A DNA stretch of 64,000 bases from Hymenobacter taeanensis. Lineage in GTDB: Bacteria; Bacteroidota; Bacteroidia; Cytophagales; Hymenobacteraceae. Position numbers and translations under genes: made by a program. The DNA is taken from contig NZ_CP053538.1 in assembly GCF_013137895.1 (NCBI RefSeq), positions 1,301,501 to 1,365,500 of the forward strand, in the 5' to 3' direction. Of the stretch, positions 1 to 64,000 are shown piece after piece. The notes under the pieces are model-generated. The model saw only the letters and a list, made by a program, of their open reading frames with translations, was not told the origin of the DNA and ran no database searches. The first letter of the stretch is position 1. Each line of letters begins with the position of its first letter.

Positions 1-138
1 ACGCACGGGGAATACGGGAGGTGAGTACTTAGCAAAGAACGGCATCTGGAAGGAAACGCTGCGTGGCAGCACAACTGGCCTAAAGCCTAGTTAACTTGTC
101 TGTAGGCCCGATCATGCATTCAGGACTATTAAAAGCCC

Positions 139-240
139 GTCATGCTGAGCTTGCCGAAGCATCTCTGCCGCTTTGGTGTTGACAGGTCTAGGCCAGTAGT
201 TAGCCAGAGGTAGGGATGCTTCGGCAAGCTCAGCATAACG
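139..240. repeat. Intergenic inverted repeat with CTAGGCCAGTA core
   Basis: Two arms, 142-162 and 216-236, are perfect reverse complements over 21 bases and continue imperfectly on both sides. The spacer holds TCTAGGCCAGTA at 187-198, the same core (on the other strand) found in the elements near 7.1 kb and 31.4 kb. The rest of the 308 bases before the first gene holds no coding sequence that I can support. Looks like a REP/MITE-like intergenic element. Confidence 0.75.
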
Positions 241-308
241 AAGCATCTCTTGCACCTATGTAGGTAATAGCCTAGGCCACCTCTGCAAAACCAACGTAGG
301 TTTGTGGC

Positions 309-1235
309 ATGTCTGCTCCCATCTCCCCTTCGCGCGCATCTATTCTGCTGGCCTTTGCGGCCCTCTACATTATCTGGGGTTCTACCTACCTGGGTATCCG
401 GTTCGCCATTGATTCTATACCGCCCTTGCTGATGGCGGGCACGCGCTACGCATCGGCGGGGGCTCTGCTATATGGCTACATGCGCTGGAAGGGTGAGCCC
501 GCCCCCACACGGCAAGGCTGGTTCACGGCTCTTATCATTGGCACCTGCCTGCTGGCCTTCGGCAACGGCGGTGTAACGCTGGGCGAGCAGTACCTCCCCT
601 CGGGCCTGACGGCACTGCTGGTGGCTACGGTGCCCATGTTTCTGGCGCTATTGGGCTGGTGGAGTGGCCTGGCCAGCCGCCCGGCTCCGCTGGTAGCGGT
701 GGGTCTGGCCCTGGGCCTGGGCGGCGTGTACCTGCTGGCCCGCACGCCCGGCGCCAGCCACGTAGCCCTACCGGGCCACGAAACGCTGGGAATGGCGCTG
801 GTGCTGATTGCGGCGCTGGTGTGGGCCATTGGCTCCCTGTATTCCAAGAAAAACCAGCCGGCCCCCTCACCCTTTGTCTCGGGTGGCATGCAGATGCTGT
901 GTGGCGGGTTGGTAATGCTGGTGGCAGGCCTCATCAAAGGTGAGACCACCGGCTTTGAGCTGGCGCAGGTCACTACCAAGTCGTGGCTGGCTTACGCCTA
1001 TCTGGTTACGTTTGGGTCGATTGTGGCTTTCACCGCCTACATCTGGCTGCTGCGCGTAGTAGAGCCAGCTATTGCGGGTACGTATGCCTTTGTAAATCCC
1101 GTGGTGGCCGTACTGCTGGGCTGGGCATTTGCCGGTGAGCAGCTAAATGCGGGCATGCTCGGTGGGGCCGCGCTCATTGTGGTGGCCGTGGCACTGGTGG
1201 TACTTGGCGGGCGGCAGAAAAAGGTGGGGCCGTAA
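309..1235 (+). CDS. EamA/DMT-family transporter
   Basis: A 308-residue, strongly hydrophobic protein with the layout of drug/metabolite transporters: two tandem EamA halves (about residues 12-145 and 160-300), about ten membrane segments in total. The start of the first helix, ALYIIWGSTYLGIRFAI, is the classic EamA N-terminal signature, and the proline-bearing APLVAVGLALGLGGVYLLA segment closes the first half. The family exports small metabolites such as amino acids, purines or drugs across the inner membrane; the substrate cannot be read from the sequence. It stands alone, 108 bases before the next gene on the same strand. Confidence 0.9.
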   Translation: MSAPISPSRASILLAFAALYIIWGSTYLGIRFAIDSIPPLLMAGTRYASAGALLYGYMRWKGEPAPTRQGWFTALIIGTCLLAFGNGGVTLGEQYLPSGLTALLVATVPMFLALLGWWSGLASRPAPLVAVGLALGLGGVYLLARTPGASHVALPGHETLGMALVLIAALVWAIGSLYSKKNQPAPSPFVSGGMQMLCGGLVMLVAGLIKGETTGFELAQVTTKSWLAYAYLVTFGSIVAFTAYIWLLRVVEPAIAGTYAFVNPVVAVLLGWAFAGEQLNAGMLGGAALIVVAVALVVLGGRQKKVGP

Positions 1236-1343
1236 TTCCCCCACGTTTTCCAGGCCAGACTCAGGTAGTTATCACGCACTACCGTCTCCTCTTTTCGCGT
1301 TTCCCCTCGTACGTTAACGCCCCGCCCGCTCGCTCCTTCCCCC

Positions 1344-4079
1344 ATGCGCTATCCTTTCCTTCCCGTCGGTTTCCTACTCCCCCTAGGCCTGTTGGGCTCC
1401 TGCCAGATGCAAAAATCCACTACTCTTACTGCGGCGGCTACTGCTGCCGCACCGCCCGTGTGGCAGTCGGCTGCTTATACCGTCTACCGCGATTCGCTGG
1501 TGCAGGGTATGCACACCGCCCGGGCGCTTTCGCGCACGGAGCTGACTTCTGATTACCAGAGCCCCGCCAACGAGTTCCAGAGCCCTCAGGTCAGCTTCAA
1601 GTTCAGCCTCAATGGCAAAGACAATGAGATGCCGCCGGGCCAGGACCACACCTTCATGGCCATTCCGAAAGCCGACGGCACTGGCCTCGAAACGCCTCTC
1701 ATTGTGTTTGGGCAGCACTACGTAGACAAAACGCTGGTACCCGCCAATACTTACCTGGCCCCCAACACCCCCCTGAAGATCAGGCTGGATCTGCGGCCTT
1801 TGCTGGCCGCGTTTCAGCAGCAGGGCTATTACCAGCTCTACAACGGCCAGAAGCTCTATAAAGACGATTTCAAGCATGTATTTGTGGCCGGCAACACCAC
1901 GCCGCTGAGCTGGGATTTCGACAACCTCATCAACAAGCCCCAGCTGGAGCTGAAAGACCCCGACGGTGACGGTATCTACGAAACCACCCTCACGCTCAAC
2001 GCCCACTCCGACGCCAAAACCACCGCCAGCAGCTGGAAGCAGAACCTCGATGTCTCGGGGTTTCCGCAGCTCACCTCCAACTACCCCCTGCTGGATGCCT
2101 TATACAATATGGCCCTGGAGGAAGCCAAACGCGCCGTGGAGCCCGATGGTACTTTCCGGACCGGCCAAGAGTGGGCGGGCGTCTGGACCCGCGACATCAG
2201 CTACAGCATCATTCTCTCGCAGGCCCTGCTGCAGCCCGAAGTTGCCAAAACCAGCCTCATGCGCAAGGTCACGCCTGAGGGCCGCATCATTCAGGACACC
2301 GGCACGGGCGGCGCCTACCCCTGCTCCACCGACCGCATCATCTGGGCCACGGCCGCCTGGGAAATCTATAAAGCCACCGGCGACGAGGCCTGGCTGCGGC
2401 AGGTGTACCCCATCATCAAGAACTGCATCGAGGACGACCAGCAGGTGGCCTACGACCCGGTTACGGGGCTGGTGCGCGGGGAGTCATCGTTTCTGGATTG
2501 GCGCGAGCAAACCTACCCCAAGTGGATGCAGCCCGCAGACATCTACCAGAGCGAAACGCTGGGCACCAACGCGGCCCACTTCCAGGGCAACCAGGTGCTG
2601 GCCCTAATGGCCGAGCAGCTAGGCCACCCCGAGGTAGCTGCTAAACACCACAAGCTGGCCGAAGGCATCAAAGCAGGCATCAACCAACACCTCTGGTTGG
2701 AGGAGAATGGCTACTACGGACAGTACCTGTATGGCCGCAACTTTCTCTCCGTGTCGCCAAAGGCAGAGGCGCTGGGGGAGGCCCTGACGGTGCTGTTTGG
2801 CGTAGCCGATGAGGCGCGGGCCCGTACCGTAGTGGCCAGCACGCCCGTACTGGACTACGGCGTACCCTGCATCTACCCGCAGATTTCCGGTATTCCACCC
2901 TACCACAATAATGCGGTGTGGCCCTTTGTGCAGAGCTACTGGGGCCTGGCCGCTGCTAAAGTGGGCAACGAAGCTTCCTTTATGGAAAGCCTGATGGCCG
3001 TGGCTCGCCCCGCCGCCATGTTCCTCACCAACAAGGAAAACTTTGTGGCCAGCAACGGCGACTTCGCCGGCACCCAGATCAACAGCAGCAACATGCTCTG
3101 GAGCCTTTCCGGCTCGTTGGGTCTAGTGTATAAAGGCTTGTTTGGTATGGATTTTCAGGCTGACCGCCTCACTTTCCGGCCCTTCGTACCGCAGGCGCTG
3201 CAAGGCACCCGTAAGCTCACCGGTTTCAAGTACCGCCAATCTACGCTAGATGTGGAGCTGCTAGGCTACGGCCGCACTATTCGCAGCATCACGCTAGACG
3301 GGCAGCCTCTCCACGATGCGACCATACCCGCCACGCTTACGGGCTCTCACGCTATTCGTATTGAACTGGCTAATGAGTCCCCTGCCGCGGCATCCCAGAA
3401 TAAAGTGCCGCACCACATAGCGCCCATGACGCCAGCAGTAGCCTACACCAACGGCCGCCTCACCTGGGCTGCTGTTGAAGGAGCCAACGCCTACCAGGTG
3501 CTGCGCAACGGCCAGTTTGCGGGCCGCACTACCACACCAGAGTTTGCCGTGCCCACACCAGTGGCCTACACTGAGTACCAGGTGCTGGCCGTTGATGCCT
3601 CCGGGTTCGAGAGCTTCGCCAGTGAACCGTTGCCAATAGGGGCTGAGAAATTCCGCCGCACTTATGAGCTGGAAACCGCGGCGGCGAAATCTGGCAAACC
3701 ATACCACGGATTCACGGGTAGGGGTTTCGTGGAAATTAGCACCACCCATAATCAGGCGCTAACCACCCGCGTACAGATTCCGGAAACCGGACTCTACGCC
3801 ATCGATTTCCGCTACGCCAACGGCAACGGCCCCATCAACACCAGTAACAAATGTGCCATCCGTACGCTACGCCTTGGTCAGCAACAGCTGGGTACGGTGG
3901 TGCTTCCTCAACGGGGAGTAGAGGAGTGGTCGGATTGGGGTTTCTCGAACCCGGTAATTGTGCGCCTGGAGAAGGGATCTTATCCGCTGACACTGGCCTA
4001 CGAGACTGCCGATCGGAATATGAATAGCGAAGTCAATCAAGCCATGCTCGATTACCTCCGGGTGACACGCATCAAGTAA
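1344..4079 (+). CDS. Secreted lipoprotein glycosidase, six-hairpin (MGH1-like) family
   Basis: A 911-residue predicted lipoprotein: signal peptide with lipobox LLGSC (Cys20). Residues about 70-225 form an N-terminal beta domain containing DPDGDGIYETTL. Residues about 240-630 resemble the (alpha/alpha)6 six-hairpin fold of glycogen-debranching, trehalase and MGH1-like enzymes, with acidic motifs WTRDISY, SSFLDWRE and a late WSLSGSLGLVYKGLFG. A fibronectin-like segment follows (about 690-760), and the C-terminal 140 residues (ELETAAAK..., FRYANGNGPINTSNKC) look like a CBM35/CBM6-type galactose-binding module. It probably trims oligosaccharides at the outer membrane or cell surface; exact substrate unknown. 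No SusC/D pair is next to it. Confidence 0.75.
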   Translation: MRYPFLPVGFLLPLGLLGSCQMQKSTTLTAAATAAAPPVWQSAAYTVYRDSLVQGMHTARALSRTELTSDYQSPANEFQSPQVSFKFSLNGKDNEMPPGQDHTFMAIPKADGTGLETPLIVFGQHYVDKTLVPANTYLAPNTPLKIRLDLRPLLAAFQQQGYYQLYNGQKLYKDDFKHVFVAGNTTPLSWDFDNLINKPQLELKDPDGDGIYETTLTLNAHSDAKTTASSWKQNLDVSGFPQLTSNYPLLDALYNMALEEAKRAVEPDGTFRTGQEWAGVWTRDISYSIILSQALLQPEVAKTSLMRKVTPEGRIIQDTGTGGAYPCSTDRIIWATAAWEIYKATGDEAWLRQVYPIIKNCIEDDQQVAYDPVTGLVRGESSFLDWREQTYPKWMQPADIYQSETLGTNAAHFQGNQVLALMAEQLGHPEVAAKHHKLAEGIKAGINQHLWLEENGYYGQYLYGRNFLSVSPKAEALGEALTVLFGVADEARARTVVASTPVLDYGVPCIYPQISGIPPYHNNAVWPFVQSYWGLAAAKVGNEASFMESLMAVARPAAMFLTNKENFVASNGDFAGTQINSSNMLWSLSGSLGLVYKGLFGMDFQADRLTFRPFVPQALQGTRKLTGFKYRQSTLDVELLGYGRTIRSITLDGQPLHDATIPATLTGSHAIRIELANESPAAASQNKVPHHIAPMTPAVAYTNGRLTWAAVEGANAYQVLRNGQFAGRTTTPEFAVPTPVAYTEYQVLAVDASGFESFASEPLPIGAEKFRRTYELETAAAKSGKPYHGFTGRGFVEISTTHNQALTTRVQIPETGLYAIDFRYANGNGPINTSNKCAIRTLRLGQQQLGTVVLPQRGVEEWSDWGFSNPVIVRLEKGSYPLTLAYETADRNMNSEVNQAMLDYLRVTRIK

Positions 4080-4112
4080 AAAACTTCCCACTTAGCAAAA
4101 ATATTTTTAATC

Positions 4113-4152
4113 AAGACAGTCCGGCTTTTAAAGCTGGACTGTCTTGTTTTTT
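4113..4152 (+). terminator. Rho-independent terminator after the glycosidase gene
   Basis: A hairpin of about 15 paired bases (AAGACAGTCC... / ...GGACTGTCTT) with a short AT loop followed by a T-run at 4146-4152. Confidence 0.85.
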
Positions 4153-4308
4153 AGCCACTTGCGAACTTTTAATAGCAAAAACCAATTATTCCGACACTGC
4201 ACTGTAAAAAGAATAAATAAAATTTTTCCGATTACTAGCGAAAGCTGAGCAACCTGCGTAAATTCGCTACGTATCCGAGAGCCCACCCAGTTTGATCCCC
4301 GCCAGCTT

Positions 4309-4698
4309 ATGAAAACTTCTGCTACTCTGCCCGACATCCAAACCGAGCGTGACATCAAGACGCTGGTAGATACTCTGTGCCACAAGGCAACTAATGATAC
4401 CCTGCTCGGTGCCAGCTTTGGTGCGGCGGCCCGCATACACTGGCCCCATTACCTCACTACCCAGTACCGTTACTGGAGCAGCACCCTGCTAGGCCACGGC
4501 AGCACCGAAGGCGAGCCACTGCCCGAGCAGGTTGCCCTGCCCCGTAGCGGTCAGCACATTCAGCACTGGCTCAATATTTTCTCCTCTACCATTGAGGAGC
4601 ACTTCTCGGGCTCTAAAGCCGAAGAAGCCAAACAACTCGCCAAACAACTCGCTACCCGCCTGAGCGCTACCCGCTCCCGCGAACTGCCCGTCGACTAA
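4309..4698 (+). CDS. Truncated-hemoglobin (group III) homologue lacking heme ligands
   Basis: 129 residues that align along their length with group III truncated hemoglobins: ERDIKTLVDTL, the HWPHYL segment, YWSSTLLGHG, and HIQHWLNIFSSTIEEHF. Group III globins normally carry FY in helix B and a proximal His in helix F, in a context like P-x-x-H-L-x-L. Here the B10 position is Cys24 (LVDTLC) and the F8 position is Gln74 (PLPEQVALP). Both heme-pocket residues are therefore replaced while the fold signature is kept. It may no longer bind heme in the usual way and may act as a sensor or binding protein. The frame is open and well conserved, so it is not an obvious pseudogene. Confidence 0.75.
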   Translation: MKTSATLPDIQTERDIKTLVDTLCHKATNDTLLGASFGAAARIHWPHYLTTQYRYWSSTLLGHGSTEGEPLPEQVALPRSGQHIQHWLNIFSSTIEEHFSGSKAEEAKQLAKQLATRLSATRSRELPVD

Positions 4699-4772
4699 TA
4701 CTTTCCGTTTTCCCTTCCTTCCCGCCCTACCCACCTCTACTCCGTACCCACTCATCCACCCATCCCCACCCA

Positions 4773-4811
4773 AAAAAAGCCCACCGGATACATATCCGGC
4801 GGGCTTTTTTG
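4773..4811 (+). terminator. Rho-independent terminator after the globin homologue
   Basis: Hairpin with GCCC/GGGC and CCGGATA/TATCCGG pairing, flanked by an A-run and a T-run, so it can work in both directions. Confidence 0.9.
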
Positions 4812-4864
4812 TGGGCTTTACTTTTTAAAAGATGGAGGCTCTCTGCTGCGCGAGGAAGCCTACT

Positions 4865-5347
4865 TCATAAGTAGGGCGCAAAGAGCCGCCCCAGAGGTTT
4901 CTTTGGCAGCAAACCTACGCGTTGCAGTTGCTCAATATGGTGTTGCTGGCATACACCGCTAAACTTAAGGGCTCGCTTAGCGCAGCCTTCTGCCCGACAG
5001 GGATTCTCACTTTCCTCAAAGGTGTTTTGAGCAAAGTAGTTAGACATCATGGCCGAATATAAAAACCAGGCTGCAGGCTGAGTGTAGGGCTCCTGTCGCC
5101 ACTCCTCAATGGTTATCTCAGGGACCTGATACGCGTATTCCTTGTTATCAAAATTCCACTCGCGGGCTGTTTGCCAATACTGAGTGCAAGTGGGACACCG
5201 CAACAGTTTAAGCGCAAAACGCTCGTCCCCAGCAAGGAGGACGAGCGTTTTCAATAATGCTTTCGTTGCTTTTATGCGAGTCTCCACGCTTGCCCGCTCC
5301 ATTTCAAGGGGCTTGAAAGAAGCGCATTGGCAGCACTGAGTGCGCAT
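4865..5347 (-). CDS. Hypothetical Cys-rich protein
   Basis: 160 residues, not recognised. The start chosen is the internal Met at 5345-5347 (MRTQCCQCASF), because an upstream start would run into the end of sucB at 5364. Cysteines come in groups that suggest metal sites: CCQC near the N-terminus, RCPTC about residue 50, and CRAEGC...GVCQQHH near the C-terminus, which could form a zinc site with the two His. It lies 16 bases downstream of sucB on the same strand and may be read through from it. Confidence 0.65.
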   Translation of the reverse strand: MRTQCCQCASFKPLEMERASVETRIKATKALLKTLVLLAGDERFALKLLRCPTCTQYWQTAREWNFDNKEYAYQVPEITIEEWRQEPYTQPAAWFLYSAMMSNYFAQNTFEESENPCRAEGCAKRALKFSGVCQQHHIEQLQRVGLLPKKPLGRLFAPYL

Positions 5348-5363
5348 TTTAGGCAAACGGAGC

Positions 5364-7064
<1,701 letters not shown>

Positions 7065-7106
7065 AAGTGGGAGTTTTGAAGGGTTTTCGGGAGAATGTCG
7101 TTTGAG

Positions 7107-7188
7107 CTGTCATTCCGAGTAAAGCGAGGAATCTGGGTTACTGGCCTAGAGGCTAATTCAGCTTCCTCGCTTCACCTTAGAATAACAG
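7107..7188. repeat. Intergenic hairpin repeat between sucA and sucB
   Basis: Imperfect inverted repeat whose arms begin TGTCATTCCGAG and end CTTAGAATAACAG, with paired AAGCGAGGAA / TTCCTCGCTT segments. The centre contains TTACTGGCCTAGAGG at 7139-7152, matching the core of the elements at 139-240 and 31412-31484. It fills most of the sucA-sucB gap and could affect sucB transcript level or mRNA stability. Confidence 0.8.
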
Positions 7189-7190
7189 AG

Positions 7191-10040
7191 TTAGTCGGTT
7201 TTCTGCGCTTTCGCGGCGGTTTCCTTGATAATAGAGTCCGCTACTTCTTCACGGGGCTTATCGAAGGCGCGGGCAACGAGTTCTTTCTGCTCTTTGATAT
7301 GCACCTTGTTGTAGCCGGTAGCCGGCGACGCTGATGGCTTGCGCGAAATCACATCTTCTAAGTCGCGGCGCATGAAGCGGAGCAGGTAGTTCCAGTAGCC
7401 CATGTTCTCGGGCTCTTCCTGAACCCAGTATACTTTGGCCTTCGGATACTTCGCCAGCTCAGCGTCCAGCTGCTTCTTGGGGAAGGGGTGCAACTGCTCC
7501 AAGCGTATCAGCGCCACATCAGTGCGGCCCGACTTCTGCTGCTCTTCCAACAGGTCGAAGTACACTTTGCCCGAGCAAAGCAGCACGCGCTTCACCTTTT
7601 TAGCGTCGGCGTACACATCGCCGAGCACCTCGCGGAAGGAGCCGGAGGTGAACTCCTCCACCGGCGACACGCACAGCGGGTGGCGCAGCATCGACTTCGG
7701 CGACATTACCACCAGCGGTTTGCGGAACTCCCAGGTCAGCTGACGGCGCAGGGCGTGGAAGAAGTTAGCCGGCGTGGTCATGTTGGCCACAATGATGTTG
7801 TTCTCGGCGGCCAGCTGCAGGAAGCGCTCGGGGCGGGCGTTGGAGTGCTCCGGGCCCTGGCCTTCGTAGCCGTGGGGCAAGAGCATCACCACACCGTTCA
7901 TACGCTGCCACTTGCTCTCGCTCGACACAATGAACTGGTCGATCATCGTCTGGGCACCGTTGGCGAAGTCACCGAACTGCGCTTCCCACACCACCAGGGC
8001 CGTGGGGTTGGCCATGGCATAGCCAAATTCAAAACCCAGCACCGCATACTCACTCAGCAGCGAATTGTAGATGCTCAGCTTCTCCTGGCCTTCCTCAATG
8101 TAGTTCAGGGAGTTATAAGGAGCCGAAGTCTCAGCATCATGTAGGACGGCGTGGCGGTGCGAGAACGTACCGCGCTGCACATCCTGGCCGCTTACGCGCA
8201 CAATGTGGTTTTCGTGCAGCAACGAGCCGTAGGCCAGTAGCTCACCGGCGGCCCAGTTGAGCACGCGGCTTTCGAAGAACATTTTCTTGCGCTCCTCCAT
8301 CAGCTTCTCAATCTGCTTCAGGGGGCGGAAGCCTTCGGGCAGCGTAGTCAGGGCCTGGCCTACCTTCTGCACTACCTCTTCGCTGATACCCGTCTCAGGC
8401 GACTGCTCAAAGTCCTCGGGCTTGCTGCGGCGCAGGCTGCGCCACTCGTTTTCCAGAGCCTGGTAGTTATACGGCAACGGCTTCTGCTTCACCATGTCCA
8501 GGCGGGCCTGGAGCAGGTCGCGGAATTCACGGTCCATCTGGTTCGCCAGCTCCGCGTCTACGTCGCCGCGCTGCACCAGCATGGCGTTGTACACTTCGCG
8601 GGGGTTCTGGTGCTTCGAGATGAGGTTATAGAGCGTGGGCTGCGTGAATTTGGGCTCATCCGACTCGTTGTGACCGTGACGGCGGTAGCATACCATATCA
8701 ATGAAGATATCGGCGTGGAACTGCTGACGGTACTCCGTAGCCAGGCGCACGGCAAATACTACAGCCTCGGGGTCGTCGCCGTTCACGTGCAACACGGGAG
8801 CGTCGATAATCTTGGCTAGGTCGGTGCTGTAGATGGATGAGCGGGCGTCTTCAAAGTCGGTAGTAAAACCAACTTGGTTGTTGATCACGAAGTGAATGGT
8901 ACCGCCCGTCTTGTAGCCTTCCAGCTGCGACATCTGCGTTACCTCGTAGCCAATGCCCTGGCCCGCCAAAGCAGCATCGCCGTGGATCAGGATGGGCAGA
9001 ATCTGGTGGTAGTCGCCGCCGTACTGGTGCTCAATCTTAGCCCGCACAAAGCCTTCTACCACGGGGTTTACTGCTTCCAGGTGCGAGGGGTTGGGCGCCA
9101 GCTTCAGGTTTACCTTCTGGCCACCTTCCGTTTCTACCTCTGAGCTGTAGCCCATGTGGTATTTCACGTCGCCGTCGCCCATGGTTAGGTCCGGTACGGC
9201 AGTACCCTCGAATTCCGAGAAAATCTGCTCGTAAGTCTTGCCCATGATGTTGGCCAGCACGTTCAGGCGGCCACGGTGGGCCATCCCGATCATTACCTCC
9301 TTCACGCCTAGCTCCGACGACTTATTGATAATAGCGTCGAGGGCCGGAATGGTGGTTTCACCACCTTCCAAGGAAAAGCGCTTCTGGCCCAGGAATTTGG
9401 TGTGCAGGAAGTTCTCGAATACAACGGCCTCATTCAGCTTTTTGAGAATGCGCTTCTTGTACTCCAGGCCAGGGTTAAAGCTCAGCGAGTCTTTCTCCAC
9501 CTTCTCTCGGAACCAGTCGAGCACCTGGGGGTCGCGGATATACATATACTCGAACCCAATAGTGCGAGTGTATATTTTTTCCAGCGCCGCCAGAATGTCG
9601 CGCAGCTTAGCATCGGGGCCCAGGCCTATCACTTCACCGTTCTTGAACACGGTGTCGAGGTCGGCTTCGCCCAGGCCAAAGTCAGCCAGCGAGAGGCGGG
9701 CCTTGCGGTCTTTGCGGGGGCGCACGGGGTTGGTATTGGCTACCAAATGCCCGCGGCTACGGAAGGCATGAATCAGGTTACGCACCTGTGTCTCCTTATC
9801 GGCCGACACTTTATCAACTGCTCGAACTTGTCCGGCCTGGTTGGTACTGGCAGGCGTAGTCAGTACGCCTTGGCCATCGGCCTGCACAGCGCCATCTTCA
9901 GGAAACTGCTGCGAGAAATCAAAGCCCTCGAAAAACTTGCGCCAGCCAAAATCAACCGACTCGGGGTCGTTCTTATAGGCTTGGTACAGTTGATCGATGT
10001 ATTCGCCGTGGGCGTTGGCGATATAAGAGTAAGCGTCCAT
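7191..10040 (-). CDS. sucA: 2-oxoglutarate dehydrogenase E1 component
   Basis: 949 residues from the Met at 10038-10040 (MDAYSYIANAHGEYIDQLYQ, the usual start of Bacteroidota SucA); the frame stays open 90 bases further but that part is not family-like. The ThDP enzyme decarboxylates 2-oxoglutarate and passes succinyl to the SucB lipoyl arm. Visible signatures include the N-terminal E2-binding helix (YIDQLYQAYKNDPESVDFGW), YEYMYI-like GFEYMYIRDP, MAHRGRLNVLANI, KYHMGYSSEV, the ThDP/Mg site GDAALAGQGI...NNQVGFTT, and the C-terminal YAMANPTALVVWEAQFGDFANGAQ-type transketolase region. Same strand as sucB, forming the expected sucAB unit. Confidence 0.96.
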   Translation of the reverse strand: MDAYSYIANAHGEYIDQLYQAYKNDPESVDFGWRKFFEGFDFSQQFPEDGAVQADGQGVLTTPASTNQAGQVRAVDKVSADKETQVRNLIHAFRSRGHLVANTNPVRPRKDRKARLSLADFGLGEADLDTVFKNGEVIGLGPDAKLRDILAALEKIYTRTIGFEYMYIRDPQVLDWFREKVEKDSLSFNPGLEYKKRILKKLNEAVVFENFLHTKFLGQKRFSLEGGETTIPALDAIINKSSELGVKEVMIGMAHRGRLNVLANIMGKTYEQIFSEFEGTAVPDLTMGDGDVKYHMGYSSEVETEGGQKVNLKLAPNPSHLEAVNPVVEGFVRAKIEHQYGGDYHQILPILIHGDAALAGQGIGYEVTQMSQLEGYKTGGTIHFVINNQVGFTTDFEDARSSIYSTDLAKIIDAPVLHVNGDDPEAVVFAVRLATEYRQQFHADIFIDMVCYRRHGHNESDEPKFTQPTLYNLISKHQNPREVYNAMLVQRGDVDAELANQMDREFRDLLQARLDMVKQKPLPYNYQALENEWRSLRRSKPEDFEQSPETGISEEVVQKVGQALTTLPEGFRPLKQIEKLMEERKKMFFESRVLNWAAGELLAYGSLLHENHIVRVSGQDVQRGTFSHRHAVLHDAETSAPYNSLNYIEEGQEKLSIYNSLLSEYAVLGFEFGYAMANPTALVVWEAQFGDFANGAQTMIDQFIVSSESKWQRMNGVVMLLPHGYEGQGPEHSNARPERFLQLAAENNIIVANMTTPANFFHALRRQLTWEFRKPLVVMSPKSMLRHPLCVSPVEEFTSGSFREVLGDVYADAKKVKRVLLCSGKVYFDLLEEQQKSGRTDVALIRLEQLHPFPKKQLDAELAKYPKAKVYWVQEEPENMGYWNYLLRFMRRDLEDVISRKPSASPATGYNKVHIKEQKELVARAFDKPREEVADSIIKETAAKAQKTD

Positions 10041-10195
10041 GCGGTGGGAGCTAGTGTGGTCGGGGGTAAAGGTAAAACCTCTGACTAAAAAGCGAAAACT
10101 GATATTCGCATACTCAAATAAACCTAGCAATCAGCGCAATGATTTACATGCTGGTTATCTTGTCAGGTCTGAAAGCCAATCTAGTCATTTTAAAC

Positions 10196-10227
10196 AAAAG
10201 CCTTCCCTGTAAGCAGGAAAGGCTTTT
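10196..10227. terminator. Hairpin terminator between sucA and the propeller lipoprotein
   Basis: AAAAGCCTT...CCTG / CAGG...AAGGCTTTT stem with a four-base loop; A-run before and T-run after. Placed just past the stop of the minus-strand gene starting at 11448. Confidence 0.85.
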
Positions 10228-10248
10228 ATGATTAGCTACAGGCCTAGC

Positions 10249-11448
10249 TTACTTGGGCAAGCTCATTTTAAAGATATGATAAGGCTGGTCTTGTTTGCCT
10301 ACCCCTTTATTCCAGGTGGGTGTTTTATGAATAGCTGAATTGGTGACGTACACCATTCCATCGGCGGTGAATGCAAACGTATCCGGCCACTCCAGGCGGG
10401 GGTCCTGCACTACGGTTTCAATCTTGCCATTGGGTGCGCGGCGTTTGATGGAATGGTCCTCGAATGCCGTCAGGTAAAGGTTGTTGTTGGCGTCTATCTC
10501 CATGCCATCAGAAGCCGGAGCCTTGCCAAGGTCTTCAATCTGCTCAGCCAGTTGGGCATCCGAGAGGGCGGGGTTACGCAAAGCCTCCGTTTTGATGCGG
10601 AATAGCTTGTAGCTGGTCAGAGGCTTCCAGTAGAGGTACTGCATGTCTTGGCTAAGAGCAATACCATCGGCGTTGAAGCGGGCTTTTTTACCGGTTGGGT
10701 CAATCATCTCGTGGCCATCGGCCTTGATATTGAGGGTAGTATCCCCCATCATAGAAGGGTGCATGGCCAGCAGCTTGCGCGCTTTGTTCGTCTTTAAGTC
10801 TACCACCACTAGGCTACCCACCCCCGACTCGGTGATGTAGGCATAGTTGTTCTGAGTATCAATACGTACATCGTTGAGGTACGACTTGCGCGAGGCCACA
10901 CTCTCGGGGATGCTGATGTTCTGCACCACCTGGTTGGTTTTAGGGTCAATCTTCACCAGCTTAGGCCCACCCGGCACCGTGCCTTTAATGCCCGGCGAGG
11001 CAGGGTCAAGCACCCACAGCATGCCAGCCTTATCGGCATACACACTCTGCGGGCATATCCAGTGCTTGGAGGGCTCATTGCGCACGGTTTCGTTCCACTG
11101 GCACCAGCTGGCATCGGGGTACGGCTTTACGGAGCCATCGGTGCCAATTTCTGCTACAGGGGCCACGGGGTTATTGTCCCAGCGCGGGAAGTCACCGAAT
11201 ACCCGGCCGTCCGGCAGCACGGCTACTCCCACAATCTGGGGCTCCCGAAATTGCGCCACTACCTGCAAAGGCGAGTTGGCTGGTGCTACCGGTGCGGTAG
11301 TCGCAGAATCGGAGGCGGCGGTGGTAGCCACAGAAGTTTTATCAGTACCCGGCGACGAGCACGCGGCTAGTAAACCAGTGGCTACTAGCCCTACACTTAA
11401 CCATAGGGTAGGCCTTGTGCGAATGGCAGAAGATGAGGTCATGGACAC
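10249..11448 (-). CDS. Major royal jelly/Yellow-family beta-propeller lipoprotein
   Basis: 399 residues with a lipoprotein signal peptide (lipobox LLAAC, Cys30). The body matches the bacterial branch of the royal jelly/yellow protein family: LPDGRVFGDFPRWDN near residue 80, the mid-protein YLNDVRIDTQNNYAYITESG, GIALSQDMQYLYWKPL, LFRI, and the closing SDGMEIDANNNLYLTAFEDHSIKR...WPDTFAFTADGMVYVTNS. These are blades of a six-bladed propeller related to SMP-30/gluconolactonases. Function in bacteria is uncertain; a lactonase or ligand-binding role at the cell envelope is possible. It is transcribed toward sucAB but its own terminator-like hairpin follows the stop. Confidence 0.85.
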   Translation of the reverse strand: MSMTSSSAIRTRPTLWLSVGLVATGLLAACSSPGTDKTSVATTAASDSATTAPVAPANSPLQVVAQFREPQIVGVAVLPDGRVFGDFPRWDNNPVAPVAEIGTDGSVKPYPDASWCQWNETVRNEPSKHWICPQSVYADKAGMLWVLDPASPGIKGTVPGGPKLVKIDPKTNQVVQNISIPESVASRKSYLNDVRIDTQNNYAYITESGVGSLVVVDLKTNKARKLLAMHPSMMGDTTLNIKADGHEMIDPTGKKARFNADGIALSQDMQYLYWKPLTSYKLFRIKTEALRNPALSDAQLAEQIEDLGKAPASDGMEIDANNNLYLTAFEDHSIKRRAPNGKIETVVQDPRLEWPDTFAFTADGMVYVTNSAIHKTPTWNKGVGKQDQPYHIFKMSLPK

Positions 11449-11901
11449 AGTTTTTCGGTGAGAAGGATGAAATCACCCGAGGCGGGTTAAGCTCAATCAC
11501 AACCTCTACGAAGCTGACCCATGCTGGTTCTGCTGCTCACCTGCCCGTAACCTTTTCAAGATGGCCTACGTAAGCGCGGGTCCTTAACAAACAATTCCGC
11601 TTCTGCCCTGCTCCCAGGCTATTGCTCACTAGGTTAGCAGCGGCTTTTTTCGGCTTAAAAAAATAGTCGTACCTTTGGCCCCTCTTATTCGAAGCTGTAT
11701 ACTAAGTACAATATTTTATTATAATTATCTATTTATTAGATTCTTTTCCGCTTAAAACGATGATTTGCGGCCTTTGTCGCACATGCACATACATAAGGCA
11801 ACTTTTTTTGTTGAAAAGTTGGTTATGCCTTTCCCATTAGCCGAGTCGGGCCGGCCGTCCATCCTCTCCGGACAGAGCGAGAGTGCACGAACCCACACAC
11901 C
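11449..11901. other. Intergenic region between divergent genes, AT-rich centre
   Basis: No supportable coding sequence. A -7-like box TACCTTTG lies at 11670-11677 (+), followed by an AT-rich tract about 11696-11760. The plus-strand gene starts 225 bases after the box, so either the leader is long or the box is coincidental. Confidence 0.5.
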
Positions 11902-12429
11902 ATGTCCATTGCGTTATTCCTACTGACCTTCCTATTCCCTCCCCGAACTATCTCCGTCCCTGCCCTGGCACTTCCTTCTACAGTGGCCAGCCTGAGCCCC
12001 CGTCCGGTAGCCGTTGCTTTACCGGTGATGCCCTTAAAAAAGGCGCCCAAGACTTTGTCGTACACCGTTACGGCTACTACTTACTGGCCTGAAAGGGGCC
12101 AGACCGATGATAACCCGATGGAAACCGCTGACGGCTCCATCATTCCTACCCGCCACTCCAGCAAAACCCGCTGGCTGGCCGTTTCCCGCGACCTGCTTGA
12201 AAAGTGGGGTGGCCCCTTTAGCTATGGCGATAAGGTGCGCGTAAGCGGTATTTCCGGCGCCTTAGATGGCGTTTATATCATTCACGATACGATGAACCGC
12301 CGCCACCGCCACTGCGTGGATGTGCTGGTGAACGAGCGTGAGTGTAAAAAAGGTGGCCTAGAAGGGCGCTGGCCCAGCATTAAGCTTAGCAAGCTGCCGG
12401 CCGTTGACCCAACCTGGCAGGCGGGTTAA
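11902..12429 (+). CDS. Secreted 3D-domain (double-psi beta-barrel) protein
   Basis: 175 residues with an N-terminal hydrophobic export segment. From about residue 50 it shows a 3D-domain/RlpA-like barrel: YTVTATTYWPERGQTDDNPMETADGS, KTRWLAVSRDLL, YGDKVRVSG, and the ending GVYIIHDTMNRRHRHCVDVLV, where the Asp residues (HDTMN and VDVL) correspond to the three acidic residues that name the family and are catalytic in lytic transglycosylases of the MltA/YuiC type. Probably acts on, or binds, peptidoglycan in the periplasm. Convergent with the next gene, 15 bases apart. Confidence 0.75.
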   Translation: MSIALFLLTFLFPPRTISVPALALPSTVASLSPRPVAVALPVMPLKKAPKTLSYTVTATTYWPERGQTDDNPMETADGSIIPTRHSSKTRWLAVSRDLLEKWGGPFSYGDKVRVSGISGALDGVYIIHDTMNRRHRHCVDVLVNERECKKGGLEGRWPSIKLSKLPAVDPTWQAG

Positions 12430-12444
12430 GCCCTGCTGTTACCC

Positions 12445-13473
12445 TCATTCCTTTTCGCTTTCCCTCGTTAGTTGCTTCATCACCTGAGGCTGCCCTTGCG
12501 CATCATACAGGTAAGAAAGAGGCTGCTCAGGGTCACGCATGATTTCCTCCAGCGGTATTTGCCACCGCTTCCACATTTCCAGCAACGACTGCGCATATCC
12601 TGAATTCTCCCAGGGATTAAACACCGTGGCCGTTATGTCATCAATGAACGTGTCCATTACCACCCCGGTATCGCCGGGCTGTACGGGGCGCGTGTAATAA
12701 TCAGGGATGATATTGAGCAGGTAGGCGGCATAGTACACGCGAGCCTTGAACTCGGCCACCTGTATGGGGTGCAGGGGGCGGTGCGCATCCTGGTACACTC
12801 GCCGCATAGCCTGGGAAATAATTCCGTTGTCTACCAGACACGCCATAAGCACGGTGTTGTCGAGCTTAATGCTGAAGGCAATGGTGCTCAAGTCGTCATC
12901 ATACTCAAAGGCCATGTGGTCCTCGGTAGGGTCGACCTCCAGAATAAAGATGGAGCCTGGTACAAAGTCGTCGTACTCCATGGGTACGCGCAGAGCCTGC
13001 AAGGGCTGAAAGAATGCCTGAAAACGCCGCAGCATCTGGGCGTTTTCAGCCAGCGGGTACTGGGGTTTGGCCAATGGGTCAAGCTCATTAAGCAGCTCCG
13101 TAATCAGGATTCCGTAGAACATTTTCCCCAGCCACAGAAACAACGTCTGCTCATCGAGGCGGCGTAGGCCACTAATGCCCTCATTGGCTGCCCGCTCAAC
13201 CAGGGCCTCTAGCGGCTCTACGTGCTGCGTGCGGCAACGTGGGCAGCAGGCAATCCGCAGATCCTGATAGTTCACAATGCTCATGTCGAGCAGCTTGATG
13301 GGCCGCTCTGCCAGGTTATACCGCTCCATAAGCCACTCCGCAAACACCGGTACTGAGTCGGTGGGAGGGGTGGTGGGAGCCCCGCACAGAAAGCACTGGT
13401 GCGCGCTGAAGCGCATGCTGTCGAAGGGGTCGTAAAGCGTTAAATCGGCGGCAGGAAGCGGATGGTCAGACAT
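12445..13473 (-). CDS. Conserved hypothetical protein with zinc-ribbon-like Cys pairs
   Basis: 342 residues, acidic, no signal peptide and no membrane segment. Two Cys pairs (CFLCGAP near residue 27 and CCPRC near residue 76) suggest a structural zinc site at the N-terminus; similar CxxC pairs open HNH-type and other zinc-binding domains, but no HNH catalytic motif is visible. The rest is alpha-rich and unrecognised. A TAGCTTTG box at 13496-13503 lies about 23 bases before the start codon. Confidence 0.7.
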   Translation of the reverse strand: MSDHPLPAADLTLYDPFDSMRFSAHQCFLCGAPTTPPTDSVPVFAEWLMERYNLAERPIKLLDMSIVNYQDLRIACCPRCRTQHVEPLEALVERAANEGISGLRRLDEQTLFLWLGKMFYGILITELLNELDPLAKPQYPLAENAQMLRRFQAFFQPLQALRVPMEYDDFVPGSIFILEVDPTEDHMAFEYDDDLSTIAFSIKLDNTVLMACLVDNGIISQAMRRVYQDAHRPLHPIQVAEFKARVYYAAYLLNIIPDYYTRPVQPGDTGVVMDTFIDDITATVFNPWENSGYAQSLLEMWKRWQIPLEEIMRDPEQPLSYLYDAQGQPQVMKQLTRESEKE

Positions 13474-13495
13474 AACAACGGGGCAAACGAAAGTG

Positions 13496-13503
13496 CAAAG
13501 CTA
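13496..13503 (-). promoter_or_regulatory. Bacteroidota-type -7 box (TAGCTTTG)
   Basis: Matches TAnnTTTG on the minus strand, 22 bases upstream of the start of the 342-residue protein. No clear -33 element seen. Confidence 0.5.
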
Positions 13504-13583
13504 CGGTACGGGCCCAGCCCTAGCCTAGCCGCCACAGAAAATCGTGGCGGGCCAGCCAAGCCACCGTACTTAAATGCCCCAAC

Positions 13584-13619
13584 AAAAAAGCCCCGACCTT
13601 GATTGGCCGGGGCTTTTTT
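13584..13619. terminator. Bidirectional hairpin terminator
   Basis: AAAAAAGCCCCG...CGGGGCTTTTTT stem; serves the acidic protein gene that ends at 13639 on the minus strand. Confidence 0.9.
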
Positions 13620-13638
13620 ATTCTGGAAAATAGCGCCG

Positions 13639-14040
13639 TTAGCGCGACAGTACATTGCTGACTTTTATCAGCAGCTTGCCTAGCTGGTTAAGGGGGGCAC
13701 TGTAGTTGTCCGAGGTTTCATCGGCTACTTTGTTGGTTTCGGCGCCCAGGGTGGCCAGCGTTTCGGCCAACTCATGCGGCTCCGTATCGGAGGCGTTGAG
13801 CTGCTCACGTAAGGTGCTGAGCTCTTGAATAATTTTGGCTAGGCCAGGGCGCTCTGAGGCGCGCAACACTTCTTCCCAGCGGTCAATTTCAGCCAGCCCA
13901 TGCTTGTCGGCTTTTTTGGGTGCGCCATTATTAAGCAGGTTCAGCGTGTCTTCTAGCAAGGCGCTGTTTTGCTGATCGGTAACCTCAAGCGGAATGGTAG
14001 GCGTTGGGGTAGATTGCGGAGTGGAGGCAGTAGAATCCAT
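13639..14040 (-). CDS. Hypothetical small acidic helical protein
   Basis: 133 residues starting at the Met in 14038-14040 (MDSTASTPQSTPT). After a Pro/Thr/Ser-rich head it is almost wholly helical (DQQNSALLEDTLNLLNNG, LAKIIQELSTLREQLNASD, ETLATLGAETNKVADETSD). No signal peptide, no membrane segment, no recognised family. Longer upstream extensions of this frame would overlap the divergent gene at 14182 and are not helical. Confidence 0.65.
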   Translation of the reverse strand: MDSTASTPQSTPTPTIPLEVTDQQNSALLEDTLNLLNNGAPKKADKHGLAEIDRWEEVLRASERPGLAKIIQELSTLREQLNASDTEPHELAETLATLGAETNKVADETSDNYSAPLNQLGKLLIKVSNVLSR

Positions 14041-14181
14041 GGATAGTAGAAAACAAATGAGCGGGAGAGCGTAAAGGACTATACTTGCCCAGCCGCAGAA
14101 AAGTTGACTTCGCTCTTGGCCCGGTTGCCTACCGGCACCTTTGGGAGTTAGCCAAGCTGCTGGGGCAAGTCCGCTTCTTCT

Positions 14182-16131
14182 ATGCTGCACACCTACCAAC
14201 CTACACCTTTTGCTGACGCCGTGCGCCAGGGCCAGTTTGAAGCCCTGGTGGCGGCGCTAATCGCTGAAAGCCAAGCCCCAGACACCCTGTTACTGGGTAA
14301 TTTTCCGCTTGAATCAGGTCCAGAGACCGTTGTGCTGGAGGCAGTAGTAGTGCGGCCACGCAGTATTACTCTGCTGCTGTTGGTGCCCACGGGTGGCCTA
14401 CTCAACATTCCCGATTTCAGGGTGGGGCCGTGGCTGCTCAACGAGGCTCCACTCCTGGGCACCGGTGGTACTGAAAATCCTTTCCAACAGTTTCAGGCCC
14501 AGCGTGAAGCCCTAGCCGCCTGGCTAGCACAGCTGCTACCCACTGAAGCCGCTAACTTAAACTTCATTAGTGGCCTAGTGCTATTTGCTGAGCCAGTACG
14601 TTTCGGGCCGGAAGTGGAAGAGCGCATGAGTTCCGTGCCCGCTGCCTCGGCGTTCCACCTCCTCCCCGACCCGGCCCGTTTCACCCGCCGCTTATCCCAG
14701 TTGGCCTCACCAGAAATTGACCTCTCACCCACCGACCTGCACCTACTCATGGGGCAGCTGGGCCTGGAGTTGCCGCCTACGCCAACTGCCTCGCCCGCGG
14801 CGGCTTACCAGCCCGGCCCAGCCGATCTGCTACGCCAGCAAGCCGGTAAACTCTGGCGTTGGCTGGGCGCCGAAGAGCTAAGCGAGCTGGACCGCACCGA
14901 CTCCGGCTATGAAATTGATTTGGTGGCTATCCGCAATCAGGAGAAGGCTCAGCTGGAAGAACTCAGAGCCAACCTGCAGGCCACGGTAAGCGCGCAACTG
15001 CAAGCCCTGGAAAAACGAGAGGCCGAGCGGGAGCAAAGCCTTGCCAAGTTGCGCGAAGAGCTGGCTGCCGCTTCGCCGGCAGCACCAGAAGCGGCAGCAT
15101 TAGCCTCACGCCTGGCGGCTGAAAATGAGGAGAAAGTTTCCAGCGAGGCCACCATGCAAGCCTACCAGGCGCAGTCGGCGGCCCGCACGCAGGAGCTGGA
15201 GCAAAAGATTCAGCAGCTGGAAGCCCTGATTCGGCAGCTCTCACCAGATATGGCAGGCAAGGCAGCGGCGGTTCCTACTTCTGCGCCAGCGGCTCCGGCA
15301 GCTTCGGGAGTCGCTGCTCCGGCCGCCCGCCCCACCTGGCCTAGAACGCTGCAGTTGCAGTTCCGCCAACCCAAGGCGGCAGCCCAAGCGGTGCGGGCCG
15401 CGTTACCGCGGTGGCGGCAATACGCACGCACGGCCGGCAGTTATGTGCGCCGCTATCCGCGTCGTAGCGCCGCCGTGGGAGCCGCAGTGCTGGCACTGGG
15501 GTGGTGGGGCTTGCACTCTTCCTCGGCTACTCCGCCCACTGCTTTCCGGGAAGGCAACCGCTGGGGCCTACTCTCTGCCAGCGGCGACACCCTGTTGCCT
15601 GCTACCTACGCTTCAATTGGGGAGTTTACCGATGGCCGCGCCATAGTGACACAGAATGGCGTGAAAGGGTTTGTTGATGCGGCCGGTCAGGAAGTGGTAA
15701 AGCCCGCCTACACGGCTCTGTACCCCTATTCCGATGGCTATGCTCGGGCCCGCGTAGGCCAGCTATACACGTTTCTGGATGAGAAGGGGGAAGAGCTCGG
15801 GGCTTTTTACTTCAATGCTCATGACTTTACCGAAGGCTACGCGGCCGTGCGCGACTACCGCGGGTGGTTCTACATTACGGGTCCCGATGTCCCCACCGAT
15901 CCGGTAATTTTTCAGGAGGCCCATCCGTTCAGTAAAGGCCTGGCCCGCGTAAAAACCCGTGGGCGGTTCACCTTTATCACCTCTGATTTCCTGGCCGACA
16001 CCACCGAAGGCACGGCTCCCTTCGGCCGCTACACGCTGGCCTCAGACTTTGATAAGCAAGACCGGGCCCGTGTCAAGCAAGGGGGCCGCACGTTTTATAT
16101 CAACCGGAAGGCGGAAGAGGTAAAAGAATAA
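14182..16131 (+). CDS. Composite protein: NERD-like head, coiled coil, membrane anchor, WG repeats
   Basis: 649 residues in four parts. Residues 1-190 resemble nuclease-related (NERD-like) domains: FEALVAALIAES, LLLGNFPL, TVVLEAVVVRPRSITLLLLV, with an acid/hydrophobic strand pattern, but the family catalytic residues are not certain. Residues about 245-355 form a charged coiled coil (LRANLQATVSAQLQALEKRE). A Pro/Ala linker leads to one membrane helix at about 428-445 (AAVGAAVLALGWWGL). The rest is a set of WG repeats (NRWGLLSASGDTLLPATY, GVKGFVDAAGQEVVKPAY, RGWFYI, KTRGRFTFI), a module often found outside the membrane. It may link a cytoplasmic domain with an exported sensor surface. Confidence 0.75.
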   Translation: MLHTYQPTPFADAVRQGQFEALVAALIAESQAPDTLLLGNFPLESGPETVVLEAVVVRPRSITLLLLVPTGGLLNIPDFRVGPWLLNEAPLLGTGGTENPFQQFQAQREALAAWLAQLLPTEAANLNFISGLVLFAEPVRFGPEVEERMSSVPAASAFHLLPDPARFTRRLSQLASPEIDLSPTDLHLLMGQLGLELPPTPTASPAAAYQPGPADLLRQQAGKLWRWLGAEELSELDRTDSGYEIDLVAIRNQEKAQLEELRANLQATVSAQLQALEKREAEREQSLAKLREELAAASPAAPEAAALASRLAAENEEKVSSEATMQAYQAQSAARTQELEQKIQQLEALIRQLSPDMAGKAAAVPTSAPAAPAASGVAAPAARPTWPRTLQLQFRQPKAAAQAVRAALPRWRQYARTAGSYVRRYPRRSAAVGAAVLALGWWGLHSSSATPPTAFREGNRWGLLSASGDTLLPATYASIGEFTDGRAIVTQNGVKGFVDAAGQEVVKPAYTALYPYSDGYARARVGQLYTFLDEKGEELGAFYFNAHDFTEGYAAVRDYRGWFYITGPDVPTDPVIFQEAHPFSKGLARVKTRGRFTFITSDFLADTTEGTAPFGRYTLASDFDKQDRARVKQGGRTFYINRKAEEVKE

Positions 16132-16205
16132 CGCAGGCGACAGGCCTAGGCAAGAAAACACCTAGCCCAGGAGTAGCTGGTTGCGCGCCCTGGGCCACCT
16201 TGTGC

Positions 16206-16682
16206 TTAATCCTCCTTGCCTCGGCCTTTGTGCTTGCCTCCCTTTTTATAGTGGCCCTTCGCTTTGCCACGACTGGGTTTGCCAAACCACCGTTGGAGCT
16301 GGCTTATTGCGGCCGGCTCCACCACGTTAGGCGCAGACCGGCCTGCACTGCCGGTAAATAACGCCAAACGCCCATCAGCCTCAGTATCTATGGTGGCGAA
16401 CTGGCCTAGCAGCGTGCAGCCGGCTCCCTCGGGTAGCTTCGTGCGCTGGCCATCGCGCTGCACCACAAACCCATCGCGCGTGACGACGCGGCCATTGGGC
16501 AGATGCGTGTCGCGGGTCATGGGGCGGGCCTCACCGTTGCGGATGAGATAGGTAGTTCCGTCGTGCCGCTGGAAACCATTGCGGATTTGTGCCTTGGCCA
16601 GGCCAGTGGCAAGCATGAGACACGCTGCTACCAACCCATAACGGCGGGCACGCCCAGAACGGATAAAGGCAAAGTCAAGCAA
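16206..16682 (-). CDS. Small secreted protein with repeated dG-rich strands (DUF6799-like)
   Basis: 158 residues. The N-terminal stretch GLVAACLMLATGLAKAQ is a signal peptide with a probable cleavage after AKA. The middle repeats a short motif four times (NGFQRHDGTTYLIRNGE, THLPNGRVVTRDGFVVQRDGQ, PEGAGCTL), resembling the DUF6799 domain of Hymenobacter secreted proteins. The tail is very basic (GKAKGHYKKGGKHKGRGKED). Function unknown; the basic tail might bind nucleic acid or polyanionic surface polymer. Confidence 0.65.
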   Translation of the reverse strand: MLDFAFIRSGRARRYGLVAACLMLATGLAKAQIRNGFQRHDGTTYLIRNGEARPMTRDTHLPNGRVVTRDGFVVQRDGQRTKLPEGAGCTLLGQFATIDTEADGRLALFTGSAGRSAPNVVEPAAISQLQRWFGKPSRGKAKGHYKKGGKHKGRGKED

Positions 16683-16877
16683 AGAAGGGGGAGAGTTGGT
16701 GAAATAAAGAGGGCTAGGCCACTAGCAGGGCTACGGAGCCAGGCCCCGTGGCGTTATGGGCAAGCCAGCCAACTACTACTCACTGGCGCATGGGTTACTT
16801 TTTATCGAGTAAGTGATTAAGGGTTAGAAAGCACTCCCTGTTGTGCTTTACACAACCACCTATCATACGCAAGTACC

Positions 16878-17195
16878 ATGAAATTCTCCTTCAAATCTCT
16901 GTTCCTCGCTTCTGCTGTTGCTTTCGCCGCTGCTTCGTGCACCCAGGAAGGCAAAGAAAATGCTGACGCCGCTGCTGCCAACACCGAGGCTGCCGCCGAA
17001 AACGCCGGCGATGCTGCCGCTGCCGAAGCCAATAATGCCGCCGCTACCACTGAGAATGCCGCCGAGAATGCTGGCCAGGCCATAGAAAACACCGCCGATA
17101 AAGCGGCTGCCGAAACCAAAGAGGCGGCTGCCAAAACGGAAGCCGCTGCCAACGAAGCTGCCGCCGAAACGAAGGCTGAAGTTCGCAATAACTAG
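16878..17195 (+). CDS. Ala/Glu-rich helical lipoprotein
   Basis: 105 residues. Lipobox AAASC (Cys21) after a basic MKFSFK start marks it as a lipoprotein. The mature part is an uninterrupted low-complexity helix of repeated ENAA/EAAAE/KTEAAA units, much like other periplasmic apolipophorin-like or Lpp-like helices. A structural or stress role at the envelope is likely, but no enzyme activity is visible. Ends 35 bases before a perfect palindrome shared with the convergent gene. Confidence 0.8.
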   Translation: MKFSFKSLFLASAVAFAAASCTQEGKENADAAAANTEAAAENAGDAAAAEANNAAATTENAAENAGQAIENTADKAAAETKEAAAKTEAAANEAAAETKAEVRNN

Positions 17196-17230
17196 TTACG
17201 TACTGGCCTAGGCCAGCACCACAGACCCAC

Positions 17231-17262
17231 AACGGCCGCTTCTGCTAGCAGAAGCGGCCGTT
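17231..17262. terminator. Perfect 32-bp palindrome between convergent genes
   Basis: AACGGCCGCTTCTGCT followed at once by its exact reverse complement, then TGTGTTTT. Sits between the convergent ends of the Ala-rich lipoprotein and the TPR-like gene, so it can serve as a bidirectional terminator. Confidence 0.85.
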
Positions 17263-17267
17263 GTGTT

Positions 17268-18803
17268 TTAGCTTATGGTTGCCAGATCAGGGGCATTAGC
17301 AATTTCTAAAAGCACCTCGTAGTACGGGCGCCCCATAGAGCGGGCGCGCAGCCAGCAGTAGAAGCTCACTGCCTGCAAATCTTCCTGCTCCAGGGGTGCA
17401 AAGGCGGGCACGTTCGTTACCCGCTCCGCAAAGCCCGGCCGCCGGGCTGCTGCCGGATCATCAATTATTTCGCGCACCAGGCTCAGGTACACCAGCACAG
17501 TAGCATAAGGGCCACCATCCGGCCCAAACCGTTCCCGCATGAGCCGCTCAATGGCCCGCAGCCGGTTCAGAGCCAGATCGGGGTTGCCCATTTCCAGCTG
17601 CACCAGCATCTCGCCCATGTTACGATTCACTACCCACTCCACCCCCATCTCCTGCTCGCACCAGTGGTCAGAGCGGCCAATGGCCTGCAGCACCTGGTTG
17701 GTTTTATGGTATTGGCCTTCGGCGAAGTAGTGAAAACCTAACCCTAGGCGCGCGGTAAGCTGCTCCCTAGGGGCCAGCGGCGTCCGCAGCACCTCTTCCA
17801 TCAGCTTAATGCTCTCGGCATTGCGGCGCAAGAAGGCGTAGTTGGCGGCCAGCAGGAAGGTGTACTTTGGAACCAGTCCCATAGGGCGGCCCCGGGCCCC
17901 ACCATCCATCAGTTCCCGCAGCCGCTCCAGGTACTCCACCGATTCCCGAAAGCGCCGCGTGCGGTAGAGGGCGTGCGCAATCATATAGAGCAAGCCCATT
18001 TGCGCATCGCGGTGTGCCGGCTGAAAGCCATGCCGCTTTTCCATGATGTGGTAGCAGCGCATCACGAAGGGCGCAAAAGATAGAAAGTCGCGGCGCACGA
18101 GCATGGCTGAGCGCGCAATCGACATCAGCCGGAACAGCAGCGAGGGCCGCCGGGCAAAGGCTTCCTGCAAATCATACTCGCGCAGTACCTCCTGCAAAAT
18201 GGCATCAAACGACTCGCCGGCCCGGCCCTTCACCCGCGCCGCCCGGAGCCGCTGCCGAATCAGGCTGTCGGCAATGTTGGCGCGCTCCTCTTCATCGGCG
18301 TATTTCTTGTTGAGGTGGCGTTTCCGGATGATATCCTCCAGCTCATCGGCATGCTTGCTGCCGGCCTGGGCAATCTGGTGGTTATATACGGTATTCAGCA
18401 GCTCATATTGCTCATGGGAACCAGCCAGCTTTTCGGCCTTGCGCAGGGTGCTCCAGGCCAAGCGGGGTACGCCTACTTCAAATAAGTATTGGGCCATAGT
18501 TAGCAGCCCCCGCACCGAGGAGGCCGCAGTAGGGTCTTGCTGGCGCTGGCGCAGCAACAGGAAATCGGTGAGGTGGCGCATGAGGCGCTTGCGCAGGGCA
18601 TAATAGGCCGTGGCGTTAGGCTCCTCGGGGTAGAGGCGCTCTAACAGCTCCTCCGTTGAGTACTCCTTCTGGTGCAATAGCAGCTCATACAGGCGCGAGT
18701 CCATACGGCCTTTCTGCTTACGGCGCTGGCGCTGGATAAAGCGTGCGAAGTCCTTGCGGTCGTCGGGCGAGAACGTAGCGAGAGTAGTTCTTAAATCATC
18801 CAT
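17268..18803 (-). CDS. TPR-like helical protein
   Basis: 511 residues from the Met at 18801-18803 (MDDLRTTLATFSPDDRKDFARF). All helical; several stretches fit degenerate tetratricopeptide pairs (YNHQIAQAGSK, MGLLYMIAHALYRTRRFRESVEYLERL, YTFLLAANYAFLRRNAESIKLMEEVL, ARLGLGFHYFAEGQYHKTNQVLQAI). The N-terminal 100 residues are rich in Arg/Lys (QRQRRKQKGRMDSRLYELLLHQ) and could bind nucleic acid or a partner. A cytoplasmic scaffold conserved in Cytophagales is likely, function unknown. Ends only five bases after the palindromic terminator. Confidence 0.75.
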   Translation of the reverse strand: MDDLRTTLATFSPDDRKDFARFIQRQRRKQKGRMDSRLYELLLHQKEYSTEELLERLYPEEPNATAYYALRKRLMRHLTDFLLLRQRQQDPTAASSVRGLLTMAQYLFEVGVPRLAWSTLRKAEKLAGSHEQYELLNTVYNHQIAQAGSKHADELEDIIRKRHLNKKYADEEERANIADSLIRQRLRAARVKGRAGESFDAILQEVLREYDLQEAFARRPSLLFRLMSIARSAMLVRRDFLSFAPFVMRCYHIMEKRHGFQPAHRDAQMGLLYMIAHALYRTRRFRESVEYLERLRELMDGGARGRPMGLVPKYTFLLAANYAFLRRNAESIKLMEEVLRTPLAPREQLTARLGLGFHYFAEGQYHKTNQVLQAIGRSDHWCEQEMGVEWVVNRNMGEMLVQLEMGNPDLALNRLRAIERLMRERFGPDGGPYATVLVYLSLVREIIDDPAAARRPGFAERVTNVPAFAPLEQEDLQAVSFYCWLRARSMGRPYYEVLLEIANAPDLATIS

Positions 18804-19019
18804 TAGGCGTATGTGCGGATAATGCGATAGTAGATAATGGCTCAATATCCGACAGATTTAGAGTATTTTAATTTATCCCGTAAAGAATTTACTACTCACT
18901 CATAAACAACCATTTATCAATTCATGGAGTGCCCAGGCGAAGTCTAAAAGCAGCACAGCAGGTTGCACTAAATTCCTCAGCTTCCGTACCAGCACAATAA
19001 CCCATTCATACAATTTATT

Positions 19020-19307
19020 ATGCGCTACATCCTATACGCTCCGATCATTGTAGGTTTATTGAGTGTTGCCAGCACCTCTGCTAATGCTCAAACCCGCCCT
19101 AACGAGTTTTGGACTGAGCAAACGGCCTCGGTGGGCACTCCAATAGCCCCTGCAGAACTGCTGGCAGCCTTATCAGCTGAGCATTCATTGCCTAAAGAAG
19201 AACCAGAGCTCAGACGTGCCGCTCAACGCAAGCTAGCGCCTGGTTCAAGCAACGGAGCAAAGCACCCTAAGGAAGTGGTAATGCCCGTCCGGCGCAAACG
19301 GCAGTAG
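19020..19307 (+). CDS. Hypothetical small secreted protein
   Basis: 95 residues. A clear signal peptide (IIVGLLSVASTSANAQ, cleavage after ANA). The mature part is short and ends in a basic tail (VVMPVRRKRQ). No family recognised. It follows 216 non-coding bases and is 170 bases upstream of the csbD-like gene on the same strand. Confidence 0.55.
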   Translation: MRYILYAPIIVGLLSVASTSANAQTRPNEFWTEQTASVGTPIAPAELLAALSAEHSLPKEEPELRRAAQRKLAPGSSNGAKHPKEVVMPVRRKRQ

Positions 19308-19477
19308 GCGCAGTCAATATTGCGCACACTGTATATTTATAGTTTACTGAAAATCAACACTCCAAACAGAATTCGGGCTTTCTATTCAATCTCGTGGCCA
19401 AGTTAAACTTAGGGATAAGCTCGTCCGTAAGAAGGAGTATCTTTCACATCCCATCTCTCCCACCATTCCTTTTAACC

Positions 19478-19696
19478 ATGGACGCGAATAACAACAACAT
19501 CAACGACCAAACCGAGCTACGTGCTCGCGGTAACTGGAACGAAATTAAAGGCCAGGCTAAGCAGAAGTGGGGCAACCTCACCGACGATGACCTGACCTAC
19601 AACGAAGGTGAGCAAGACGAGTGGTTTGGCCGCCTGCAACACAAAACCGGCGACGCCATTGACGATATCAAGTCCTGGTTTCACCGCACCTTTTAA
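19478..19696 (+). CDS. CsbD-family stress protein
   Basis: 72 residues from the Met at 19478 (MDANNNNINDQTELRARGNWNEIKGQAKQKWGNLTDDDL). The NEIKGQAKQKWGNLTDDD and QHKTGDAIDDIKSW pattern is diagnostic of CsbD, a small abundant general-stress protein controlled by sigma-B in Bacillus and expressed in stationary phase in many bacteria. Acidic, helical, cytoplasmic; molecular function unknown. The frame extends upstream but the additional residues are not CsbD-like. Confidence 0.9.
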   Translation: MDANNNNINDQTELRARGNWNEIKGQAKQKWGNLTDDDLTYNEGEQDEWFGRLQHKTGDAIDDIKSWFHRTF

Positions 19697-19711
19697 ACGT
19701 TAGTAACTCTC

Positions 19712-19745
19712 AAAAAGCCCTGCCCTGAAAACGCAGGGCTTTTTG
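19712..19745 (+). terminator. Rho-independent terminator after csbD-like gene
   Basis: AAAAAGCCCTG...CAGGGCTTTTT stem with a T-run. Confidence 0.9.
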
Positions 19746-19835
19746 TATCTGACCTTGTCTGGGGTGCGCAGGCAGAGGAACATATTACCGGTTCTGATGT
19801 TAACAGTATAACACTCTGTATATTAACTACTTTCA

Positions 19836-20429
19836 ATGATCTTTCCTGTTGAAGAGCTGTGTTTGTTGGGGAACAAGTCATTGCTAGAATTGCCTCGGAC
19901 GGCATTTTTTTGTTCGCGGAAATACCCTGCCAGTATTGAGCGCATTACCTGTCTGTGGGCCCTAGAGCAGCGCATGCATCGGCGTTGCGTACTGTCAAGC
20001 TTCCACTCCCAGTTAGAGCAGTCGGTGTTCCGCTACCTGCGTCAAGATCCTAAGCAGCCTATTCTATATGTCTTGGGCCGAGGTATCCAGACAAGTCTTT
20101 CCATGGAATATAGCCGCGAAATTGAGCTAGGCCACTTGCTGTTCCTGAGCCGGTTCAGCGAAGAGGTTACTACTGTTACGCCTGAGTCGGCGTACCTGCG
20201 CAACCTACTGATGGTAGATATGGCCGACGACTTATTTATCCCTTACGTGCGGCCCGGCGGTAGTCTGGAACGGTTGCTAACCAGCCCCATGGCGCGCTCC
20301 AAGTCTGTGCTGACCCTCGATTTGCCGGCTAATAAAGCTCTCATTCAGCGAGGTGCCCGCATTTATCGGCCTAAGCAGTTGGTAGGCCACTTAGGGCGGC
20401 AATGGTCTTCTCCCCGGCCTCGCTATTAG
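19836..20429 (+). CDS. DprA/SLOG-like Rossmann protein
   Basis: 197 residues. The core follows the DprA/SMF (SLOG superfamily) pattern: TAFFCSRKYPASIERITCLWALEQ (an S-R-K-Y-P nucleotide-binding turn), CVLSSFHSQLEQSVFRYLR, PILYVLGRGIQ, ELGHLLFLSRFSEEV, and a late RNLLMVDMADDLFIPYVRPGGSLERLL. The DprA winged-helix tail and the Sam-like N-terminus are absent, so this is a stand-alone SLOG protein, not the natural-competence DprA of about 370 residues. Such proteins may sense nucleotide signals or bind single-stranded DNA. No defence gene sits beside it. The next gene on this strand starts 65 bases later. Confidence 0.65.
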   Translation: MIFPVEELCLLGNKSLLELPRTAFFCSRKYPASIERITCLWALEQRMHRRCVLSSFHSQLEQSVFRYLRQDPKQPILYVLGRGIQTSLSMEYSREIELGHLLFLSRFSEEVTTVTPESAYLRNLLMVDMADDLFIPYVRPGGSLERLLTSPMARSKSVLTLDLPANKALIQRGARIYRPKQLVGHLGRQWSSPRPRY

Positions 20430-20494
20430 CTAGCCGGTACGCTTTTCTCGTAGGCCCGTACAAAAGACTCTCTACCTCCTTTTGAATTTGCCCT

Positions 20495-21328
20495 ATGACC
20501 CTTTCTAACACCCTACTCTCAAACGTTCCCCATTCTCCATCGGCCGGTATCAAGGCCATGGCCCGCTTTGGCTTCGCGGCCAAAGGGGTAGTGTATGTAC
20601 TAATGGGGCTACTTGCGCTGCTAGCGGCTACCGGGCAGCGTGGTGGCCAAACGGCCACTAAAAAACAGGCTGTGCATACCCTCCAAGATTTGCCCGGCGG
20701 CCAAGTATTGCTAGGACTGGTGGCGCTAGGCCTGCTCGGCTACATTATCTGGCGCTTCACCCAGGCTGTGCTCGATACTGAAAACAAAGGCTCAGGTGCT
20801 AAAGGCATTGGGCGGCGCATAGCCTATGCCGGTAGTGGCCTGCTGTATGCCGGGGTAGCGTGGTACGCGGCTCAGTTGGCCTTTAGCGGCAGCGCTGATA
20901 GCAGCGGTAACAGCACCAAACAAACTCTCACCGCCAAAGTACTTAACTGGCCCGCCGGCGAGTGGATTATTATTGCCGTTGGCCTGATAACTATTGGCAG
21001 CGGCCTCTACCAGATTTACCGGGCGTACTCAGGCTCTTTTCACAAGCACGTAAGCTCCAGCGACCTGCCCGCCAACCAGCAAAACCTGGTGTACCGCACC
21101 GGCCAAATTGGCTACACGGCCCGCGGTATTGTGCTGAGTATAATCGGGTATTTTTTCGTGCAGGCCGGACGCCAGTCGCGGGCCGAAGCCGTGGGCACCA
21201 CCGACGAAGCTTTTGATTTTTTGGCTACTATGGGGCCGCTTGTGCTGGGCATTGTAGCGCTAGGCCTGATGGCTTACGGCCTTTATATGCTGATACAGGC
21301 GCGTTACCCCGTGCTTCGGAATATTTAG
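20495..21328 (+). CDS. DUF1206 membrane protein
   Basis: 277 residues. Three copies of a two-helix DUF1206 unit are visible, each beginning with a G-x-x-A/TARG turn: FGFAAKGVVYVLMGLLAL, RRIAYAGSGLLYAGVAWYA, and QIGYTARGIVLSIIGYFFVQA, with DTENKGSGAKGIG and SGSFHKHVSS in the loops. Six membrane segments expected. Function unknown. Ends in a 21-bp inverted repeat shared with the convergent gene. Confidence 0.9.
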   Translation: MTLSNTLLSNVPHSPSAGIKAMARFGFAAKGVVYVLMGLLALLAATGQRGGQTATKKQAVHTLQDLPGGQVLLGLVALGLLGYIIWRFTQAVLDTENKGSGAKGIGRRIAYAGSGLLYAGVAWYAAQLAFSGSADSSGNSTKQTLTAKVLNWPAGEWIIIAVGLITIGSGLYQIYRAYSGSFHKHVSSSDLPANQQNLVYRTGQIGYTARGIVLSIIGYFFVQAGRQSRAEAVGTTDEAFDFLATMGPLVLGIVALGLMAYGLYMLIQARYPVLRNI

Positions 21329-21333
21329 TCCAC

Positions 21334-21389
21334 TGCTTACTTGTTACTTGCTGGCTGCTAACTACAAACCAGCAAGTAACAAGTAAGCA
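21334..21389. terminator. 21-bp perfect inverted repeat between convergent genes
   Basis: Arms 21334-21354 and 21369-21389 are exact reverse complements with a 14-base loop. There is no good T-run at either outer end, so it is an untypical terminator or a 3'-end stabilising hairpin for both convergent mRNAs. Confidence 0.7.
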
Positions 21390-21407
21390 AAAAGTTAAAA
21401 TCAGCAA

Positions 21408-22625
21408 TTAACTTACGTAATCACGTAAGTACTCGTAGCGCGGCAATAGCTGGCCATCACGTGTAATGGTAGCACGCTCCACAACGTCATCATCTGGGCC
21501 AGTGCTTAGCAGGTGCGGAAACACGTTATCGAGCAGTTGGCGGCCGAAATCGCGGCTGGCGTTACGAGGCAGCTCGCAGGGCAGGTTATCCACGGCCATC
21601 ACGGTGATGTTGGATGGCCGTGAGTAGGCGGCTTCTAGCTCACCAGTCTGCGGGTTGTAGTCGAAGGCGGGCTCTGTAATGCTGGTGGCGCGCTTAGTTG
21701 TAGGAATAGAGCCGTTCACGTCGCAGGTTACATCAGCAATAGTATTAATGCGGAAGTTGGGCAGTCGGGTATCCTTTTCCTCGAACAGGCGCGGCGCGGC
21801 CGGGTGCCAGTAGGCGCATGCAATCAGCAAGTCAGTTACGGGCACGAAATTCTGAAACGTAGATTCGTACTCCTGCGGGTTACGGTGGAAATCGGGCGTA
21901 TCCCATACCCGCCCGTCGCGGCGGCGGTTGTAGTCCGAGCTGCGGAGCTGGGTATACACTGGCTCGTTGAAGTCGTGATAGAGGTAGTCGTACACACTTA
22001 CGCGCCGGATGCGCATTTTGTCCAGTACTTCCACGGCCCCCTGAGCTACTCTGCCCGAGCCCGTCACAACCATTTTAATAGGCGGTAGGCGCTTCACCTT
22101 GAAGAACTCTTCCTGCATGTCCTCCATATCGAGGCACTCATAAGCTGGCTTCAGGGTATATAGGCTATGCTTACGGCCGTAAGTCAGCAGCCCATTATAG
22201 GCCCCTACAATGCCGGCCCAGCGTCCGAAGGCCACAATTCTGTCGCCACCATCCCGGTCGGTCAGCAACTCATAATCAATGAGGGTAATGTTCTTGGCCA
22301 GCACCTGACGCAGCAGTTCCCGGTTGGCGGGCTGCTTCTTCACGGTGTGCGAAAAGAACATATACGTTTTGTTGGGGATGAGCTGGCCTACGGGCACTTC
22401 TTTCACTCCCAGCAGGATGTCGCAGTCTGAAACATCAGGGCGGACCTCAATCCCCATGTCACGGTACTCCTGATCGGAGAAGCAACGGATGGGGCTTTCC
22501 TGCACTATTATGTTTAAGCCGGGGTATTGGCTCTGCGCTTCGGCGCATTTCTTGGGAGTGAGGGGCACCCGTTTATCGGGCGGCGTTTTGCCTTCACAGA
22601 TAAGGCCAAGGGAAATAGAACGCAT
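21408..22625 (-). CDS. NAD(P)-dependent oxidoreductase of the alanine/saccharopine dehydrogenase family
   Basis: 405 residues. The N-terminal half matches the AlaDH/PNT N-terminal domain (LGLICEGKTPPDKRVPLTPKKC, then DILLGVKEVPVGQL and YMFFSHTVKKQP, as in Lys1-type saccharopine dehydrogenases). The nucleotide-binding domain follows with VVTGSGRVAQGAVEVL. RRVSVYDYLYHDF, INTIADVTCDVNGSIPTT and EPAFDYNP agree with lysine-forming saccharopine dehydrogenase relatives of Bacteroidota. Reaction probably an NAD-linked amino-acid or secondary-amine dehydrogenation; the substrate is not certain, since no lysine pathway genes are near. Confidence 0.8.
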   Translation of the reverse strand: MRSISLGLICEGKTPPDKRVPLTPKKCAEAQSQYPGLNIIVQESPIRCFSDQEYRDMGIEVRPDVSDCDILLGVKEVPVGQLIPNKTYMFFSHTVKKQPANRELLRQVLAKNITLIDYELLTDRDGGDRIVAFGRWAGIVGAYNGLLTYGRKHSLYTLKPAYECLDMEDMQEEFFKVKRLPPIKMVVTGSGRVAQGAVEVLDKMRIRRVSVYDYLYHDFNEPVYTQLRSSDYNRRRDGRVWDTPDFHRNPQEYESTFQNFVPVTDLLIACAYWHPAAPRLFEEKDTRLPNFRINTIADVTCDVNGSIPTTKRATSITEPAFDYNPQTGELEAAYSRPSNITVMAVDNLPCELPRNASRDFGRQLLDNVFPHLLSTGPDDDVVERATITRDGQLLPRYEYLRDYVS

Positions 22626-22689
22626 AGGGGGTAAGGTGGGTGGAAGGGGAAGTCAGGGAATGCGGCCTTAAATCTGGTTAAATTATTTA

Positions 22690-22810
22690 AGTGATAGGGG
22701 CAGACCCCAGCCCCAGCCTCTTCCTCTCGGGAGCGGGGCACCAAACGCTTGCTGTCCTAAAACACTCCTTCTTCCGGAGGGGGCGCTGGGGATGGGGCCT
22801 GACCTAAAAG
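22690..22810. repeat. Intergenic inverted repeat upstream of gcvP
   Basis: GACCCCAGCCCCAGC near 22703 is matched in reverse by GCGCTGGGGATGGGGCC near 22785, with further pairing CTCTCGGGAG inside. The sort of G/C-rich repeat that recurs between genes in Cytophagales. The remainder of the 297-base gap carries the gcvP promoter box. Confidence 0.6.
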
Positions 22811-22858
22811 CCCTGATTTCTCCTACTTTCTGTGTGGTACTGGGAGAAGTTTTCGCCT

Positions 22859-22866
22859 TACCTTTG
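22859..22866 (+). promoter_or_regulatory. -7 box TACCTTTG for gcvP
   Basis: Matches the Bacteroidota TAnnTTTG -7 box 56 bases upstream of the gcvP start codon. The -33 region shows no strong TTG-type match. Confidence 0.55.
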
Positions 22867-22922
22867 TTACAGGTTCGGCTGCTTCGGCGGCCGGTTTTTC
22901 CCGCCACCTCTACCCTTCTTTT

Positions 22923-25850
<2,928 letters not shown>

Positions 25851-25882
25851 TTCTTAGTGGCCTAGGCAGCCTGTATTGGCTA

Positions 25883-25920
25883 AACAAAAGCCCCACCTGC
25901 TGGCAGGTGGGGCTTTTGTT
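25883..25920 (+). terminator. Rho-independent terminator after gcvP
   Basis: 18-base perfect arms (25883-25900 and 25903-25920) with a two-base loop, starting AACAAAAGCCCC and ending GGGGCTTTTGTT. Confidence 0.92.
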
Positions 25921-25989
25921 TGCTATTGGTTATTGCTGGAGAGGTGGCCTAGCAGTAAGAGTTGACTACTGCCCAGCTAAACCAGCTAC

Positions 25990-26286
25990 TTACTTGTTGC
26001 TAAAGCAGTTGCGATACATATACCCATTTTCAGTTTTTCCGCTGACGGTTACCCGTACTTTCAGGAAATACGCGTCTACAGTATCCATTACTTGTACTTC
26101 AGTGTCTGAGCCGATGGTGGTCAGCTGCTTAGACTCCTTGTTCATGCCATCGTACAATACGCATTCTACTACAGTATTGTGAGCAACCGGGCCTGCGGAG
26201 GTGCGGTTACCACGTGAGTCGTCGCGGGAGGCACTGCAGGATGTAAGCAGCAAATAGCTACCAAAGAGAAGTACAATTTTATTCAT
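25990..26286 (-). CDS. Hypothetical small lipoprotein
   Basis: 98 residues. Lipobox LLTSC (Cys17) after a hydrophobic segment. The mature domain (EVQVMDTVDAYFLKVRVTVSGKTENGYMYRNCF) has the strand pattern of small SH3-like domains found in bacterial envelope proteins, with a Cys pair (Cys42 and Cys94) able to form a disulfide. Function unknown. Confidence 0.65.
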   Translation of the reverse strand: MNKIVLLFGSYLLLTSCSASRDDSRGNRTSAGPVAHNTVVECVLYDGMNKESKQLTTIGSDTEVQVMDTVDAYFLKVRVTVSGKTENGYMYRNCFSNK

Positions 26287-26518
26287 AGAGTAAAGGAAGT
26301 TATTTCAGCCTCCGGAAGATAGATATATTTCAAGACCACTGAACAGTTTCCCGAAATAAACTTTTGATACATAGTCGGCAAGCCTACTATTCGGGAACGA
26401 CCGCCCTGGCTCAGTTGTTAGAATATTGTAGTTTTTGCTTAGCCTGCTCTCATTCATTTGGAGTATACTAGAAGGCCTCGGAAACTCGTTTGAATTTCAC
26501 TGTCTTTTCCGTCTGAAC

Positions 26519-27124
26519 ATGAATCTCATCACCCGTTTTCTGTCCCGCCGGATGTCGCTGGCGGCCATGAGCCTGGCCTTATTACTGGGCGTTAGCAGTT
26601 GCGCCAGCACGGCGCGCGTTGGGGTTACCAACGATTTCGACCATTCCATTAACTTCCGCACCTACAAAACCTGGGCGTGGTACCCCGAGCAGCCCACCGA
26701 CTCAGAGGGTGGCCCGGCTCAAGGCTACCAGTCGTTTCTAGACAAGCGTATTCGTACTGCCGTGGAGCGCGAGATGACGGCCAAGGGCCTTACCCGCGTC
26801 GACAAAGCGCCTGACCTGTACGTTGCCTACTCGGCTAAAGTAGAGGAGAAGCAGCGCGCTACTAACAATGGCCTGTACAGTCCGTACGGTTACCCTTACT
26901 ACGGCTATGGTTACGGAGGCTTCTACAACCGCAACTTAGTAACCGACTATAAAGCTGGCACCGTTATCATCGACTTTGTTGATGCAAACCGTAAGGAGCT
27001 TGCTTGGCGCGGCCAAGGCCAGGCGCAGGTAGACAACCAGACAATTTCTGAGGAGGAGGTTTACCGCATCGTAGGCAGCATTCTGGGCACTTATCCGCCC
27101 CAGGATCAGCAAGCCAGCCGTTAA
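26519..27124 (+). CDS. DUF4136 lipoprotein
   Basis: 201 residues starting at the Met at 26519 (MNLITRFLSRRMSL). Lipobox GVSSC (Cys28). The body fits DUF4136: DFDHSINFRTYKTWAWYPE, LDKRIRTAVEREMTAKGLTRVDKAPDLYVAYSAKVEE, a Gly/Tyr-rich loop (YGYPYYGYGYGGFYN), then GTVIIDFVDANRKELAWRGQGQ. Family members are periplasmic or outer-membrane lipoproteins of unknown function. The 84 bases of open frame upstream of the chosen start show no family similarity. Confidence 0.88.
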   Translation: MNLITRFLSRRMSLAAMSLALLLGVSSCASTARVGVTNDFDHSINFRTYKTWAWYPEQPTDSEGGPAQGYQSFLDKRIRTAVEREMTAKGLTRVDKAPDLYVAYSAKVEEKQRATNNGLYSPYGYPYYGYGYGGFYNRNLVTDYKAGTVIIDFVDANRKELAWRGQGQAQVDNQTISEEEVYRIVGSILGTYPPQDQQASR

Positions 27125-27147
27125 GCACTTGCCACATAGTGGCCCAG

Positions 27148-27184
27148 AAAACAGCCTTGCTACGGTAGCGAGGCTGTTTTTTTA
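27148..27184. terminator. Hairpin at convergent gene ends
   Basis: AAAACAGCCTTGCTAC / GTAGCGAGGCTGTTTT, one G-U pair, then T-run. It overlaps the stop codon of the convergent DUF805 gene. Confidence 0.85.
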
Positions 27185-27568
27185 TGCGGTTTCAGCAGTA
27201 AGTTCATCTTCGTACGCTCGTGGGCGTTTGGGGTCGGGGCCGAAACGGTTTTGCCCACGCGTACCTTCTACAAAGCTCATCCCGATGCTCAGGCCATAAC
27301 TGACTATGGGTAGCAGAAACAGCAACCACCACCAGCCGCTCAGGTTGGTATCGTGCAGCCGTTTGATTACCTGAATATTAGCCACTATTATTCCCAGAAA
27401 AATTACCAGACCTACTCCTGCCGCGGCCAGCATTTCGCTCTTGGGGGAGGCGTATTGCACCTGACTAGCCAGAGCGTAGGCCAGCATAACCAACCCATAA
27501 ATAGCGAGTGTACGAAACCAGTACGTTTGCCGCCGGAGCCGCCCCCGAATAGAAAATAACTCTTGCAC
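27182..27568 (-). CDS. DUF805 membrane protein
   Basis: 128 residues. Shows the DUF805 hallmarks: SIRGRLRRQTYWFRTL at the N-terminus, three or four membrane helices, the conserved VIKRLHDTNLSGWWWLL, and the ending GTRGQNRFGPDP. Inner-membrane protein of unknown role; members often sit near stress or phage-related genes, but here the neighbours are lipoprotein and lipA genes. Confidence 0.9.
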   Translation of the reverse strand: MQELFSIRGRLRRQTYWFRTLAIYGLVMLAYALASQVQYASPKSEMLAAAGVGLVIFLGIIVANIQVIKRLHDTNLSGWWWLLFLLPIVSYGLSIGMSFVEGTRGQNRFGPDPKRPRAYEDELTAETA

Positions 27569-27660
27569 GAAATTGTCTAATCAGAATAAACCCTGTTCAG
27601 GAGAAAGGTACTAATTCACTTTCTCTTTCGTAATGACAATAGTCATGACCAGTCTATAGG

Positions 27661-27704
27661 CAACAAAAAAGCCGCTTTCTGTTATAGAAACGGCTTTTTT
27701 GTTG
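27661..27704. terminator. Bidirectional hairpin terminator
   Basis: CAACAAAAAAGCCG...CGGCTTTTTTGTTG stem with a short loop, between the DUF805 gene and the end of lipA. Confidence 0.9.
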
Positions 27705-27721
27705 ATACTAGATTTCTAGGA

Positions 27722-28636
27722 TTAGATCGGCACGTTCACGTGGCGCTCAGCGTGGTAGCTGGAGCGTACCAGCGGGCCGCTTTCTACATACTTAAGGCCA
27801 CGAGCCAAGCCTTCTTCGCGGTAGTGAGCAAAGAGGTCGGGGTGGATAAACTCGGCTACCTCTAAGTGGCGCTTAGTGGGCTGGAGGTACTGGCCTAGGG
27901 TCAAAATGTCGAGGCCATTAGCAACAAGGTCGTCCATGGCGCGGTACATCTCTTCCTTGGTTTCACCCAACCCCAGCATAATCCCCGACTTGGTGCGCTT
28001 ACCAGCTTCCTTGGTGCGGCGGATTTGCTCCAGGCTACGGTCGTACTTAGCTTGTGGGCGTACGAGACGGTAGAGGCTACCCACCGTTTCCACGTTGTGC
28101 GACACCACTTCCTGGCCGCCAGCAATCATGGTATCGAGGGCGGCCCAGTTGGCCTTCACGTCCGGAATCAGGGTCTCAATGGTAGTGGAGGGGCTTAGCT
28201 CCTTTACACGCACTACCGTCTCGTACCAGATGCTAGCGCCACGGTCTTTCAGCTCGTCGCGGTTCACGCTGGTAATTACGGCATGCTTCACGCCCATTAG
28301 CTGAATGGCTTCGGCTACGCGGCGGGGCTCGTCGGTATCAAACTCAGTGGGGCGGCCAGTGGCCACGGCACAGAACGAGCAGGAACGCGTGCACACGTTC
28401 CCTAGAATCATGAACGTAGCGGTGCCTGCGCCCCAGCACTCACCCATATTGGGGCAGTTGCCGCTTTCGCAGATGGTATGCAGTTTATGTTCATCCACCA
28501 AGCGGCGGACATTGGCGTAAGCGGGTCCCACGGGCAGCTTCACGCGTAGCCAGTCGGGCTTACGCGGCTTGGCGGGCGCTACGGGAGCAGCCGCCTCCGG
28601 CTGAATGATGGGCAAAGTCAGCAACAGGTCATTCAT
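27722..28636 (-). CDS. lipA: Lipoyl synthase
   Basis: 304 residues. Radical SAM enzyme inserting two sulfurs into octanoyl groups on lipoyl domains. Both cluster motifs are present: the auxiliary cluster [12 protein letters not shown] (Cys56, Cys61, Cys67) and the radical-[11 protein letters not shown] (Cys82, Cys86, Cys89). The conserved C-terminal RSSYHAE (Ser292/293), the serine ligand of the auxiliary cluster, is intact. The window holds several lipoate users (sucB, gcvP through its H-protein, and an E1 dehydrogenase), so the location fits. The promoter box lies only four bases before the start codon, suggesting a leaderless or nearly leaderless mRNA. Confidence 0.97.
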
Positions 28637-28640
28637 GCAG

Positions 28641-28648
28641 CAAAGGTA
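28641..28648 (-). promoter_or_regulatory. -7 box TACCTTTG abutting the lipA start codon
   Basis: On the minus strand TACCTTTG ends four bases before the ATG. If this is the -7 box, transcription starts at or right at the start codon (leaderless). Confidence 0.5.
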
Positions 28649-28762
28649 GTGGGTATTGAAGTATGGAATGCGTATTACTCAGACACGGTAGCGCTGAAAA
28701 TGTTCCCGAAGTGGTGGCCTAGGTAGTAGGGCTGGCTTAGCAGCCAGCAGGCCCCTGCATAC

Positions 28763-28792
28763 AAAAAGGCCTTTCCGCTGGGAAAGGCCTTC
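28763..28792. terminator. Hairpin terminator after the hypothetical protein gene
   Basis: AAAAAGGCCTTTCC / GGAAAGGCCTT stem with a four-base loop, 30 bases from the stop of the minus-strand gene at 28821. Confidence 0.75.
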
Positions 28793-28820
28793 TCATCATG
28801 ACTGAACAGCCTAGTAGTTA

Positions 28821-29624
28821 TTAACTCCGGTGCCCTAAGTAAATTGTCAGATATACTGAGGGATAAAACAGCGTATTCAGCTTATCATCAGGCATGCCTA
28901 GTGCCCGCAAGATAGTGAGACGCTTGGTGTAGGCCTCAAACAGAAAGCCCGTTTCAACACCGGCCACCGCATCGCGGTAGCGGCCGTACTCAAAGCTCAG
29001 TGCTCCACGCACGTGCGCTCCGATAGTAGGCGTGGTTTCTCCAATTCCGGAGAAGAGGGGGGCCCGATCCACAATGCGCTGCTGCGTATGAATCTGGGGG
29101 TCGTACTGCTCGTTGCGGTAGTCGGTGGCCCCAATAGGGTTGTTGCGACTGTCGCGTAAGGTATAGTCGTAGGTGATATAGTAGGGCATGAGCAGCGCTA
29201 CCGAAGGGCCTGCACCCACCAGGGCATTCACCTGCACGCCTGATTCGGGTGCTTTGCGGAAAATCACGCGTTGGAGGCCAACCGAAGGGCGCACCACAAA
29301 CATGTAGTTGGCCTTGCCATCAACGTAAAGCCCTCCGAATGGAGTGGGCAGCTTGTACTCCTTAGGGTGTTTTACCTCTACCCCCTCCACGCTCCAGAAC
29401 CGGGACCAATCTTGGTTAAGCGGTTTCATGGAACGCACCGACACGCCTCCAATCAGTCCGCCGCGCGTATTAAAGTTAACCCCGTACACGAATTCCTTCC
29501 GGTAAGAGGGGTCTTCGTTGCTGGATGGCAGCAACGTGGTGCGGCGCTGCTGGGCCCGCGCAGACAAGCCCGCCCCCAGGATAGTAAGCAGCAAGCTGCC
29601 GCCGAAGATTAGACGTGTATGCAC
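28821..29624 (-). CDS. Hypothetical secreted beta-rich protein
   Basis: 267 residues from a GTG start at 29622-29624 (then HTRLIFGGSLLLTILGAGLSARAQ, a signal peptide). An ATG-initiated frame 105 bases longer would leave only 8 bases before the divergent OsmC start, so I prefer the GTG. The mature protein is beta-strand rich, with repeated aromatic-Gly strands (VRPSVGLQRVIF, LFSGIGETTPTIGAHVRGALSFEYG), typical of an outer-membrane beta-barrel of about twelve strands; function unknown. Confidence 0.65.
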   Translation of the reverse strand: MHTRLIFGGSLLLTILGAGLSARAQQRRTTLLPSSNEDPSYRKEFVYGVNFNTRGGLIGGVSVRSMKPLNQDWSRFWSVEGVEVKHPKEYKLPTPFGGLYVDGKANYMFVVRPSVGLQRVIFRKAPESGVQVNALVGAGPSVALLMPYYITYDYTLRDSRNNPIGATDYRNEQYDPQIHTQQRIVDRAPLFSGIGETTPTIGAHVRGALSFEYGRYRDAVAGVETGFLFEAYTKRLTILRALGMPDDKLNTLFYPSVYLTIYLGHRS

Positions 29625-29737
29625 GGGTTTGAGGGAAAAAAAGTCAAGCGCAGCTTCGCACTTAGTGCAAAATCTGCCAACACTACCGAAAGTACGTAAA
29701 TTTACGAGCATCAGTCTGCCAATTTTCATCCTGTATT

Positions 29738-30142
29738 ATGAGCACTGCCACCGCCCGCTACGCCGGCCATCTACGCACTGAGGCTACGCATGTAGCCTCC
29801 GGCAATACCATCCTCACCGACGCGCCCGTGGATAACCACGGCCGGGGAGAGGCCTTCTCTCCTACCGACCTAGTGAGTGCCGCGCTGGGCTCGTGCATGA
29901 TGACCATAATGGGCATTGTTGCGGAGCGCCACGAGGTAGACCTGACGGGCGTTACGTATGATGTGACCAAGCATATGGCAGCGGAGCCGCGCCGGATCCG
30001 TCAGATTGATGTAACGTTCCGGATGCCTGCCGTATTACCCGAGAAAGAGCGAACTATTCTTGAAAATGCAGCCCGCACCTGCCCGGTAGCTCTCAGCCTG
30101 AACCCGGAAATTCAGCAAGAGGTTCGGTTTATTTACGCCTAG
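29738..30142 (+). CDS. OsmC-family peroxiredoxin
   Basis: 134 residues. OsmC proteins reduce organic hydroperoxides with two Cys residues. Both are present: Cys53 in AALGSCMMTIMGIVAE and Cys115 in AARTCPVALSL, with the conserved Gly-rich FSPTDLVSAALGSC and a C-terminal VRFIY strand. The sequence is of the short OsmC/YhfA type. Next to the divergent gene with a promoter region of under 120 bases. A long inverted repeat separates its end from ytxJ. Confidence 0.92.
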   Translation: MSTATARYAGHLRTEATHVASGNTILTDAPVDNHGRGEAFSPTDLVSAALGSCMMTIMGIVAERHEVDLTGVTYDVTKHMAAEPRRIRQIDVTFRMPAVLPEKERTILENAARTCPVALSLNPEIQQEVRFIYA

Positions 30143-30167
30143 CGAAAACTAGCGCACCAACGTGTAG

Positions 30168-30229
30168 AAAAGATGAATAGGGAGCCCGCCTCCGCTAGTT
30201 GCGCAGGCTCGGCTCCCTATTCATCTTTT
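30168..30229. terminator. 18-bp inverted repeat between convergent osmC and ytxJ
   Basis: Arms 30168-30185 and 30212-30229 are exact reverse complements, with a smaller hairpin in the 26-base loop. The sequence ends CATCTTTT, a short T-run, so a bidirectional terminator is likely. Confidence 0.75.
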
Positions 30230-30230
30230 G

Positions 30231-30578
30231 CTATTTTACGGCTACCGCCTCCTTCACATCACTGAGGCGGATGCTCATGTGCGAGGCATCAAAACGACAC
30301 TCCCCGTTCTGAATTACCAACAACTGGGGCGACTCGTGCCGGACGCTGAACTTCTCCGCTATTTCATTGGAAATAGGCCGGAACCGCAGTAGATCGAGGT
30401 AGTACAGCTTCGTGCTGTCGAGGTTGGCCTCGGACCACTGCCGCTCTATTTTGGCTTTGGCGGCCGCGCTAATAGAGCAACTGGTGCTGTGCTTGAAGAT
30501 AATGATGGGCTGCTCATACGACTCGCGTACGATATCAGTGAGCTGCTCTGCTTGGGTAAGGGGCTGCCAGGGCGTCAT
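30231..30578 (-). CDS. ytxJ: Bacillithiol-linked thioredoxin-like protein YtxJ
   Basis: 115 residues. Matches DUF2847/YtxJ: IIIFKHSTSCSISAAAKAKIERQW (single active-site Cys34) and, further on, YYLDLLRFRPISNEIAEKFSVRHESPQLLVI with the cis-Pro loop. YtxJ (BrxC) is thought to be a monothiol redox protein that debacillithiolates or de-S-thiolates proteins, so this organism may use bacillithiol. The next gene on this strand is 18 bases away. Confidence 0.9.
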   Translation of the reverse strand: MTPWQPLTQAEQLTDIVRESYEQPIIIFKHSTSCSISAAAKAKIERQWSEANLDSTKLYYLDLLRFRPISNEIAEKFSVRHESPQLLVIQNGECRFDASHMSIRLSDVKEAVAVK

Positions 30579-30595
30579 AACTTAGTGCGGGTGAT

Positions 30596-30928
30596 TTAGG
30601 GGGTAGGCTCTTTGTCTTTTTTCCGCAGACGGAGCGAAACGCGGGACGGTTCACTAACGCGAGGCGCGCCGGAACGGTCAAACTTATAACTCTTCCGGTC
30701 GTCTTTGGGTTCGAGAGCCGCTAATCGGCCACCGTTGCCTTCCTTCAGCTCGGGCTTGGTTACCACCAGGTGCGAGTCTTTATACTCGGCGGGGTAGCGG
30801 CGCGCATCACGGAGGGCCCGCCGGCTTTCCGTCCGCTGCTTGCCGCGGCTGGTGGGGGCTAGCTGGGCCTGGGCCTGCACGGTGCACAGGCCTAGCAGCA
30901 GCGTGGTGACGAGCAATACGTAACGCAT
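30596..30928 (-). CDS. Hypothetical secreted basic protein
   Basis: 110 residues with a signal peptide (VLLVTTLLLGLCTVQAQAQ). The mature part is short, charged and of low complexity (KDDRKSYKFDRSGAPRVSEPSRVSLRLRKKDKEPTP). No family recognised. It sits 18 bases upstream of ytxJ, likely in the same transcript. Confidence 0.55.
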   Translation of the reverse strand: MRYVLLVTTLLLGLCTVQAQAQLAPTSRGKQRTESRRALRDARRYPAEYKDSHLVVTKPELKEGNGGRLAALEPKDDRKSYKFDRSGAPRVSEPSRVSLRLRKKDKEPTP

Positions 30929-30984
30929 AGAAGGGCAGTAAGATGATAACTTGACGGTATACCTTTTCCTTAACGAGGAGCCGG

Positions 30985-31299
30985 CTAAAAGGGTAACACA
31001 ATTCCCAGAAACTTACGCTGGCCTACCTTGCGCTTTACACGCCGCCGCTCATACTTGGGCTTTTTCAGCAGCCCCTGTTTATCGTAGCTGTTTTTCTGCG
31101 TTTTTACGTCTTCTTTCTCTACCGATAAAGCTTGTCCATTAGCGGCCTGGTTATCGGCACTGGCTGCCTTTTTTATCTTGGGCTGGGGTGGTCCCTTCGG
31201 GTTCGGAATCCGATAGCTGTGGCAGGCGGGCGCAGTAAACAATAAAAGCCCGGCAATAACAAGCAGGCACAGACGGCGGAAAGCTCCGGAGAGGTTCAT
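30985..31299 (-). CDS. Hypothetical lipoprotein
   Basis: 104 residues from MNLSGAF (a start four codons upstream is also possible). Lipobox TAPAC gives a lipid-anchored product. The mature part is basic and Lys/Pro-rich (IPNPKGPPQPKIKK, LLKKPKYERRRVKRKVGQRKFLGIVLPF). No recognised domain. It ends 57 bases before the 110-residue secreted gene on the same strand. Confidence 0.55.
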   Translation of the reverse strand: MNLSGAFRRLCLLVIAGLLLFTAPACHSYRIPNPKGPPQPKIKKAASADNQAANGQALSVEKEDVKTQKNSYDKQGLLKKPKYERRRVKRKVGQRKFLGIVLPF

Positions 31300-31411
31300 T
31301 CTAGTATACATTCGGCCCTTACCAAGAGCATAAGCTCCGCAAAATACACAAATAGCTATAGGTACACTTTTGAAATTTGCAGCATGAGTGGCCTAGCGAA
31401 ACCTATAACTA

Positions 31412-31484
31412 TCATTCCGACGCATCCGGAAGCTGGCTTAGACGCTAGGCCAGTAACACGGCTTCCGTGCGCGTCGGAACGACA
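31412..31484. repeat. Intergenic hairpin repeat with CTAGGCCAGTAA core
   Basis: Imperfect inverted repeat of about 22 bases per arm (start CATTCCGACGC, end GCGTCGGAACG) around GCTAGGCCAGTAA at 31444-31456. Shares its core with the elements at 139-240 and 7107-7188. A GTGGCCTAG also occurs at 31388 and 31491, bracketing the repeat. Confidence 0.8.
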
Positions 31485-31502
31485 GTAAAGGTGGCCTAGC
31501 GC

Positions 31503-33554
31503 TTAATAATTGCGCAGCTTTTCTACGGTTTGGCGGAGGCGCTGCTGGGGCAGGAATACTTTTTCCAGCGGTGGCGCAAAGGGCACAGCAGTATCCAGGG
31601 AGGCCACGCGCTGCACAGGCGCATCAAGGTGCTCAAAGCAGTGCTCGGCAATCCAGGCGGCAATTTCACCACCTAGGCCACCCACTAGCGTGTCTTCGTG
31701 CAGAATGATAACGCGGCCATTCTTCTCCACGGTTTTGCGCACGGCCTCCTCATCCCAGGGCAGCAAGGTGCGCAGGTCCAGAATATCAGCCGACAGGCCT
31801 AGCTCATCGGCCAGGGCGGTGGCCCAGTGCACACCGGCTCCGTAAGTAATGATGCTCATTTCGTCGCCTTCGCGCACCAGCGCCGCTTTGCCAATGGGCG
31901 TGGTATAGTAGGCATCGGGCACGGGGGCCGTGAGGCTGCGATACAGCAGCTTGTGCTCAAAGAACATCACGGGGTTAGGGTCCTCGATGGCCGCGCAGAT
32001 CAAGCCTTTGGCATCTACGGGGTTGCTGGGGAATACCACTTTCAGGCCGGGGGTATGGGTAAACCACGCCTCGTTGCTCTGGGAGTGAAAAGGGCCCGCA
32101 GCCGAGCCAGCCCCGGTGGGCATGCGCACTACCACATCGGCGTTCTGGCCCCAGCGGTAATGGCTCTTGGCCAGGTTGTTTACAATTTGATTGAAGCCGC
32201 AGGTCACGAAGTCAGCAAACTGCATTTCCACCATGCTCTTCTTGCCCTTAATGCTCAGGCCCAGGCCCGCCCCCACAATGGCAGATTCGCAGAGCGGCGT
32301 ATTGCGGACTCGCCCTTTGCCAAACTGGCCTACGAAGCCATCGGTCACTTTAAACACGCCACCATAGTCAGCAATATCCTGGCCCATGAGCACCAGCTCA
32401 GGGTAGCGCTCCATGCTCTGGCGCAGGCCGTCAGAAATGGCATCTACGTAGCGTTTGTCGGTGGTTGTGCTTAGGGAAGAATTTAGAATTGCGAACTGAG
32501 AGTTGAGAGGCGAAACTGCTACCGCATCTGTTTCCTGGGCTCTCGGCTCTATGCTCTCCCCCCTTAGCTCTCCAACTGGCGCGTACATATCCGCTAGCTC
32601 TAGAGCAACATCAGCAGTGGGCATGGGGGTGGCATCAGCAATGCGCAGACCTTCCTCAATCTCACGCTTAATAGTCTCGCGAAAGCGTAGGCGGGCTTCT
32701 TCGTCCAGAACCCCTTCCTGCATCAGCCACTTTTCGTAGTTCTCTACGGGGTCCCTTTGGGCCCACTCCGTGAACATCTCCTGAGGCACGTACTTAGTGC
32801 CGCTGGCTTCCTCATGTCCGCGCATCCGGAAGGTGAGGGCTTCTATTAATACGGGGCGCGGGTTACGGCGCAGCCCCTCGGCGAGGCGGCGCACTGTGTC
32901 ATACACCTCCAGCACATTGTTGCCATCAACCTGAATGGCCTGCATACCGTAGGCCGGTCCTTTATCAATGAACTGCTTGAAGCGGAATTGCTCGTTAGAG
33001 GGCGTACTCAGGCCGTAACCGTTGTTTTCAATCATGAAAATGACGGGCAGCTGCCACACGGCAGCCACATTCAGGGCCTCATGGAAGTCCCCCTCGGAGG
33101 CGCCGCCGTCGCCGCTATAGGTGAGCGTTACTTTGGGCCGTTCCTCCAGCTTATCGGCCAGGGCAATGCCATCGGCCACGGCCAGTTGGGGGCCCAGGTG
33201 GGAAATCATGCCCACAATGTGGTGCTCGTTGGTGCCGAAGTGAAACGACCGGTCGCGGCCCTTAGTGAAGCCAGTATTTTTACCCTGCCACTGCGCAAAA
33301 AGGCGGTCTAGCGGAATATTGCGGCCCGTAAACACGCCTAAGTTGCGGTGCAGGGGCAGGATGTACTCGTCGGGCTCCAGAGCCAGAGTGCTGCCCACCG
33401 AAATGGCCTCCTGCCCAATACCAGAGAACCATTTGCTCACTTTTCCCTGCCGCAGCAGAATAAGCATCTTCTCCTCAATCAGACGGGGCTTTAGCAGGCC
33501 CTGGTACAGATGCAGAAGGGTTTCGTTGGAGTAGTCCTTGCGGTCGAAGTGCAT
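31503..33554 (-). CDS. Fused 2-oxoacid dehydrogenase E1 (alpha-beta)
   Basis: 683 residues from the Met at 33552-33554 (MHFDRKDYSNETLLHLYQ), with the E1-alpha and E1-beta subunits of ThDP-dependent 2-oxoacid dehydrogenase on one chain. The alpha half (1-350) has the ThDP motif GDGGASEGDFHEALNVAAVWQLPVIFMIENN; the beta half (from about 375) has GLGLSIKGKKSMVEMQFADF, RMPTGAG, and EHKLLYR. Substrate is likely branched-chain 2-oxo acids or pyruvate; Bacteroidota annotate such fusions in either way. The join contains a low-complexity NSQFAILNSSLSTTT, whose DNA looks like an inserted simple repeat. The partners E2 and E3 are not in this window. Confidence 0.93.
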   Translation of the reverse strand: MHFDRKDYSNETLLHLYQGLLKPRLIEEKMLILLRQGKVSKWFSGIGQEAISVGSTLALEPDEYILPLHRNLGVFTGRNIPLDRLFAQWQGKNTGFTKGRDRSFHFGTNEHHIVGMISHLGPQLAVADGIALADKLEERPKVTLTYSGDGGASEGDFHEALNVAAVWQLPVIFMIENNGYGLSTPSNEQFRFKQFIDKGPAYGMQAIQVDGNNVLEVYDTVRRLAEGLRRNPRPVLIEALTFRMRGHEEASGTKYVPQEMFTEWAQRDPVENYEKWLMQEGVLDEEARLRFRETIKREIEEGLRIADATPMPTADVALELADMYAPVGELRGESIEPRAQETDAVAVSPLNSQFAILNSSLSTTTDKRYVDAISDGLRQSMERYPELVLMGQDIADYGGVFKVTDGFVGQFGKGRVRNTPLCESAIVGAGLGLSIKGKKSMVEMQFADFVTCGFNQIVNNLAKSHYRWGQNADVVVRMPTGAGSAAGPFHSQSNEAWFTHTPGLKVVFPSNPVDAKGLICAAIEDPNPVMFFEHKLLYRSLTAPVPDAYYTTPIGKAALVREGDEMSIITYGAGVHWATALADELGLSADILDLRTLLPWDEEAVRKTVEKNGRVIILHEDTLVGGLGGEIAAWIAEHCFEHLDAPVQRVASLDTAVPFAPPLEKVFLPQQRLRQTVEKLRNY

Positions 33555-34091
33555 AACGGAAAGCGAACTGAGTAGTGGGTGGCGCCAAAAGTACGGGTTT
33601 GGGTTGGAAGGAAAATCATGAAGCTGGCTTTGTGAAAAGCAGTAGCCTAGGCATCTACTTCCGGGGCTAGTTTCTCTGTTTTCACCATCTGTACAGGTCG
33701 GCAAAGCTTAGAGCTATTGGCGGAACAACTTATAAGCTCCAAAGGCAGCAAGCACACACAATGCAGCTTTCCTGGCCTGCATTAAAGTGTAGGAGGGCAA
33801 TTCATGTAACATATCAGCGGAAAGAAATCAGCACATCTTCACCTTCAGTCAGTATTGTGGCTTTTACTCAGTTGTCGGTTTTGCCGGTTCATCAGCCGCT
33901 TCGTATCTCATTGCCAGCACCGAGCGAGCGGCCCGTGCCATACTGCCAGGCCTGCGCGCAACGTTGTAAACCTACCCGGTAGCCGCGTACGTACATCTGG
34001 CAACTTCCCTGCTCCAGCCGCCCGAAACTTCTCTTTCTGGCGGCTGGTTAGGTATATTGTTGGCCTCTTGGCCCCTCCCCTGCCTCTACCT
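33555..34091. other. Intergenic region of about 537 bases between divergent genes
   Basis: Apart from the E1 promoter box no gene or hairpin was found that I can support. The open frames here are short and without codon bias, and the frame continuing upstream from the M16 peptidase start lacks family similarity. Confidence 0.5.
33586..33593 (-). promoter_or_regulatory. -7 box TACTTTTG for the fused E1 gene
   Basis: Minus-strand match to TAnnTTTG, 31 bases before the ATG of the E1 gene. Confidence 0.5.
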
Positions 34092-35381
34092 ATGATTCAA
34101 TTCGAAGAATTCACGCTCTCCAATGGCCTACGCTGCCTAGTGCACGAAGACCACAGCACGCCCATGGCCGTGCTTAACATCCTGTACAACGTAGGCTCCC
34201 GCGACGAGGACCCGGCGCACACCGGCTTTGCCCACCTGTTTGAGCATCTGATGTTCTCGGGCTCCGTGAACATTCCCAGCTACGACGAGCCCCTGCAGAT
34301 GGTGGGCGGCGAGAACAACGCTTTCACCTCCCCCGACATTACTAACTATTACCTCACCCTGCCCGCCGCGAACCTGGAAACCGGCTTCTGGCTGGAGTCG
34401 GACCGGATGCTGAGCTTAGCTTTTTCGGAGAATGGCCTAGAGGTGCAGCGCAAAGTGGTGGTGGAAGAGTTCAAACAGAATTACCTGAACCAGCCCTACG
34501 GCGACGTGTGGCTGAAGCTACGGCCCCTGGCCTACCAGCACCACCCCTACCAGTGGGCTACCATTGGTAAAGAGGTCAGCCACATCGAAGACGCTACCAT
34601 GCAGCAGGTGCGTGACTTCTTCGCCAAACATTATTCTCCCTCAAACGCCGTGCTGGTAGTAGCTGGCGCTGTCACGCGGGCTGAAGCAGAGCGCCTGGCC
34701 GAGAAGTGGTTCGGGCCTATTCCGGCTGGCACCCGCTACGAGCGCCAGCTGCCCCAGGAGCCTCGCCAAACCGAAGCCCGCTTCTTGGAAGTAAGGGCTG
34801 AAGTACCGGTTTCAGCGCTGTATAAAGTATACCACATGCCCGGCCGCGGTGATGCTCATTATTACGATGTGGACCTACTCAGCGACGTGCTGGGCCGGGG
34901 CAAGTCGAGCCGTTTGTATCAGGAGCTAGTGAAAGAGCAGCCGTTGTTCAACTCTATTTCAGCCTCCGTCATGGGCTCACTGGAGCCCGGCCTCTTAGTG
35001 GTGAGCGGCAAGCTAAATGCGGGAGTTTCCTTGGAAGAAGCAGATGCCGCCGTAGAGCAAGTAGTAGCTCGTTTGCGTGAGGAGCTAGTGGCAGAACAGG
35101 AACTGGAGAAAGTAAAGAACCAGGCTGAGGCCAGCATTGTGTTCAGCGAGATTGAACTTCTGCACCGGGCCATGAACTTGGCCTACAGCAAGCTCCTCGG
35201 CGACGCCGACCTGGTAAATCAGGAAAGCGCCAAAGTGCAAGCCGTAACTCCCGAGCGGGTACTCGCCGCAGCCCAGGAAGTACTCCGGCCCGACAACTGC
35301 AGCACCCTTTACTACCGTGCCCAGCCGCAATTGGCTACTGCTTCTGAAGCTACGCCCTTGCTAATTGAGGCCGCAGAATAA
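34092..35381 (+). CDS. M16-family zinc peptidase
   Basis: 429 residues from the Met at 34092 (MIQFEEFTLSNGLRCLVHEDH). Zinc motif HLFEH (His48, Glu51, His52) in GFAHLFEHLMFSGSVNIP is intact, with the second-ligand Glu downstream, GRGKSSRLY and the R/Y region of the C-terminal half (YKVYHMPGRGDAHYYDVDLLSDVL). Single M16 unit of a size that pairs as homodimers or works with a partner subunit; no neighbour is one. Lacks a signal peptide, so it is probably cytoplasmic, perhaps degrading small peptides. Followed by a GTGGCCTAG word and an exceptional palindrome. Confidence 0.93.
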   Translation: MIQFEEFTLSNGLRCLVHEDHSTPMAVLNILYNVGSRDEDPAHTGFAHLFEHLMFSGSVNIPSYDEPLQMVGGENNAFTSPDITNYYLTLPAANLETGFWLESDRMLSLAFSENGLEVQRKVVVEEFKQNYLNQPYGDVWLKLRPLAYQHHPYQWATIGKEVSHIEDATMQQVRDFFAKHYSPSNAVLVVAGAVTRAEAERLAEKWFGPIPAGTRYERQLPQEPRQTEARFLEVRAEVPVSALYKVYHMPGRGDAHYYDVDLLSDVLGRGKSSRLYQELVKEQPLFNSISASVMGSLEPGLLVVSGKLNAGVSLEEADAAVEQVVARLREELVAEQELEKVKNQAEASIVFSEIELLHRAMNLAYSKLLGDADLVNQESAKVQAVTPERVLAAAQEVLRPDNCSTLYYRAQPQLATASEATPLLIEAAE

Positions 35382-35395
35382 AGTGGCCTAGCACA

Positions 35396-35482
35396 ACTGG
35401 TGCCTACCATACTTAAACAAACAGAGCCCGACTGTTACAGTAACAGTCGGGCTCTGTTTGTTTAAGTATGGTAGGCACCAGT
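35396..35482. repeat. 87-bp near-perfect palindrome (43-bp arms)
   Basis: Arms 35396-35438 and 35440-35482 are exact reverse complements with a one-base centre (A at 35439). It lies between convergent genes (M16 peptidase and a secreted protein). A terminator this long and perfect is unusual; it can form a cruciform. It shares CC(A/T)TACTTAAACA with the 69-bp palindrome at 44471-44539. Confidence 0.9.
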
Positions 35483-35492
35483 AGCGAGTGAC

Positions 35493-36137
35493 TTACCAGC
35501 CGCTACCACCGCTTCCCCAACCATCATCGGCTTTTTTCTTGGCCGGAGCGGCTTTCTTAGCGGGAGCTACAGACTGCTTGGTGGTAGTAGCGTTACCAGC
35601 ATTTTTGGTACCAGCCGAGGCTGCAGCAGCCTTGGAAGCTGCGGGCTGAGTTGCTACGGGAGCTGGCTCTGGCTCAGGTGCTGCCACAGGAATGGGAGCT
35701 GGTGCTGGCGGAATAGGATCTTCAGTCCGGATAGTGCGGCGCACGTAAGGTGCCCGTGGGCGCCCCCGATAATCAGTGGTTGGGCGCCGGGAAGGAGCCG
35801 CGGTAAAACCAGGTGCAATGCTCGCCCCAATTGGCTGCGGAGCATCAGCCCCCGACATTGCCGCGCCGCCACCAGCGGCAGCCCCTGAAGCCCCACCCCA
35901 GCCACCAGCGGCCTCAGCCCCTGCAGGAGCGGCTGATGCGGGTGCGGGCGTTGCGGGAGCAGCTTGTGCTGCCGGCGCTACGGCCTTCGTGGTAGTAGTG
36001 GTTTTCTTGGCGGGAGCGGGTGCGCCCCAGCCATCAGAAGAGCCCCACCCATCGGAGGACTTTTTAGACTGAGCCTGGGCTGAAGAAGCCACCAGCACCC
36101 CGCCTACCAGAAGTATGGGAAAGAAGAAACGAGTCAT
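35493..36137 (-). CDS. Secreted Ala/Pro-rich protein with TDYRGRP motif
   Basis: 214 residues. Signal peptide to about residue 22 (LLVGGVLVASSAQAQ). Mature part is Ala/Pro/Lys low complexity with three DGWG motifs at the N-terminus and C-terminus (SSDGWGSSDGWGAPAPAK...DDGWGSGGSGW). In the middle, GASIAPGFTAAPSRRPTTDYRGRPRAPYVRR carries the APGF..TDYxGRP element shared with the two genes nearest downstream in coordinate. No fold recognised. Probably an outer, exported protein in a cell-surface or biofilm role. Confidence 0.75.
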   Translation of the reverse strand: MTRFFFPILLVGGVLVASSAQAQSKKSSDGWGSSDGWGAPAPAKKTTTTTKAVAPAAQAAPATPAPASAAPAGAEAAGGWGGASGAAAGGGAAMSGADAPQPIGASIAPGFTAAPSRRPTTDYRGRPRAPYVRRTIRTEDPIPPAPAPIPVAAPEPEPAPVATQPAASKAAAASAGTKNAGNATTTKQSVAPAKKAAPAKKKADDGWGSGGSGW

Positions 36138-36381
36138 CGAATAGCCAGTTGAGGAAATGAAGCTGCAAGTTACGGTAGCCCAGGCAGGTCAGGAAATTAT
36201 GCCTCCCAGATTTTTCTCCTAAACGCTGAGAATTAGCAGAAGTTCCTGGGTGTTACGTTATGATGAAGAGCCAAAAGCCTCAACGACTCGTACTGCGGTT
36301 CAGTATTCTGCCCTGAGCTTTCTTTGCAATGTTTTTTCTGCGCTGAGAATTTACGCTTTATTTTTGCTCTCCCGAAGATAC

Positions 36382-36690
36382 TTAGCGTGGCTTGCCTGAA
36401 GTTGCCGGCTGGCTCGCAGGGGCTGCCTCACTAGGCAGAGTTGCCTTTTCAGAGGGAGTAGCAGCAGGCTGAGCAGCTGGGGCAGCCCTCAACTCCAACT
36501 CATCAATACCAGATGCCGCATCGGCTGCTACTGGCTGAAAGGGCGTTAGTGGAGTGGCTGCTGGCTTTACTTTGGCCACTGCCACTGCTGGTTTGCGGCT
36601 GGCTTTAGCAGCCGTTTGAGCTTGCGCCCAGCTACAGGTGCTGACTGCGCCTACCAGCACCGTCATAAACAGGGAGTTTTTCATAACCAT
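36382..36690 (-). CDS. Hypothetical secreted Ala-rich protein
   Basis: 102 residues from MVMKNSLFM (the next Met two codons later is also good). Signal peptide with Ala-Gln-Ala cleavage (STCSWAQAQ). Mature part is Ala/Pro/Lys-rich low complexity (AVAKVKPAATPLTP...ASQPATSGKPR). It does not carry the TDYxGRP element of its neighbours but lies between them, 74 bases from the start-side gene, and has the same low-complexity style. Confidence 0.6.
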   Translation of the reverse strand: MVMKNSLFMTVLVGAVSTCSWAQAQTAAKASRKPAVAVAKVKPAATPLTPFQPVAADAASGIDELELRAAPAAQPAATPSEKATLPSEAAPASQPATSGKPR

Positions 36691-36764
36691 GAGCTTAAAT
36701 GGTTTGACATCTAATAAGTTACTTATTTCTGATGTCAAAAACCACTTACCCTCATGATATTTCA

Positions 36765-37103
36765 CTACCGCCGCTTTTTAGCCGGAGCAGCCGCTTTTAC
36801 GGGCGTTGCCGGAGTAGTACCTGCCGATAACGTAGTTGTGCTGGTGCTTGGCCTGGCTGGCTTCTTTTTCAGGGGGCGGCCCATATAATCGGTAGTGGGT
36901 GGGCTGGGCATATTCAGGCGCATACCCGGGGCCAGTTTTAGGTTTTCCTCATCACGGCGCCCTGAGCGGTCATAACGGGCATAAGCCCCCGACCGGGCTC
37001 GGTTATAAGTAGTCTTCTTTTTGGTCTGTTGCGCCTGAGCGGGAGTACCAAGAAAAGCGAGCAGCGCAAGGGCGCCTACTAGGGAGAGTACGTGCATTTT
37101 CAT
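36765..37103 (-). CDS. Small secreted protein with TDYMGRP motif
   Basis: 112 residues from the Met at 37101-37103 (MKMHVLSLVGALALL). Signal peptide to about GTPAQAQ. Then a basic, Tyr-rich stretch (TTYNRARSGAYARYDRSGRRDEEN), KLAPGMRLNMPSPPTTDYMGRPLKKK, which is the shared APGM..TTDYxGRP element, and a Thr/Pro/Ala tail ending AAPAKKRR. The basic tail is similar to that of the 214-residue neighbour. Function unknown. Confidence 0.7.
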   Translation of the reverse strand: MKMHVLSLVGALALLAFLGTPAQAQQTKKKTTYNRARSGAYARYDRSGRRDEENLKLAPGMRLNMPSPPTTDYMGRPLKKKPARPSTSTTTLSAGTTPATPVKAAAPAKKRR

Positions 37104-37155
37104 AAGCGGCGAGATGAAGTGTGAGTGGCGCACTATGGCTGGAGCCTCTACATAC

Positions 37156-37191
37156 GGCAACGGCCCGGCCACGGATGAATGACCGGGCCGT
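37156..37191. repeat. Hairpin before the TDYxGRP genes
   Basis: ACGGCCCGG / CCGGGCCGT with a loop of about 16 bases, followed by CTAGGCCAC; lies between two genes of the cluster on the minus strand, so it may be a terminator or a processing site. Confidence 0.6.
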
Positions 37192-37220
37192 GCTAGGCCA
37201 CTTGCTTAAAGATGCTTAGC

Positions 37221-37748
37221 CTACCATTGCGCCGCCACCGAGCCCGCAGTAGTTACTTCGGCGGCCATAGAGTTATTAGCGCTGGCTTTGCGCAATGGGC
37301 GGCCGTTATAATCAGTGCTCACGCCCCGGTAAGGAGCTGTGTTCATGCCGGGCGCAATCTGCACGCCTGATGAATGCATCATGGGGTCATCAGATTCTAC
37401 CACCACCGAGCGGGGCCGCATAGATTTAGCTTTGGCCACGGGGCGCCCATTATAGTCGGTGCTGGTGCCACGGTAAGGCGAGGAGCTCATGCCCGGCGCC
37501 ACTAGTACCCCCGAGGAATGCATCATAGGGTCGGCGTCGGGGGCTGTAGCGGCGGTTTCCCACCCGCTTGAGGTGGTAGGCGTGTTCCAGGTTTCAAGCG
37601 TAGGCCACTCCGCCTCGGCTGCGGGGCGGGCGGCAGGGGCTACGCTGGAGTTGGCGGGCTTGCGTGGGGTGGAGCTAGTTTGTGCCCGGGCAGTGGGCGC
37701 GCTGAAGAAGGCCGCCACTACGACGGCGGAAAGCAGAAAACGTTTCAT
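37221..37748 (-). CDS. Secreted protein with two copies of an APGM...TDYNGRP unit
   Basis: 175 residues from the Met at 37746-37748 (MKRFLLSAVVVAAFFSAPTARAQ, signal peptide). Two tandem units, residues about 73-106 and 121-154, read DPMMHSSGV(L/Q)(V/I)APGM...PYRG(T/V)STDYNGRP. They are also near-identical at the DNA level (37431-37532 and 37287-37388), implying a recent duplication. The unit occurs once each in the genes at 35493 and 36765, suggesting a mobile or amplified surface-protein module. Function unknown; no close matches are known to me. Confidence 0.8.
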   Translation of the reverse strand: MKRFLLSAVVVAAFFSAPTARAQTSSTPRKPANSSVAPAARPAAEAEWPTLETWNTPTTSSGWETAATAPDADPMMHSSGVLVAPGMSSSPYRGTSTDYNGRPVAKAKSMRPRSVVVESDDPMMHSSGVQIAPGMNTAPYRGVSTDYNGRPLRKASANNSMAAEVTTAGSVAAQW

Positions 37749-37936
37749 TGGGAAGAAGCAGAAAAAGAAACACTTCACCCGGCACATCCGGGCCTGGAAT
37801 TGGCCGGCCGACGGGTGGCGCCCCACGTTCAGCCTCAGTTGCCGCTTGTACTTAGCTTCTAGGCAGCAACCGTACCAATTTTTTGTAGTCTAGGCCACTC
37901 CGTGAAAAGGCCCCGGCAATTCATCTTCGCAACGCC

Positions 37937-37944
37937 TACCTTTG
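37937..37944 (+). promoter_or_regulatory. -7 box TACCTTTG next to pheS start
   Basis: Seven bases separate the end of the box from the pheS ATG at 37952, implying a leaderless or very short leader. Confidence 0.5.
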
Positions 37945-37951
37945 CAGCATT

Positions 37952-38989
37952 ATGCAGGACAACATCGCGCGGCTGCGGGCCGAAATCGAAGCGTACGACG
38001 TAACCACCCCGGAACAGCTGGATCAGTTCCGGATTGCTTTCACGGGCCGCAAAGGCCAGTTAGCGGATCTGTTTGATCAGCTAAAAACAGTACCCCAAGA
38101 CCAGCGCCGAGCCGTAGGCCAGGAGCTTAACCAACTCAAGCAGCAGGCAGTAGCAAAGTTTGAGCAGCGCCAGCAGGAGCTGGAAGCCGCCACGGCCAAT
38201 GCTCCCGCCGATCCTACTTTCGACTATACCCTACCTACGGTCCCTAATGCCCTGGGCACCCGCCACCCCCTGAGCCTGGTGCGCGAAGAGATTGTGCGTA
38301 TCCTGGCCCGCATTGGTTTCAACGTAGCTGAAGGCCCCGAGATTGAGGATGACTGGCACAACTTCACGGCCCTTAACTTCCCCGAGAACCACCCGGCCCG
38401 TGATATGCAGGACACCTTCTTTGTGCGCCGCACGCCCGGCGAGCAGGAGTGGGTACTGCGTACGCACACCAGCCCCGTGCAGGTGCGCGTGATGCAAACC
38501 CAGAAGCCGCCCATCCGCAGCATTATGCCCGGCCGCGTGTACCGCAACGAAGCCATCTCGGCCCGGGCCCACATGATGTTCCACCAGGTAGAGGCTTTGT
38601 TCGTGGATGAGAACGTGAGCTTCGCCGACCTGAAGCAGACCGTATACCACTTCGTGCAGGAGCTGTTCGGAGATGATATGGAGGTGCGCTTCCGCCCTTC
38701 TTTTTTCCCCTTCACCGAGCCCAGTGCCGAGATTGACATTACCTGCCTGATCTGCAAAGGCAAGGGCTGCAACATCTGCAAGCATACCGGCTGGGTAGAA
38801 ATTGGCGGCTGCGGTATGGTTGACCCCGCTGTGCTGGAGCAGTCCGGCATCGACCCGGAGCGCTACAGCGGCTACGCCTGGGGCATGGGCATTGAGCGCA
38901 TCACCATGCTTAAGTACCAGATCAAAGACTTACGTCTCTTTACGGAGAACGACCTACGCTTCCTGCGCCAGTTTGAAGGCGTGCAGTAG
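37952..38989 (+). CDS. pheS: Phenylalanyl-tRNA synthetase alpha subunit
   Basis: 345 residues. Charges tRNA-Phe with PheT. Visible: N-terminal helical arm (residues 1-85, DNIARLRAEIEAYDVTTPEQLDQFRIAFTGRKGQL-like), motif 1 region HPLSLVREEIV, the active-site FRPSFFPFTEPSAEIDI, the zinc-like CLICKGKGCNICKHTGWVEIGGCGMV and motif 3 GYAWGMGIERITMLKY. Stand-alone; pheT is not in this window. Confidence 0.97.
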   Translation: MQDNIARLRAEIEAYDVTTPEQLDQFRIAFTGRKGQLADLFDQLKTVPQDQRRAVGQELNQLKQQAVAKFEQRQQELEAATANAPADPTFDYTLPTVPNALGTRHPLSLVREEIVRILARIGFNVAEGPEIEDDWHNFTALNFPENHPARDMQDTFFVRRTPGEQEWVLRTHTSPVQVRVMQTQKPPIRSIMPGRVYRNEAISARAHMMFHQVEALFVDENVSFADLKQTVYHFVQELFGDDMEVRFRPSFFPFTEPSAEIDITCLICKGKGCNICKHTGWVEIGGCGMVDPAVLEQSGIDPERYSGYAWGMGIERITMLKYQIKDLRLFTENDLRFLRQFEGVQ

Positions 38990-39026
38990 GCCTAGGCCAC
39001 TCTACGTGGTTTACCTGGCTCCTGAG

Positions 39027-39060
39027 AAGCTCTCTTCCATTACCGGAGGAGAGCTTTTTT
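39027..39060 (+). terminator. Terminator after pheS
   Basis: AAGCTCTC...GAGAGCTT stem of about ten bases, then a T-run. Confidence 0.8.
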
Positions 39061-39199
39061 GTCTTACTAAACTATGCCGCTGCCTTCGGGCTTGTCTGTC
39101 TGTACTTGGTCAGCCAATTGTACTTACTCCGTGGCTTGGCGTGTTCATACCTAAGTGGTCTTTACTTCGTTTCAGCTAGTACGCCTTACCTGTATCCGT

Positions 39200-39646
39200 A
39201 TGCCTTCCTTGCTTTCATCTTCTTTTCGCTCAGTTGCTCTTGCGGCTATTCTGGCTACTTCTGTCGTGCTGGCCGCCTGCAGCAATTCCAATGATGCTCA
39301 GCCCCAAATTCCGCTGGCCACCGTTAATGAGCTGGTTGTGCTCACTGACCAGAAGAACAGCAACCTGCGCTTTGATAATGGGGCCGTGTACATCAATGGC
39401 GGTGTAAGAGGCATTATTGTAGTGCGCCAAAACGCTTCCAGCTACCTAGCTTTCGAGCGTAATTGCCCCTACCAGCCGCTGGATACATGTGCCCGAGTTA
39501 AAATTGATCCGTTTATCCGGCTCTACGACCCGTGCTGCACCTCGCAGTTTAGCTTCCAAGGACAGGTGCAGGGGGGGCCAGCTACCAGAAATTTACGACA
39601 ATACAACACGGCCCTCTCCGGCAACCTTCTGACTATCACTAATTAA
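39200..39646 (+). CDS. Rieske-fold lipoprotein lacking the usual ligands
   Basis: 148 residues from the Met at 39200. Lipobox VLAAC (Cys27). The body has the Rieske barrel pattern found in Bacteroidota lipoproteins: GIIVVRQNASSYLAFERNCPYQPLDTC, then LYDPCCTSQFSFQGQVQGGPATRNLRQYNT. In ordinary Rieske proteins the first motif is Cys-x-His and the second Cys-x-x-His. Here there are four Cys (89, 97, 112, 113) and no His at those places. An atypical metal site or a structural disulfide is possible. The family of His-poor Rieske-like lipoproteins seems widespread in this phylum, so this may be a typical member of that branch. Confidence 0.7.
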   Translation: MPSLLSSSFRSVALAAILATSVVLAACSNSNDAQPQIPLATVNELVVLTDQKNSNLRFDNGAVYINGGVRGIIVVRQNASSYLAFERNCPYQPLDTCARVKIDPFIRLYDPCCTSQFSFQGQVQGGPATRNLRQYNTALSGNLLTITN

Positions 39647-39741
39647 AAAAAGCGATTAAAAATTTTCTAAACGCATGTTTGGAGCTTCAAAAACTTTGCT
39701 CTAATATTGCACCAGCAACGGCAAAATACGCCGCCATAACC

Positions 39742-39815
39742 GCTTCCTTAGCTCAGCCGGTTAGAGCATCTGACTGTTAATCAGAGGGTCCCTGGTTCGA
39801 GCCCAGGAGGGAGCG
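39742..39815 (+). tRNA. tRNA-Asn (GTT)
   Basis: 74 bases. Acceptor arms GCTTCCT and AGGGAGC pair; the anticodon stem-loop TCTGA-CTGTTAA-TCAGA gives anticodon GTT, and the T-arm CCTGG-TTCGAGC-CCAGG is complete. No CCA is encoded. A decayed integrase begins 164 bases downstream, marking this as an integration site. Confidence 0.95.
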
Positions 39816-39825
39816 CTACAATTGA

Positions 39826-39857
39826 AAACACCCGCCGATACTTGGCGGGTGTTTTTG
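39826..39857 (+). terminator. Terminator after tRNA-Asn
   Basis: AAAACACCCGCC/GGCGGGTGTTTTT stem with a six-base loop. Confidence 0.9.
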
Positions 39858-39978
39858 CGTTTATGCCTTTTTGGTGACGCCAGGGCACTTGGGGGAGAGA
39901 TTGGCCGCTTGAAATTCGGTCATATGTTCGGTTATTTTAGGTATAATCCGGGACATAAATGAAAACCAGTCGATTGTA

Positions 39979-40994
39979 ATGCTCCGTTCTATACCCTACA
40001 AGAAGAAAATCAGCGTGCGGCTGTACTCGCGGCTGGCGGCCACCAACCATAGTGGATTGTGCCCTATACGACTCACAGCGCGGTGGCGTGGGGGAGAATT
40101 GCAGGTACATACGGGCGAAACCATCCTGCCGCAATAGGTATGGAGTGACGGGGAGGTAGAAAAGCTATGACAGAGCGATTCGCAGATGGTGTTGGGTGAG
40201 CGCATGCTGACGGTGAAGGAAGAAGGAACGATGTCTACTCACCCTGATTTGCTTACCAACATCAATGCCCAACTAGTTAATGTAGTGAAGTCGGTGGCGG
40301 ATACTTTCAACCGGCTTTATGATGCGGCTCTGCTTGAAAAGTTGAGCAAGGTGACGCAAAAGATAGCCAAGGAGTATCAGTAGCACCTACTAGGATGCGA
40401 CTATCAAGGTGTATTTCGCGGGTATCCGCAAGTACCTAGAGCAGCTGAATCTGAAAGCAGACATGGCATCAGCTGGTGGTCGACGGCGAAGCATTTGGCA
40501 GAAGAGCTGGACCGGTGGCTATTTCAACTCATTAGCGGGCGCCGGCACGAGGAGTTGTAGAAGTTCGATAAGCGCGAGCGAATCAGCCTGACGTTGGAAG
40601 ATGACAGCAAGGTGCCGGCGCTGCTGCACGCGTAAGACAAGACGGGCAACAACGCGGCGGTACCGCTGCCACCCATTGGAGTGGGGAGCGATGCGGCGAC
40701 TGGATTAAGGAAATTGCCAAGAGTGCGGGCCTAGTGCACGAGTGTGACGACCGGCTGATTATGGGTGGCAAGATGGTGTGCAACTGGCGACCCATCTGGC
40801 AGGTCATCAGCACCCACACGGCGCGGCATACAGCCGGCGCGCTGCTCAAGCAGGTGAGCAACGGCACCAAGGCGCTGGCGAAGCTAGTGCTGGGGCACGC
40901 CGATGAGGACGTGACGGACCGGTATGCCAAGGACAACGCCCGGCTACTGGCGGCGCCGGTACTCGATGCGTGGCGGAAGATTCTGGGCGAGTGA
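39979..40994 (+). pseudogene. Decayed phage-type tyrosine recombinase (integrase)
   Basis: Five in-frame stop codons (40135, 40168, 40381, 40558, 40633) and one frameshift or internal deletion near 40690-40715 break a reading frame that still encodes parts of a Bacteroidota integrase. In order: an arm-binding-like start (SVRLYSRLAATNHSGLCPIRLTAR), a middle core fragment DKTGNNAAVPLPP, and, after the shift, the catalytic end with HTARHT (His-x-x-Arg box), LVLGHAD and the putative Tyr in TDRYAKD. It lies just past tRNA-Asn, the typical target, and once mobilised an island that may include the genes up to 44.4 kb. Now inactive. Confidence 0.85.
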
Positions 40995-41218
40995 TATAAT
41001 GCTGAGTCGCCGCGTTAAGACGGCACAGCGGAAGGCTCAAGCGCCACCATGCATCACATTCCCTTGATTTGCCAGAAGCCTGCTGCTTTCCGTTTCAATT
41101 AATTACTTTTAGTGCAAGGATTGCGTTCGAGAACAGCTCTTGGCAGCAAAAGCATCGGGCCGCGCTAGCTTTTTCCTTCCCGGGCCCGTATAGTCCTCAC
41201 ACTCCCATTCCCCCTGCA

Positions 41219-42373
41219 ATGCCCCTGGAACACCTGCTTGCCACTGTCGGGCACATTGCGGCCACTACCGTAACCGAAGAAGCCCCGAGTATTGATGGCC
41301 AAGGGCAATGGCCCGAACACAGCATTCGGGCGCTGCAACACGCCGGGCTGGGCGGGCTGGTAGTGACCCCGGAGTTCGGTGGGCACGGGCAGGGCTTGTT
41401 TGCCCTTTCGCGGGCCTGCGAGCTGCTGGGCGAGGTGTCGGCCTCGGCGGCACTGTGCTACGGCATGCACTGTGTGGGCACGGCCGTTATCGGCTCGAAG
41501 GCCACGCCGCGGCAGCAACAGGAGTTTTTGCGGCCCATTGCGGCCGGCGAGCATCTGACCACGCTGGCCTTGAGCGAGCCGGGCACGGGCGCGCATTTTT
41601 ATTTTCCGCAGACGCAGCTGCTGGCGTTGTCGGAAGACGAATACCTGGTGAACGGCAGCAAAAGCTTCGTGACCAACGGCGGGCGCGCCGATTCCTACGT
41701 GCTGTCGACAGTAGGCGTGGACCCCGAGGCGGCCCGCGACGGATTTTCCTGCCTGGTAGTGCCTAATAACACTGCGGGGCTGGAGTGGGGCCCGGAGTGG
41801 AAGGGCATCGGCATGCGCGGCAATTCGTCGCGCTCGTTGCTGCTCAAGGACGTGCCGGTGCCGGCGCAGTACTTGCTGGGGGAGCACGGCGACCAGCTCT
41901 GGTACATTTTTCAGGTGGTGGCACCGTATTTTCTGACAGCGATGGCCGGCACTTACCTGGGCATTGCACAGGCGGCGTTCAACGAGGCGCGGCAGTACCT
42001 GGTGGAGCGCGCCTACCGCCACAGCGGGGCCACGCTGAGCCAGAATGGGCTGCTGCAGCACCGGCTGGGCATGATGTGGTCGAACATCGAGCGCACGCGC
42101 CAGCTGCTCTACCACGCCACCCGCCTAGGCGATGCCGGTGACCCGGGAGCGGTGCTGCCCATCCTCTCGGCCAAGGCGGAAATGGGGCATTGCTGCGTGG
42201 AGGTGGTAAACGAGGCCATGACCCTGATGGGGGGAAGTTCCTATGGGCAAAGTTCGCGGCTGGAAGTGCTGTTGCGCGACTCGCGTGCCGCGCATGTGAT
42301 GGCGCCTACCACCGACATTCTGTACACGTGGCTGGGCCGGGCCCTGCTGGGCCAACCCCTACTGGAAGAGTAA
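41219..42373 (+). CDS. Acyl-CoA dehydrogenase family protein
   Basis: 384 residues from the Met at 41219 (MPLEHLLATVGHIAATT). Flavin fold is visible: GLGGLVVTPEFGGHGQGLFAL, TTLALSEPGTGAHFYFP, YLVNGSKSFVTNGGRADSYV, then a helical C-terminal domain with AMAGTYLGIAQAAFNEARQYL and MTLMGGSSYGQSSRLEVLLRDSRAA. The usual catalytic Glu of short-chain enzymes is not obvious. It may act on a small acyl-CoA, or as an amine/thioester-dehydrogenase of a side pathway. Its stop codon overlaps the start of the histidine kinase gene by one base (TAATG), so the two are translated together. It lacks a promoter box, and it looks richer in GC than its flanking genes. Confidence 0.85.
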   Translation: MPLEHLLATVGHIAATTVTEEAPSIDGQGQWPEHSIRALQHAGLGGLVVTPEFGGHGQGLFALSRACELLGEVSASAALCYGMHCVGTAVIGSKATPRQQQEFLRPIAAGEHLTTLALSEPGTGAHFYFPQTQLLALSEDEYLVNGSKSFVTNGGRADSYVLSTVGVDPEAARDGFSCLVVPNNTAGLEWGPEWKGIGMRGNSSRSLLLKDVPVPAQYLLGEHGDQLWYIFQVVAPYFLTAMAGTYLGIAQAAFNEARQYLVERAYRHSGATLSQNGLLQHRLGMMWSNIERTRQLLYHATRLGDAGDPGAVLPILSAKAEMGHCCVEVVNEAMTLMGGSSYGQSSRLEVLLRDSRAAHVMAPTTDILYTWLGRALLGQPLLEE

Positions 42374-43896
42374 TGCCGGCAGGACGCATCCTGTACGCGG
42401 GCCTGCGTGACGATACCCTGGCGCTGCTGCACCAGCAACTGGCCGACGCAATGCTGGAGCCGCTGGCGCCCGGGCAGTCGGCGGGCGACGGGCCGCTGCT
42501 ACGACAATACGACCTGCTGCTGATTGGCCCGGCAATAGAAACGCCCATTCGCGTGGCACAGGAAGCGTATGCGGTGGACAAGCTCCTGTCGGTGCTGCTG
42601 CTGGCCGAGGCCAGCTTGCACGAGAAGCTGAAGCAGGCGCTGCTGTTTTCGCCGTTTGTGGGGCCCACCGTGCAGAGCGCATCGGTGGCGGTGGGCGCGC
42701 GGCTGGTGCCCATAGTGGAAGACGCCGTGCAGCGCACGATGCAGCGCCGTAGCTTTGCCAAGCTCAAAAGTATCTCGCTCTCGGGTCTGCAGTTTGAGCC
42801 GCAGGTTGTGGCCAAGGTGCGGGCCGACTTTTCAACCAAGGTGCTGGAAGAGGCCCCGATGGGGGCGGTGCTGGTGTCCGGGACCGGCACGGTTGCCAGC
42901 ATCAACCGCTATGCGCTGGAGCTATTTGGCCGCCCCGAAACGCAGGTGCTCGGCACGGTCCTCAGCCAGCTGTTTCCGGCGGCCGTACGCCCCGCGCTGG
43001 AAGCATTTTTGCACGACGGCTACCTAGGGGTGCCCAAGCAGCTGTTTGCCGTGCCCTGGCCGGCGGGCACGTTGTACCTGGAAGTGTCGGTAACGGCCAT
43101 TGACACGCCCGTGGCAGGCGAGTACCACTTGGTGATGCTAAACGACACCACGGCCACGGTGCTGGCGCAGCAACAGGCGCAGGCTGACGTGCAAGCCCTG
43201 CAACGCGCTAACGCGGACCTGGACAACTTTATTTATTCGGCCTCGCACGACCTCAAAGCGCCTATCAGCAACATCGAGGGCCTGCTGACGGCGCTGCGTG
43301 AAGAGCTGGCCGCGCCAGCGACGGCCGCCGCCGAGGTGCCGCCCCTGTTAGATTTGATGCAGGGCGCGGTAGAGCGATTCAAGCGCACCATCGACCACCT
43401 GACGGACCTAACCAAGCTGCAGAAAGTGCACCTGCAGCCCGCCGACGCCGTGGACCTGGCTGCCGTGGTGGAAGATGTGCGGCTGGATTTGCTGGCGCAG
43501 TTGCAGGCCACTGCGGCCCGGCTGGACGTGGATTTGGCGCAGGCGCCCACGCTGTTGTTCTCGCCCAAAAACCTGCGCTCGATAGTGTACAATCTGCTCA
43601 GCAACGCCCTTAAATACCGCCACCCCGACCGCGCGCCGCACGTGTGGCTGCGAAGCTACCCGGCCGATGCCTACCACGTGCTGGAAGTGCAGGACAACGG
43701 CCTGGGGCTGGACGCGGGGCAGCAGGCTAAGCTGTTTGGGCTGTTTCAGCGACTGCATGACCACGTGGAGGGCTCCGGCGTGGGCTTGTATATGGTGCGC
43801 AAAATCATGGAAAACGCCGGCGGGCGCATTGAAGTAGCAAGCCGGGTAGGCAAAGGGTCCACGTTTCGCGTCTATTTTCCCCGCGAACCGTATTAG
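42373..43896 (+). CDS. Histidine kinase with atypical N-terminal domain and PAS
   Basis: 507 residues. Residues 1-130 (LYAGLRDDTLALLHQQL, DLLLIGPAIETPIRVAQEAY) have the strand/helix pattern of a receiver-like or Rossmann domain but no phospho-Asp; residues about 155-262 form a PAS domain (VLEEAPMGAVLVSGTGTVASINRYALELFG). A short coiled coil then leads to HisKA with phosphoacceptor His292 (IYSASHDLKAPISNIEG). The catalytic domain has N-box Asn411, DNGLGL at 441, and the ATP-lid GSGVGLYMVRK. No membrane helices, so it is cytoplasmic. The single-domain response regulator at 43950 is its likely partner. Confidence 0.92.
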   Translation: MPAGRILYAGLRDDTLALLHQQLADAMLEPLAPGQSAGDGPLLRQYDLLLIGPAIETPIRVAQEAYAVDKLLSVLLLAEASLHEKLKQALLFSPFVGPTVQSASVAVGARLVPIVEDAVQRTMQRRSFAKLKSISLSGLQFEPQVVAKVRADFSTKVLEEAPMGAVLVSGTGTVASINRYALELFGRPETQVLGTVLSQLFPAAVRPALEAFLHDGYLGVPKQLFAVPWPAGTLYLEVSVTAIDTPVAGEYHLVMLNDTTATVLAQQQAQADVQALQRANADLDNFIYSASHDLKAPISNIEGLLTALREELAAPATAAAEVPPLLDLMQGAVERFKRTIDHLTDLTKLQKVHLQPADAVDLAAVVEDVRLDLLAQLQATAARLDVDLAQAPTLLFSPKNLRSIVYNLLSNALKYRHPDRAPHVWLRSYPADAYHVLEVQDNGLGLDAGQQAKLFGLFQRLHDHVEGSGVGLYMVRKIMENAGGRIEVASRVGKGSTFRVYFPREPY

Positions 43897-43949
43897 GTAT
43901 TTAGGGCCTTGCTTTTGCCTAGGCACCTGCCCAACTTACGTTCGTTATT

Positions 43950-44360
43950 ATGTCTTTGCTGCCCGCTATTTTATTAGTTGATGACGACTCTACGACCAAC
44001 TTTATCAACCAGCGGCTGCTGCGCCGGATGCAGGTCAGCCAGGAAGTGCTGGTGGCCGGCAACGGCCTGGAAGCGCTGGCAGTGCTAGAAGAATGCGGGG
44101 CGGAGCCGACCCGGTGTCCGGCCTTGATTTTGCTGGATGTGAACATGCCCGTGATGAATGGCTTCGAGTTTCTCGAAGCTCTGGCGCTGCGACCAAAGGC
44201 AACTGACACGGCCGTAGTGGTGATGCTGACTACATCGCGGCTGGACCGCGACCTGACGCGCCTGGAAAACTTGTCTGTGGCCGATTTTTTGCAAAAACCG
44301 CTGACCCGGGAGGCGATGCAGCAGGTATTGGAGCAGCACTTTGGCCAACCGACTCTGTGA
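43950..44360 (+). CDS. Single-domain response regulator (CheY-like)
   Basis: 136 residues, one receiver domain and no output domain. Acidic triad Asp11, Asp12 and Asp13 in LLVDDDSTTN, phosphoacceptor Asp63 (LLDVNMPVMNG), Thr/Ser switch near 94-96 and Lys116 (LQKP) are all there. Starts 53 bases after the histidine kinase stop, so they form a two-component pair; the output must pass by protein contact. Confidence 0.93.
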   Translation: MSLLPAILLVDDDSTTNFINQRLLRRMQVSQEVLVAGNGLEALAVLEECGAEPTRCPALILLDVNMPVMNGFEFLEALALRPKATDTAVVVMLTTSRLDRDLTRLENLSVADFLQKPLTREAMQQVLEQHFGQPTL

Positions 44361-44470
44361 GCACCTCGGGGTCACGGGCCACTTCGAAACCTACCTTCAA
44401 CCAAAGTCCCAACTCTGTCCGGCTTAGCTAGACCAGCTCAATATTTATGAGCTTGATCTTCACAGTATGT

Positions 44471-44539
44471 TACAGCCTTACTTAAACAGCAAGGACCGAT
44501 CTTAGTAAGATCGGTCCTTGCTGTTTAAGTAAGGCTGTA
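44471..44539. repeat. 69-bp perfect palindrome (34-bp arms)
   Basis: Arms 44471-44504 and 44506-44539 are exact reverse complements with a single centre base. Lies between the convergent ends of the response regulator and the T9SS protein. Shares CC(A/T)TACTTAAACA with the 87-bp palindrome at 35396-35482, so the two may be one family. Confidence 0.9.
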
Positions 44540-44542
44540 CTA

Positions 44543-46984
44543 CTATTGCTTCACCATGCGGATAGTAGTGAGGGCCTGTGGAGTACGGAGTTGAAGAATA
44601 TAGATTCCGGCTGGCTGGTTGCTCAAGTCCAGTTGAGTAGAAGATGGACCCGCCGTTACTGATTTATCCAGTGCTATTATTTGCCGGCCCATTGCATTAA
44701 ATATGCTTCCCTGAAGACGAGTAGGCTGGGCTAAATTAGTCAGCAACTCAAAACGCCCAGCACTCGGGTTAGGCACCACCGATACTACAGCGGCTTTACT
44801 GTTGCTGGCCACCATTACTACTGGGGAGAAGGCAAGAGTACCATCGGTGTCTACCTGCCGTAGGCGATAATAAGCTACTCCGACTGATGGCTGTTCATCT
44901 GAGAAGGTATAGGTTCGACCTTGGCTGCTGGTACCAGCCCCAATCACCCGGCCAATGCTTCGGAAGCTGGTCTGTCCTTCTAGCTTGCGCTCTACCTCGA
45001 AATAGGCATTGTTTAATTCCACTGCTGTGGCCCAATTACATACTACTGCTGTGCCTTTGCGCTGAGCATCAAACCGCACTAATTGTACAGGCAGAGGAAC
45101 GGGAGTAGCCGAGGTAACTCCAAACGGGGAGAAGTTTTTTACCCCTTTTTTCTTCTTGGCTTTTGGCTCTAAAACAACATCCTCATCGTTGCTATCCTTC
45201 TTGTTGTCCCATGAGTTTTTGCTTTTGGAATAGTGATCCACGTAGGCCTTTGCTACATCAAAGCCAGGAGCTTCGTCCTTCTTGTTCCAGAAGGTCTGCA
45301 CTGCAATATCAGACCCGCCGACAACTTCTTCGCTGATGAACCAAGTTTTGGTTACCACCCCTTTACTAATTGGATTATAGGGAACCTCATTGGCATCGTA
45401 GCTAGCGTAGGCGCCGTTTATGACGCGTACTTTATACGTATCCTCTGAGTTGGGGGCATCTTGTGAGAGAATCACCCGGGTTTGGTCATTCTGATCGGCC
45501 GTAGCTGCCACCTGGAATGTCACCTCATGCCCTTTGCTATCTACGGTCTGCCGCAGTCCACCCTTACCATCTGTCACAAACAGCGCCTTTACTTTGTCCA
45601 TCTGCAACTCCGCTTCTTTAAGAAGTGTGAAGTCAAACTCCTGCAGGCGCAGTGGCACAAAGAAATGGTCATCAAACTCGGCTTTATTGCTTACAATCAC
45701 TGAGCCAGCCAGCACCTTATCTCCGCCTCTAGTAAACTTGATTTTCCCATAGTGGCCACCCTTAATGTACTGCGTGGCTCCACCGTTTGGAGTTATATAT
45801 TCCACCAAGCTTTCGTTATCTAACGACCCAAGCGTAATGGCACTGTTATTATTCTCTATTTGAAGAGTAGACTTCTTCTCTACGTTTACTATGGCCTTTA
45901 TATTGTCGTTGGTTGACACATACAGCGCGGCTTCTTTGTCTGGGGTGCCTACTACCAACCGTGAATTGCTGCCTGTAATTTGCAGCGTAGCACCGGTAGG
46001 CAAGCGGTCGATTAACAACGCATTGCCTCGCACATAGTATGTGGTATTGTCGGAGGTGAAGCTGGTGGGTGCAGTGCCCGTTCCATCCGCGTTAATTCCC
46101 CAGGTAGCCAGGTCAGAGAGGCTACCTTTTTCTTTGGAATAGAAAATCTTGGTCTCCGGCGAAATAACAACGTCGTCTAGGCTCAGGCCATTGCCGTTGG
46201 TGTCCGTATCAAATATGTACGACCAACGAATCATAATATCCTCACCATCTGCTAGGCCAGCACCAAACTTATCCGTTTTATCACCGAATAGCTTGGCCCG
46301 TTTTACCCGACGGTTGGTAGAAGAATTACCATCACTGTTTGTGATAGTAGCCTCCGTTGAAGGCGCTTTTACGGCTAACTCTGAGATGTCTTTCCATTCG
46401 CCGGCAATCAGACTACCATTGTCGTTAGCCGTAAGTTTGCGGAAGGCCACTTTCACTTCGGCCTTATCCAGCTTGCCCGAGTTGTACCATTGCTCCATGG
46501 CATAGCTGATGTCCAGGTTCTTAATCAGAACCCCGGAGTTGTTCCGCAACCGAATACCTAGATAGCCAACCCCTTTATCAGTAGTAGTAGCAGCAATACC
46601 GCCTAGTGCCCGGTCAGTGGGATTAATTGTGTTAGAACCAAAATGGTACCACCCCGCACCATTAGGCTGGCCTGCAGAATTCAGACTAGCGCCTTTTGAG
46701 CCGTTATCGGCTGGTATGGTTTTGCCGCTATAGTTGCTGGGGATTTCGTAATTGGGGTAGCTGTTAAGCGTAAAGGTGGCATACACACCCCGCAACGTCT
46801 GATTGTTAACAAACTGCGCGTTCGTGCCACTTAATGCGTCAAAGTTCTGCTCATAAGGTGCTAATCCTTTAGAGCCGATGCTTGCGTCGGGAGTGCTTTT
46901 AAATACATACTGGGCCTGGGCTACATTGAGTAGGCCAAACAGACCCATTGTTAAAGCACAGATGCGAGTAAAGAGTGAGGGCAT
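44543..46984 (-). CDS. Secreted T9SS-sorted protein
   Basis: 813 residues. Signal peptide (ICALTMGLFGLLNVAQA). The last 90 residues are a type IX secretion C-terminal sorting domain (VSVVPNPSAGRFELLTN...PAGIYILQLRTPQALTTIRMVK), ahead of which is the usual Bacteroidota adhesion/fibronectin-like segment (PVQLVRFDAQRKGTAVVCNWATAVELNNAYFEVERKL). The N-terminal part has beta-strand repeats without known motif. Exported across the outer membrane by the T9SS and anchored there; function likely adhesion or surface structure. A TATCTTTG box lies about 79 bases upstream. Confidence 0.9.
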   Translation of the reverse strand: MPSLFTRICALTMGLFGLLNVAQAQYVFKSTPDASIGSKGLAPYEQNFDALSGTNAQFVNNQTLRGVYATFTLNSYPNYEIPSNYSGKTIPADNGSKGASLNSAGQPNGAGWYHFGSNTINPTDRALGGIAATTTDKGVGYLGIRLRNNSGVLIKNLDISYAMEQWYNSGKLDKAEVKVAFRKLTANDNGSLIAGEWKDISELAVKAPSTEATITNSDGNSSTNRRVKRAKLFGDKTDKFGAGLADGEDIMIRWSYIFDTDTNGNGLSLDDVVISPETKIFYSKEKGSLSDLATWGINADGTGTAPTSFTSDNTTYYVRGNALLIDRLPTGATLQITGSNSRLVVGTPDKEAALYVSTNDNIKAIVNVEKKSTLQIENNNSAITLGSLDNESLVEYITPNGGATQYIKGGHYGKIKFTRGGDKVLAGSVIVSNKAEFDDHFFVPLRLQEFDFTLLKEAELQMDKVKALFVTDGKGGLRQTVDSKGHEVTFQVAATADQNDQTRVILSQDAPNSEDTYKVRVINGAYASYDANEVPYNPISKGVVTKTWFISEEVVGGSDIAVQTFWNKKDEAPGFDVAKAYVDHYSKSKNSWDNKKDSNDEDVVLEPKAKKKKGVKNFSPFGVTSATPVPLPVQLVRFDAQRKGTAVVCNWATAVELNNAYFEVERKLEGQTSFRSIGRVIGAGTSSQGRTYTFSDEQPSVGVAYYRLRQVDTDGTLAFSPVVMVASNSKAAVVSVVPNPSAGRFELLTNLAQPTRLQGSIFNAMGRQIIALDKSVTAGPSSTQLDLSNQPAGIYILQLRTPQALTTIRMVKQ

Positions 46985-47509
46985 ACAAATAGGTGAATAG
47001 TGGAGGAAGAGCGTGAGAATCCGAATATTCCCATCGTGTCAGATTGAGAATTACGGGCGCAACAAAGATATGTTTAATCTTATGTATAAAGTTATATTCA
47101 TTATACAAAATATCATTATACTTTAAATATTTATATTTTTACATGTTAAAATTAGTATTATTTGGATAAAAAAGTCCTATATATAAGTGCTAAATCAATA
47201 AAAAGTCAAAAATCCATGTATTAACATATTTAACCAAAATAAGAATAATACATATCCCAAAATTGTACCTCCTCGAACCGACATTGATATCTGACTACTT
47301 TTCGGCGATACATTACCCTCTTTTCTGCACGGAGTGCTTGTTGTGGGTGGCCTAGCAAGAGGATTTATCTCTTTTTGGTGAACAGCAAAGCCTGCACGTG
47401 AGTGTAGCACAACTGGGCTTATAGCAGTAAGTCAACTTTTTGGGAGTTTAGACAGTACACACCAACCAGTGCTTAGTATTAATCAGCCACCGTTTCTCTC
47501 TCCTCCACT
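46985..47509. other. AT-rich intergenic region between divergent genes
   Basis: Apart from the promoter box, no coding sequence. 47080-47280 is clearly AT-rich compared with the rest of the window; a GTGGCCTAG word lies at 47347. Confidence 0.5.
47063..47070 (-). promoter_or_regulatory. -7 box TATCTTTG for the T9SS protein gene
   Basis: Minus-strand match to TAnnTTTG, 78 bases upstream of the start. Confidence 0.5.
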
Positions 47510-47686
47510 ATGAAGTCGCTCCCGTTTTTCTTCACTGCTACCCTGCTGGTCCTACTTACCTTTTCACTGAGCAGCTGCGACGCTATCGGCACCATTTTCA
47601 AGGCCGGTGCCTGGACGGGCATCATTGGTATATTCCTGATTGTGCTGCTCCTTTGGTTTATTGTGAGCAAGCTCCGGCGCCGGTAA
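47510..47686 (+). CDS. Small membrane lipoprotein (58 aa)
   Basis: 58 residues: MKSLPFFFTATLLVLLTF..., a lipobox SLSSC (Cys23), the conserved DAIGTIFKAGAWTG and one trailing membrane helix ending in KLRRR. The pattern C-D-x-I-G-x-I-F-K-A-G is a widespread but unnamed Bacteroidota small protein. It would be missed by size-filtered annotation. A strong terminator follows 15 bases on. Confidence 0.7.
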   Translation: MKSLPFFFTATLLVLLTFSLSSCDAIGTIFKAGAWTGIIGIFLIVLLLWFIVSKLRRR

Positions 47687-47701
47687 TTCCCTTTGTTTTA
47701 G

Positions 47702-47742
47702 GCACAAAAAAAGCCCCCTCGGTTGAGGGGGCTTTTTTGTGC
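47702..47742. terminator. Bidirectional terminator
   Basis: GCACAAAAAAAGCCCCCTC / GAGGGGGCTTTTTTGTGC stem with a four-base loop. Confidence 0.95.
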
Positions 47743-47755
47743 CGAGAGGCCTACG

Positions 47756-48430
47756 CTATTTAGCCTTATTAGGCATGGTACCGATGATGTGGTCCCAGAG
47801 GGTGCTGGATACGCCGAAGGCAATTTCATCTTGGCGGTAATGGTGCTGGGCGTGGTGCGTCCACCACACTTTCAAAAAGTTCTTTGGTGGCGCGTACACG
47901 TGAATGGCATAGTGCACAAACAGATACAGCGCGTACCCGAATACAAAGCCCGCCAGAATACCGAATACAGCGTTACCAAATGTGAACCGGAAAATGAAGA
48001 ACAGCAGCGAAGCTACAAATACCGTGACAATGGGTGGCATGGCCAGGCGTGTCTTGTCCTTGGGAAACTCGTGGTGCACGCCGTGCATGGTGTACTGAAA
48101 CTTGATACGGCCGGGCGAAGTAGCCGGAATATGGTACAGGTAGCGGTGCATTACATACTCCACAAACGTGAACATAAACCAGCCCAACAGAAACAAGCCA
48201 AACGCCGAAATACCCGTTATAAAACCTCGCGTGATGCCATAATACAAGCTCACGAAGGCAGTAATTATAAAGATAGAAGTCGGCAGCGCAATATGCGTGT
48301 GAGACAACCGCTCCAACACTGGGTTTTTAAACAGCTGCGCCGAGCCCTTGTGCTTGGGCTTGATGGCATCAGGCGTTTTAACCGGTGTTACTTTTACTTC
48401 AGGTTCAGAAGCTTCGGAAGTGGAGTTCAT
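47756..48430 (-). CDS. Fatty acid hydroxylase / sterol desaturase-family protein
   Basis: 224 residues from the Met at 48428-48430 (MNSTSEASE). Four membrane helices; the family's three His clusters are present: HRYLYH, HGVHHEFP and HHAQHHYRQDEIAFGVS. The di-iron enzyme hydroxylates or desaturates fatty acyl, sphingoid or sterol/carotenoid-like lipids. In this phylum, 2- or 3-hydroxylation of sphingolipids or fatty acids is plausible. A TATTTTTG -7 box is 24 bases upstream. Confidence 0.9.
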   Translation of the reverse strand: MNSTSEASEPEVKVTPVKTPDAIKPKHKGSAQLFKNPVLERLSHTHIALPTSIFIITAFVSLYYGITRGFITGISAFGLFLLGWFMFTFVEYVMHRYLYHIPATSPGRIKFQYTMHGVHHEFPKDKTRLAMPPIVTVFVASLLFFIFRFTFGNAVFGILAGFVFGYALYLFVHYAIHVYAPPKNFLKVWWTHHAQHHYRQDEIAFGVSSTLWDHIIGTMPNKAK

Positions 48431-48454
48431 ACCAAGGCAGAAATGATGAGTACG

Positions 48455-48462
48455 CAAAAATA
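48455..48462 (-). promoter_or_regulatory. -7 box TATTTTTG for the hydroxylase gene
   Basis: TAnnTTTG match on the minus strand, 24 bases before the start; it favours the downstream Met as start, since the upstream Met would overlap the box. Confidence 0.5.
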
Positions 48463-48502
48463 GTCATGCTTGCGCAAACGCCGGTCCAGAACCCTAGAAG
48501 AA

Positions 48503-49024
48503 CTAGACGGCGGCGTTGAAACGCTCTATTAACTGCTGCACAGCCTCTACCGAGCAGGCTGAGGCCGCGCAACGAAGCGGCGCGCGGTCGTAGAACTGTT
48601 GGCGGGCGGCCAAGGTTTCAGTTAATCGTGTTTCTAGGGCTGTTGCATCGGGTAGCGCCGCCAACAACGGGCGGCTTGCGGCCTGCTGTTGCACCCGCCG
48701 CACCAGCTCCGGAATGGGCACCGCCAGGTATAAGGCCAGGCCAGTTTCGAGGAGCAATTCCAGGTTCTGATGGAAGCAGGGAGTACCGCCCCCGGTTGCT
48801 AGCACCAAGTTGGGCAACTCAGCAACCAGGTCGCGCAGCACGGCGGCCTCCCGCTCCCGGAAGTAGGCCTCTCCATCCTGCAAGAAAATATCCGGAATGC
48901 TACGCTGCTCGCGGCGAACAATTTCCTGATCCAAGTCGCGGAACGGCACTTCGTAAGCCGTTGCCAGGCCCCGGCCCAGAGTAGTTTTACCCGCGCCGGG
49001 CATGCCAATCAGGTAAAGGCGCAT
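48503..49024 (-). CDS. aroK: Shikimate kinase
   Basis: 173 residues. Phosphorylates shikimate at the 3-position in aromatic amino acid synthesis. Walker A GMPGAGKT (residues 7-14), the shikimate-binding FRDLDQEIV (Asp30, Asp32), the GGGTP turn, and the R-rich lid (RRVQQQAASRPLL) are all seen. Size normal. Confidence 0.95.
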   Translation of the reverse strand: MRLYLIGMPGAGKTTLGRGLATAYEVPFRDLDQEIVRREQRSIPDIFLQDGEAYFREREAAVLRDLVAELPNLVLATGGGTPCFHQNLELLLETGLALYLAVPIPELVRRVQQQAASRPLLAALPDATALETRLTETLAARQQFYDRAPLRCAASACSVEAVQQLIERFNAAV

Positions 49025-49029
49025 TGGTG

Positions 49030-49205
49030 AAAGGGTGAGGAGGTGATAAGCAATGAGGTAACAGGTGAGGAGGTGACAGGCTTAGAGGTTCGTAGCAGGG
49101 TGGGGTATTCATGCTGAGCGGTTCACGCACCGCTAGGCGGCGCCTCACAGGTCTTTTTGCTTCTGCTAACCTGTTACCTCATCACCCTTCACCTCATTAC
49201 TTCAT
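49030..49205. repeat. Intergenic inverted repeats between aroK and the ABC permease
   Basis: GAGGTGATAAG...CAATGAGGTAACAGGTG near 49038-49070 has a degenerate reverse counterpart at about 49168-49200 (CTGTTACCTCATCACC...CACCTCATTAC). A CATGCTGAGCGG half-element at 49109 and CCGCTAGGCGGCG hairpin are inside. Looks like nested degenerate repeats. Confidence 0.6.
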
Positions 49206-49213
49206 CCCCTAAT

Positions 49214-50278
49214 TTATCCCAGCTTCACGCGGGGGTCAATAAAGGCGTATAGCACGTCTACCACAATGTTCACCAGCACAAAGAGGGCGGCAATAAAGAT
49301 AGTAGCGCCCATCACCACGGGGAAATCGAGGTTCTCCACGGCGCGCAGGGTAACGGTGCCTAGGCCCTTCCAGTTGAAGATATATTCAATAAAGAACGCG
49401 CCCGCCATCAGCGAAGCCAGCCACCCCGACACCGCCGTAATTACCGGATTCAGGGCGTTCTTCAAAGCATGGCCTACCACTGTGCGGTAGCCCGATAGGC
49501 CCTTGGCCCGCGCCGTCCGGATGTAGTCTTGGCTCATTACATCAAGCATCGAGGAGCGGGTGAGCTGCACAATAACCGCCAGCGGCCTAATGCCCAGCGC
49601 AAAGGCCGGCAGCAGCAGATTGCGCAGCACTAAGTGGCGCCCGGTAAACGGATCGGTTTCGTAGAGTTGGCCCGTGAGATTGAGGCCAGTCCAGGAACTC
49701 CAGTAGAACCCGAAGGTGATGGCAATGAGGATGCCCGCCACGAAAGAAGGTACCGAAATACCCAGTACTGAGGTAGATACCAGCAGCCGATCAAGCCAGG
49801 AATGAGGCTTCAGGGCGGCCACAATACCTAGCGCAATGCCTAGTACAGCCGCAATAAACATAGCCGCCAAGGCCAGCCAGAGCGTACCGGTAAAGTGATC
49901 AAGCAAAATGCTGAGCACCTCTTTATTGCTTTGGAAAGACCGGCGCAGGTAAGGCGTTTTGAGTACTAGCGCTTTCTGGCCCAGCGGCAGCAGCGTAACG
50001 CCGCCATACTTAGCCACACCTGCCGAGTCGCGGGGGTGCAGGCCTAGCGGCGACACATCGTTGAGGTAGCCAGCCAACTGCGCGGGCAGGGGCTGATCGA
50101 GACCGAGGTCGGCGGCAATGGCAGCGCGGGTGGCGGCGTCGGAGCGCTGACCGGCCAGCAGGGCTACCGGGTCGCCGGGCAGCACGTTGAACAGGAAGAA
50201 GACCGTGAGGGCCACCCCCACCAGTACCAATGCCCCCTGCCAAAGGCGGCGCAGCACAAACCCTAGTATCCGGCTCAC
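49214..50278 (-). CDS. Peptide/nickel-type ABC transporter permease
   Basis: 354 residues. DppB/OppB-type inner-membrane permease: the N-terminal FVLRRLWQGALVLVGVALTVFFLFNVLPGDP motif, six predicted membrane segments, and the EAA-loop region YIRTARAKGLSGYRTVVGHALKNALNPVITAVSGWLASL. GTG start overlaps the DoxX gene stop by four bases, so the two are likely co-translated. The other components (second permease, ATPases, binding protein) are not next to it. Confidence 0.92.
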   Translation of the reverse strand: MSRILGFVLRRLWQGALVLVGVALTVFFLFNVLPGDPVALLAGQRSDAATRAAIAADLGLDQPLPAQLAGYLNDVSPLGLHPRDSAGVAKYGGVTLLPLGQKALVLKTPYLRRSFQSNKEVLSILLDHFTGTLWLALAAMFIAAVLGIALGIVAALKPHSWLDRLLVSTSVLGISVPSFVAGILIAITFGFYWSSWTGLNLTGQLYETDPFTGRHLVLRNLLLPAFALGIRPLAVIVQLTRSSMLDVMSQDYIRTARAKGLSGYRTVVGHALKNALNPVITAVSGWLASLMAGAFFIEYIFNWKGLGTVTLRAVENLDFPVVMGATIFIAALFVLVNIVVDVLYAFIDPRVKLG

Positions 50279-51381
50279 AGCTTCTCTTCCAAATCTCCCA
50301 GCGCGGGAATATCGTGGTAGTGGTATTTACCTTTCACTACGCCATTTTGCAGCAAGATCAGCCCGGGGTTAGAGCGAATCATTGACTTGAGTACGGTGGC
50401 ATCGGCGAAGTAGTAGGGTGCCGCCAAGTTTACATCGTGGCGGTAAGAGTCGAAGGCGGCGGGGCTGCTGCTGGTAATTACCAGCGGGGTAAGAGGCTTC
50501 TTCGACTTGGCCGCCGACTCCAGCAACTTGTTGATGTCTTTGAACCGGTCACGGTCGGCGGAAGTCACATCCTGCACTATCAGCACCAGCTTATTACCCT
50601 GCAGTACCTCCTGGGTGTGGTCCGTGCCTTCATCATCAAATACCGAGAAGTCTGTAATGACGGGCTTAGACGTGAGGGGGTTCAGCACTTCCATGCTCTT
50701 GTACTTCCAGGTTGAGTCAGTGGGGTACTCTGAGAACGTCTTGGTTTCGCCGTTGCGCTCCATCACGTACTGGTACTTGGCCGGCTCCTGGGGCTTCATG
50801 AGCTTGCCAATGTCGTTACCTACCTTGTAAGGCAGGAAATCAAAGTACGGCAGGTGACCTAGGGCCCGCACGCCAATACCAATGGCTACTGCCGAGGCAA
50901 TGGTAATGTACATGACCCCCAGCGTGCCCTTCGCAAACACCCGGCGCAAATAGCGCTGATTGAGGAACACCACAGCCCACAACATCAGCAGGAACAAGTC
51001 CTTGGTGAAGGAGGTCCAGGGGGTGAGCTTGATAAAGTCGCCGAAGCAGCCGCAGTCCGTCACTTTATTGAAGTAGGCGGAGTAAAAGGTAAGGAAGCCG
51101 AAGAAAACCAACAGGCCTAGCAGCGTCCAGAGCACCTGGCGCAGCATCCAGCGCAGCAGCAGGGCCACCCCCAGCACCACTTCCAGGGAGCTAAGTATAA
51201 TGCTCAGGGTGCGGGAGTGCGGAATAAAGACGTGGAAGAACGAGCCAATGTCTTTGCTGAACACCTCAAAATATTCTTCCAGCTTGAGGGCGGTTCCTAC
51301 CGGGTCATTCAGCTTTACCAGCCCCGAGAAGATAAATACAACCCCCAGCAGTAGCCAGCAAATACGGGTAATCTGTTTCAT
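50275..51381 (-). CDS. DoxX-family membrane protein with C-terminal thiol-like domain
   Basis: 368 residues from the Met at 51379-51381 (MKQITRICWLLLGVVFIFSG). The N-terminal 150 residues hold four DoxX-type membrane helices (IFSGLVKLNDPVGTALKLEEYF is the DoxX signature) with a CGCFGDF motif between helices. The C-terminal part, from about residue 215, is soluble (VLIVQDVTSADRDRFKDINKLLES..., SNPGLILLQNGVVKGKYHY), of a thioredoxin-like type without a CxxC. May shuttle redox equivalents at the inner membrane. The four-base overlap with the downstream permease suggests co-regulation. Confidence 0.82.
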   Translation of the reverse strand: MKQITRICWLLLGVVFIFSGLVKLNDPVGTALKLEEYFEVFSKDIGSFFHVFIPHSRTLSIILSSLEVVLGVALLLRWMLRQVLWTLLGLLVFFGFLTFYSAYFNKVTDCGCFGDFIKLTPWTSFTKDLFLLMLWAVVFLNQRYLRRVFAKGTLGVMYITIASAVAIGIGVRALGHLPYFDFLPYKVGNDIGKLMKPQEPAKYQYVMERNGETKTFSEYPTDSTWKYKSMEVLNPLTSKPVITDFSVFDDEGTDHTQEVLQGNKLVLIVQDVTSADRDRFKDINKLLESAAKSKKPLTPLVITSSSPAAFDSYRHDVNLAAPYYFADATVLKSMIRSNPGLILLQNGVVKGKYHYHDIPALGDLEEKL

Positions 51382-51561
51382 ATAGAACGTACTTCTTGAG
51401 GAGCTTAACGGCTTGATTCCATAAAGGTAACGGCATCCGGCTGGGTAGCTTCTGTGCAGCGCAGAACTGCCGCCCACCCACACGACACGCCTTGTTACGA
51501 GGCAAGGTGAGTTGCCGCCTTGAGGAAGACAAATATTTATACCTCGGCGTGCGCTAGGCCA

Positions 51562-52185
51562 CTAGGCTTTCACCTCCGCGAATCCCTTCTTAATCAAGAC
51601 AAATACGGCGTAGTTAAGCATGTCGCGGTAGTTGGCGTCCACGCCTTCCGACACGCGCGTGAGGCCGTGCAGGTCCTCAATTTGCTTGGTGCGGTGCAGC
51701 TTCATCAGAATGATATCCGTGATGCTCTCCACGCGCATCTGCCGCCACGCTTCGCCATAATCGTGGTTTTTGGCGAACAGCAAGCGGCGGTTTTCCTCTA
51801 CCTGCGCGTCATATGCTTGCGCTACCGCTTCGGGCTCCAGCTCAAGGGGAGCGTCGGGGGGCAGGCCTAGCTGCATGAGGGCAATGATGCAGTAGTTGAT
51901 AATGGCCACGAACTCCTCCTCTACCCCATCGGCCACCAACTGGGTGCCCTTCTCCTGAATGCTACGGATGCGCTGAGCCTTAATGTAAATCTGGTCGGTA
52001 ACGGAGGGCAGCCGCAGGATGCGCCACGCCGTGCCGTAGTCGTGGGTTTTGGCCAGAAACAGCCGGCGGCACTGCTCGATTACCCGGTCGTACTCGTGCT
52101 GGGTTTGATTCTCCAAGTTTTTCAGCCTAATTTGTTGGGAAACGGCATTTACTATTTTTCTGCCTCCTCCTGACACCGGACGCAT
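51562..52185 (-). CDS. DUF1599 protein, tandem repeat
   Basis: 207 residues. DUF1599 shows two homologous halves: KTHDYGTAWRILRLPSVTDQIYIKAQRIRSIQ and KNHDYGEAWRQMRVESITDIILMKLHRTKQI, each followed by a VxxGVExE..INYCI/LNYAV helix. The protein lies by folP in Bacteroidota. Function unknown. The start is uncertain: the first Met gives an extra basic head; a later GTG or TTG is possible. Confidence 0.85.
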   Translation of the reverse strand: MRPVSGGGRKIVNAVSQQIRLKNLENQTQHEYDRVIEQCRRLFLAKTHDYGTAWRILRLPSVTDQIYIKAQRIRSIQEKGTQLVADGVEEEFVAIINYCIIALMQLGLPPDAPLELEPEAVAQAYDAQVEENRRLLFAKNHDYGEAWRQMRVESITDIILMKLHRTKQIEDLHGLTRVSEGVDANYRDMLNYAVFVLIKKGFAEVKA

Positions 52186-52194
52186 CCAATCTGG

Positions 52195-52290
52195 TCAGCC
52201 CGAGTCGTTGCTACGGTAGCCGTTCCTAGATGGGAAGATCCGGCATCGCCGCTTCAGGCAGAGAAGGCTCAGGATGACAGAGAGAACAGC
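52195..52290. repeat. Degenerate intergenic repeat in the DUF1599-folP gap
   Basis: Contains GCTACGGTAGC, then CTCAGGATGACAGAGA, which is the half-arm often seen in the C/T-GTCAT..CTGAGC repeats of this window. The pattern argues for the folP start at 52310 rather than 52274. Confidence 0.5.
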
Positions 52291-52309
52291 TTCAATTTGC
52301 ATAGAAACC

Positions 52310-53191
52310 ATGCTCCAGGCCCCGCAAGATACGTGTTTTTCCCCCAGGCAAACCTTGCGTTGCCCTGGCGGGCGCGTGCTGGATTTGCGCCGTCCGCAGG
52401 TGATGGGCATCCTCAACCTGACCCCCGATTCGTTCTTTGCCGGCAACCGGATTGGGGCTGAAGAGGAGCTGCTACGCCGCGCCGAGCAGATGCTAGGCCA
52501 GGGGGCGGCCATCCTTGATTTGGGCGGCTACTCCTCGCGACCCGGCGCCGAAGACATCTCTGTTGACGAGGAGAAGCGCCGCCTGCTGCCCGCCGTGGCC
52601 GCCGTGCGCCGTGCCTTCCCTGAGGCGTTTATCTCCGTGGATACCTTCCGGGCCAGTGTAGCCGAAGAAGCCGTAGCCGCCGGCGCCGACATTCTTAACG
52701 ATATCAGTGGCGGCCAGCTCGACGCGGAGCTGCTGCCCACCGTGGGCCGCCTGCAGGTGCCCTACATTCTGATGCACATGCGGGGCACGCCCCAAACCAT
52801 GACCCAGCTCACGCACTACGACGATGACTTGGTTCTGGAGCTGGTGCGCTACTTCCGCGACAAGCTGACGGAGCTGCGGCGCCATGGCGTAACCGATGTG
52901 GTGCTGGACCCCGGCTTCGGGTTTGCCAAAACGCCCCAACAGGGCCACGAGCTGCTACGCCGCCTGCAGGAGCTGCAGGTATTAGGCCTGCCGGTGCTGG
53001 CGGGGCTATCAAGAAAAAGCATGGTATACAAGCCGCTAGGTCTCTCGGCTGATGCCGCACTGGCGGGCACCATTGCCGTCAATACACTGGCGCTGGTCAA
53101 CGGGGCGCGTATTTTGCGCGTACATGATGTAGCGGAGGCTGTGCAAACTGTGCAGCTCGTCTCCAACACTTACCCCCCCTTCTCCCCGTGA
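52310..53191 (+). CDS. folP: Dihydropteroate synthase
   Basis: 293 residues from the Met at 52310. Condenses p-aminobenzoate with dihydropterin pyrophosphate in folate synthesis; sulfonamide target. Motifs: MGILNLTPDSFFAG, LDLGGYSSRPGAE, ISVDTFRASVAEEA, NDISGG, LMHMRGTPQTM, DPGFGFAKT, and GLSRKSM. Its TGA overlaps the GTG of cdaA by four bases, so the two are coupled. Confidence 0.96.
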   Translation: MLQAPQDTCFSPRQTLRCPGGRVLDLRRPQVMGILNLTPDSFFAGNRIGAEEELLRRAEQMLGQGAAILDLGGYSSRPGAEDISVDEEKRRLLPAVAAVRRAFPEAFISVDTFRASVAEEAVAAGADILNDISGGQLDAELLPTVGRLQVPYILMHMRGTPQTMTQLTHYDDDLVLELVRYFRDKLTELRRHGVTDVVLDPGFGFAKTPQQGHELLRRLQELQVLGLPVLAGLSRKSMVYKPLGLSADAALAGTIAVNTLALVNGARILRVHDVAEAVQTVQLVSNTYPPFSP

Positions 53192-54027
53192 TTGGCTCCT
53201 TCACCGTCGGCTTCCTGCGCATTGGCTGGGTAGACGTCATCGACGTGCTGCTGGTCACGGTGCTGTTTTATCAGCTCTACAAGCTGCTGACGGGAAGCGT
53301 GGCGCTGAAGATTTTCCTGGGCTTCATGTCTATTTACCTGCTCTATCTGGTGGTGAAAGCCACCGGTATGGAGTTGCTGACCAGCATTCTAGGCCAGTTC
53401 ATGAGCGTGGGGGTGCTAGCGGGCATTATCCTGTTTCAGCAGGAAATCAGGCGGTTTCTGCTCACCATCGGTAAGGCCACGGCTCTGGACCGAGTTCGGG
53501 TATTTCCGTGGCGGCGCGAGGCGGCTTCGGAGCGCATGAACATCACCCCATTCGTGGAAGCCGCTAAGAGCTTGGCGGGCAAGCAAACTGGGGCGCTTAT
53601 CGCCTTCGCCATGGCCTCCGACCTGAAGTTCTTCGCCGACTCCGGCGACCTGATTGATGCCACCGTGAGCAAGCGCCTGCTCATGAGCATCTTCAACAAA
53701 ACCAGCCCCCTCCACGACGGCGCCGTTATCATCACCCGCGGCCGCATTCAAGCCGCCCGCTGCATTTTGCCCGTCAGCGAAAACCCCGATGTGCCCGCTT
53801 CCATGGGCCTGCGCCACCGCGCCGCCATCGGCCTCACCGAAGTAACGGATGCCATTGTACTGGTAGTAAGCGAAGAAACCGGCCAGATTTCGCTGGTGCG
53901 CGGCGGCGAAGTCTTCCGCAACCTGGCCTCCGCCGACCTACGCGCCCGCCTCAACGAGTTCCTCTTCGACGTAGCCCCCAAGCCGACCGCCTCAACGGGT
54001 TCTACGGCAGCGGAAGTAGCAGCGTAA
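53188..54027 (+). CDS. cdaA: Diadenylate cyclase CdaA
   Basis: 279 residues, GTG start overlapping the folP stop. Three N-terminal membrane helices (VDVIDVLLVTVLFYQLYKLL and beyond), then the DAC domain with the catalytic DGA (177-179, LHDGAVII) and RHR (209-211, GLRHRAAIGL). Makes c-di-AMP, which regulates potassium uptake, turgor and wall homeostasis. The folP-cdaA coupling is common in Bacteroidota. Confidence 0.95.
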   Translation: MIGSFTVGFLRIGWVDVIDVLLVTVLFYQLYKLLTGSVALKIFLGFMSIYLLYLVVKATGMELLTSILGQFMSVGVLAGIILFQQEIRRFLLTIGKATALDRVRVFPWRREAASERMNITPFVEAAKSLAGKQTGALIAFAMASDLKFFADSGDLIDATVSKRLLMSIFNKTSPLHDGAVIITRGRIQAARCILPVSENPDVPASMGLRHRAAIGLTEVTDAIVLVVSEETGQISLVRGGEVFRNLASADLRARLNEFLFDVAPKPTASTGSTAAEVAA

Positions 54028-54055
54028 TAGGTACAACCTATCATTTTATAACTGC

Positions 54056-54094
54056 AAAAAGCGCGTCATCCTGACGAAGGATGACGCGCTTTTT
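54056..54094. terminator. Terminator after cdaA
   Basis: AAAAAGCGCGTCATCC / GGATGACGCGCTTTTT stem with a loop of about seven bases. Confidence 0.9.
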
Positions 54095-54134
54095 ATAGTT
54101 GGAGCTTATGTGTTCTAGGCCACTTTTTATTGCC

Positions 54135-55382
54135 TCATGGGGTGTTTATTACCACCTGGCCAGCTTCGGGCTGTTGGGCGCTGCGGTCTTTGAGCGTGCC
54201 TAGCTCGCGGCCTACTTCGATAAAGGCGTTGATGGCCTTGTCGAGGTGCTCGCGGGTGTGGGCGGCGGAGAGCTGCACCCGGATGCGGGCCTGGCCTTTG
54301 GGCACCACGGGGTAGTAGAACCCTACTACATAGATGCCTTTGTCGAGCATTTTGGCGGCAAACTCCTGGGCCAGCTTGGCATCGTAGAGCATTACCGGCA
54401 CAATGGGGTGCTCACCGGGCTTGATGTCGAAGCCGGCGGCGGTCATTTTCTCGCGGAAGTACTTAGTATTTTCCTCCAACCGGTCGCGCAGCTCGGTACT
54501 TTCCGTGAGCAGCTCCAGCACCCGCAGGCTGGCGCCCACAATGGCCGGGGCCAGCGTGTTGGAGAACAGATACGGGCGGCTGCGCTGACGCAGCATGTCA
54601 ATGATTTCCTTGCGGCCCGAGGTGAAACCACCCATAGCGCCGCCCAGGGCTTTGCCCAGCGTGCCGGTGATGATATCCACCCGGCCCAGTACGTTGCGGT
54701 ACTCGTGGGTACCGCGGCCGGTCTTGCCCAGGAAGCCCATGGAGTGGCACTCATCAATCATTACCAAAGCTTGGTACTTATCGGCCAGGTCACAGATTTT
54801 GTCAAGCTGCGCGATGGTGCCGTCCATGGAAAACGAGCCATCGGTGACGATGATGCGGTGGCGTGTGCCTTTGGCCTGGGCATCCTGGAGCTGCTTTTCC
54901 AGATCGGCCATGTCGTTGTGGGCGTAGCGGTAGCGCTGGGCTTTGCAGAGGCGCACGCCATCAATGATGGAAGCGTGGTTAAGCGCATCACTAATAATAG
55001 CGTCCTGCTCACTGAACAAGGGCTCAAACACGCCGCCGTTGGCGTCGAAGGCTGCCGCGTACAGAATAGTATCCTCGGTGCCTAGGAACTCGGCCAGCTT
55101 AGCTTCCAGCTCTTTGTGAATATCCTGGGTGCCGCAGATGAAGCGCACCGACGACATGCCATAACCGTGAGTATCAATGGCTTCTTTGGCAGCTTTTACC
55201 ACCTCGGGGTGCGAGGAGAGGCCTAGGTAGTTGTTGGCGCAGAAGTTCAGCACCTCACCGGCCTCGGTGGTTTCAATTTCCGCGCCCTGGGGCGAGGTAA
55301 TGATGCGCTCCTTTTTATAAAGACCGGCTTCCTTAATTTCCTGGAGCTGCTGCTCAAGATCGGGCTGGAGGGTGGCGTACAT
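54135..55382 (-). CDS. kbl: Glycine C-acetyltransferase (2-amino-3-ketobutyrate CoA ligase)
   Basis: 415 residues from the Met at 55380-55382 ([21 protein letters not shown]). PLP enzyme that cleaves 2-amino-3-ketobutyrate with CoA into glycine and acetyl-Co[67 protein letters not shown], and the PLP Lys244 in [14 protein letters not shown] are all there. It completes threonine breakdown with the tdh at 60.3 kb. Confidence 0.97.
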
Positions 55383-55442
55383 AGAGGTGAGGTGGTAAAG
55401 TAGTAAACGCGTGAGTGGGATGGGAAAGTAAAAGTACGGCAT

Positions 55443-55499
55443 CCCGCAAAAAAGAACGGACTTTATCCTGTTGGGATAAAGTCCGTTCTTTTTTGCGGG
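55443..55499. terminator. 26-bp perfect inverted repeat, terminator of the hydrolase gene
   Basis: Arms 55443-55468 and 55474-55499 are exact reverse complements with a five-base loop; six T (or A) lie inside the outer stem. Between hydrolase stop and kbl promoter region. Confidence 0.85.
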
Positions 55500-55582
55500 T
55501 TAAACTACTTATGGCGCGGCAGAGTTTCCGGAGGCTCCTCTCCCAGGCACGGGTAGCACCCTGGTTCAGCCGCGCAGCCGGC

Positions 55583-56788
55583 TTACCGCTGCCGCACCCA
55601 CTCGCGGATAGTAGACAGCGCGATGTAGGAAAAAATGGGTTGAGGCGTGTTTTCCACTACGGGCCAGTGTGCTTCGGGCGCCTGAAACAAGTGGTTTACG
55701 CCTTCAAACTTCTGCACCGTAACTGCGTGGTTGGCTTTCAGCCCTTTCTCTAGCAGCGTGAGGTTGGCAGGAGCTACCTCTTCATCGTCGAGACCCTGCA
55801 GCAAGAGCACGGGGCATTTTACATTGCTCAGGTACTGCTGCGGATCGAAGTTCAGATAGTTGCGGTACCAGGCAGTGGTCCGGCGGGCGGCCAGGGCCCG
55901 GGCCTGCCCTGGATCGAGCTGGTCATTATCCTGGCGCATCATATTAGCTAAAATAGCCTGCACCTGGGCGTTATCGGGGTTCTGGCGCACAATTTCCAAC
56001 ATGGCATGCTCGCGCGCTAAGGCTTTAGCCAAGGCATTCTGGGCTTCCGTTTTTTGGTTTAGCTGGTACTTAGCCAGAGCAGTTTCTACCTGAGCGGCAT
56101 TGGCACCCGAGGCCCGCATACTAGCTACTTGCTGCTCAAGCGCCTGCTGAGCCAGCAGGCGGCGTTTCCCCAGGGTTTGAGATGTATCAGCGGAGGAAAG
56201 CATACGCTGAGCGGCCTGCTGCTGCGTCAGGAGCTCACGCCCTAGCTGCCCTGAGGCCGCCAGCGTTACTACGTATGCCGGAGACATTGGCTGGGCCGCG
56301 GCCAGCAGGCCCACGTTGCCCCCTTCACCATGGCCAATCAGGCCAACGCGCGCGGCGGAGATTTCGGGCCGTGTACGAAGGTAAAGCATAGCAGCTTGCA
56401 CATCCTTCACGCGGTCGAGGGTAGTAGTGGCATTATTGTCGCCCTCTGACTTCCCTACGCCCCGGTCATCAAACCGCAGCACCGCAATGCCCTGCTCACT
56501 TAAGTGCTCAGCCAGTAGCCGCAGTGGCTGAAAACCGCGCACGTTACCGTCGCGGTTCTGTGCACCCATATCAGAGATAAGTACAACTGCGGGGAATGGG
56601 CCGGTACCTTGCGGAACGGTTAGCGTACCAGCCAGCTGCAGCTTATCAATTGCATTCGGAAAAGTTACTTCCTCGGTGCCATATAGGGCACTCTGTTCTA
56701 CTGGCGCGGCCCCAGATCCAGCGTGAGCCTGCATCATGGCAGCCAGCATCAGCCAGCCGCCCAGCAAAGCAGAACGAAAAAACGACAT
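55583..56788 (-). CDS. Secreted alpha/beta hydrolase lacking the usual Ser nucleophile
   Basis: 401 residues. Signal peptide (LLGGWLMLAAMMQAHA). Alpha/beta hydrolase fold: LTVPQGTGPFPAVVLISD, VLRFDDRGVGKSEG, RVGLIGHGEGGNVGLLAAA, a helical insert of about 110 residues rich in Gln/Ala, then the acid LLQGLDDEEVAPANL and the His in GVNHLFQAPE. The nucleophile elbow reads G-H-G-E-G with Gly154, whereas this family has G-H-S-E-G. The codon is GGT, a one-base change from AGT. The catalytic acid and His are still in place. Confidence 0.8.
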   Translation of the reverse strand: MSFFRSALLGGWLMLAAMMQAHAGSGAAPVEQSALYGTEEVTFPNAIDKLQLAGTLTVPQGTGPFPAVVLISDMGAQNRDGNVRGFQPLRLLAEHLSEQGIAVLRFDDRGVGKSEGDNNATTTLDRVKDVQAAMLYLRTRPEISAARVGLIGHGEGGNVGLLAAAQPMSPAYVVTLAASGQLGRELLTQQQAAQRMLSSADTSQTLGKRRLLAQQALEQQVASMRASGANAAQVETALAKYQLNQKTEAQNALAKALAREHAMLEIVRQNPDNAQVQAILANMMRQDNDQLDPGQARALAARRTTAWYRNYLNFDPQQYLSNVKCPVLLLQGLDDEEVAPANLTLLEKGLKANHAVTVQKFEGVNHLFQAPEAHWPVVENTPQPIFSYIALSTIREWVRQR

Positions 56789-56835
56789 AAATTATAGAAA
56801 ACAGGTGGGTAAAAGCCAGAGACAGAATTCGGAGA

Positions 56836-56843
56836 CAAAGGTA
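56836..56843 (-). promoter_or_regulatory. -7 box TACCTTTG for the hydrolase gene
   Basis: TAnnTTTG match on the minus strand, 47 bases before the start at 56788. Confidence 0.5.
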
Positions 56844-56916
56844 AAGTATAATTTCTACCCTGCGGGAAGAACTTCTACTCATGCGCTCAGAACTAGGCCA
56901 GTCTCTGACAATTAAC

Positions 56917-57891
56917 CTAGGGCAGCAACACCTGGTCTATAACGTGCACTACCCCGTTGGTGCATTGCACGTCGGGAATAACCATGGCTGCAGGCGTGGT
57001 GTTGCCCTGGCCTTGCACCGGTACTACTCCCCCAGCAAAAGCCCCTAGCTTTACTTCTCCCCCCAATGTCTTTAGGCTGGTGTTGTCCTCAAACTCGGGG
57101 GTGAAGGTGCCGCCGTTGCTGGCCACGTGGTTTAGCAGCACTGCCGTAACAGTAGCCTGGGGCAGCTTACGAATATCACTGGGCTGCTCAAGGGCTACTC
57201 CAAGCTTACGGCCCAGGTCTTTGAACGCTGCATCGGTGGGCGCAAACACTGTGAAGGCAGGGCTGCCGGGCTTGGCAGTAAGGGCCTCAGTGAGGTTGCA
57301 GTACACTAGGGCTTCTACCAGAAAAGTTAGTTCGGGTTTTATAAATACCTGACCGTTCTTGAGCGCCAGCGCCGATTGTACTATATCTACTCCGGTAGCT
57401 AACAGCACTTTATCAATGGGATGTACCATTCCGTTAGCGGCTTTCACGTCTTGAGCCAAAATGAGGGAGCCGTTCACATACAGCTTGCCGTTGCGGCCAA
57501 TGATGCGGCGGCTAGGCCCGGCCAGCGAAGCAGTGCTGCTCCCAACTTTGAGGGTGCTGCCTTCTAGGCGGCCAGCGGCCGTGTGATACAGGAGGGTAGT
57601 AGTGAGGAAGGACTTTTGTAGCGTCAGCAGATCTAAGGCGCTATTCAGGCCCAGGCGGGCGAAGGCGGCGTTAGTAGGCGCAAAAACCGTGTATTCGGCT
57701 CCGCTCTTGGCTTTATTGGTGAGGGTAATGGCCACGCCCCCACGAATAGCAGCATCTTCCAGCACGCTAAACTCTTGACCAGCTACGGCAATATTGGCAA
57801 TAGAAGGAGTTACTTCCTCAGGAGTGCAGCTGGTGACTACTGTGGAGCTTAAGGCCAAACCAATAAGCACTAACGAGAAGGCGTGTTTCAT
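56917..57891 (-). CDS. Two-domain fasciclin (FAS1) lipoprotein
   Basis: 324 residues from the Met at 57889-57891. Lipobox VVTSC (Cys22). Two FAS1 domains, each with the YTVFAPTNAAFARLG or FTVFAPTDAAFKDLG motif, a YH/NH-type H2 box (LLYHTAAG; LLNHVASNGG) and a closing V-H-x-I-D-x-V-L-L (GMVHPIDKVLLATG; GVVHVIDQVLLP). A cell-surface adhesion protein. Confidence 0.93.
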   Translation of the reverse strand: MKHAFSLVLIGLALSSTVVTSCTPEEVTPSIANIAVAGQEFSVLEDAAIRGGVAITLTNKAKSGAEYTVFAPTNAAFARLGLNSALDLLTLQKSFLTTTLLYHTAAGRLEGSTLKVGSSTASLAGPSRRIIGRNGKLYVNGSLILAQDVKAANGMVHPIDKVLLATGVDIVQSALALKNGQVFIKPELTFLVEALVYCNLTEALTAKPGSPAFTVFAPTDAAFKDLGRKLGVALEQPSDIRKLPQATVTAVLLNHVASNGGTFTPEFEDNTSLKTLGGEVKLGAFAGGVVPVQGQGNTTPAAMVIPDVQCTNGVVHVIDQVLLP

Positions 57892-58109
57892 GAAAAAAGC
57901 AAAGCAGAAGGTGTGGTAGTAAGAGACTTGCGCAGTCGTTTTAAACTGATACGCAATTAACGGAGTGCTTTTCGAATTGGATTTATCGTCTACCAATCCG
58001 AATGTCGCGTTGGCCGCGTAAATGCGACGATTCACAGAGAGGCCTAGAAACAGGCTCCTTTCTCCGGCAACATTTACTGCACTAACACACCATTTGCGCC
58101 CCTTTTTTT

Positions 58110-59000
58110 ATGAAACACGTTTCCTCCTTTTTTGGTCTGACGGCCGGCTTACTTGTAGCCGCCGGGGCTTCTGCTTCCGCCCAAAGTCTGGTGAGCGGTT
58201 TCATGTCGGGAAAGCACCACGGCTCTGTGGCCGTTTCTACCACCGCCGAGCACTACAAGCAGGTGTATCTGGTACCCGAAAAAGTAGATATGGTGCCCCT
58301 CTACCGCCAAGTCTACGTGACCTCGGTAAACCTCTACGCCAGCTATGGCCTGACGGATAAGATTGATGCCATTCTGAGCTTACCCTACATCAAGTCAGAA
58401 GGCCGGGCCGATGAGCAGGTAGTGCAGGACCTGGGCTTCCGGAATACTCGTCAGGATTTTCAGGATATCACCGGCGTGCTGAAGTTCAAGTCGTACTCTG
58501 GTACCATTGGCAACTACCTCGTTGACCTGCTGGGAGTAGTGGCCGTGAGCACTCCGTTCAGCGGCTACAAATCGAATACTGGCCTAGACTATATTATTGC
58601 CATCGGCAACCGCGCCACCAAGGTTACTACGCTGGGCGTGGTACACGTGAAAACGGCCTCGGGGGTGTTTGCAACGGGGCAGGCCGGCTATAGCTTACGC
58701 AGCGGCCTCGTGCCCAACGCTTTTCTAGCCGAGACCAAGGTAGGCGTTGCCAGTACTAAGCTCTACGCCGAAGCCCTGGCCTCCTTCCAGAAATCAGCCA
58801 AAAGCGGTACCGATATTCTGCAGCCGGGCTTTGATGGCAACTTCACAGCCACTCGGGTAGATTTTGTGCGCGTGGGGGTGAACCTGTTCCGCCCGCTTAC
58901 CAAAGGCCTGGGTGCCTCCGTGGGCGTCAGCACTTATGTAGCCGGCCGCAACGTAGGCCAGTCAACGGGTGTTTCGGGCGGCTTGTCGTATAATTTCTAG
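58110..59000 (+). CDS. Hypothetical outer-membrane beta-barrel protein
   Basis: 296 residues. Signal peptide (TAGLLVAAGASASAQ). The mature protein reads as an amphipathic beta-barrel (TSVNLYASYGLTDKIDAILSLPYIKSEG, GNYLVDLLGVVAVSTPF, TATRVDFVRVGVNLFRPL) with an aromatic C-terminal end (SGGLSYNF) like outer-membrane porins. Likely 12-14 strands. Substrate unknown. Confidence 0.75.
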   Translation: MKHVSSFFGLTAGLLVAAGASASAQSLVSGFMSGKHHGSVAVSTTAEHYKQVYLVPEKVDMVPLYRQVYVTSVNLYASYGLTDKIDAILSLPYIKSEGRADEQVVQDLGFRNTRQDFQDITGVLKFKSYSGTIGNYLVDLLGVVAVSTPFSGYKSNTGLDYIIAIGNRATKVTTLGVVHVKTASGVFATGQAGYSLRSGLVPNAFLAETKVGVASTKLYAEALASFQKSAKSGTDILQPGFDGNFTATRVDFVRVGVNLFRPLTKGLGASVGVSTYVAGRNVGQSTGVSGGLSYNF

Positions 59001-59055
59001 GTGTTGAGACTAGGCCACATGGCCCTAGCCCGTCATGCGGCATCCTGGCCTGCGT

Positions 59056-60138
59056 TTACTCCCTTCTGAAAAACGCCTGCACCCCTTCCCGGCCGCTGTC
59101 CATCAAGTCTTGCTTCTGGGTATCGGATAAGCGCTTGATCTTGGGATTAAAGCCGCGGGTACTGATACTGACGGTCCGCTCCCAGTCGCGGGGTTGGGTA
59201 GGGTTGAGGTTCTCAATGGCTACCGTGTAGAGAGCTCCCACATACGAGCCAAAGTCGCGGACCTGGTAAGGCGCGAGTTGCTGACGGCCGTTGGGCAAGG
59301 TATCGAGAGCGAGCTGAGCGGGCCGGTCGAGGCGCAGGCCCAGTGTTTCGGGGTTAAAGAGCGGGCCGGTGGCGGGTGCTTCTGTGGCTACACTCCCAAC
59401 TGGTACGTACCGCGCCTCATCAAACAGCCAGATGGGGTAGTTAGCCAACAGGCCTCCGTCAACCAGCACCTCTACGGCCTGCCCTTTCGCGGGGCGCTGC
59501 ACAATGTGGCCCTGGCTATCGAGCAAAACGGCCCGAAAGTATAGCGGAATGCTCATGCTGATGCGCACGGCATCGGCTACGCGCAGGTCGGGATGAGTTT
59601 CGTAGCTGAAAATCTGGGTGCGTTGAGTGGTGAGGTTGGTGCCAGTGGTATACAGGTCACGGTAGCGGGAGGGCTCCTGTTGAGCGAGAGTATGCAACTG
59701 GCCTAGCGTAAGATTGGGGCGCTGCGTTTTGCGGGCTGCCAGCTGGTTGAGGTAGCGGGCCAGCTCGTTGCCGCGGTACCAGCCGTATTGCTTCACAAGG
59801 CGGGTGCCGCCCCAAAAAAACATCAGGCGCCCATCATTCAGCCGCTGAATAGGGGTGTGATTAACTACCTCCACTATTTCCTGGGGAGAGTATCCTACCG
59901 CCAGCAGCGCCGCCTGAATAGCGCCGGCCGAGGTGCCGCCCACGCGGCGTAGGCCAGTGAGCACCCCCTGTTTCTCCAGCTCGGCCAGCGCCCCGCCGTA
60001 GGCTATACCCCGGATGCCGCCACCCTCCATCACCAGGTTCCGGTAGATGGGCGCGGGTGCCTGCCCATACCCAGCAGCGGGCAGGTACAGGAGCAGCCAC
60101 AGGCCTAGCAGGCAACGGATCGGGGGCAGATCGGGCAT
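59056..60138 (-). CDS. Secreted patatin-like phospholipase
   Basis: 360 residues from the Met at 60136-60138 (MPDLPPIRCLLGLWLLLYLPAAGYG, signal peptide). Patatin motifs: oxyanion-hole GGGIRG (39-44), nucleophile Ser70 in GGTSAGAIQ, and Asp227 in VDGGLLANYPIWLFDEAR. Serine-Asp dyad lipase acting on phospholipids. The C-terminal 70 residues lack a translocation barrel, so it is a periplasmic or secreted soluble enzyme. Confidence 0.93.
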   Translation of the reverse strand: MPDLPPIRCLLGLWLLLYLPAAGYGQAPAPIYRNLVMEGGGIRGIAYGGALAELEKQGVLTGLRRVGGTSAGAIQAALLAVGYSPQEIVEVVNHTPIQRLNDGRLMFFWGGTRLVKQYGWYRGNELARYLNQLAARKTQRPNLTLGQLHTLAQQEPSRYRDLYTTGTNLTTQRTQIFSYETHPDLRVADAVRISMSIPLYFRAVLLDSQGHIVQRPAKGQAVEVLVDGGLLANYPIWLFDEARYVPVGSVATEAPATGPLFNPETLGLRLDRPAQLALDTLPNGRQQLAPYQVRDFGSYVGALYTVAIENLNPTQPRDWERTVSISTRGFNPKIKRLSDTQKQDLMDSGREGVQAFFRRE

Positions 60139-60296
60139 AGGAGGCGGGCAAAACAGGTGAGCAGATACAGAAAGTGACCCATGGCTGTAGAGGCTAGATA
60201 CCGACAGGCCGGAAGAGGTTGTATGCCTATAGCAGTTCCGTTTGGTAGAGATGATGGCCCACGGGAGAATCTCCGCGCCAAACCATTTCACCCCGT

Positions 60297-60304
60297 TATC
60301 TTTG
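60297..60304 (+). promoter_or_regulatory. -7 box TATCTTTG for tdh
   Basis: TAnnTTTG match, 36 bases before the ATG at 60341. Confidence 0.55.
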
Positions 60305-60340
60305 TAGCCCCCATCCACCCACTTCCCCTACTTCAGCAGC

Positions 60341-61312
60341 ATGCAATCCACCCCCAGCGACACCATTCTGGTAATCGGAGCCGGCGGCCAACTTGGCCTG
60401 GAACTTACCCATGAGCTTCGCCAGATCTATGGCGCCTCCAACGTAGTAGCCGCCGACGTGCGGGCGCCTCAAAACGCCGACGCCCAGGAAGCTGGCCCGT
60501 TTGAGCTGCTGGACGTACTGGATAAGCCTCGGCTGGAGGAAGTGATGCGCCAGTACAAGCCCAAGCAAGTGTACCACCTGGCGGCGCTGCTCTCGGCCAC
60601 GGCCGAGAAGAACCCCAAGTTTGGGTGGCAGCTGAACATGGACGGCCTGTTTCATGTGCTGGATGCGGCCGTGGATCTGGGTGTGCAGCAGGTGTACTGG
60701 CCGAGCAGCATTGCCGTGTTCGGCCCCGATACGCCCCGCGAGAATACGCCTCAGCTCACCGTCATGAACCCGAATACGGTGTATGGCATCAGCAAGCTGG
60801 CCGGTGAGCAGTGGTGCGAGTGGTATTTCCGCAAGCACGGCTTGGATGTGCGCAGCCTGCGCTACCCTGGCCTTATCGGCTACAAGAGCCTGCCCGGCGG
60901 CGGCACCACCGACTACGCCGTAGATATCTATCACAAGGCCGTGGCCGGACAGGCCTACGAGTGCTTCCTGGAGCAGGACACCTACTTGCCCATGATGTAC
61001 ATGCCCGATGCCCTGAAAGCCACCCTGGACCTAATGCACGCCCCCGCCGACAACATTCAGGTGCGCAGCAGTTACAACCTGGGCGCCATGAGCTTCTCGC
61101 CGGAAGAAATTACGCGCAGCATCCAGCGCCACTACCCCGATTTCCGGGTTACGTATCAGCCTGACTCGCGCCAGCAGATTGCCAACTCCTGGCCCGCCAG
61201 CATTGACGACTCCAAGGCTCGCCAGGACTGGGGCTGGCAGCCACAGTTCACCTTGGATAAGATGACCGACGACATGCTGCTGCACTTGAAAGAGGCTATA
61301 GTGTTGAGTTAA
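60341..61312 (+). CDS. tdh: L-threonine dehydrogenase, SDR type
   Basis: 323 residues. NAD-dependent epimerase-fold enzyme of the type described in Flavobacterium and animals, not the zinc-dependent E. coli type. GAGGQLG (13-19) binds NAD; YHLAALLSATAEKNP, WPSSIAVFGP, YGISK (Tyr148, Lys152) catalytic, RYPGLIGYKS, and the C-terminal SWPASIDDSKARQDWGW characteristic of TDH. Oxidises threonine to 2-amino-3-ketobutyrate, which kbl cleaves. Five kb from kbl. Confidence 0.9.
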   Translation: MQSTPSDTILVIGAGGQLGLELTHELRQIYGASNVVAADVRAPQNADAQEAGPFELLDVLDKPRLEEVMRQYKPKQVYHLAALLSATAEKNPKFGWQLNMDGLFHVLDAAVDLGVQQVYWPSSIAVFGPDTPRENTPQLTVMNPNTVYGISKLAGEQWCEWYFRKHGLDVRSLRYPGLIGYKSLPGGGTTDYAVDIYHKAVAGQAYECFLEQDTYLPMMYMPDALKATLDLMHAPADNIQVRSSYNLGAMSFSPEEITRSIQRHYPDFRVTYQPDSRQQIANSWPASIDDSKARQDWGWQPQFTLDKMTDDMLLHLKEAIVLS

Positions 61313-61318
61313 TAGAGT

Positions 61319-61807
61319 GTGTTACTGTTGCTAAGCATTGTAGGCACCTTACTGTCACTTATCTGGGACGGAGTATGGCTCGGCTTGATATTCCTGTTGT
61401 TTCGGTTTATCTTCCGTACTCTCGCACGTCGAGGCGGCTTGCAGTTGCATAACCCATTTCAACCGGGCTGGACACAGTTACACCAGCAATACGGAACGGC
61501 ACAAATAATTCGTCCAACCGAATGGATGTCGGGTACAATAGGGGCAGTCAAGTATGACAACGGGCTTAAGTTCAGGTTTGAGACCCAACATTGGGTGCTT
61601 CAGAACATGGACATATCGGGTTTAGTAGTTCGGATTCCGTATGCTGACATAGCAGCATTACAAACGCCGACTTCCTTCCAGATTTCAAGTTTCAGCGAAA
61701 CGGAATATACGCCTGGGATATTTCAGGTTGGGGACGTCAGAATAGAACTTCCCGCTTACTGGGCCGACCAACTGCTACGGCACATGGCCGCCGCGCCAGT
61801 GGCCTAG
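61319..61807 (+). CDS. Hypothetical membrane-linked protein
   Basis: 162 residues from a GTG at 61319, six bases after tdh. Two short membrane segments at the N-terminus (LLLLSIVGTLLSLIWDGVWLGLIF and LLFRFIFRTLA), then a soluble beta-rich domain (FRFETQHWVLQNMDISGLVVRIPY). Its stop codon TAG lies in the word GTGGCCTAG. Family not recognised; read-through from tdh is likely. Confidence 0.6.
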   Translation: MLLLLSIVGTLLSLIWDGVWLGLIFLLFRFIFRTLARRGGLQLHNPFQPGWTQLHQQYGTAQIIRPTEWMSGTIGAVKYDNGLKFRFETQHWVLQNMDISGLVVRIPYADIAALQTPTSFQISSFSETEYTPGIFQVGDVRIELPAYWADQLLRHMAAAPVA

Positions 61808-61830
61808 ACCACCTAAACGTTGCCTAAATG

Positions 61831-61862
61831 AAAAGCCTCGCCCAAACCGGCGAGGCTTTTTT
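61831..61862 (+). terminator. Terminator after the hypothetical membrane-linked gene
   Basis: AAAAGCCTCGCC / GGCGAGGCTTTT with a T-run. Confidence 0.9.
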
Positions 61863-61930
61863 GCGCTTCGTCTCGCAAACATCTGCGTTTTCTCTACGTT
61901 CCTGTGCAGGAACCCGATACTGCGCACCTT

Positions 61931-62659
61931 ATGATCGTCAATCATACCCCCGCCGGCTGGCAGATTATCTACCAACAAGCGCACGGCCTGCTGGCCACGC
62001 AACTAGCCTGGCACTGGCAGCCCTTCGGTGAGTCAGATAAGTGGGTAGGCCTGCTGGCCGCCATTGCCCAGCACGACGATGAGCAGCCCGAGTGGACGGG
62101 CCACTACGGCCTCACGCCGGCAGGAGCCCCAGCTAACTTCACCATGAAGGAATTCTCGCTGGAGCAGGCCACCGGCGTAATGCACGCGGCGCGCTTCCAG
62201 GGGCGGTGGCGCAGTTTGCTCACCAGCCTGCACCTGAGTACGCTCTACGAAAGCCTGCGCGGCCAAAACAAGCAGACCGATGCTTTCTTGGATGAGCAGC
62301 AAGCCAAGCAAAAACAGTGGCTGAAAGAGCTCCACCTGTCGCGCAAGGAAGCCCAGCGCTACTACGACCTACTGCACTGGTGCGACCGGCTCAGTCTGAT
62401 TCTGTGCCGGCAGGAGCTGCCTGAAATGGGGCGCAGCCTAGAAATTTACACCGGCTCAGACAAGCAGCGCTATGATGTGGTAGTGCCAGAAGCCGGCGGG
62501 GCCGCTACCGTACAGCCCTGGCCCTTCCGGGAGCCCCACTTCACTGTGAGCGTAGAAGCTTCCGTGCTAAGCCAGCTGCAATTCAAGGACGACAACGAGC
62601 TGGCCGCTTCCTTGCGCGCAGCTCCCATTGAGCTACTAACCTGGGAGTTTAAAAAATAA
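61931..62659 (+). CDS. DUF3891 protein
   Basis: 242 residues from the Met at 61931 (MIVNHTPAGWQIIYQQAHGLLATQLAWHW). DUF3891 pattern: WQPF, LLAAIAQHDDEQPEW, LHLSTLYESL, QRYYDLLHWCDRLSLILCRQELP. Cytoplasmic, His/Asp-rich at IAQHDDEQ, which could bind a metal, as in HD-like hydrolases. Function unknown. Confidence 0.85.
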   Translation: MIVNHTPAGWQIIYQQAHGLLATQLAWHWQPFGESDKWVGLLAAIAQHDDEQPEWTGHYGLTPAGAPANFTMKEFSLEQATGVMHAARFQGRWRSLLTSLHLSTLYESLRGQNKQTDAFLDEQQAKQKQWLKELHLSRKEAQRYYDLLHWCDRLSLILCRQELPEMGRSLEIYTGSDKQRYDVVVPEAGGAATVQPWPFREPHFTVSVEASVLSQLQFKDDNELAASLRAAPIELLTWEFKK

Positions 62660-62753
62660 GTGGCCTAGAACAGCTTCAGTAGCCCTTCGTGCTAAGGCAA
62701 CAAGGCCGCTCGCATCAGCGTGAGGTGTTAGGCCACTACTTACTATGCCATAG

Positions 62754-62804
62754 TAATAAAGCACGCCATGTGGAGCTATGGGCTCCGCATGGCGTGCTTT
62801 ATTA
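62754..62804. terminator. 23-bp inverted repeat between convergent genes
   Basis: Arms 62754-62776 and 62782-62804 pair with one mismatch (G-U possible). Lies between DUF3891 and the minus-strand lipoprotein gene at 62821. Confidence 0.85.
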
Positions 62805-62820
62805 TTACAACGTGGGCAAC

Positions 62821-63663
62821 TTAGAGTTTGGTGATGGGGGTTTTGCTGGTCATGACGCCCGCCGGCACTGTATCCGAGGCGTATACGTGGTCGAGTTTGC
62901 GGCCATCTTTGCCATCGGTGCGGTCAGTGGCCAGCATAATGCGGCCGTAGCGGCGGTAGTCGGCCCAGCGGCGGCGGAAGGCGGGCTGCGCATCAGTGGC
63001 TTTCGGGAAGTAAGCCCACTCCTCTACCAGGTTAGTAGCGGGGTTGATGAGCACTTCATACTTGTTGTCGGGTGTCACGCCCACGTTCTTGAAGGTCATG
63101 TTCAGCACTTCGGCGGGCTTGCCATCCATCATAGTGCCGGTGCCTTTGTAAGTGAGCGTTACGCCAGAGTCTTTCAGCTTGAAAGGCATTACCAGCCACC
63201 ACGAGTTGTTTACCCAAATAGGATACATCCGGCTGAGTAGCTTTTGCCCGTCGGGGGTAGCCGAGATGTCTTTGCCGCTGCGGTAGGCCTGCCCCTGCTT
63301 GGTGTTGATGTTATACACGGCCACGGTGCTGTCCTTTTGCCACCGAAAGTCGCCGGTGTGCTTGTCCCAGAGCTGATAAGAGCCGTCCAGAAAGTCCCAG
63401 CCCACGAGGCGGGTTTGCTGCCAGGCCGGGTAGCCACCCATCTGGCGCATTACCTTGTCGGCCAGGGCCAGGGCTTTGGCGTCGGAGCCGGCGCGGTCAA
63501 AATCGGGAGCGGCGGGGAAAGAGGCCGTATCGGTGGCCATGGCAGTGGCCTTACCCGCCTTCTTTTTACCCGAGGGAGAATTTTGCTGACAGGCGGCAAC
63601 ACTAATGGTTAGCCCGGTGATGCACACACTTAGGGCTACTTTGGAGAGGCTACGTACTCGCAT
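62821..63663 (-). CDS. Hypothetical lipoprotein, DUF6503-like
   Basis: 280 residues. Lipobox SVAAC (Cys25). The body (ALADKVMRQMGGYPAWQQTRLVGWDFL, GDFRWQKDSTVAVYNINTKQGQAY, PVMPFKLKDSGVTLTYKG-like and NPATNLVEEWAYFPK) agrees with the DUF6503-type fold of Bacteroidota: a lipoprotein-localisation-like half-barrel of about 230 residues. Probably binds a hydrophobic ligand in the periplasm. Confidence 0.7.
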   Translation of the reverse strand: MRVRSLSKVALSVCITGLTISVAACQQNSPSGKKKAGKATAMATDTASFPAAPDFDRAGSDAKALALADKVMRQMGGYPAWQQTRLVGWDFLDGSYQLWDKHTGDFRWQKDSTVAVYNINTKQGQAYRSGKDISATPDGQKLLSRMYPIWVNNSWWLVMPFKLKDSGVTLTYKGTGTMMDGKPAEVLNMTFKNVGVTPDNKYEVLINPATNLVEEWAYFPKATDAQPAFRRRWADYRRYGRIMLATDRTDGKDGRKLDHVYASDTVPAGVMTSKTPITKL

Positions 63664-63805
63664 GTTGACGGGGAGAAACTGTACCCGATAACCACGTGGT
63701 TTCGGTTCAGCTTGTACGCTAAAGCTACGAATGCTGGCCGTCTTTATCCAACGTAGTTCTGATAGCCGCCGTACTTACCACCATACCCTTCCGTTTTTTT
63801 GCCTT

Positions 63806-64000
63806 ATGCCCGCGCACTACCGCTTATCCGACGTCCTTGGTATTTTGAAAACGACGGCCAGTGAGTTCATGGTGAATAACTCGTTTCGCCACGCGGCGGC
63901 CCTGTCTTACTACACCATCTTCTCGCTGCCGCCTCTGCTAATTATTGTTATCACCACGGCCAGTGCCATTTACGGCACTGAGGCAGTGACTGGCCAGATT
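63806..64000 (+). CDS. YihY/BrkB-family membrane protein (partial, cut by window end)
   Basis: 65 residues from the Met at 63806 to the window edge. HAAALSYYTIFSLPPLLIIVITTASAIYGTEA is the first membrane segment and conserved start of the YihY/virulence factor BrkB family, an inner-membrane protein of about 300 residues. The remainder lies beyond 64000. Confidence 0.85.
   Translation, partial: MPAHYRLSDVLGILKTTASEFMVNNSFRHAAALSYYTIFSLPPLLIIVITTASAIYGTEAVTGQI

Follow-up and report, generated by a model that had tools for sequence, protein, structure and literature searches.

An iterated CTAG-core word in a Hymenobacter genome: a probable genome-wide "self" word that changes fast between lineages

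The word in the window and in the genome

The stretch of Hymenobacter DNA analysed here (the window, 64,000 nucleotides) carries a short word with the core GGCCTAG, both within open reading frames and between them, including sites next to stop codons such as that of a glycine dehydrogenase gene (Table 1). A sequence-only reading had estimated about 55 copies of GGCCTAG/CTAGGCC by eye; counting gave 31 and 25, respectively, a total of 56, where an order-2 Markov model expects 13.3. The form GTGGCCTAG alone occurs 23 times on both strands of the window (0.9 expected). The individual sites cited in that reading were also recovered: GTGGCCTAG starts exactly at 31491, 35383 and 62660, the word lies 2-4 bases further on at 51552, 54112 and 38988, where the plus strand reads CTAGGCCAC, and the word at 61800 does provide a TAG stop.

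Table 1. Copies of the word TGGCCTAG in the window, their setting and their state in related genomes (G numbers are genome handles).
Position	Strand	Setting	State in relatives
188..195	-	intergenic	kept in G018, G119, G071
272..279	-	intergenic	kept in G119, G071
2619..2626	-	in ORF	kept in G018, G119, G071
4489..4496	-	in ORF	kept in G119, G071; G018 has TGGCCCAG
7142..7149	+	intergenic	kept in G018
12354..12361	+	in ORF	kept in G018, G119
13839..13846	-	in ORF	non-identical in G018, G119, G071
14571..14578	+	in ORF	kept in G018, G119
15337..15344	+	in ORF	not kept in G018, G119
16402..16409	+	in ORF	kept in G018, G119, G071
16714..16721	-	intergenic	kept in G018, G119
17204..17211	+	intergenic; half of palindromic double TGGCCTAGGCCA	kept in four of four carriers
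17208..17215	-	other half of double TGGCCTAGGCCA	kept in four of four carriers
20127..20134	-	in ORF	kept in G119, not G071
25858..25865	+	8 bp past glycine dehydrogenase stop	not kept
25945..25952	+	intergenic	kept in G018, G119
27891..27898	+	in ORF	kept in four of four carriers; TGGCCCAG in G035, G100, G041
28715..28722	+	intergenic	not kept
31389..31396	+	intergenic	kept in G018, G119
31445..31452	-	intergenic	kept in G119, not G018
31492..31499	+	intergenic	kept in G018, G071, not G119
31673..31680	-	in ORF	kept in four of four carriers; CGGCATCG in G035, G100, G041
34433..34440	+	in ORF	one-step variants in G018, G119, G071
35384..35391	+	3 bp past stop	not kept
37193..37200	-	intergenic	kept in G018, G119
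37890..37897	-	intergenic	kept in G119, G071 although flanks diverge
38992..38999	-	3 bp past stop, antisense	not kept
46252..46259	-	in ORF	no relative aligned
47348..47355	+	intergenic	no relative aligned
51554..51561	-	immediately past stop	kept in G018, G119
52493..52500	-	in ORF	kept in four of four carriers
53389..53396	-	in ORF	kept in four of four carriers
54115..54122	-	past stop	kept in G071
56893..56900	-	past stop	not kept in G119
58580..58587	+	in ORF	kept in G018, G119
59010..59017	-	between convergent genes	not kept in G018
59699..59706	+	in ORF	kept in four of four carriers
61800..61807	+	supplies TAG stop of ORF 61319-61807	kept in G018, G071
62661..62668	+	2 bp past stop	kept in G018

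The whole 4.88-Mb genome contains 774 copies of AGTGGCCTAG (386 on the plus and 388 on the minus strand), and the reversed control gave 2 and 0; the enrichment is larger than first stated. For finer counts we used a 464-kb sample of the same genome, consisting of the window and 20 stretches of 20 kb, in which TGGCCTAG occurs 259 times against 19.2 expected under an order-3 Markov model. One of these 21 stretches, L002, is partly masked; location counts redone without it changed little (253 copies instead of 259), and its apparent GC-poor island is an artefact of 5000 masked letters. One row (L041, genome G001, 1245 masked letters) was dropped from one genome comparison. Counts near expectation, or an explanation by codon or dinucleotide bias, had been named as outcomes that would speak against the word. 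Shuffling of synonymous codons rules out such bias as the cause, as 127 genic copies of TGGCCTAG were observed and 13.2 obtained after shuffling, while the control words remained near expectation (TGGCCAAG, 26 versus 32.1; TGGCCTCG, 27 versus 33.5). Words of the other carrier genomes and of other dialects, described below, likewise lie far above their own synonymous shuffles.

The sequence logo gives the full word as A[CG]TGGCCTAG[CG], of which GGCCTAG is the core. Its edges are sharp: the outer letters (A, S and the T ahead of GGCC) belong to the word, and beyond about a dozen positions the information is nearly nil. The word is mostly non-palindromic, with only partial palindromy. The logo rules out a longer interspersed repeat, with no homologous flanks past the word. 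The sample contained no multi-copy sequence longer than 300 bp on which insertion elements could be compared.

Placement, conservation and dialects

In the sample, 42% of the copies are intergenic compared with 15% of the bases, and more than half of the TGGCCTAG copies (144 of 253, without L002) lie within genes, in line with the earlier remark that copies also occur inside coding sequence. Among intergenic regions of the sample, convergent gaps are the densest and divergent gaps the sparsest, and the same was found in G018 and G119. In G071, divergent gaps are richer than tandem ones (3.70 versus 2.27 per kb). The three gap types hardly differ in G059 (3.26, 3.26 and 3.58), G088 has similar densities between and within genes (0.95 versus 0.69), and all seven copies sampled in G021 are genic. 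The intergenic preference is therefore not general, and some other dialects show it weakly or not at all.

Density reaches 3.0-5.0 per kb in the first 30 bp past a stop codon, compared with 1.2-2.8 per kb in the bins between 30 and 200 bp, and 27 stops are located inside the word. Summed over 0-200 bp past stops, 40 copies are sense and 43 antisense, so that the proposed link with stop codons is real, but modest and free of orientation. In tandem gaps, A[CG]TGGCCTA[CG] also shows no orientation, 21 copies reading with transcription and 25 against it. Spacing follows an exponential distribution, which is that of random placement and rules out regular spacing, except for an excess of close pairs (10 versus 3.1 expected) with palindromic doubles TGGCCTAGGCCA. 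Judged by eye, no strand or replichore order was evident in the 21 sampled stretches, nor was there any skew in the 386 plus and 388 minus copies. The word resembles Chi and KOPS in being short and spread over the whole chromosome, but differs from them in lacking evident strand or replichore bias and in its strong intergenic enrichment; we found no sign of a polar chromosome word of this kind.

Of 120 Hymenobacter genomes only four are carriers, with 774-1404 copies each, and the remaining 116 have at most 29. The four (the genome of the window, G018, G119 and G071) form one clade, and most of the genus, near relatives included, is nearly without the word. What had been described as a species-wide word does occur in many copies genome-wide, but it marks this clade and not merely a species. 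Conservation within the clade was examined at orthologous sites. Copies of the window's genome are identical in G018 at 25/32 genic and 16/28 intergenic sites, in G119 at 16/21 and 13/22, and in G071 at 20/31 and 13/25, whereas control 8-mers are identical at 29-30%. More specifically, where leucine is kept, the codon CTA is retained at 63% of sites beside GGC and at 20% elsewhere. Words are conserved at orthologous places, synonymous sites included, where the neighbouring sequence changes. About half of the non-identical genic orthologues differ at two or more places, like the control 8-mers, and the commonest one-step variants are CCAG and CTGG. Contrary to the published argument for DUS, genic copies lost or gained are no more divergent than control 8-mers. 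The near-word TGGCCCAG drops from 27.1 to 7.5-14.0 per 100 kb, a loss of 13-20, while TGGCCTAG gains 56-103, far above it. At sites aligned in all four carriers with the word missing in one only, the missing genome is that of the window in 6 cases, G018 in 2, G119 in 3 and G071 in 4, counts too few to claim faster decay in the first.

The expected conservation in other Hymenobacter held inside the clade of four; elsewhere, some lineages have other CTAG words. AACCTAGGTT marks three other genomes (540, 148 and 143 sites) and CCCTAGGG another three (3302, 916 and 902 sites), and of the three dialects two are palindromic. The words of other lineages mostly have C or G beside CTAG, with the general form N-S-CTAG-S-N. 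A[CG]TGGCCTAG[CG] is one of at least three CTAG-core words used by different Hymenobacter lineages, and on the gene tree examined the word labels call for four changes or more. CTAG itself has an observed/expected ratio of 0.56-0.97 in carriers versus 0.10-0.20 in the non-carriers G100, G041 and G035. In the literature searched, neither an uptake word nor an over-represented CTAG palindrome is described for Hymenobacter or Bacteroidota.

Word-poor DNA and candidate genes

G119 has a 36.6-kb stretch with no word where about 38 are expected; the relatives lack the stretch, and we take it as a recent insertion. Outside the word, CTAG has an observed/expected ratio of 1.01 in this G119 region and of 0.20 in the word-free stretch. 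Any slow process would also leave recent DNA without the word, and four short unaligned stretches (one in G018, three in G071) have ordinary word density.

The methyltransferase search covered three large families, PF00145, PF01555 and PF02384. None of the three matched in the window's genome (one contig, 100% complete by estimate), so none is common to the four carriers. Nine methyltransferase loci were found in the other three carriers, and all five that were viewed sit in word-poor DNA, with 0 words in 36.6 kb and 3, 1, 1 and 4 per 16 kb (median 15). None of 20 genomes had a match over the cut-off to PF00437 (PilB/PilT/T2SS ATPases), and three non-carriers gave weak matches below it, which makes a ComP-like pilin receptor unlikely. 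ComEC is present in 20 of 20, non-carriers equally. Vsr was found in two of the 20 only, G059 and G119, in the latter inside the word-free stretch, and in none of the CTAG-poor genomes G035, G100, G041 and G003.

What may spread and keep the word

This is very probably an iterated genome word of the HIP/DUS class. Like HIP1 (GCGATCGC) and the alternate cyanobacterial HIPs, it has a 4-bp palindromic core with changing flanks, a similar copy density, genic and intergenic copies and a sporadic distribution over lineages in which word is replaced by word. It differs from them in its core (CTAG in Bacteroidota, GATC in cyanobacteria), in being mostly non-palindromic in the window's dialect and in a genome without the three methyltransferase families. 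With the DUS of Neisseriaceae and the USS of Pasteurellaceae it shares a length of about 10 bp with sharp edges, a copy number in the hundreds to thousands, dialects built round a fixed core (CTG in those words and CTAG in this one), orthologous conservation, frequency in permissive DNA and absence from an apparently recent stretch. To our knowledge, no known DUS or USS is palindromic, whereas two Hymenobacter dialects are; moreover, these dialects are missing from most members of the genus, the overall level of CTAG shifts too, no type IV pilus ATPase passed the cut-off in 20 genomes, and uptake is here a proposal. DUS dialects retain a fixed core (PMC3630211), and DUS are conserved, occupy permissive core DNA and are missing from genes of recent acquisition (PMC2397512).

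The reading we favour, at a rough probability of 0.42, is a CTAG word spread by recognition-based drive, most likely for self-recognition in DNA uptake or recombination. A putative sequence-reading DNA protein would favour word-bearing DNA, and copies would spread by this bias; they may settle where harm is small, that is between convergent genes, near stops and at synonymous codon places, and the dialect would switch when the specificity of the putative reader changes. That this reader acts in the uptake or recombination of free DNA is plausible but falls somewhat short of an even bet; the likeliest step would be a non-pilus receptor for which the word is the self-recognition signal. More tentatively still, the system may be independent of methyltransferases: a protein that reads CTAG and whose specificity changes, probably a non-pilus receptor for DNA or else a factor of recombination or repair, would write and keep a different CTAG word in each of several lineages. 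Within Bacteroidota, Riemerella columbina prefers its own DNA in uptake (PMC7965970), and R. anatipestifer requires ComEC, DprA, ComF, RecA and four proteins that have no homologue in known transformation machinery (PMC8459023). Carriers also have a higher level of CTAG away from the word, for which a purely word-specific uptake bias is insufficient by itself. The earlier suggestions of an uptake signal or a protein-binding site fit the data and are partly supported, as options among several.

The raised CTAG level would follow from biased mutation or repair, acting without methylation or selected function and converting near-words such as GGCCCAG to the CTAG word (here GGCCTAG). The fall of TGGCCCAG and the prevalence of CCAG and CTGG among one-step variants agree with this, but the loss of TGGCCCAG is far below the gain of TGGCCTAG, about half of the non-identical genic orthologues differ at two or more places as controls do, and the outer letters are part of the word, which leaves this account unlikely, though a serious competitor. 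Distinctly unlikely, in our view, is a selected site bound by an abundant protein of the nucleoid or of chromosome organisation. The spread over the genome on both strands, orthologous conservation, scarcity in divergent promoter regions of the sample and the palindromic doubles all suit it, but the spacing is otherwise random, replichore and strand order are not evident, near relatives manage without the word and, as a general argument, selection would have to be effective at every single site, although the sites number some thousands and are redundant.

An origin of the kind that PMC4390886 proposes for cyanobacterial GCGATCGC, in which a DNA methyltransferase acts together with mismatch repair directed by methylation, matches the anatomy (4-bp palindromic core, lineage-changed flanks, 0.5-2.5 copies per kb, sporadic distribution). 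According to the same paper, every cyanobacterial genome with HIP words has one or more fitting methyltransferases; the window's genome, lacking the three families, misfits that account, although it may have lost the enzyme, and the viewed methyltransferase loci lie in word-poor DNA, so we consider this origin improbable. Very-short-patch repair, or its loss, has little to recommend it: Vsr causes CTAG depletion in E. coli, but its distribution here, absent from CTAG-poor genomes and in G119 confined to the word-free stretch, does not follow the words. Least credible of all is a transcription terminator or other RNA-level signal 3' of genes, which the roughly two-fold density just past stops had suggested. 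Random orientation, the genic majority of copies and nearly information-free flanks stand against it, and together with the exponential spacing they leave the terminator and the seed of longer repeats, both raised from sequence at the outset, unsupported.

The model of PMC4390886 for iterated words such as HIP needs methyltransferases, of which a complete Hymenobacter genome lacks the three tested families. If the reading without methyltransferases is true, one genus of Bacteroidota would hold a word system for uptake or recombination, of which the literature searched describes none in that phylum, and this system would comprise at least three words and at least four switches between them. Sister species that do without the word offer a ready control. 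The word may also help to separate resident from recent DNA, as the 36.6-kb word-free stretch was obvious at once.

Abundance and placement of the word in H. taeanensis

The sequence-only reading had put GGCCTAG/CTAGGCC at about 55 copies on both strands; the window holds 31 and 25, respectively, and the places cited were correct to within four bases. Longer words were more extreme than GGCCTAG, with GTGGCCTAG/CTAGGCCAC present 23 times in the window versus 0.9 expected (order-2 model). A 464-kb sample of the single contig of 4,879,662 bases, made of the window and 20 stretches from around the chromosome (one of them, L002, has 5000 masked letters), gave as top 8-, 9- and 10-mers under an order-3 model TGGCCTAG (259 versus 19.2 expected), GTGGCCTAG (137 versus 4.9) and AGTGGCCTAG (82 versus 1.0). 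Genome-wide counts were far from expectation, with 386 copies of AGTGGCCTAG on one strand and 388 on the other; the reversed word has 2 and 0. The logo from intergenic copies reads A[CG]TGGCCTAG[CG]; a few further places show weak letter preferences, and the flanks carry no clear information. In the same sample, the palindromic kin TAGGCCTA and GGCCTAGGCC were likewise raised, and ACTGGCCTAG (61) and TGGCCTAC (168 versus 44.7) count as accepted variants of the word.

Codon bias, the other ordinary explanation that had been named, was ruled out as the cause by shuffling synonymous codons within 314 genes: TGGCCTAG was observed 127 times versus 13.2 ± 3.3 and AGTGGCCTAG 25 times versus 1.0, with two control words slightly under expectation. 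Leucine is encoded by CTA in 23.6% of cases after GGC and in 10.4% overall.

Genes were taken as ORFs of 90 or more codons, no trained gene finder being used. By this measure, 17 of the 39 TGGCCTAG copies listed in the window lie within ORFs and 22 outside, and in the 464-kb sample 42% of copies are intergenic versus 15% of bases. Leaving out L002, we counted 109 intergenic (4.4 expected, order 2) and 144 genic copies, or 1.66 versus 0.38 per kb. The proposed concentration after stop codons held as a roughly two-fold excess up to 30 bp past stops, with 27 stops inside the word; the excess was alike on both strands, and genic copies remained the more numerous. Intergenic A[CG]TGGCCTA[CG] occurred 33 times in 14.2 kb of convergent gaps, 46 in 31.8 kb of tandem gaps (21 in the same and 25 in the opposite orientation) and 7 in 12.3 kb of divergent gaps. 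The relatives G018 and G119 rank these densities in the same order; in a third, G071, convergent gaps are also densest, yet divergent gaps exceed tandem ones. The suggested strand skew was not evident, nor any replichore order, over the 21 own stretches. Distances between neighbouring TGGCCTA[GC] copies are exponential (mean 1.03 kb), the exception being the overlapping double TGGCCTAGGCCA, with 10 pairs closer than 8 bp versus 3.1 expected.

Other 12-mers repeated in the sample are GTAAGGGCTTTT (16), CGAAGCATCTCT (13) and GTCATGCTGAGC (10); GAAGCATCTC recurs in the Hymenobacter genome G002 too.

Conservation of the word among its carriers

Conservation across Hymenobacter proved limited to four of the 120 genomes, H. 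taeanensis (774 copies), G119 (1149), G018 (1300) and G071 (1404), the remaining 116 having 0 to 29. The four form one clade in a quick tree built from 50 of the 120 (SH-aLRT 97), and the glycine dehydrogenase gene of H. taeanensis is nearest to those of G119, G018 and G071 (98, 98 and 97% identity; next 93%). We compared 144 kb of H. taeanensis with 140 kb per relative (73-100 kb covered, 81-84% identity). Identical copies numbered 25/32 in genes and 16/28 between them in G018, 16/21 and 13/22 in G119, and 20/31 and 13/25 in G071; control 8-mers were identical in 29-30%. Where leucine was kept, CTA was kept in 63% of cases adjoining GGC versus 20% elsewhere. Among the sites with outgroup letters to compare, one copy common to all four carriers lies opposite TGGCCCAG (one change) and one opposite CGGCATCG (several changes).

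Word-free stretch in the relative G119
Feature	Position	Sampled stretches	Counterpart
Word-free 36.6-kb stretch	G119:C11:693262-729841	within L094, L161, L162	none in aligned segments of the other three carriers

The tabulated stretch is apparently a recent insertion. It contains no TGGCCTAG, with about 38 expected from its surroundings, its CTAG observed/expected ratio is 0.20 versus 1.01 around, and it carries C5 methyltransferase and Vsr (very-short-patch repair) genes. It is one of 5 methyltransferase loci covered out of 9 in the three relatives; the other four, each in a 16-kb stretch, have 3, 1, 1 and 4 copies (median 15 from 48 overlapping 16-kb windows, word-free stretch included). Other unaligned stretches are mixed, with 2 copies in 8.8 kb in H. 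taeanensis (two stretches), 3 in 2.1 kb in G018 (one) and 5 in 7.3 kb in G071 (three).

Possible causes of the word

The leading reading, to which we give a probability of about 0.4, is a drive that rests on recognition of the word during DNA uptake or recombination, in which a putative reader protein would spread or keep it. The word behaves in evolution like the DNA uptake sequences of Neisseriaceae; those come with type IV pili, whereas T2SSE-family ATPases passed the cut-off in 0 of 20 genomes (weaker matches in three non-carriers). ComEC was found in 20 of 20. Transformation in R. anatipestifer seems to use outer parts other than type IV pili (PMC8459023). In anatomy the word resembles the highly iterated palindromes of cyanobacteria, for which PMC4390886 describes fitting methyltransferases; in contrast, H. 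taeanensis had no match to PF00145, PF01555 or PF02384, nor to Vsr. These three families are patchy, with matches in 5, 11 and 17 of 20 genomes per search (one set differing by one genome).

One main rival, biased repair without methylation, would make the word out of near-words. The near-word TGGCCCAG is indeed rarer in carriers, at 7.5-14.0 per 100 kb versus 27.1 in three genomes of the outgroup, but this fall is too small to explain the 56-103 copies gained per 100 kb. The other main rival is that the word serves as the site of a chromosome-binding protein.

Dialects and CTAG levels in the genus

Samples of 20-60 kb from 29 other genomes, and samples of further genomes, showed that some have different top words. 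Whole-genome counts over the 120 genomes placed AACCTAGGTT in G059 (540), G114 (148) and G050 (143), with no more than 12 in any of the other 117, and CCCTAGGG in G088 (3302), G033 (916) and G021 (902), followed by G050 (177) and G114 (128), with none of the other 115 above 58. The AACCTAGGTT carriers form one clade in the 50-genome tree; the CCCTAGGG carriers do not (forced together, p-AU 0.006), and the word labels require at least four changes. In the samples, carriers have preferences of their own for the two letters flanking CTAG, mostly with C or G adjoining it: GC in the H. taeanensis clade, A[CG] in G059 and G050, CC in G088, [AC]C in G033, GC/AC in G021 and, from its sample only, GG in G047. 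The gap-type order is weak or missing in the dialects outside the H. taeanensis clade.

CTAG observed/expected spans 0.10 to 1.75 within this single genus. Among non-carriers, G100, G041 and G035 show depletion (0.10-0.20), and carriers show less or none (0.56-1.75); some CTAG-rich genomes, such as G040, have no strong word. Vsr is absent from the CTAG-poor G035, G100, G041 and G003, and another agent therefore probably depletes CTAG there.

Further words are over-represented in the samples. CAGGCCCAG, a near-word of the carriers' AGGCCTAG, is so in the non-carriers G020 (L026-L027), G022 (L052) and G035 (L097-L098). CCCTACCCC/CCTACCCC, raised strongly in G014 (L036, L037) and less in G060 (L040), are possibly another intergenic word or a G-rich element. 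GGGGGGCAA, AAAGCCCCC and similar words, strongly over-represented in G010 (L047), G094 (L104), G105 (L105) and G093 (L110), may be part of a longer repeat.
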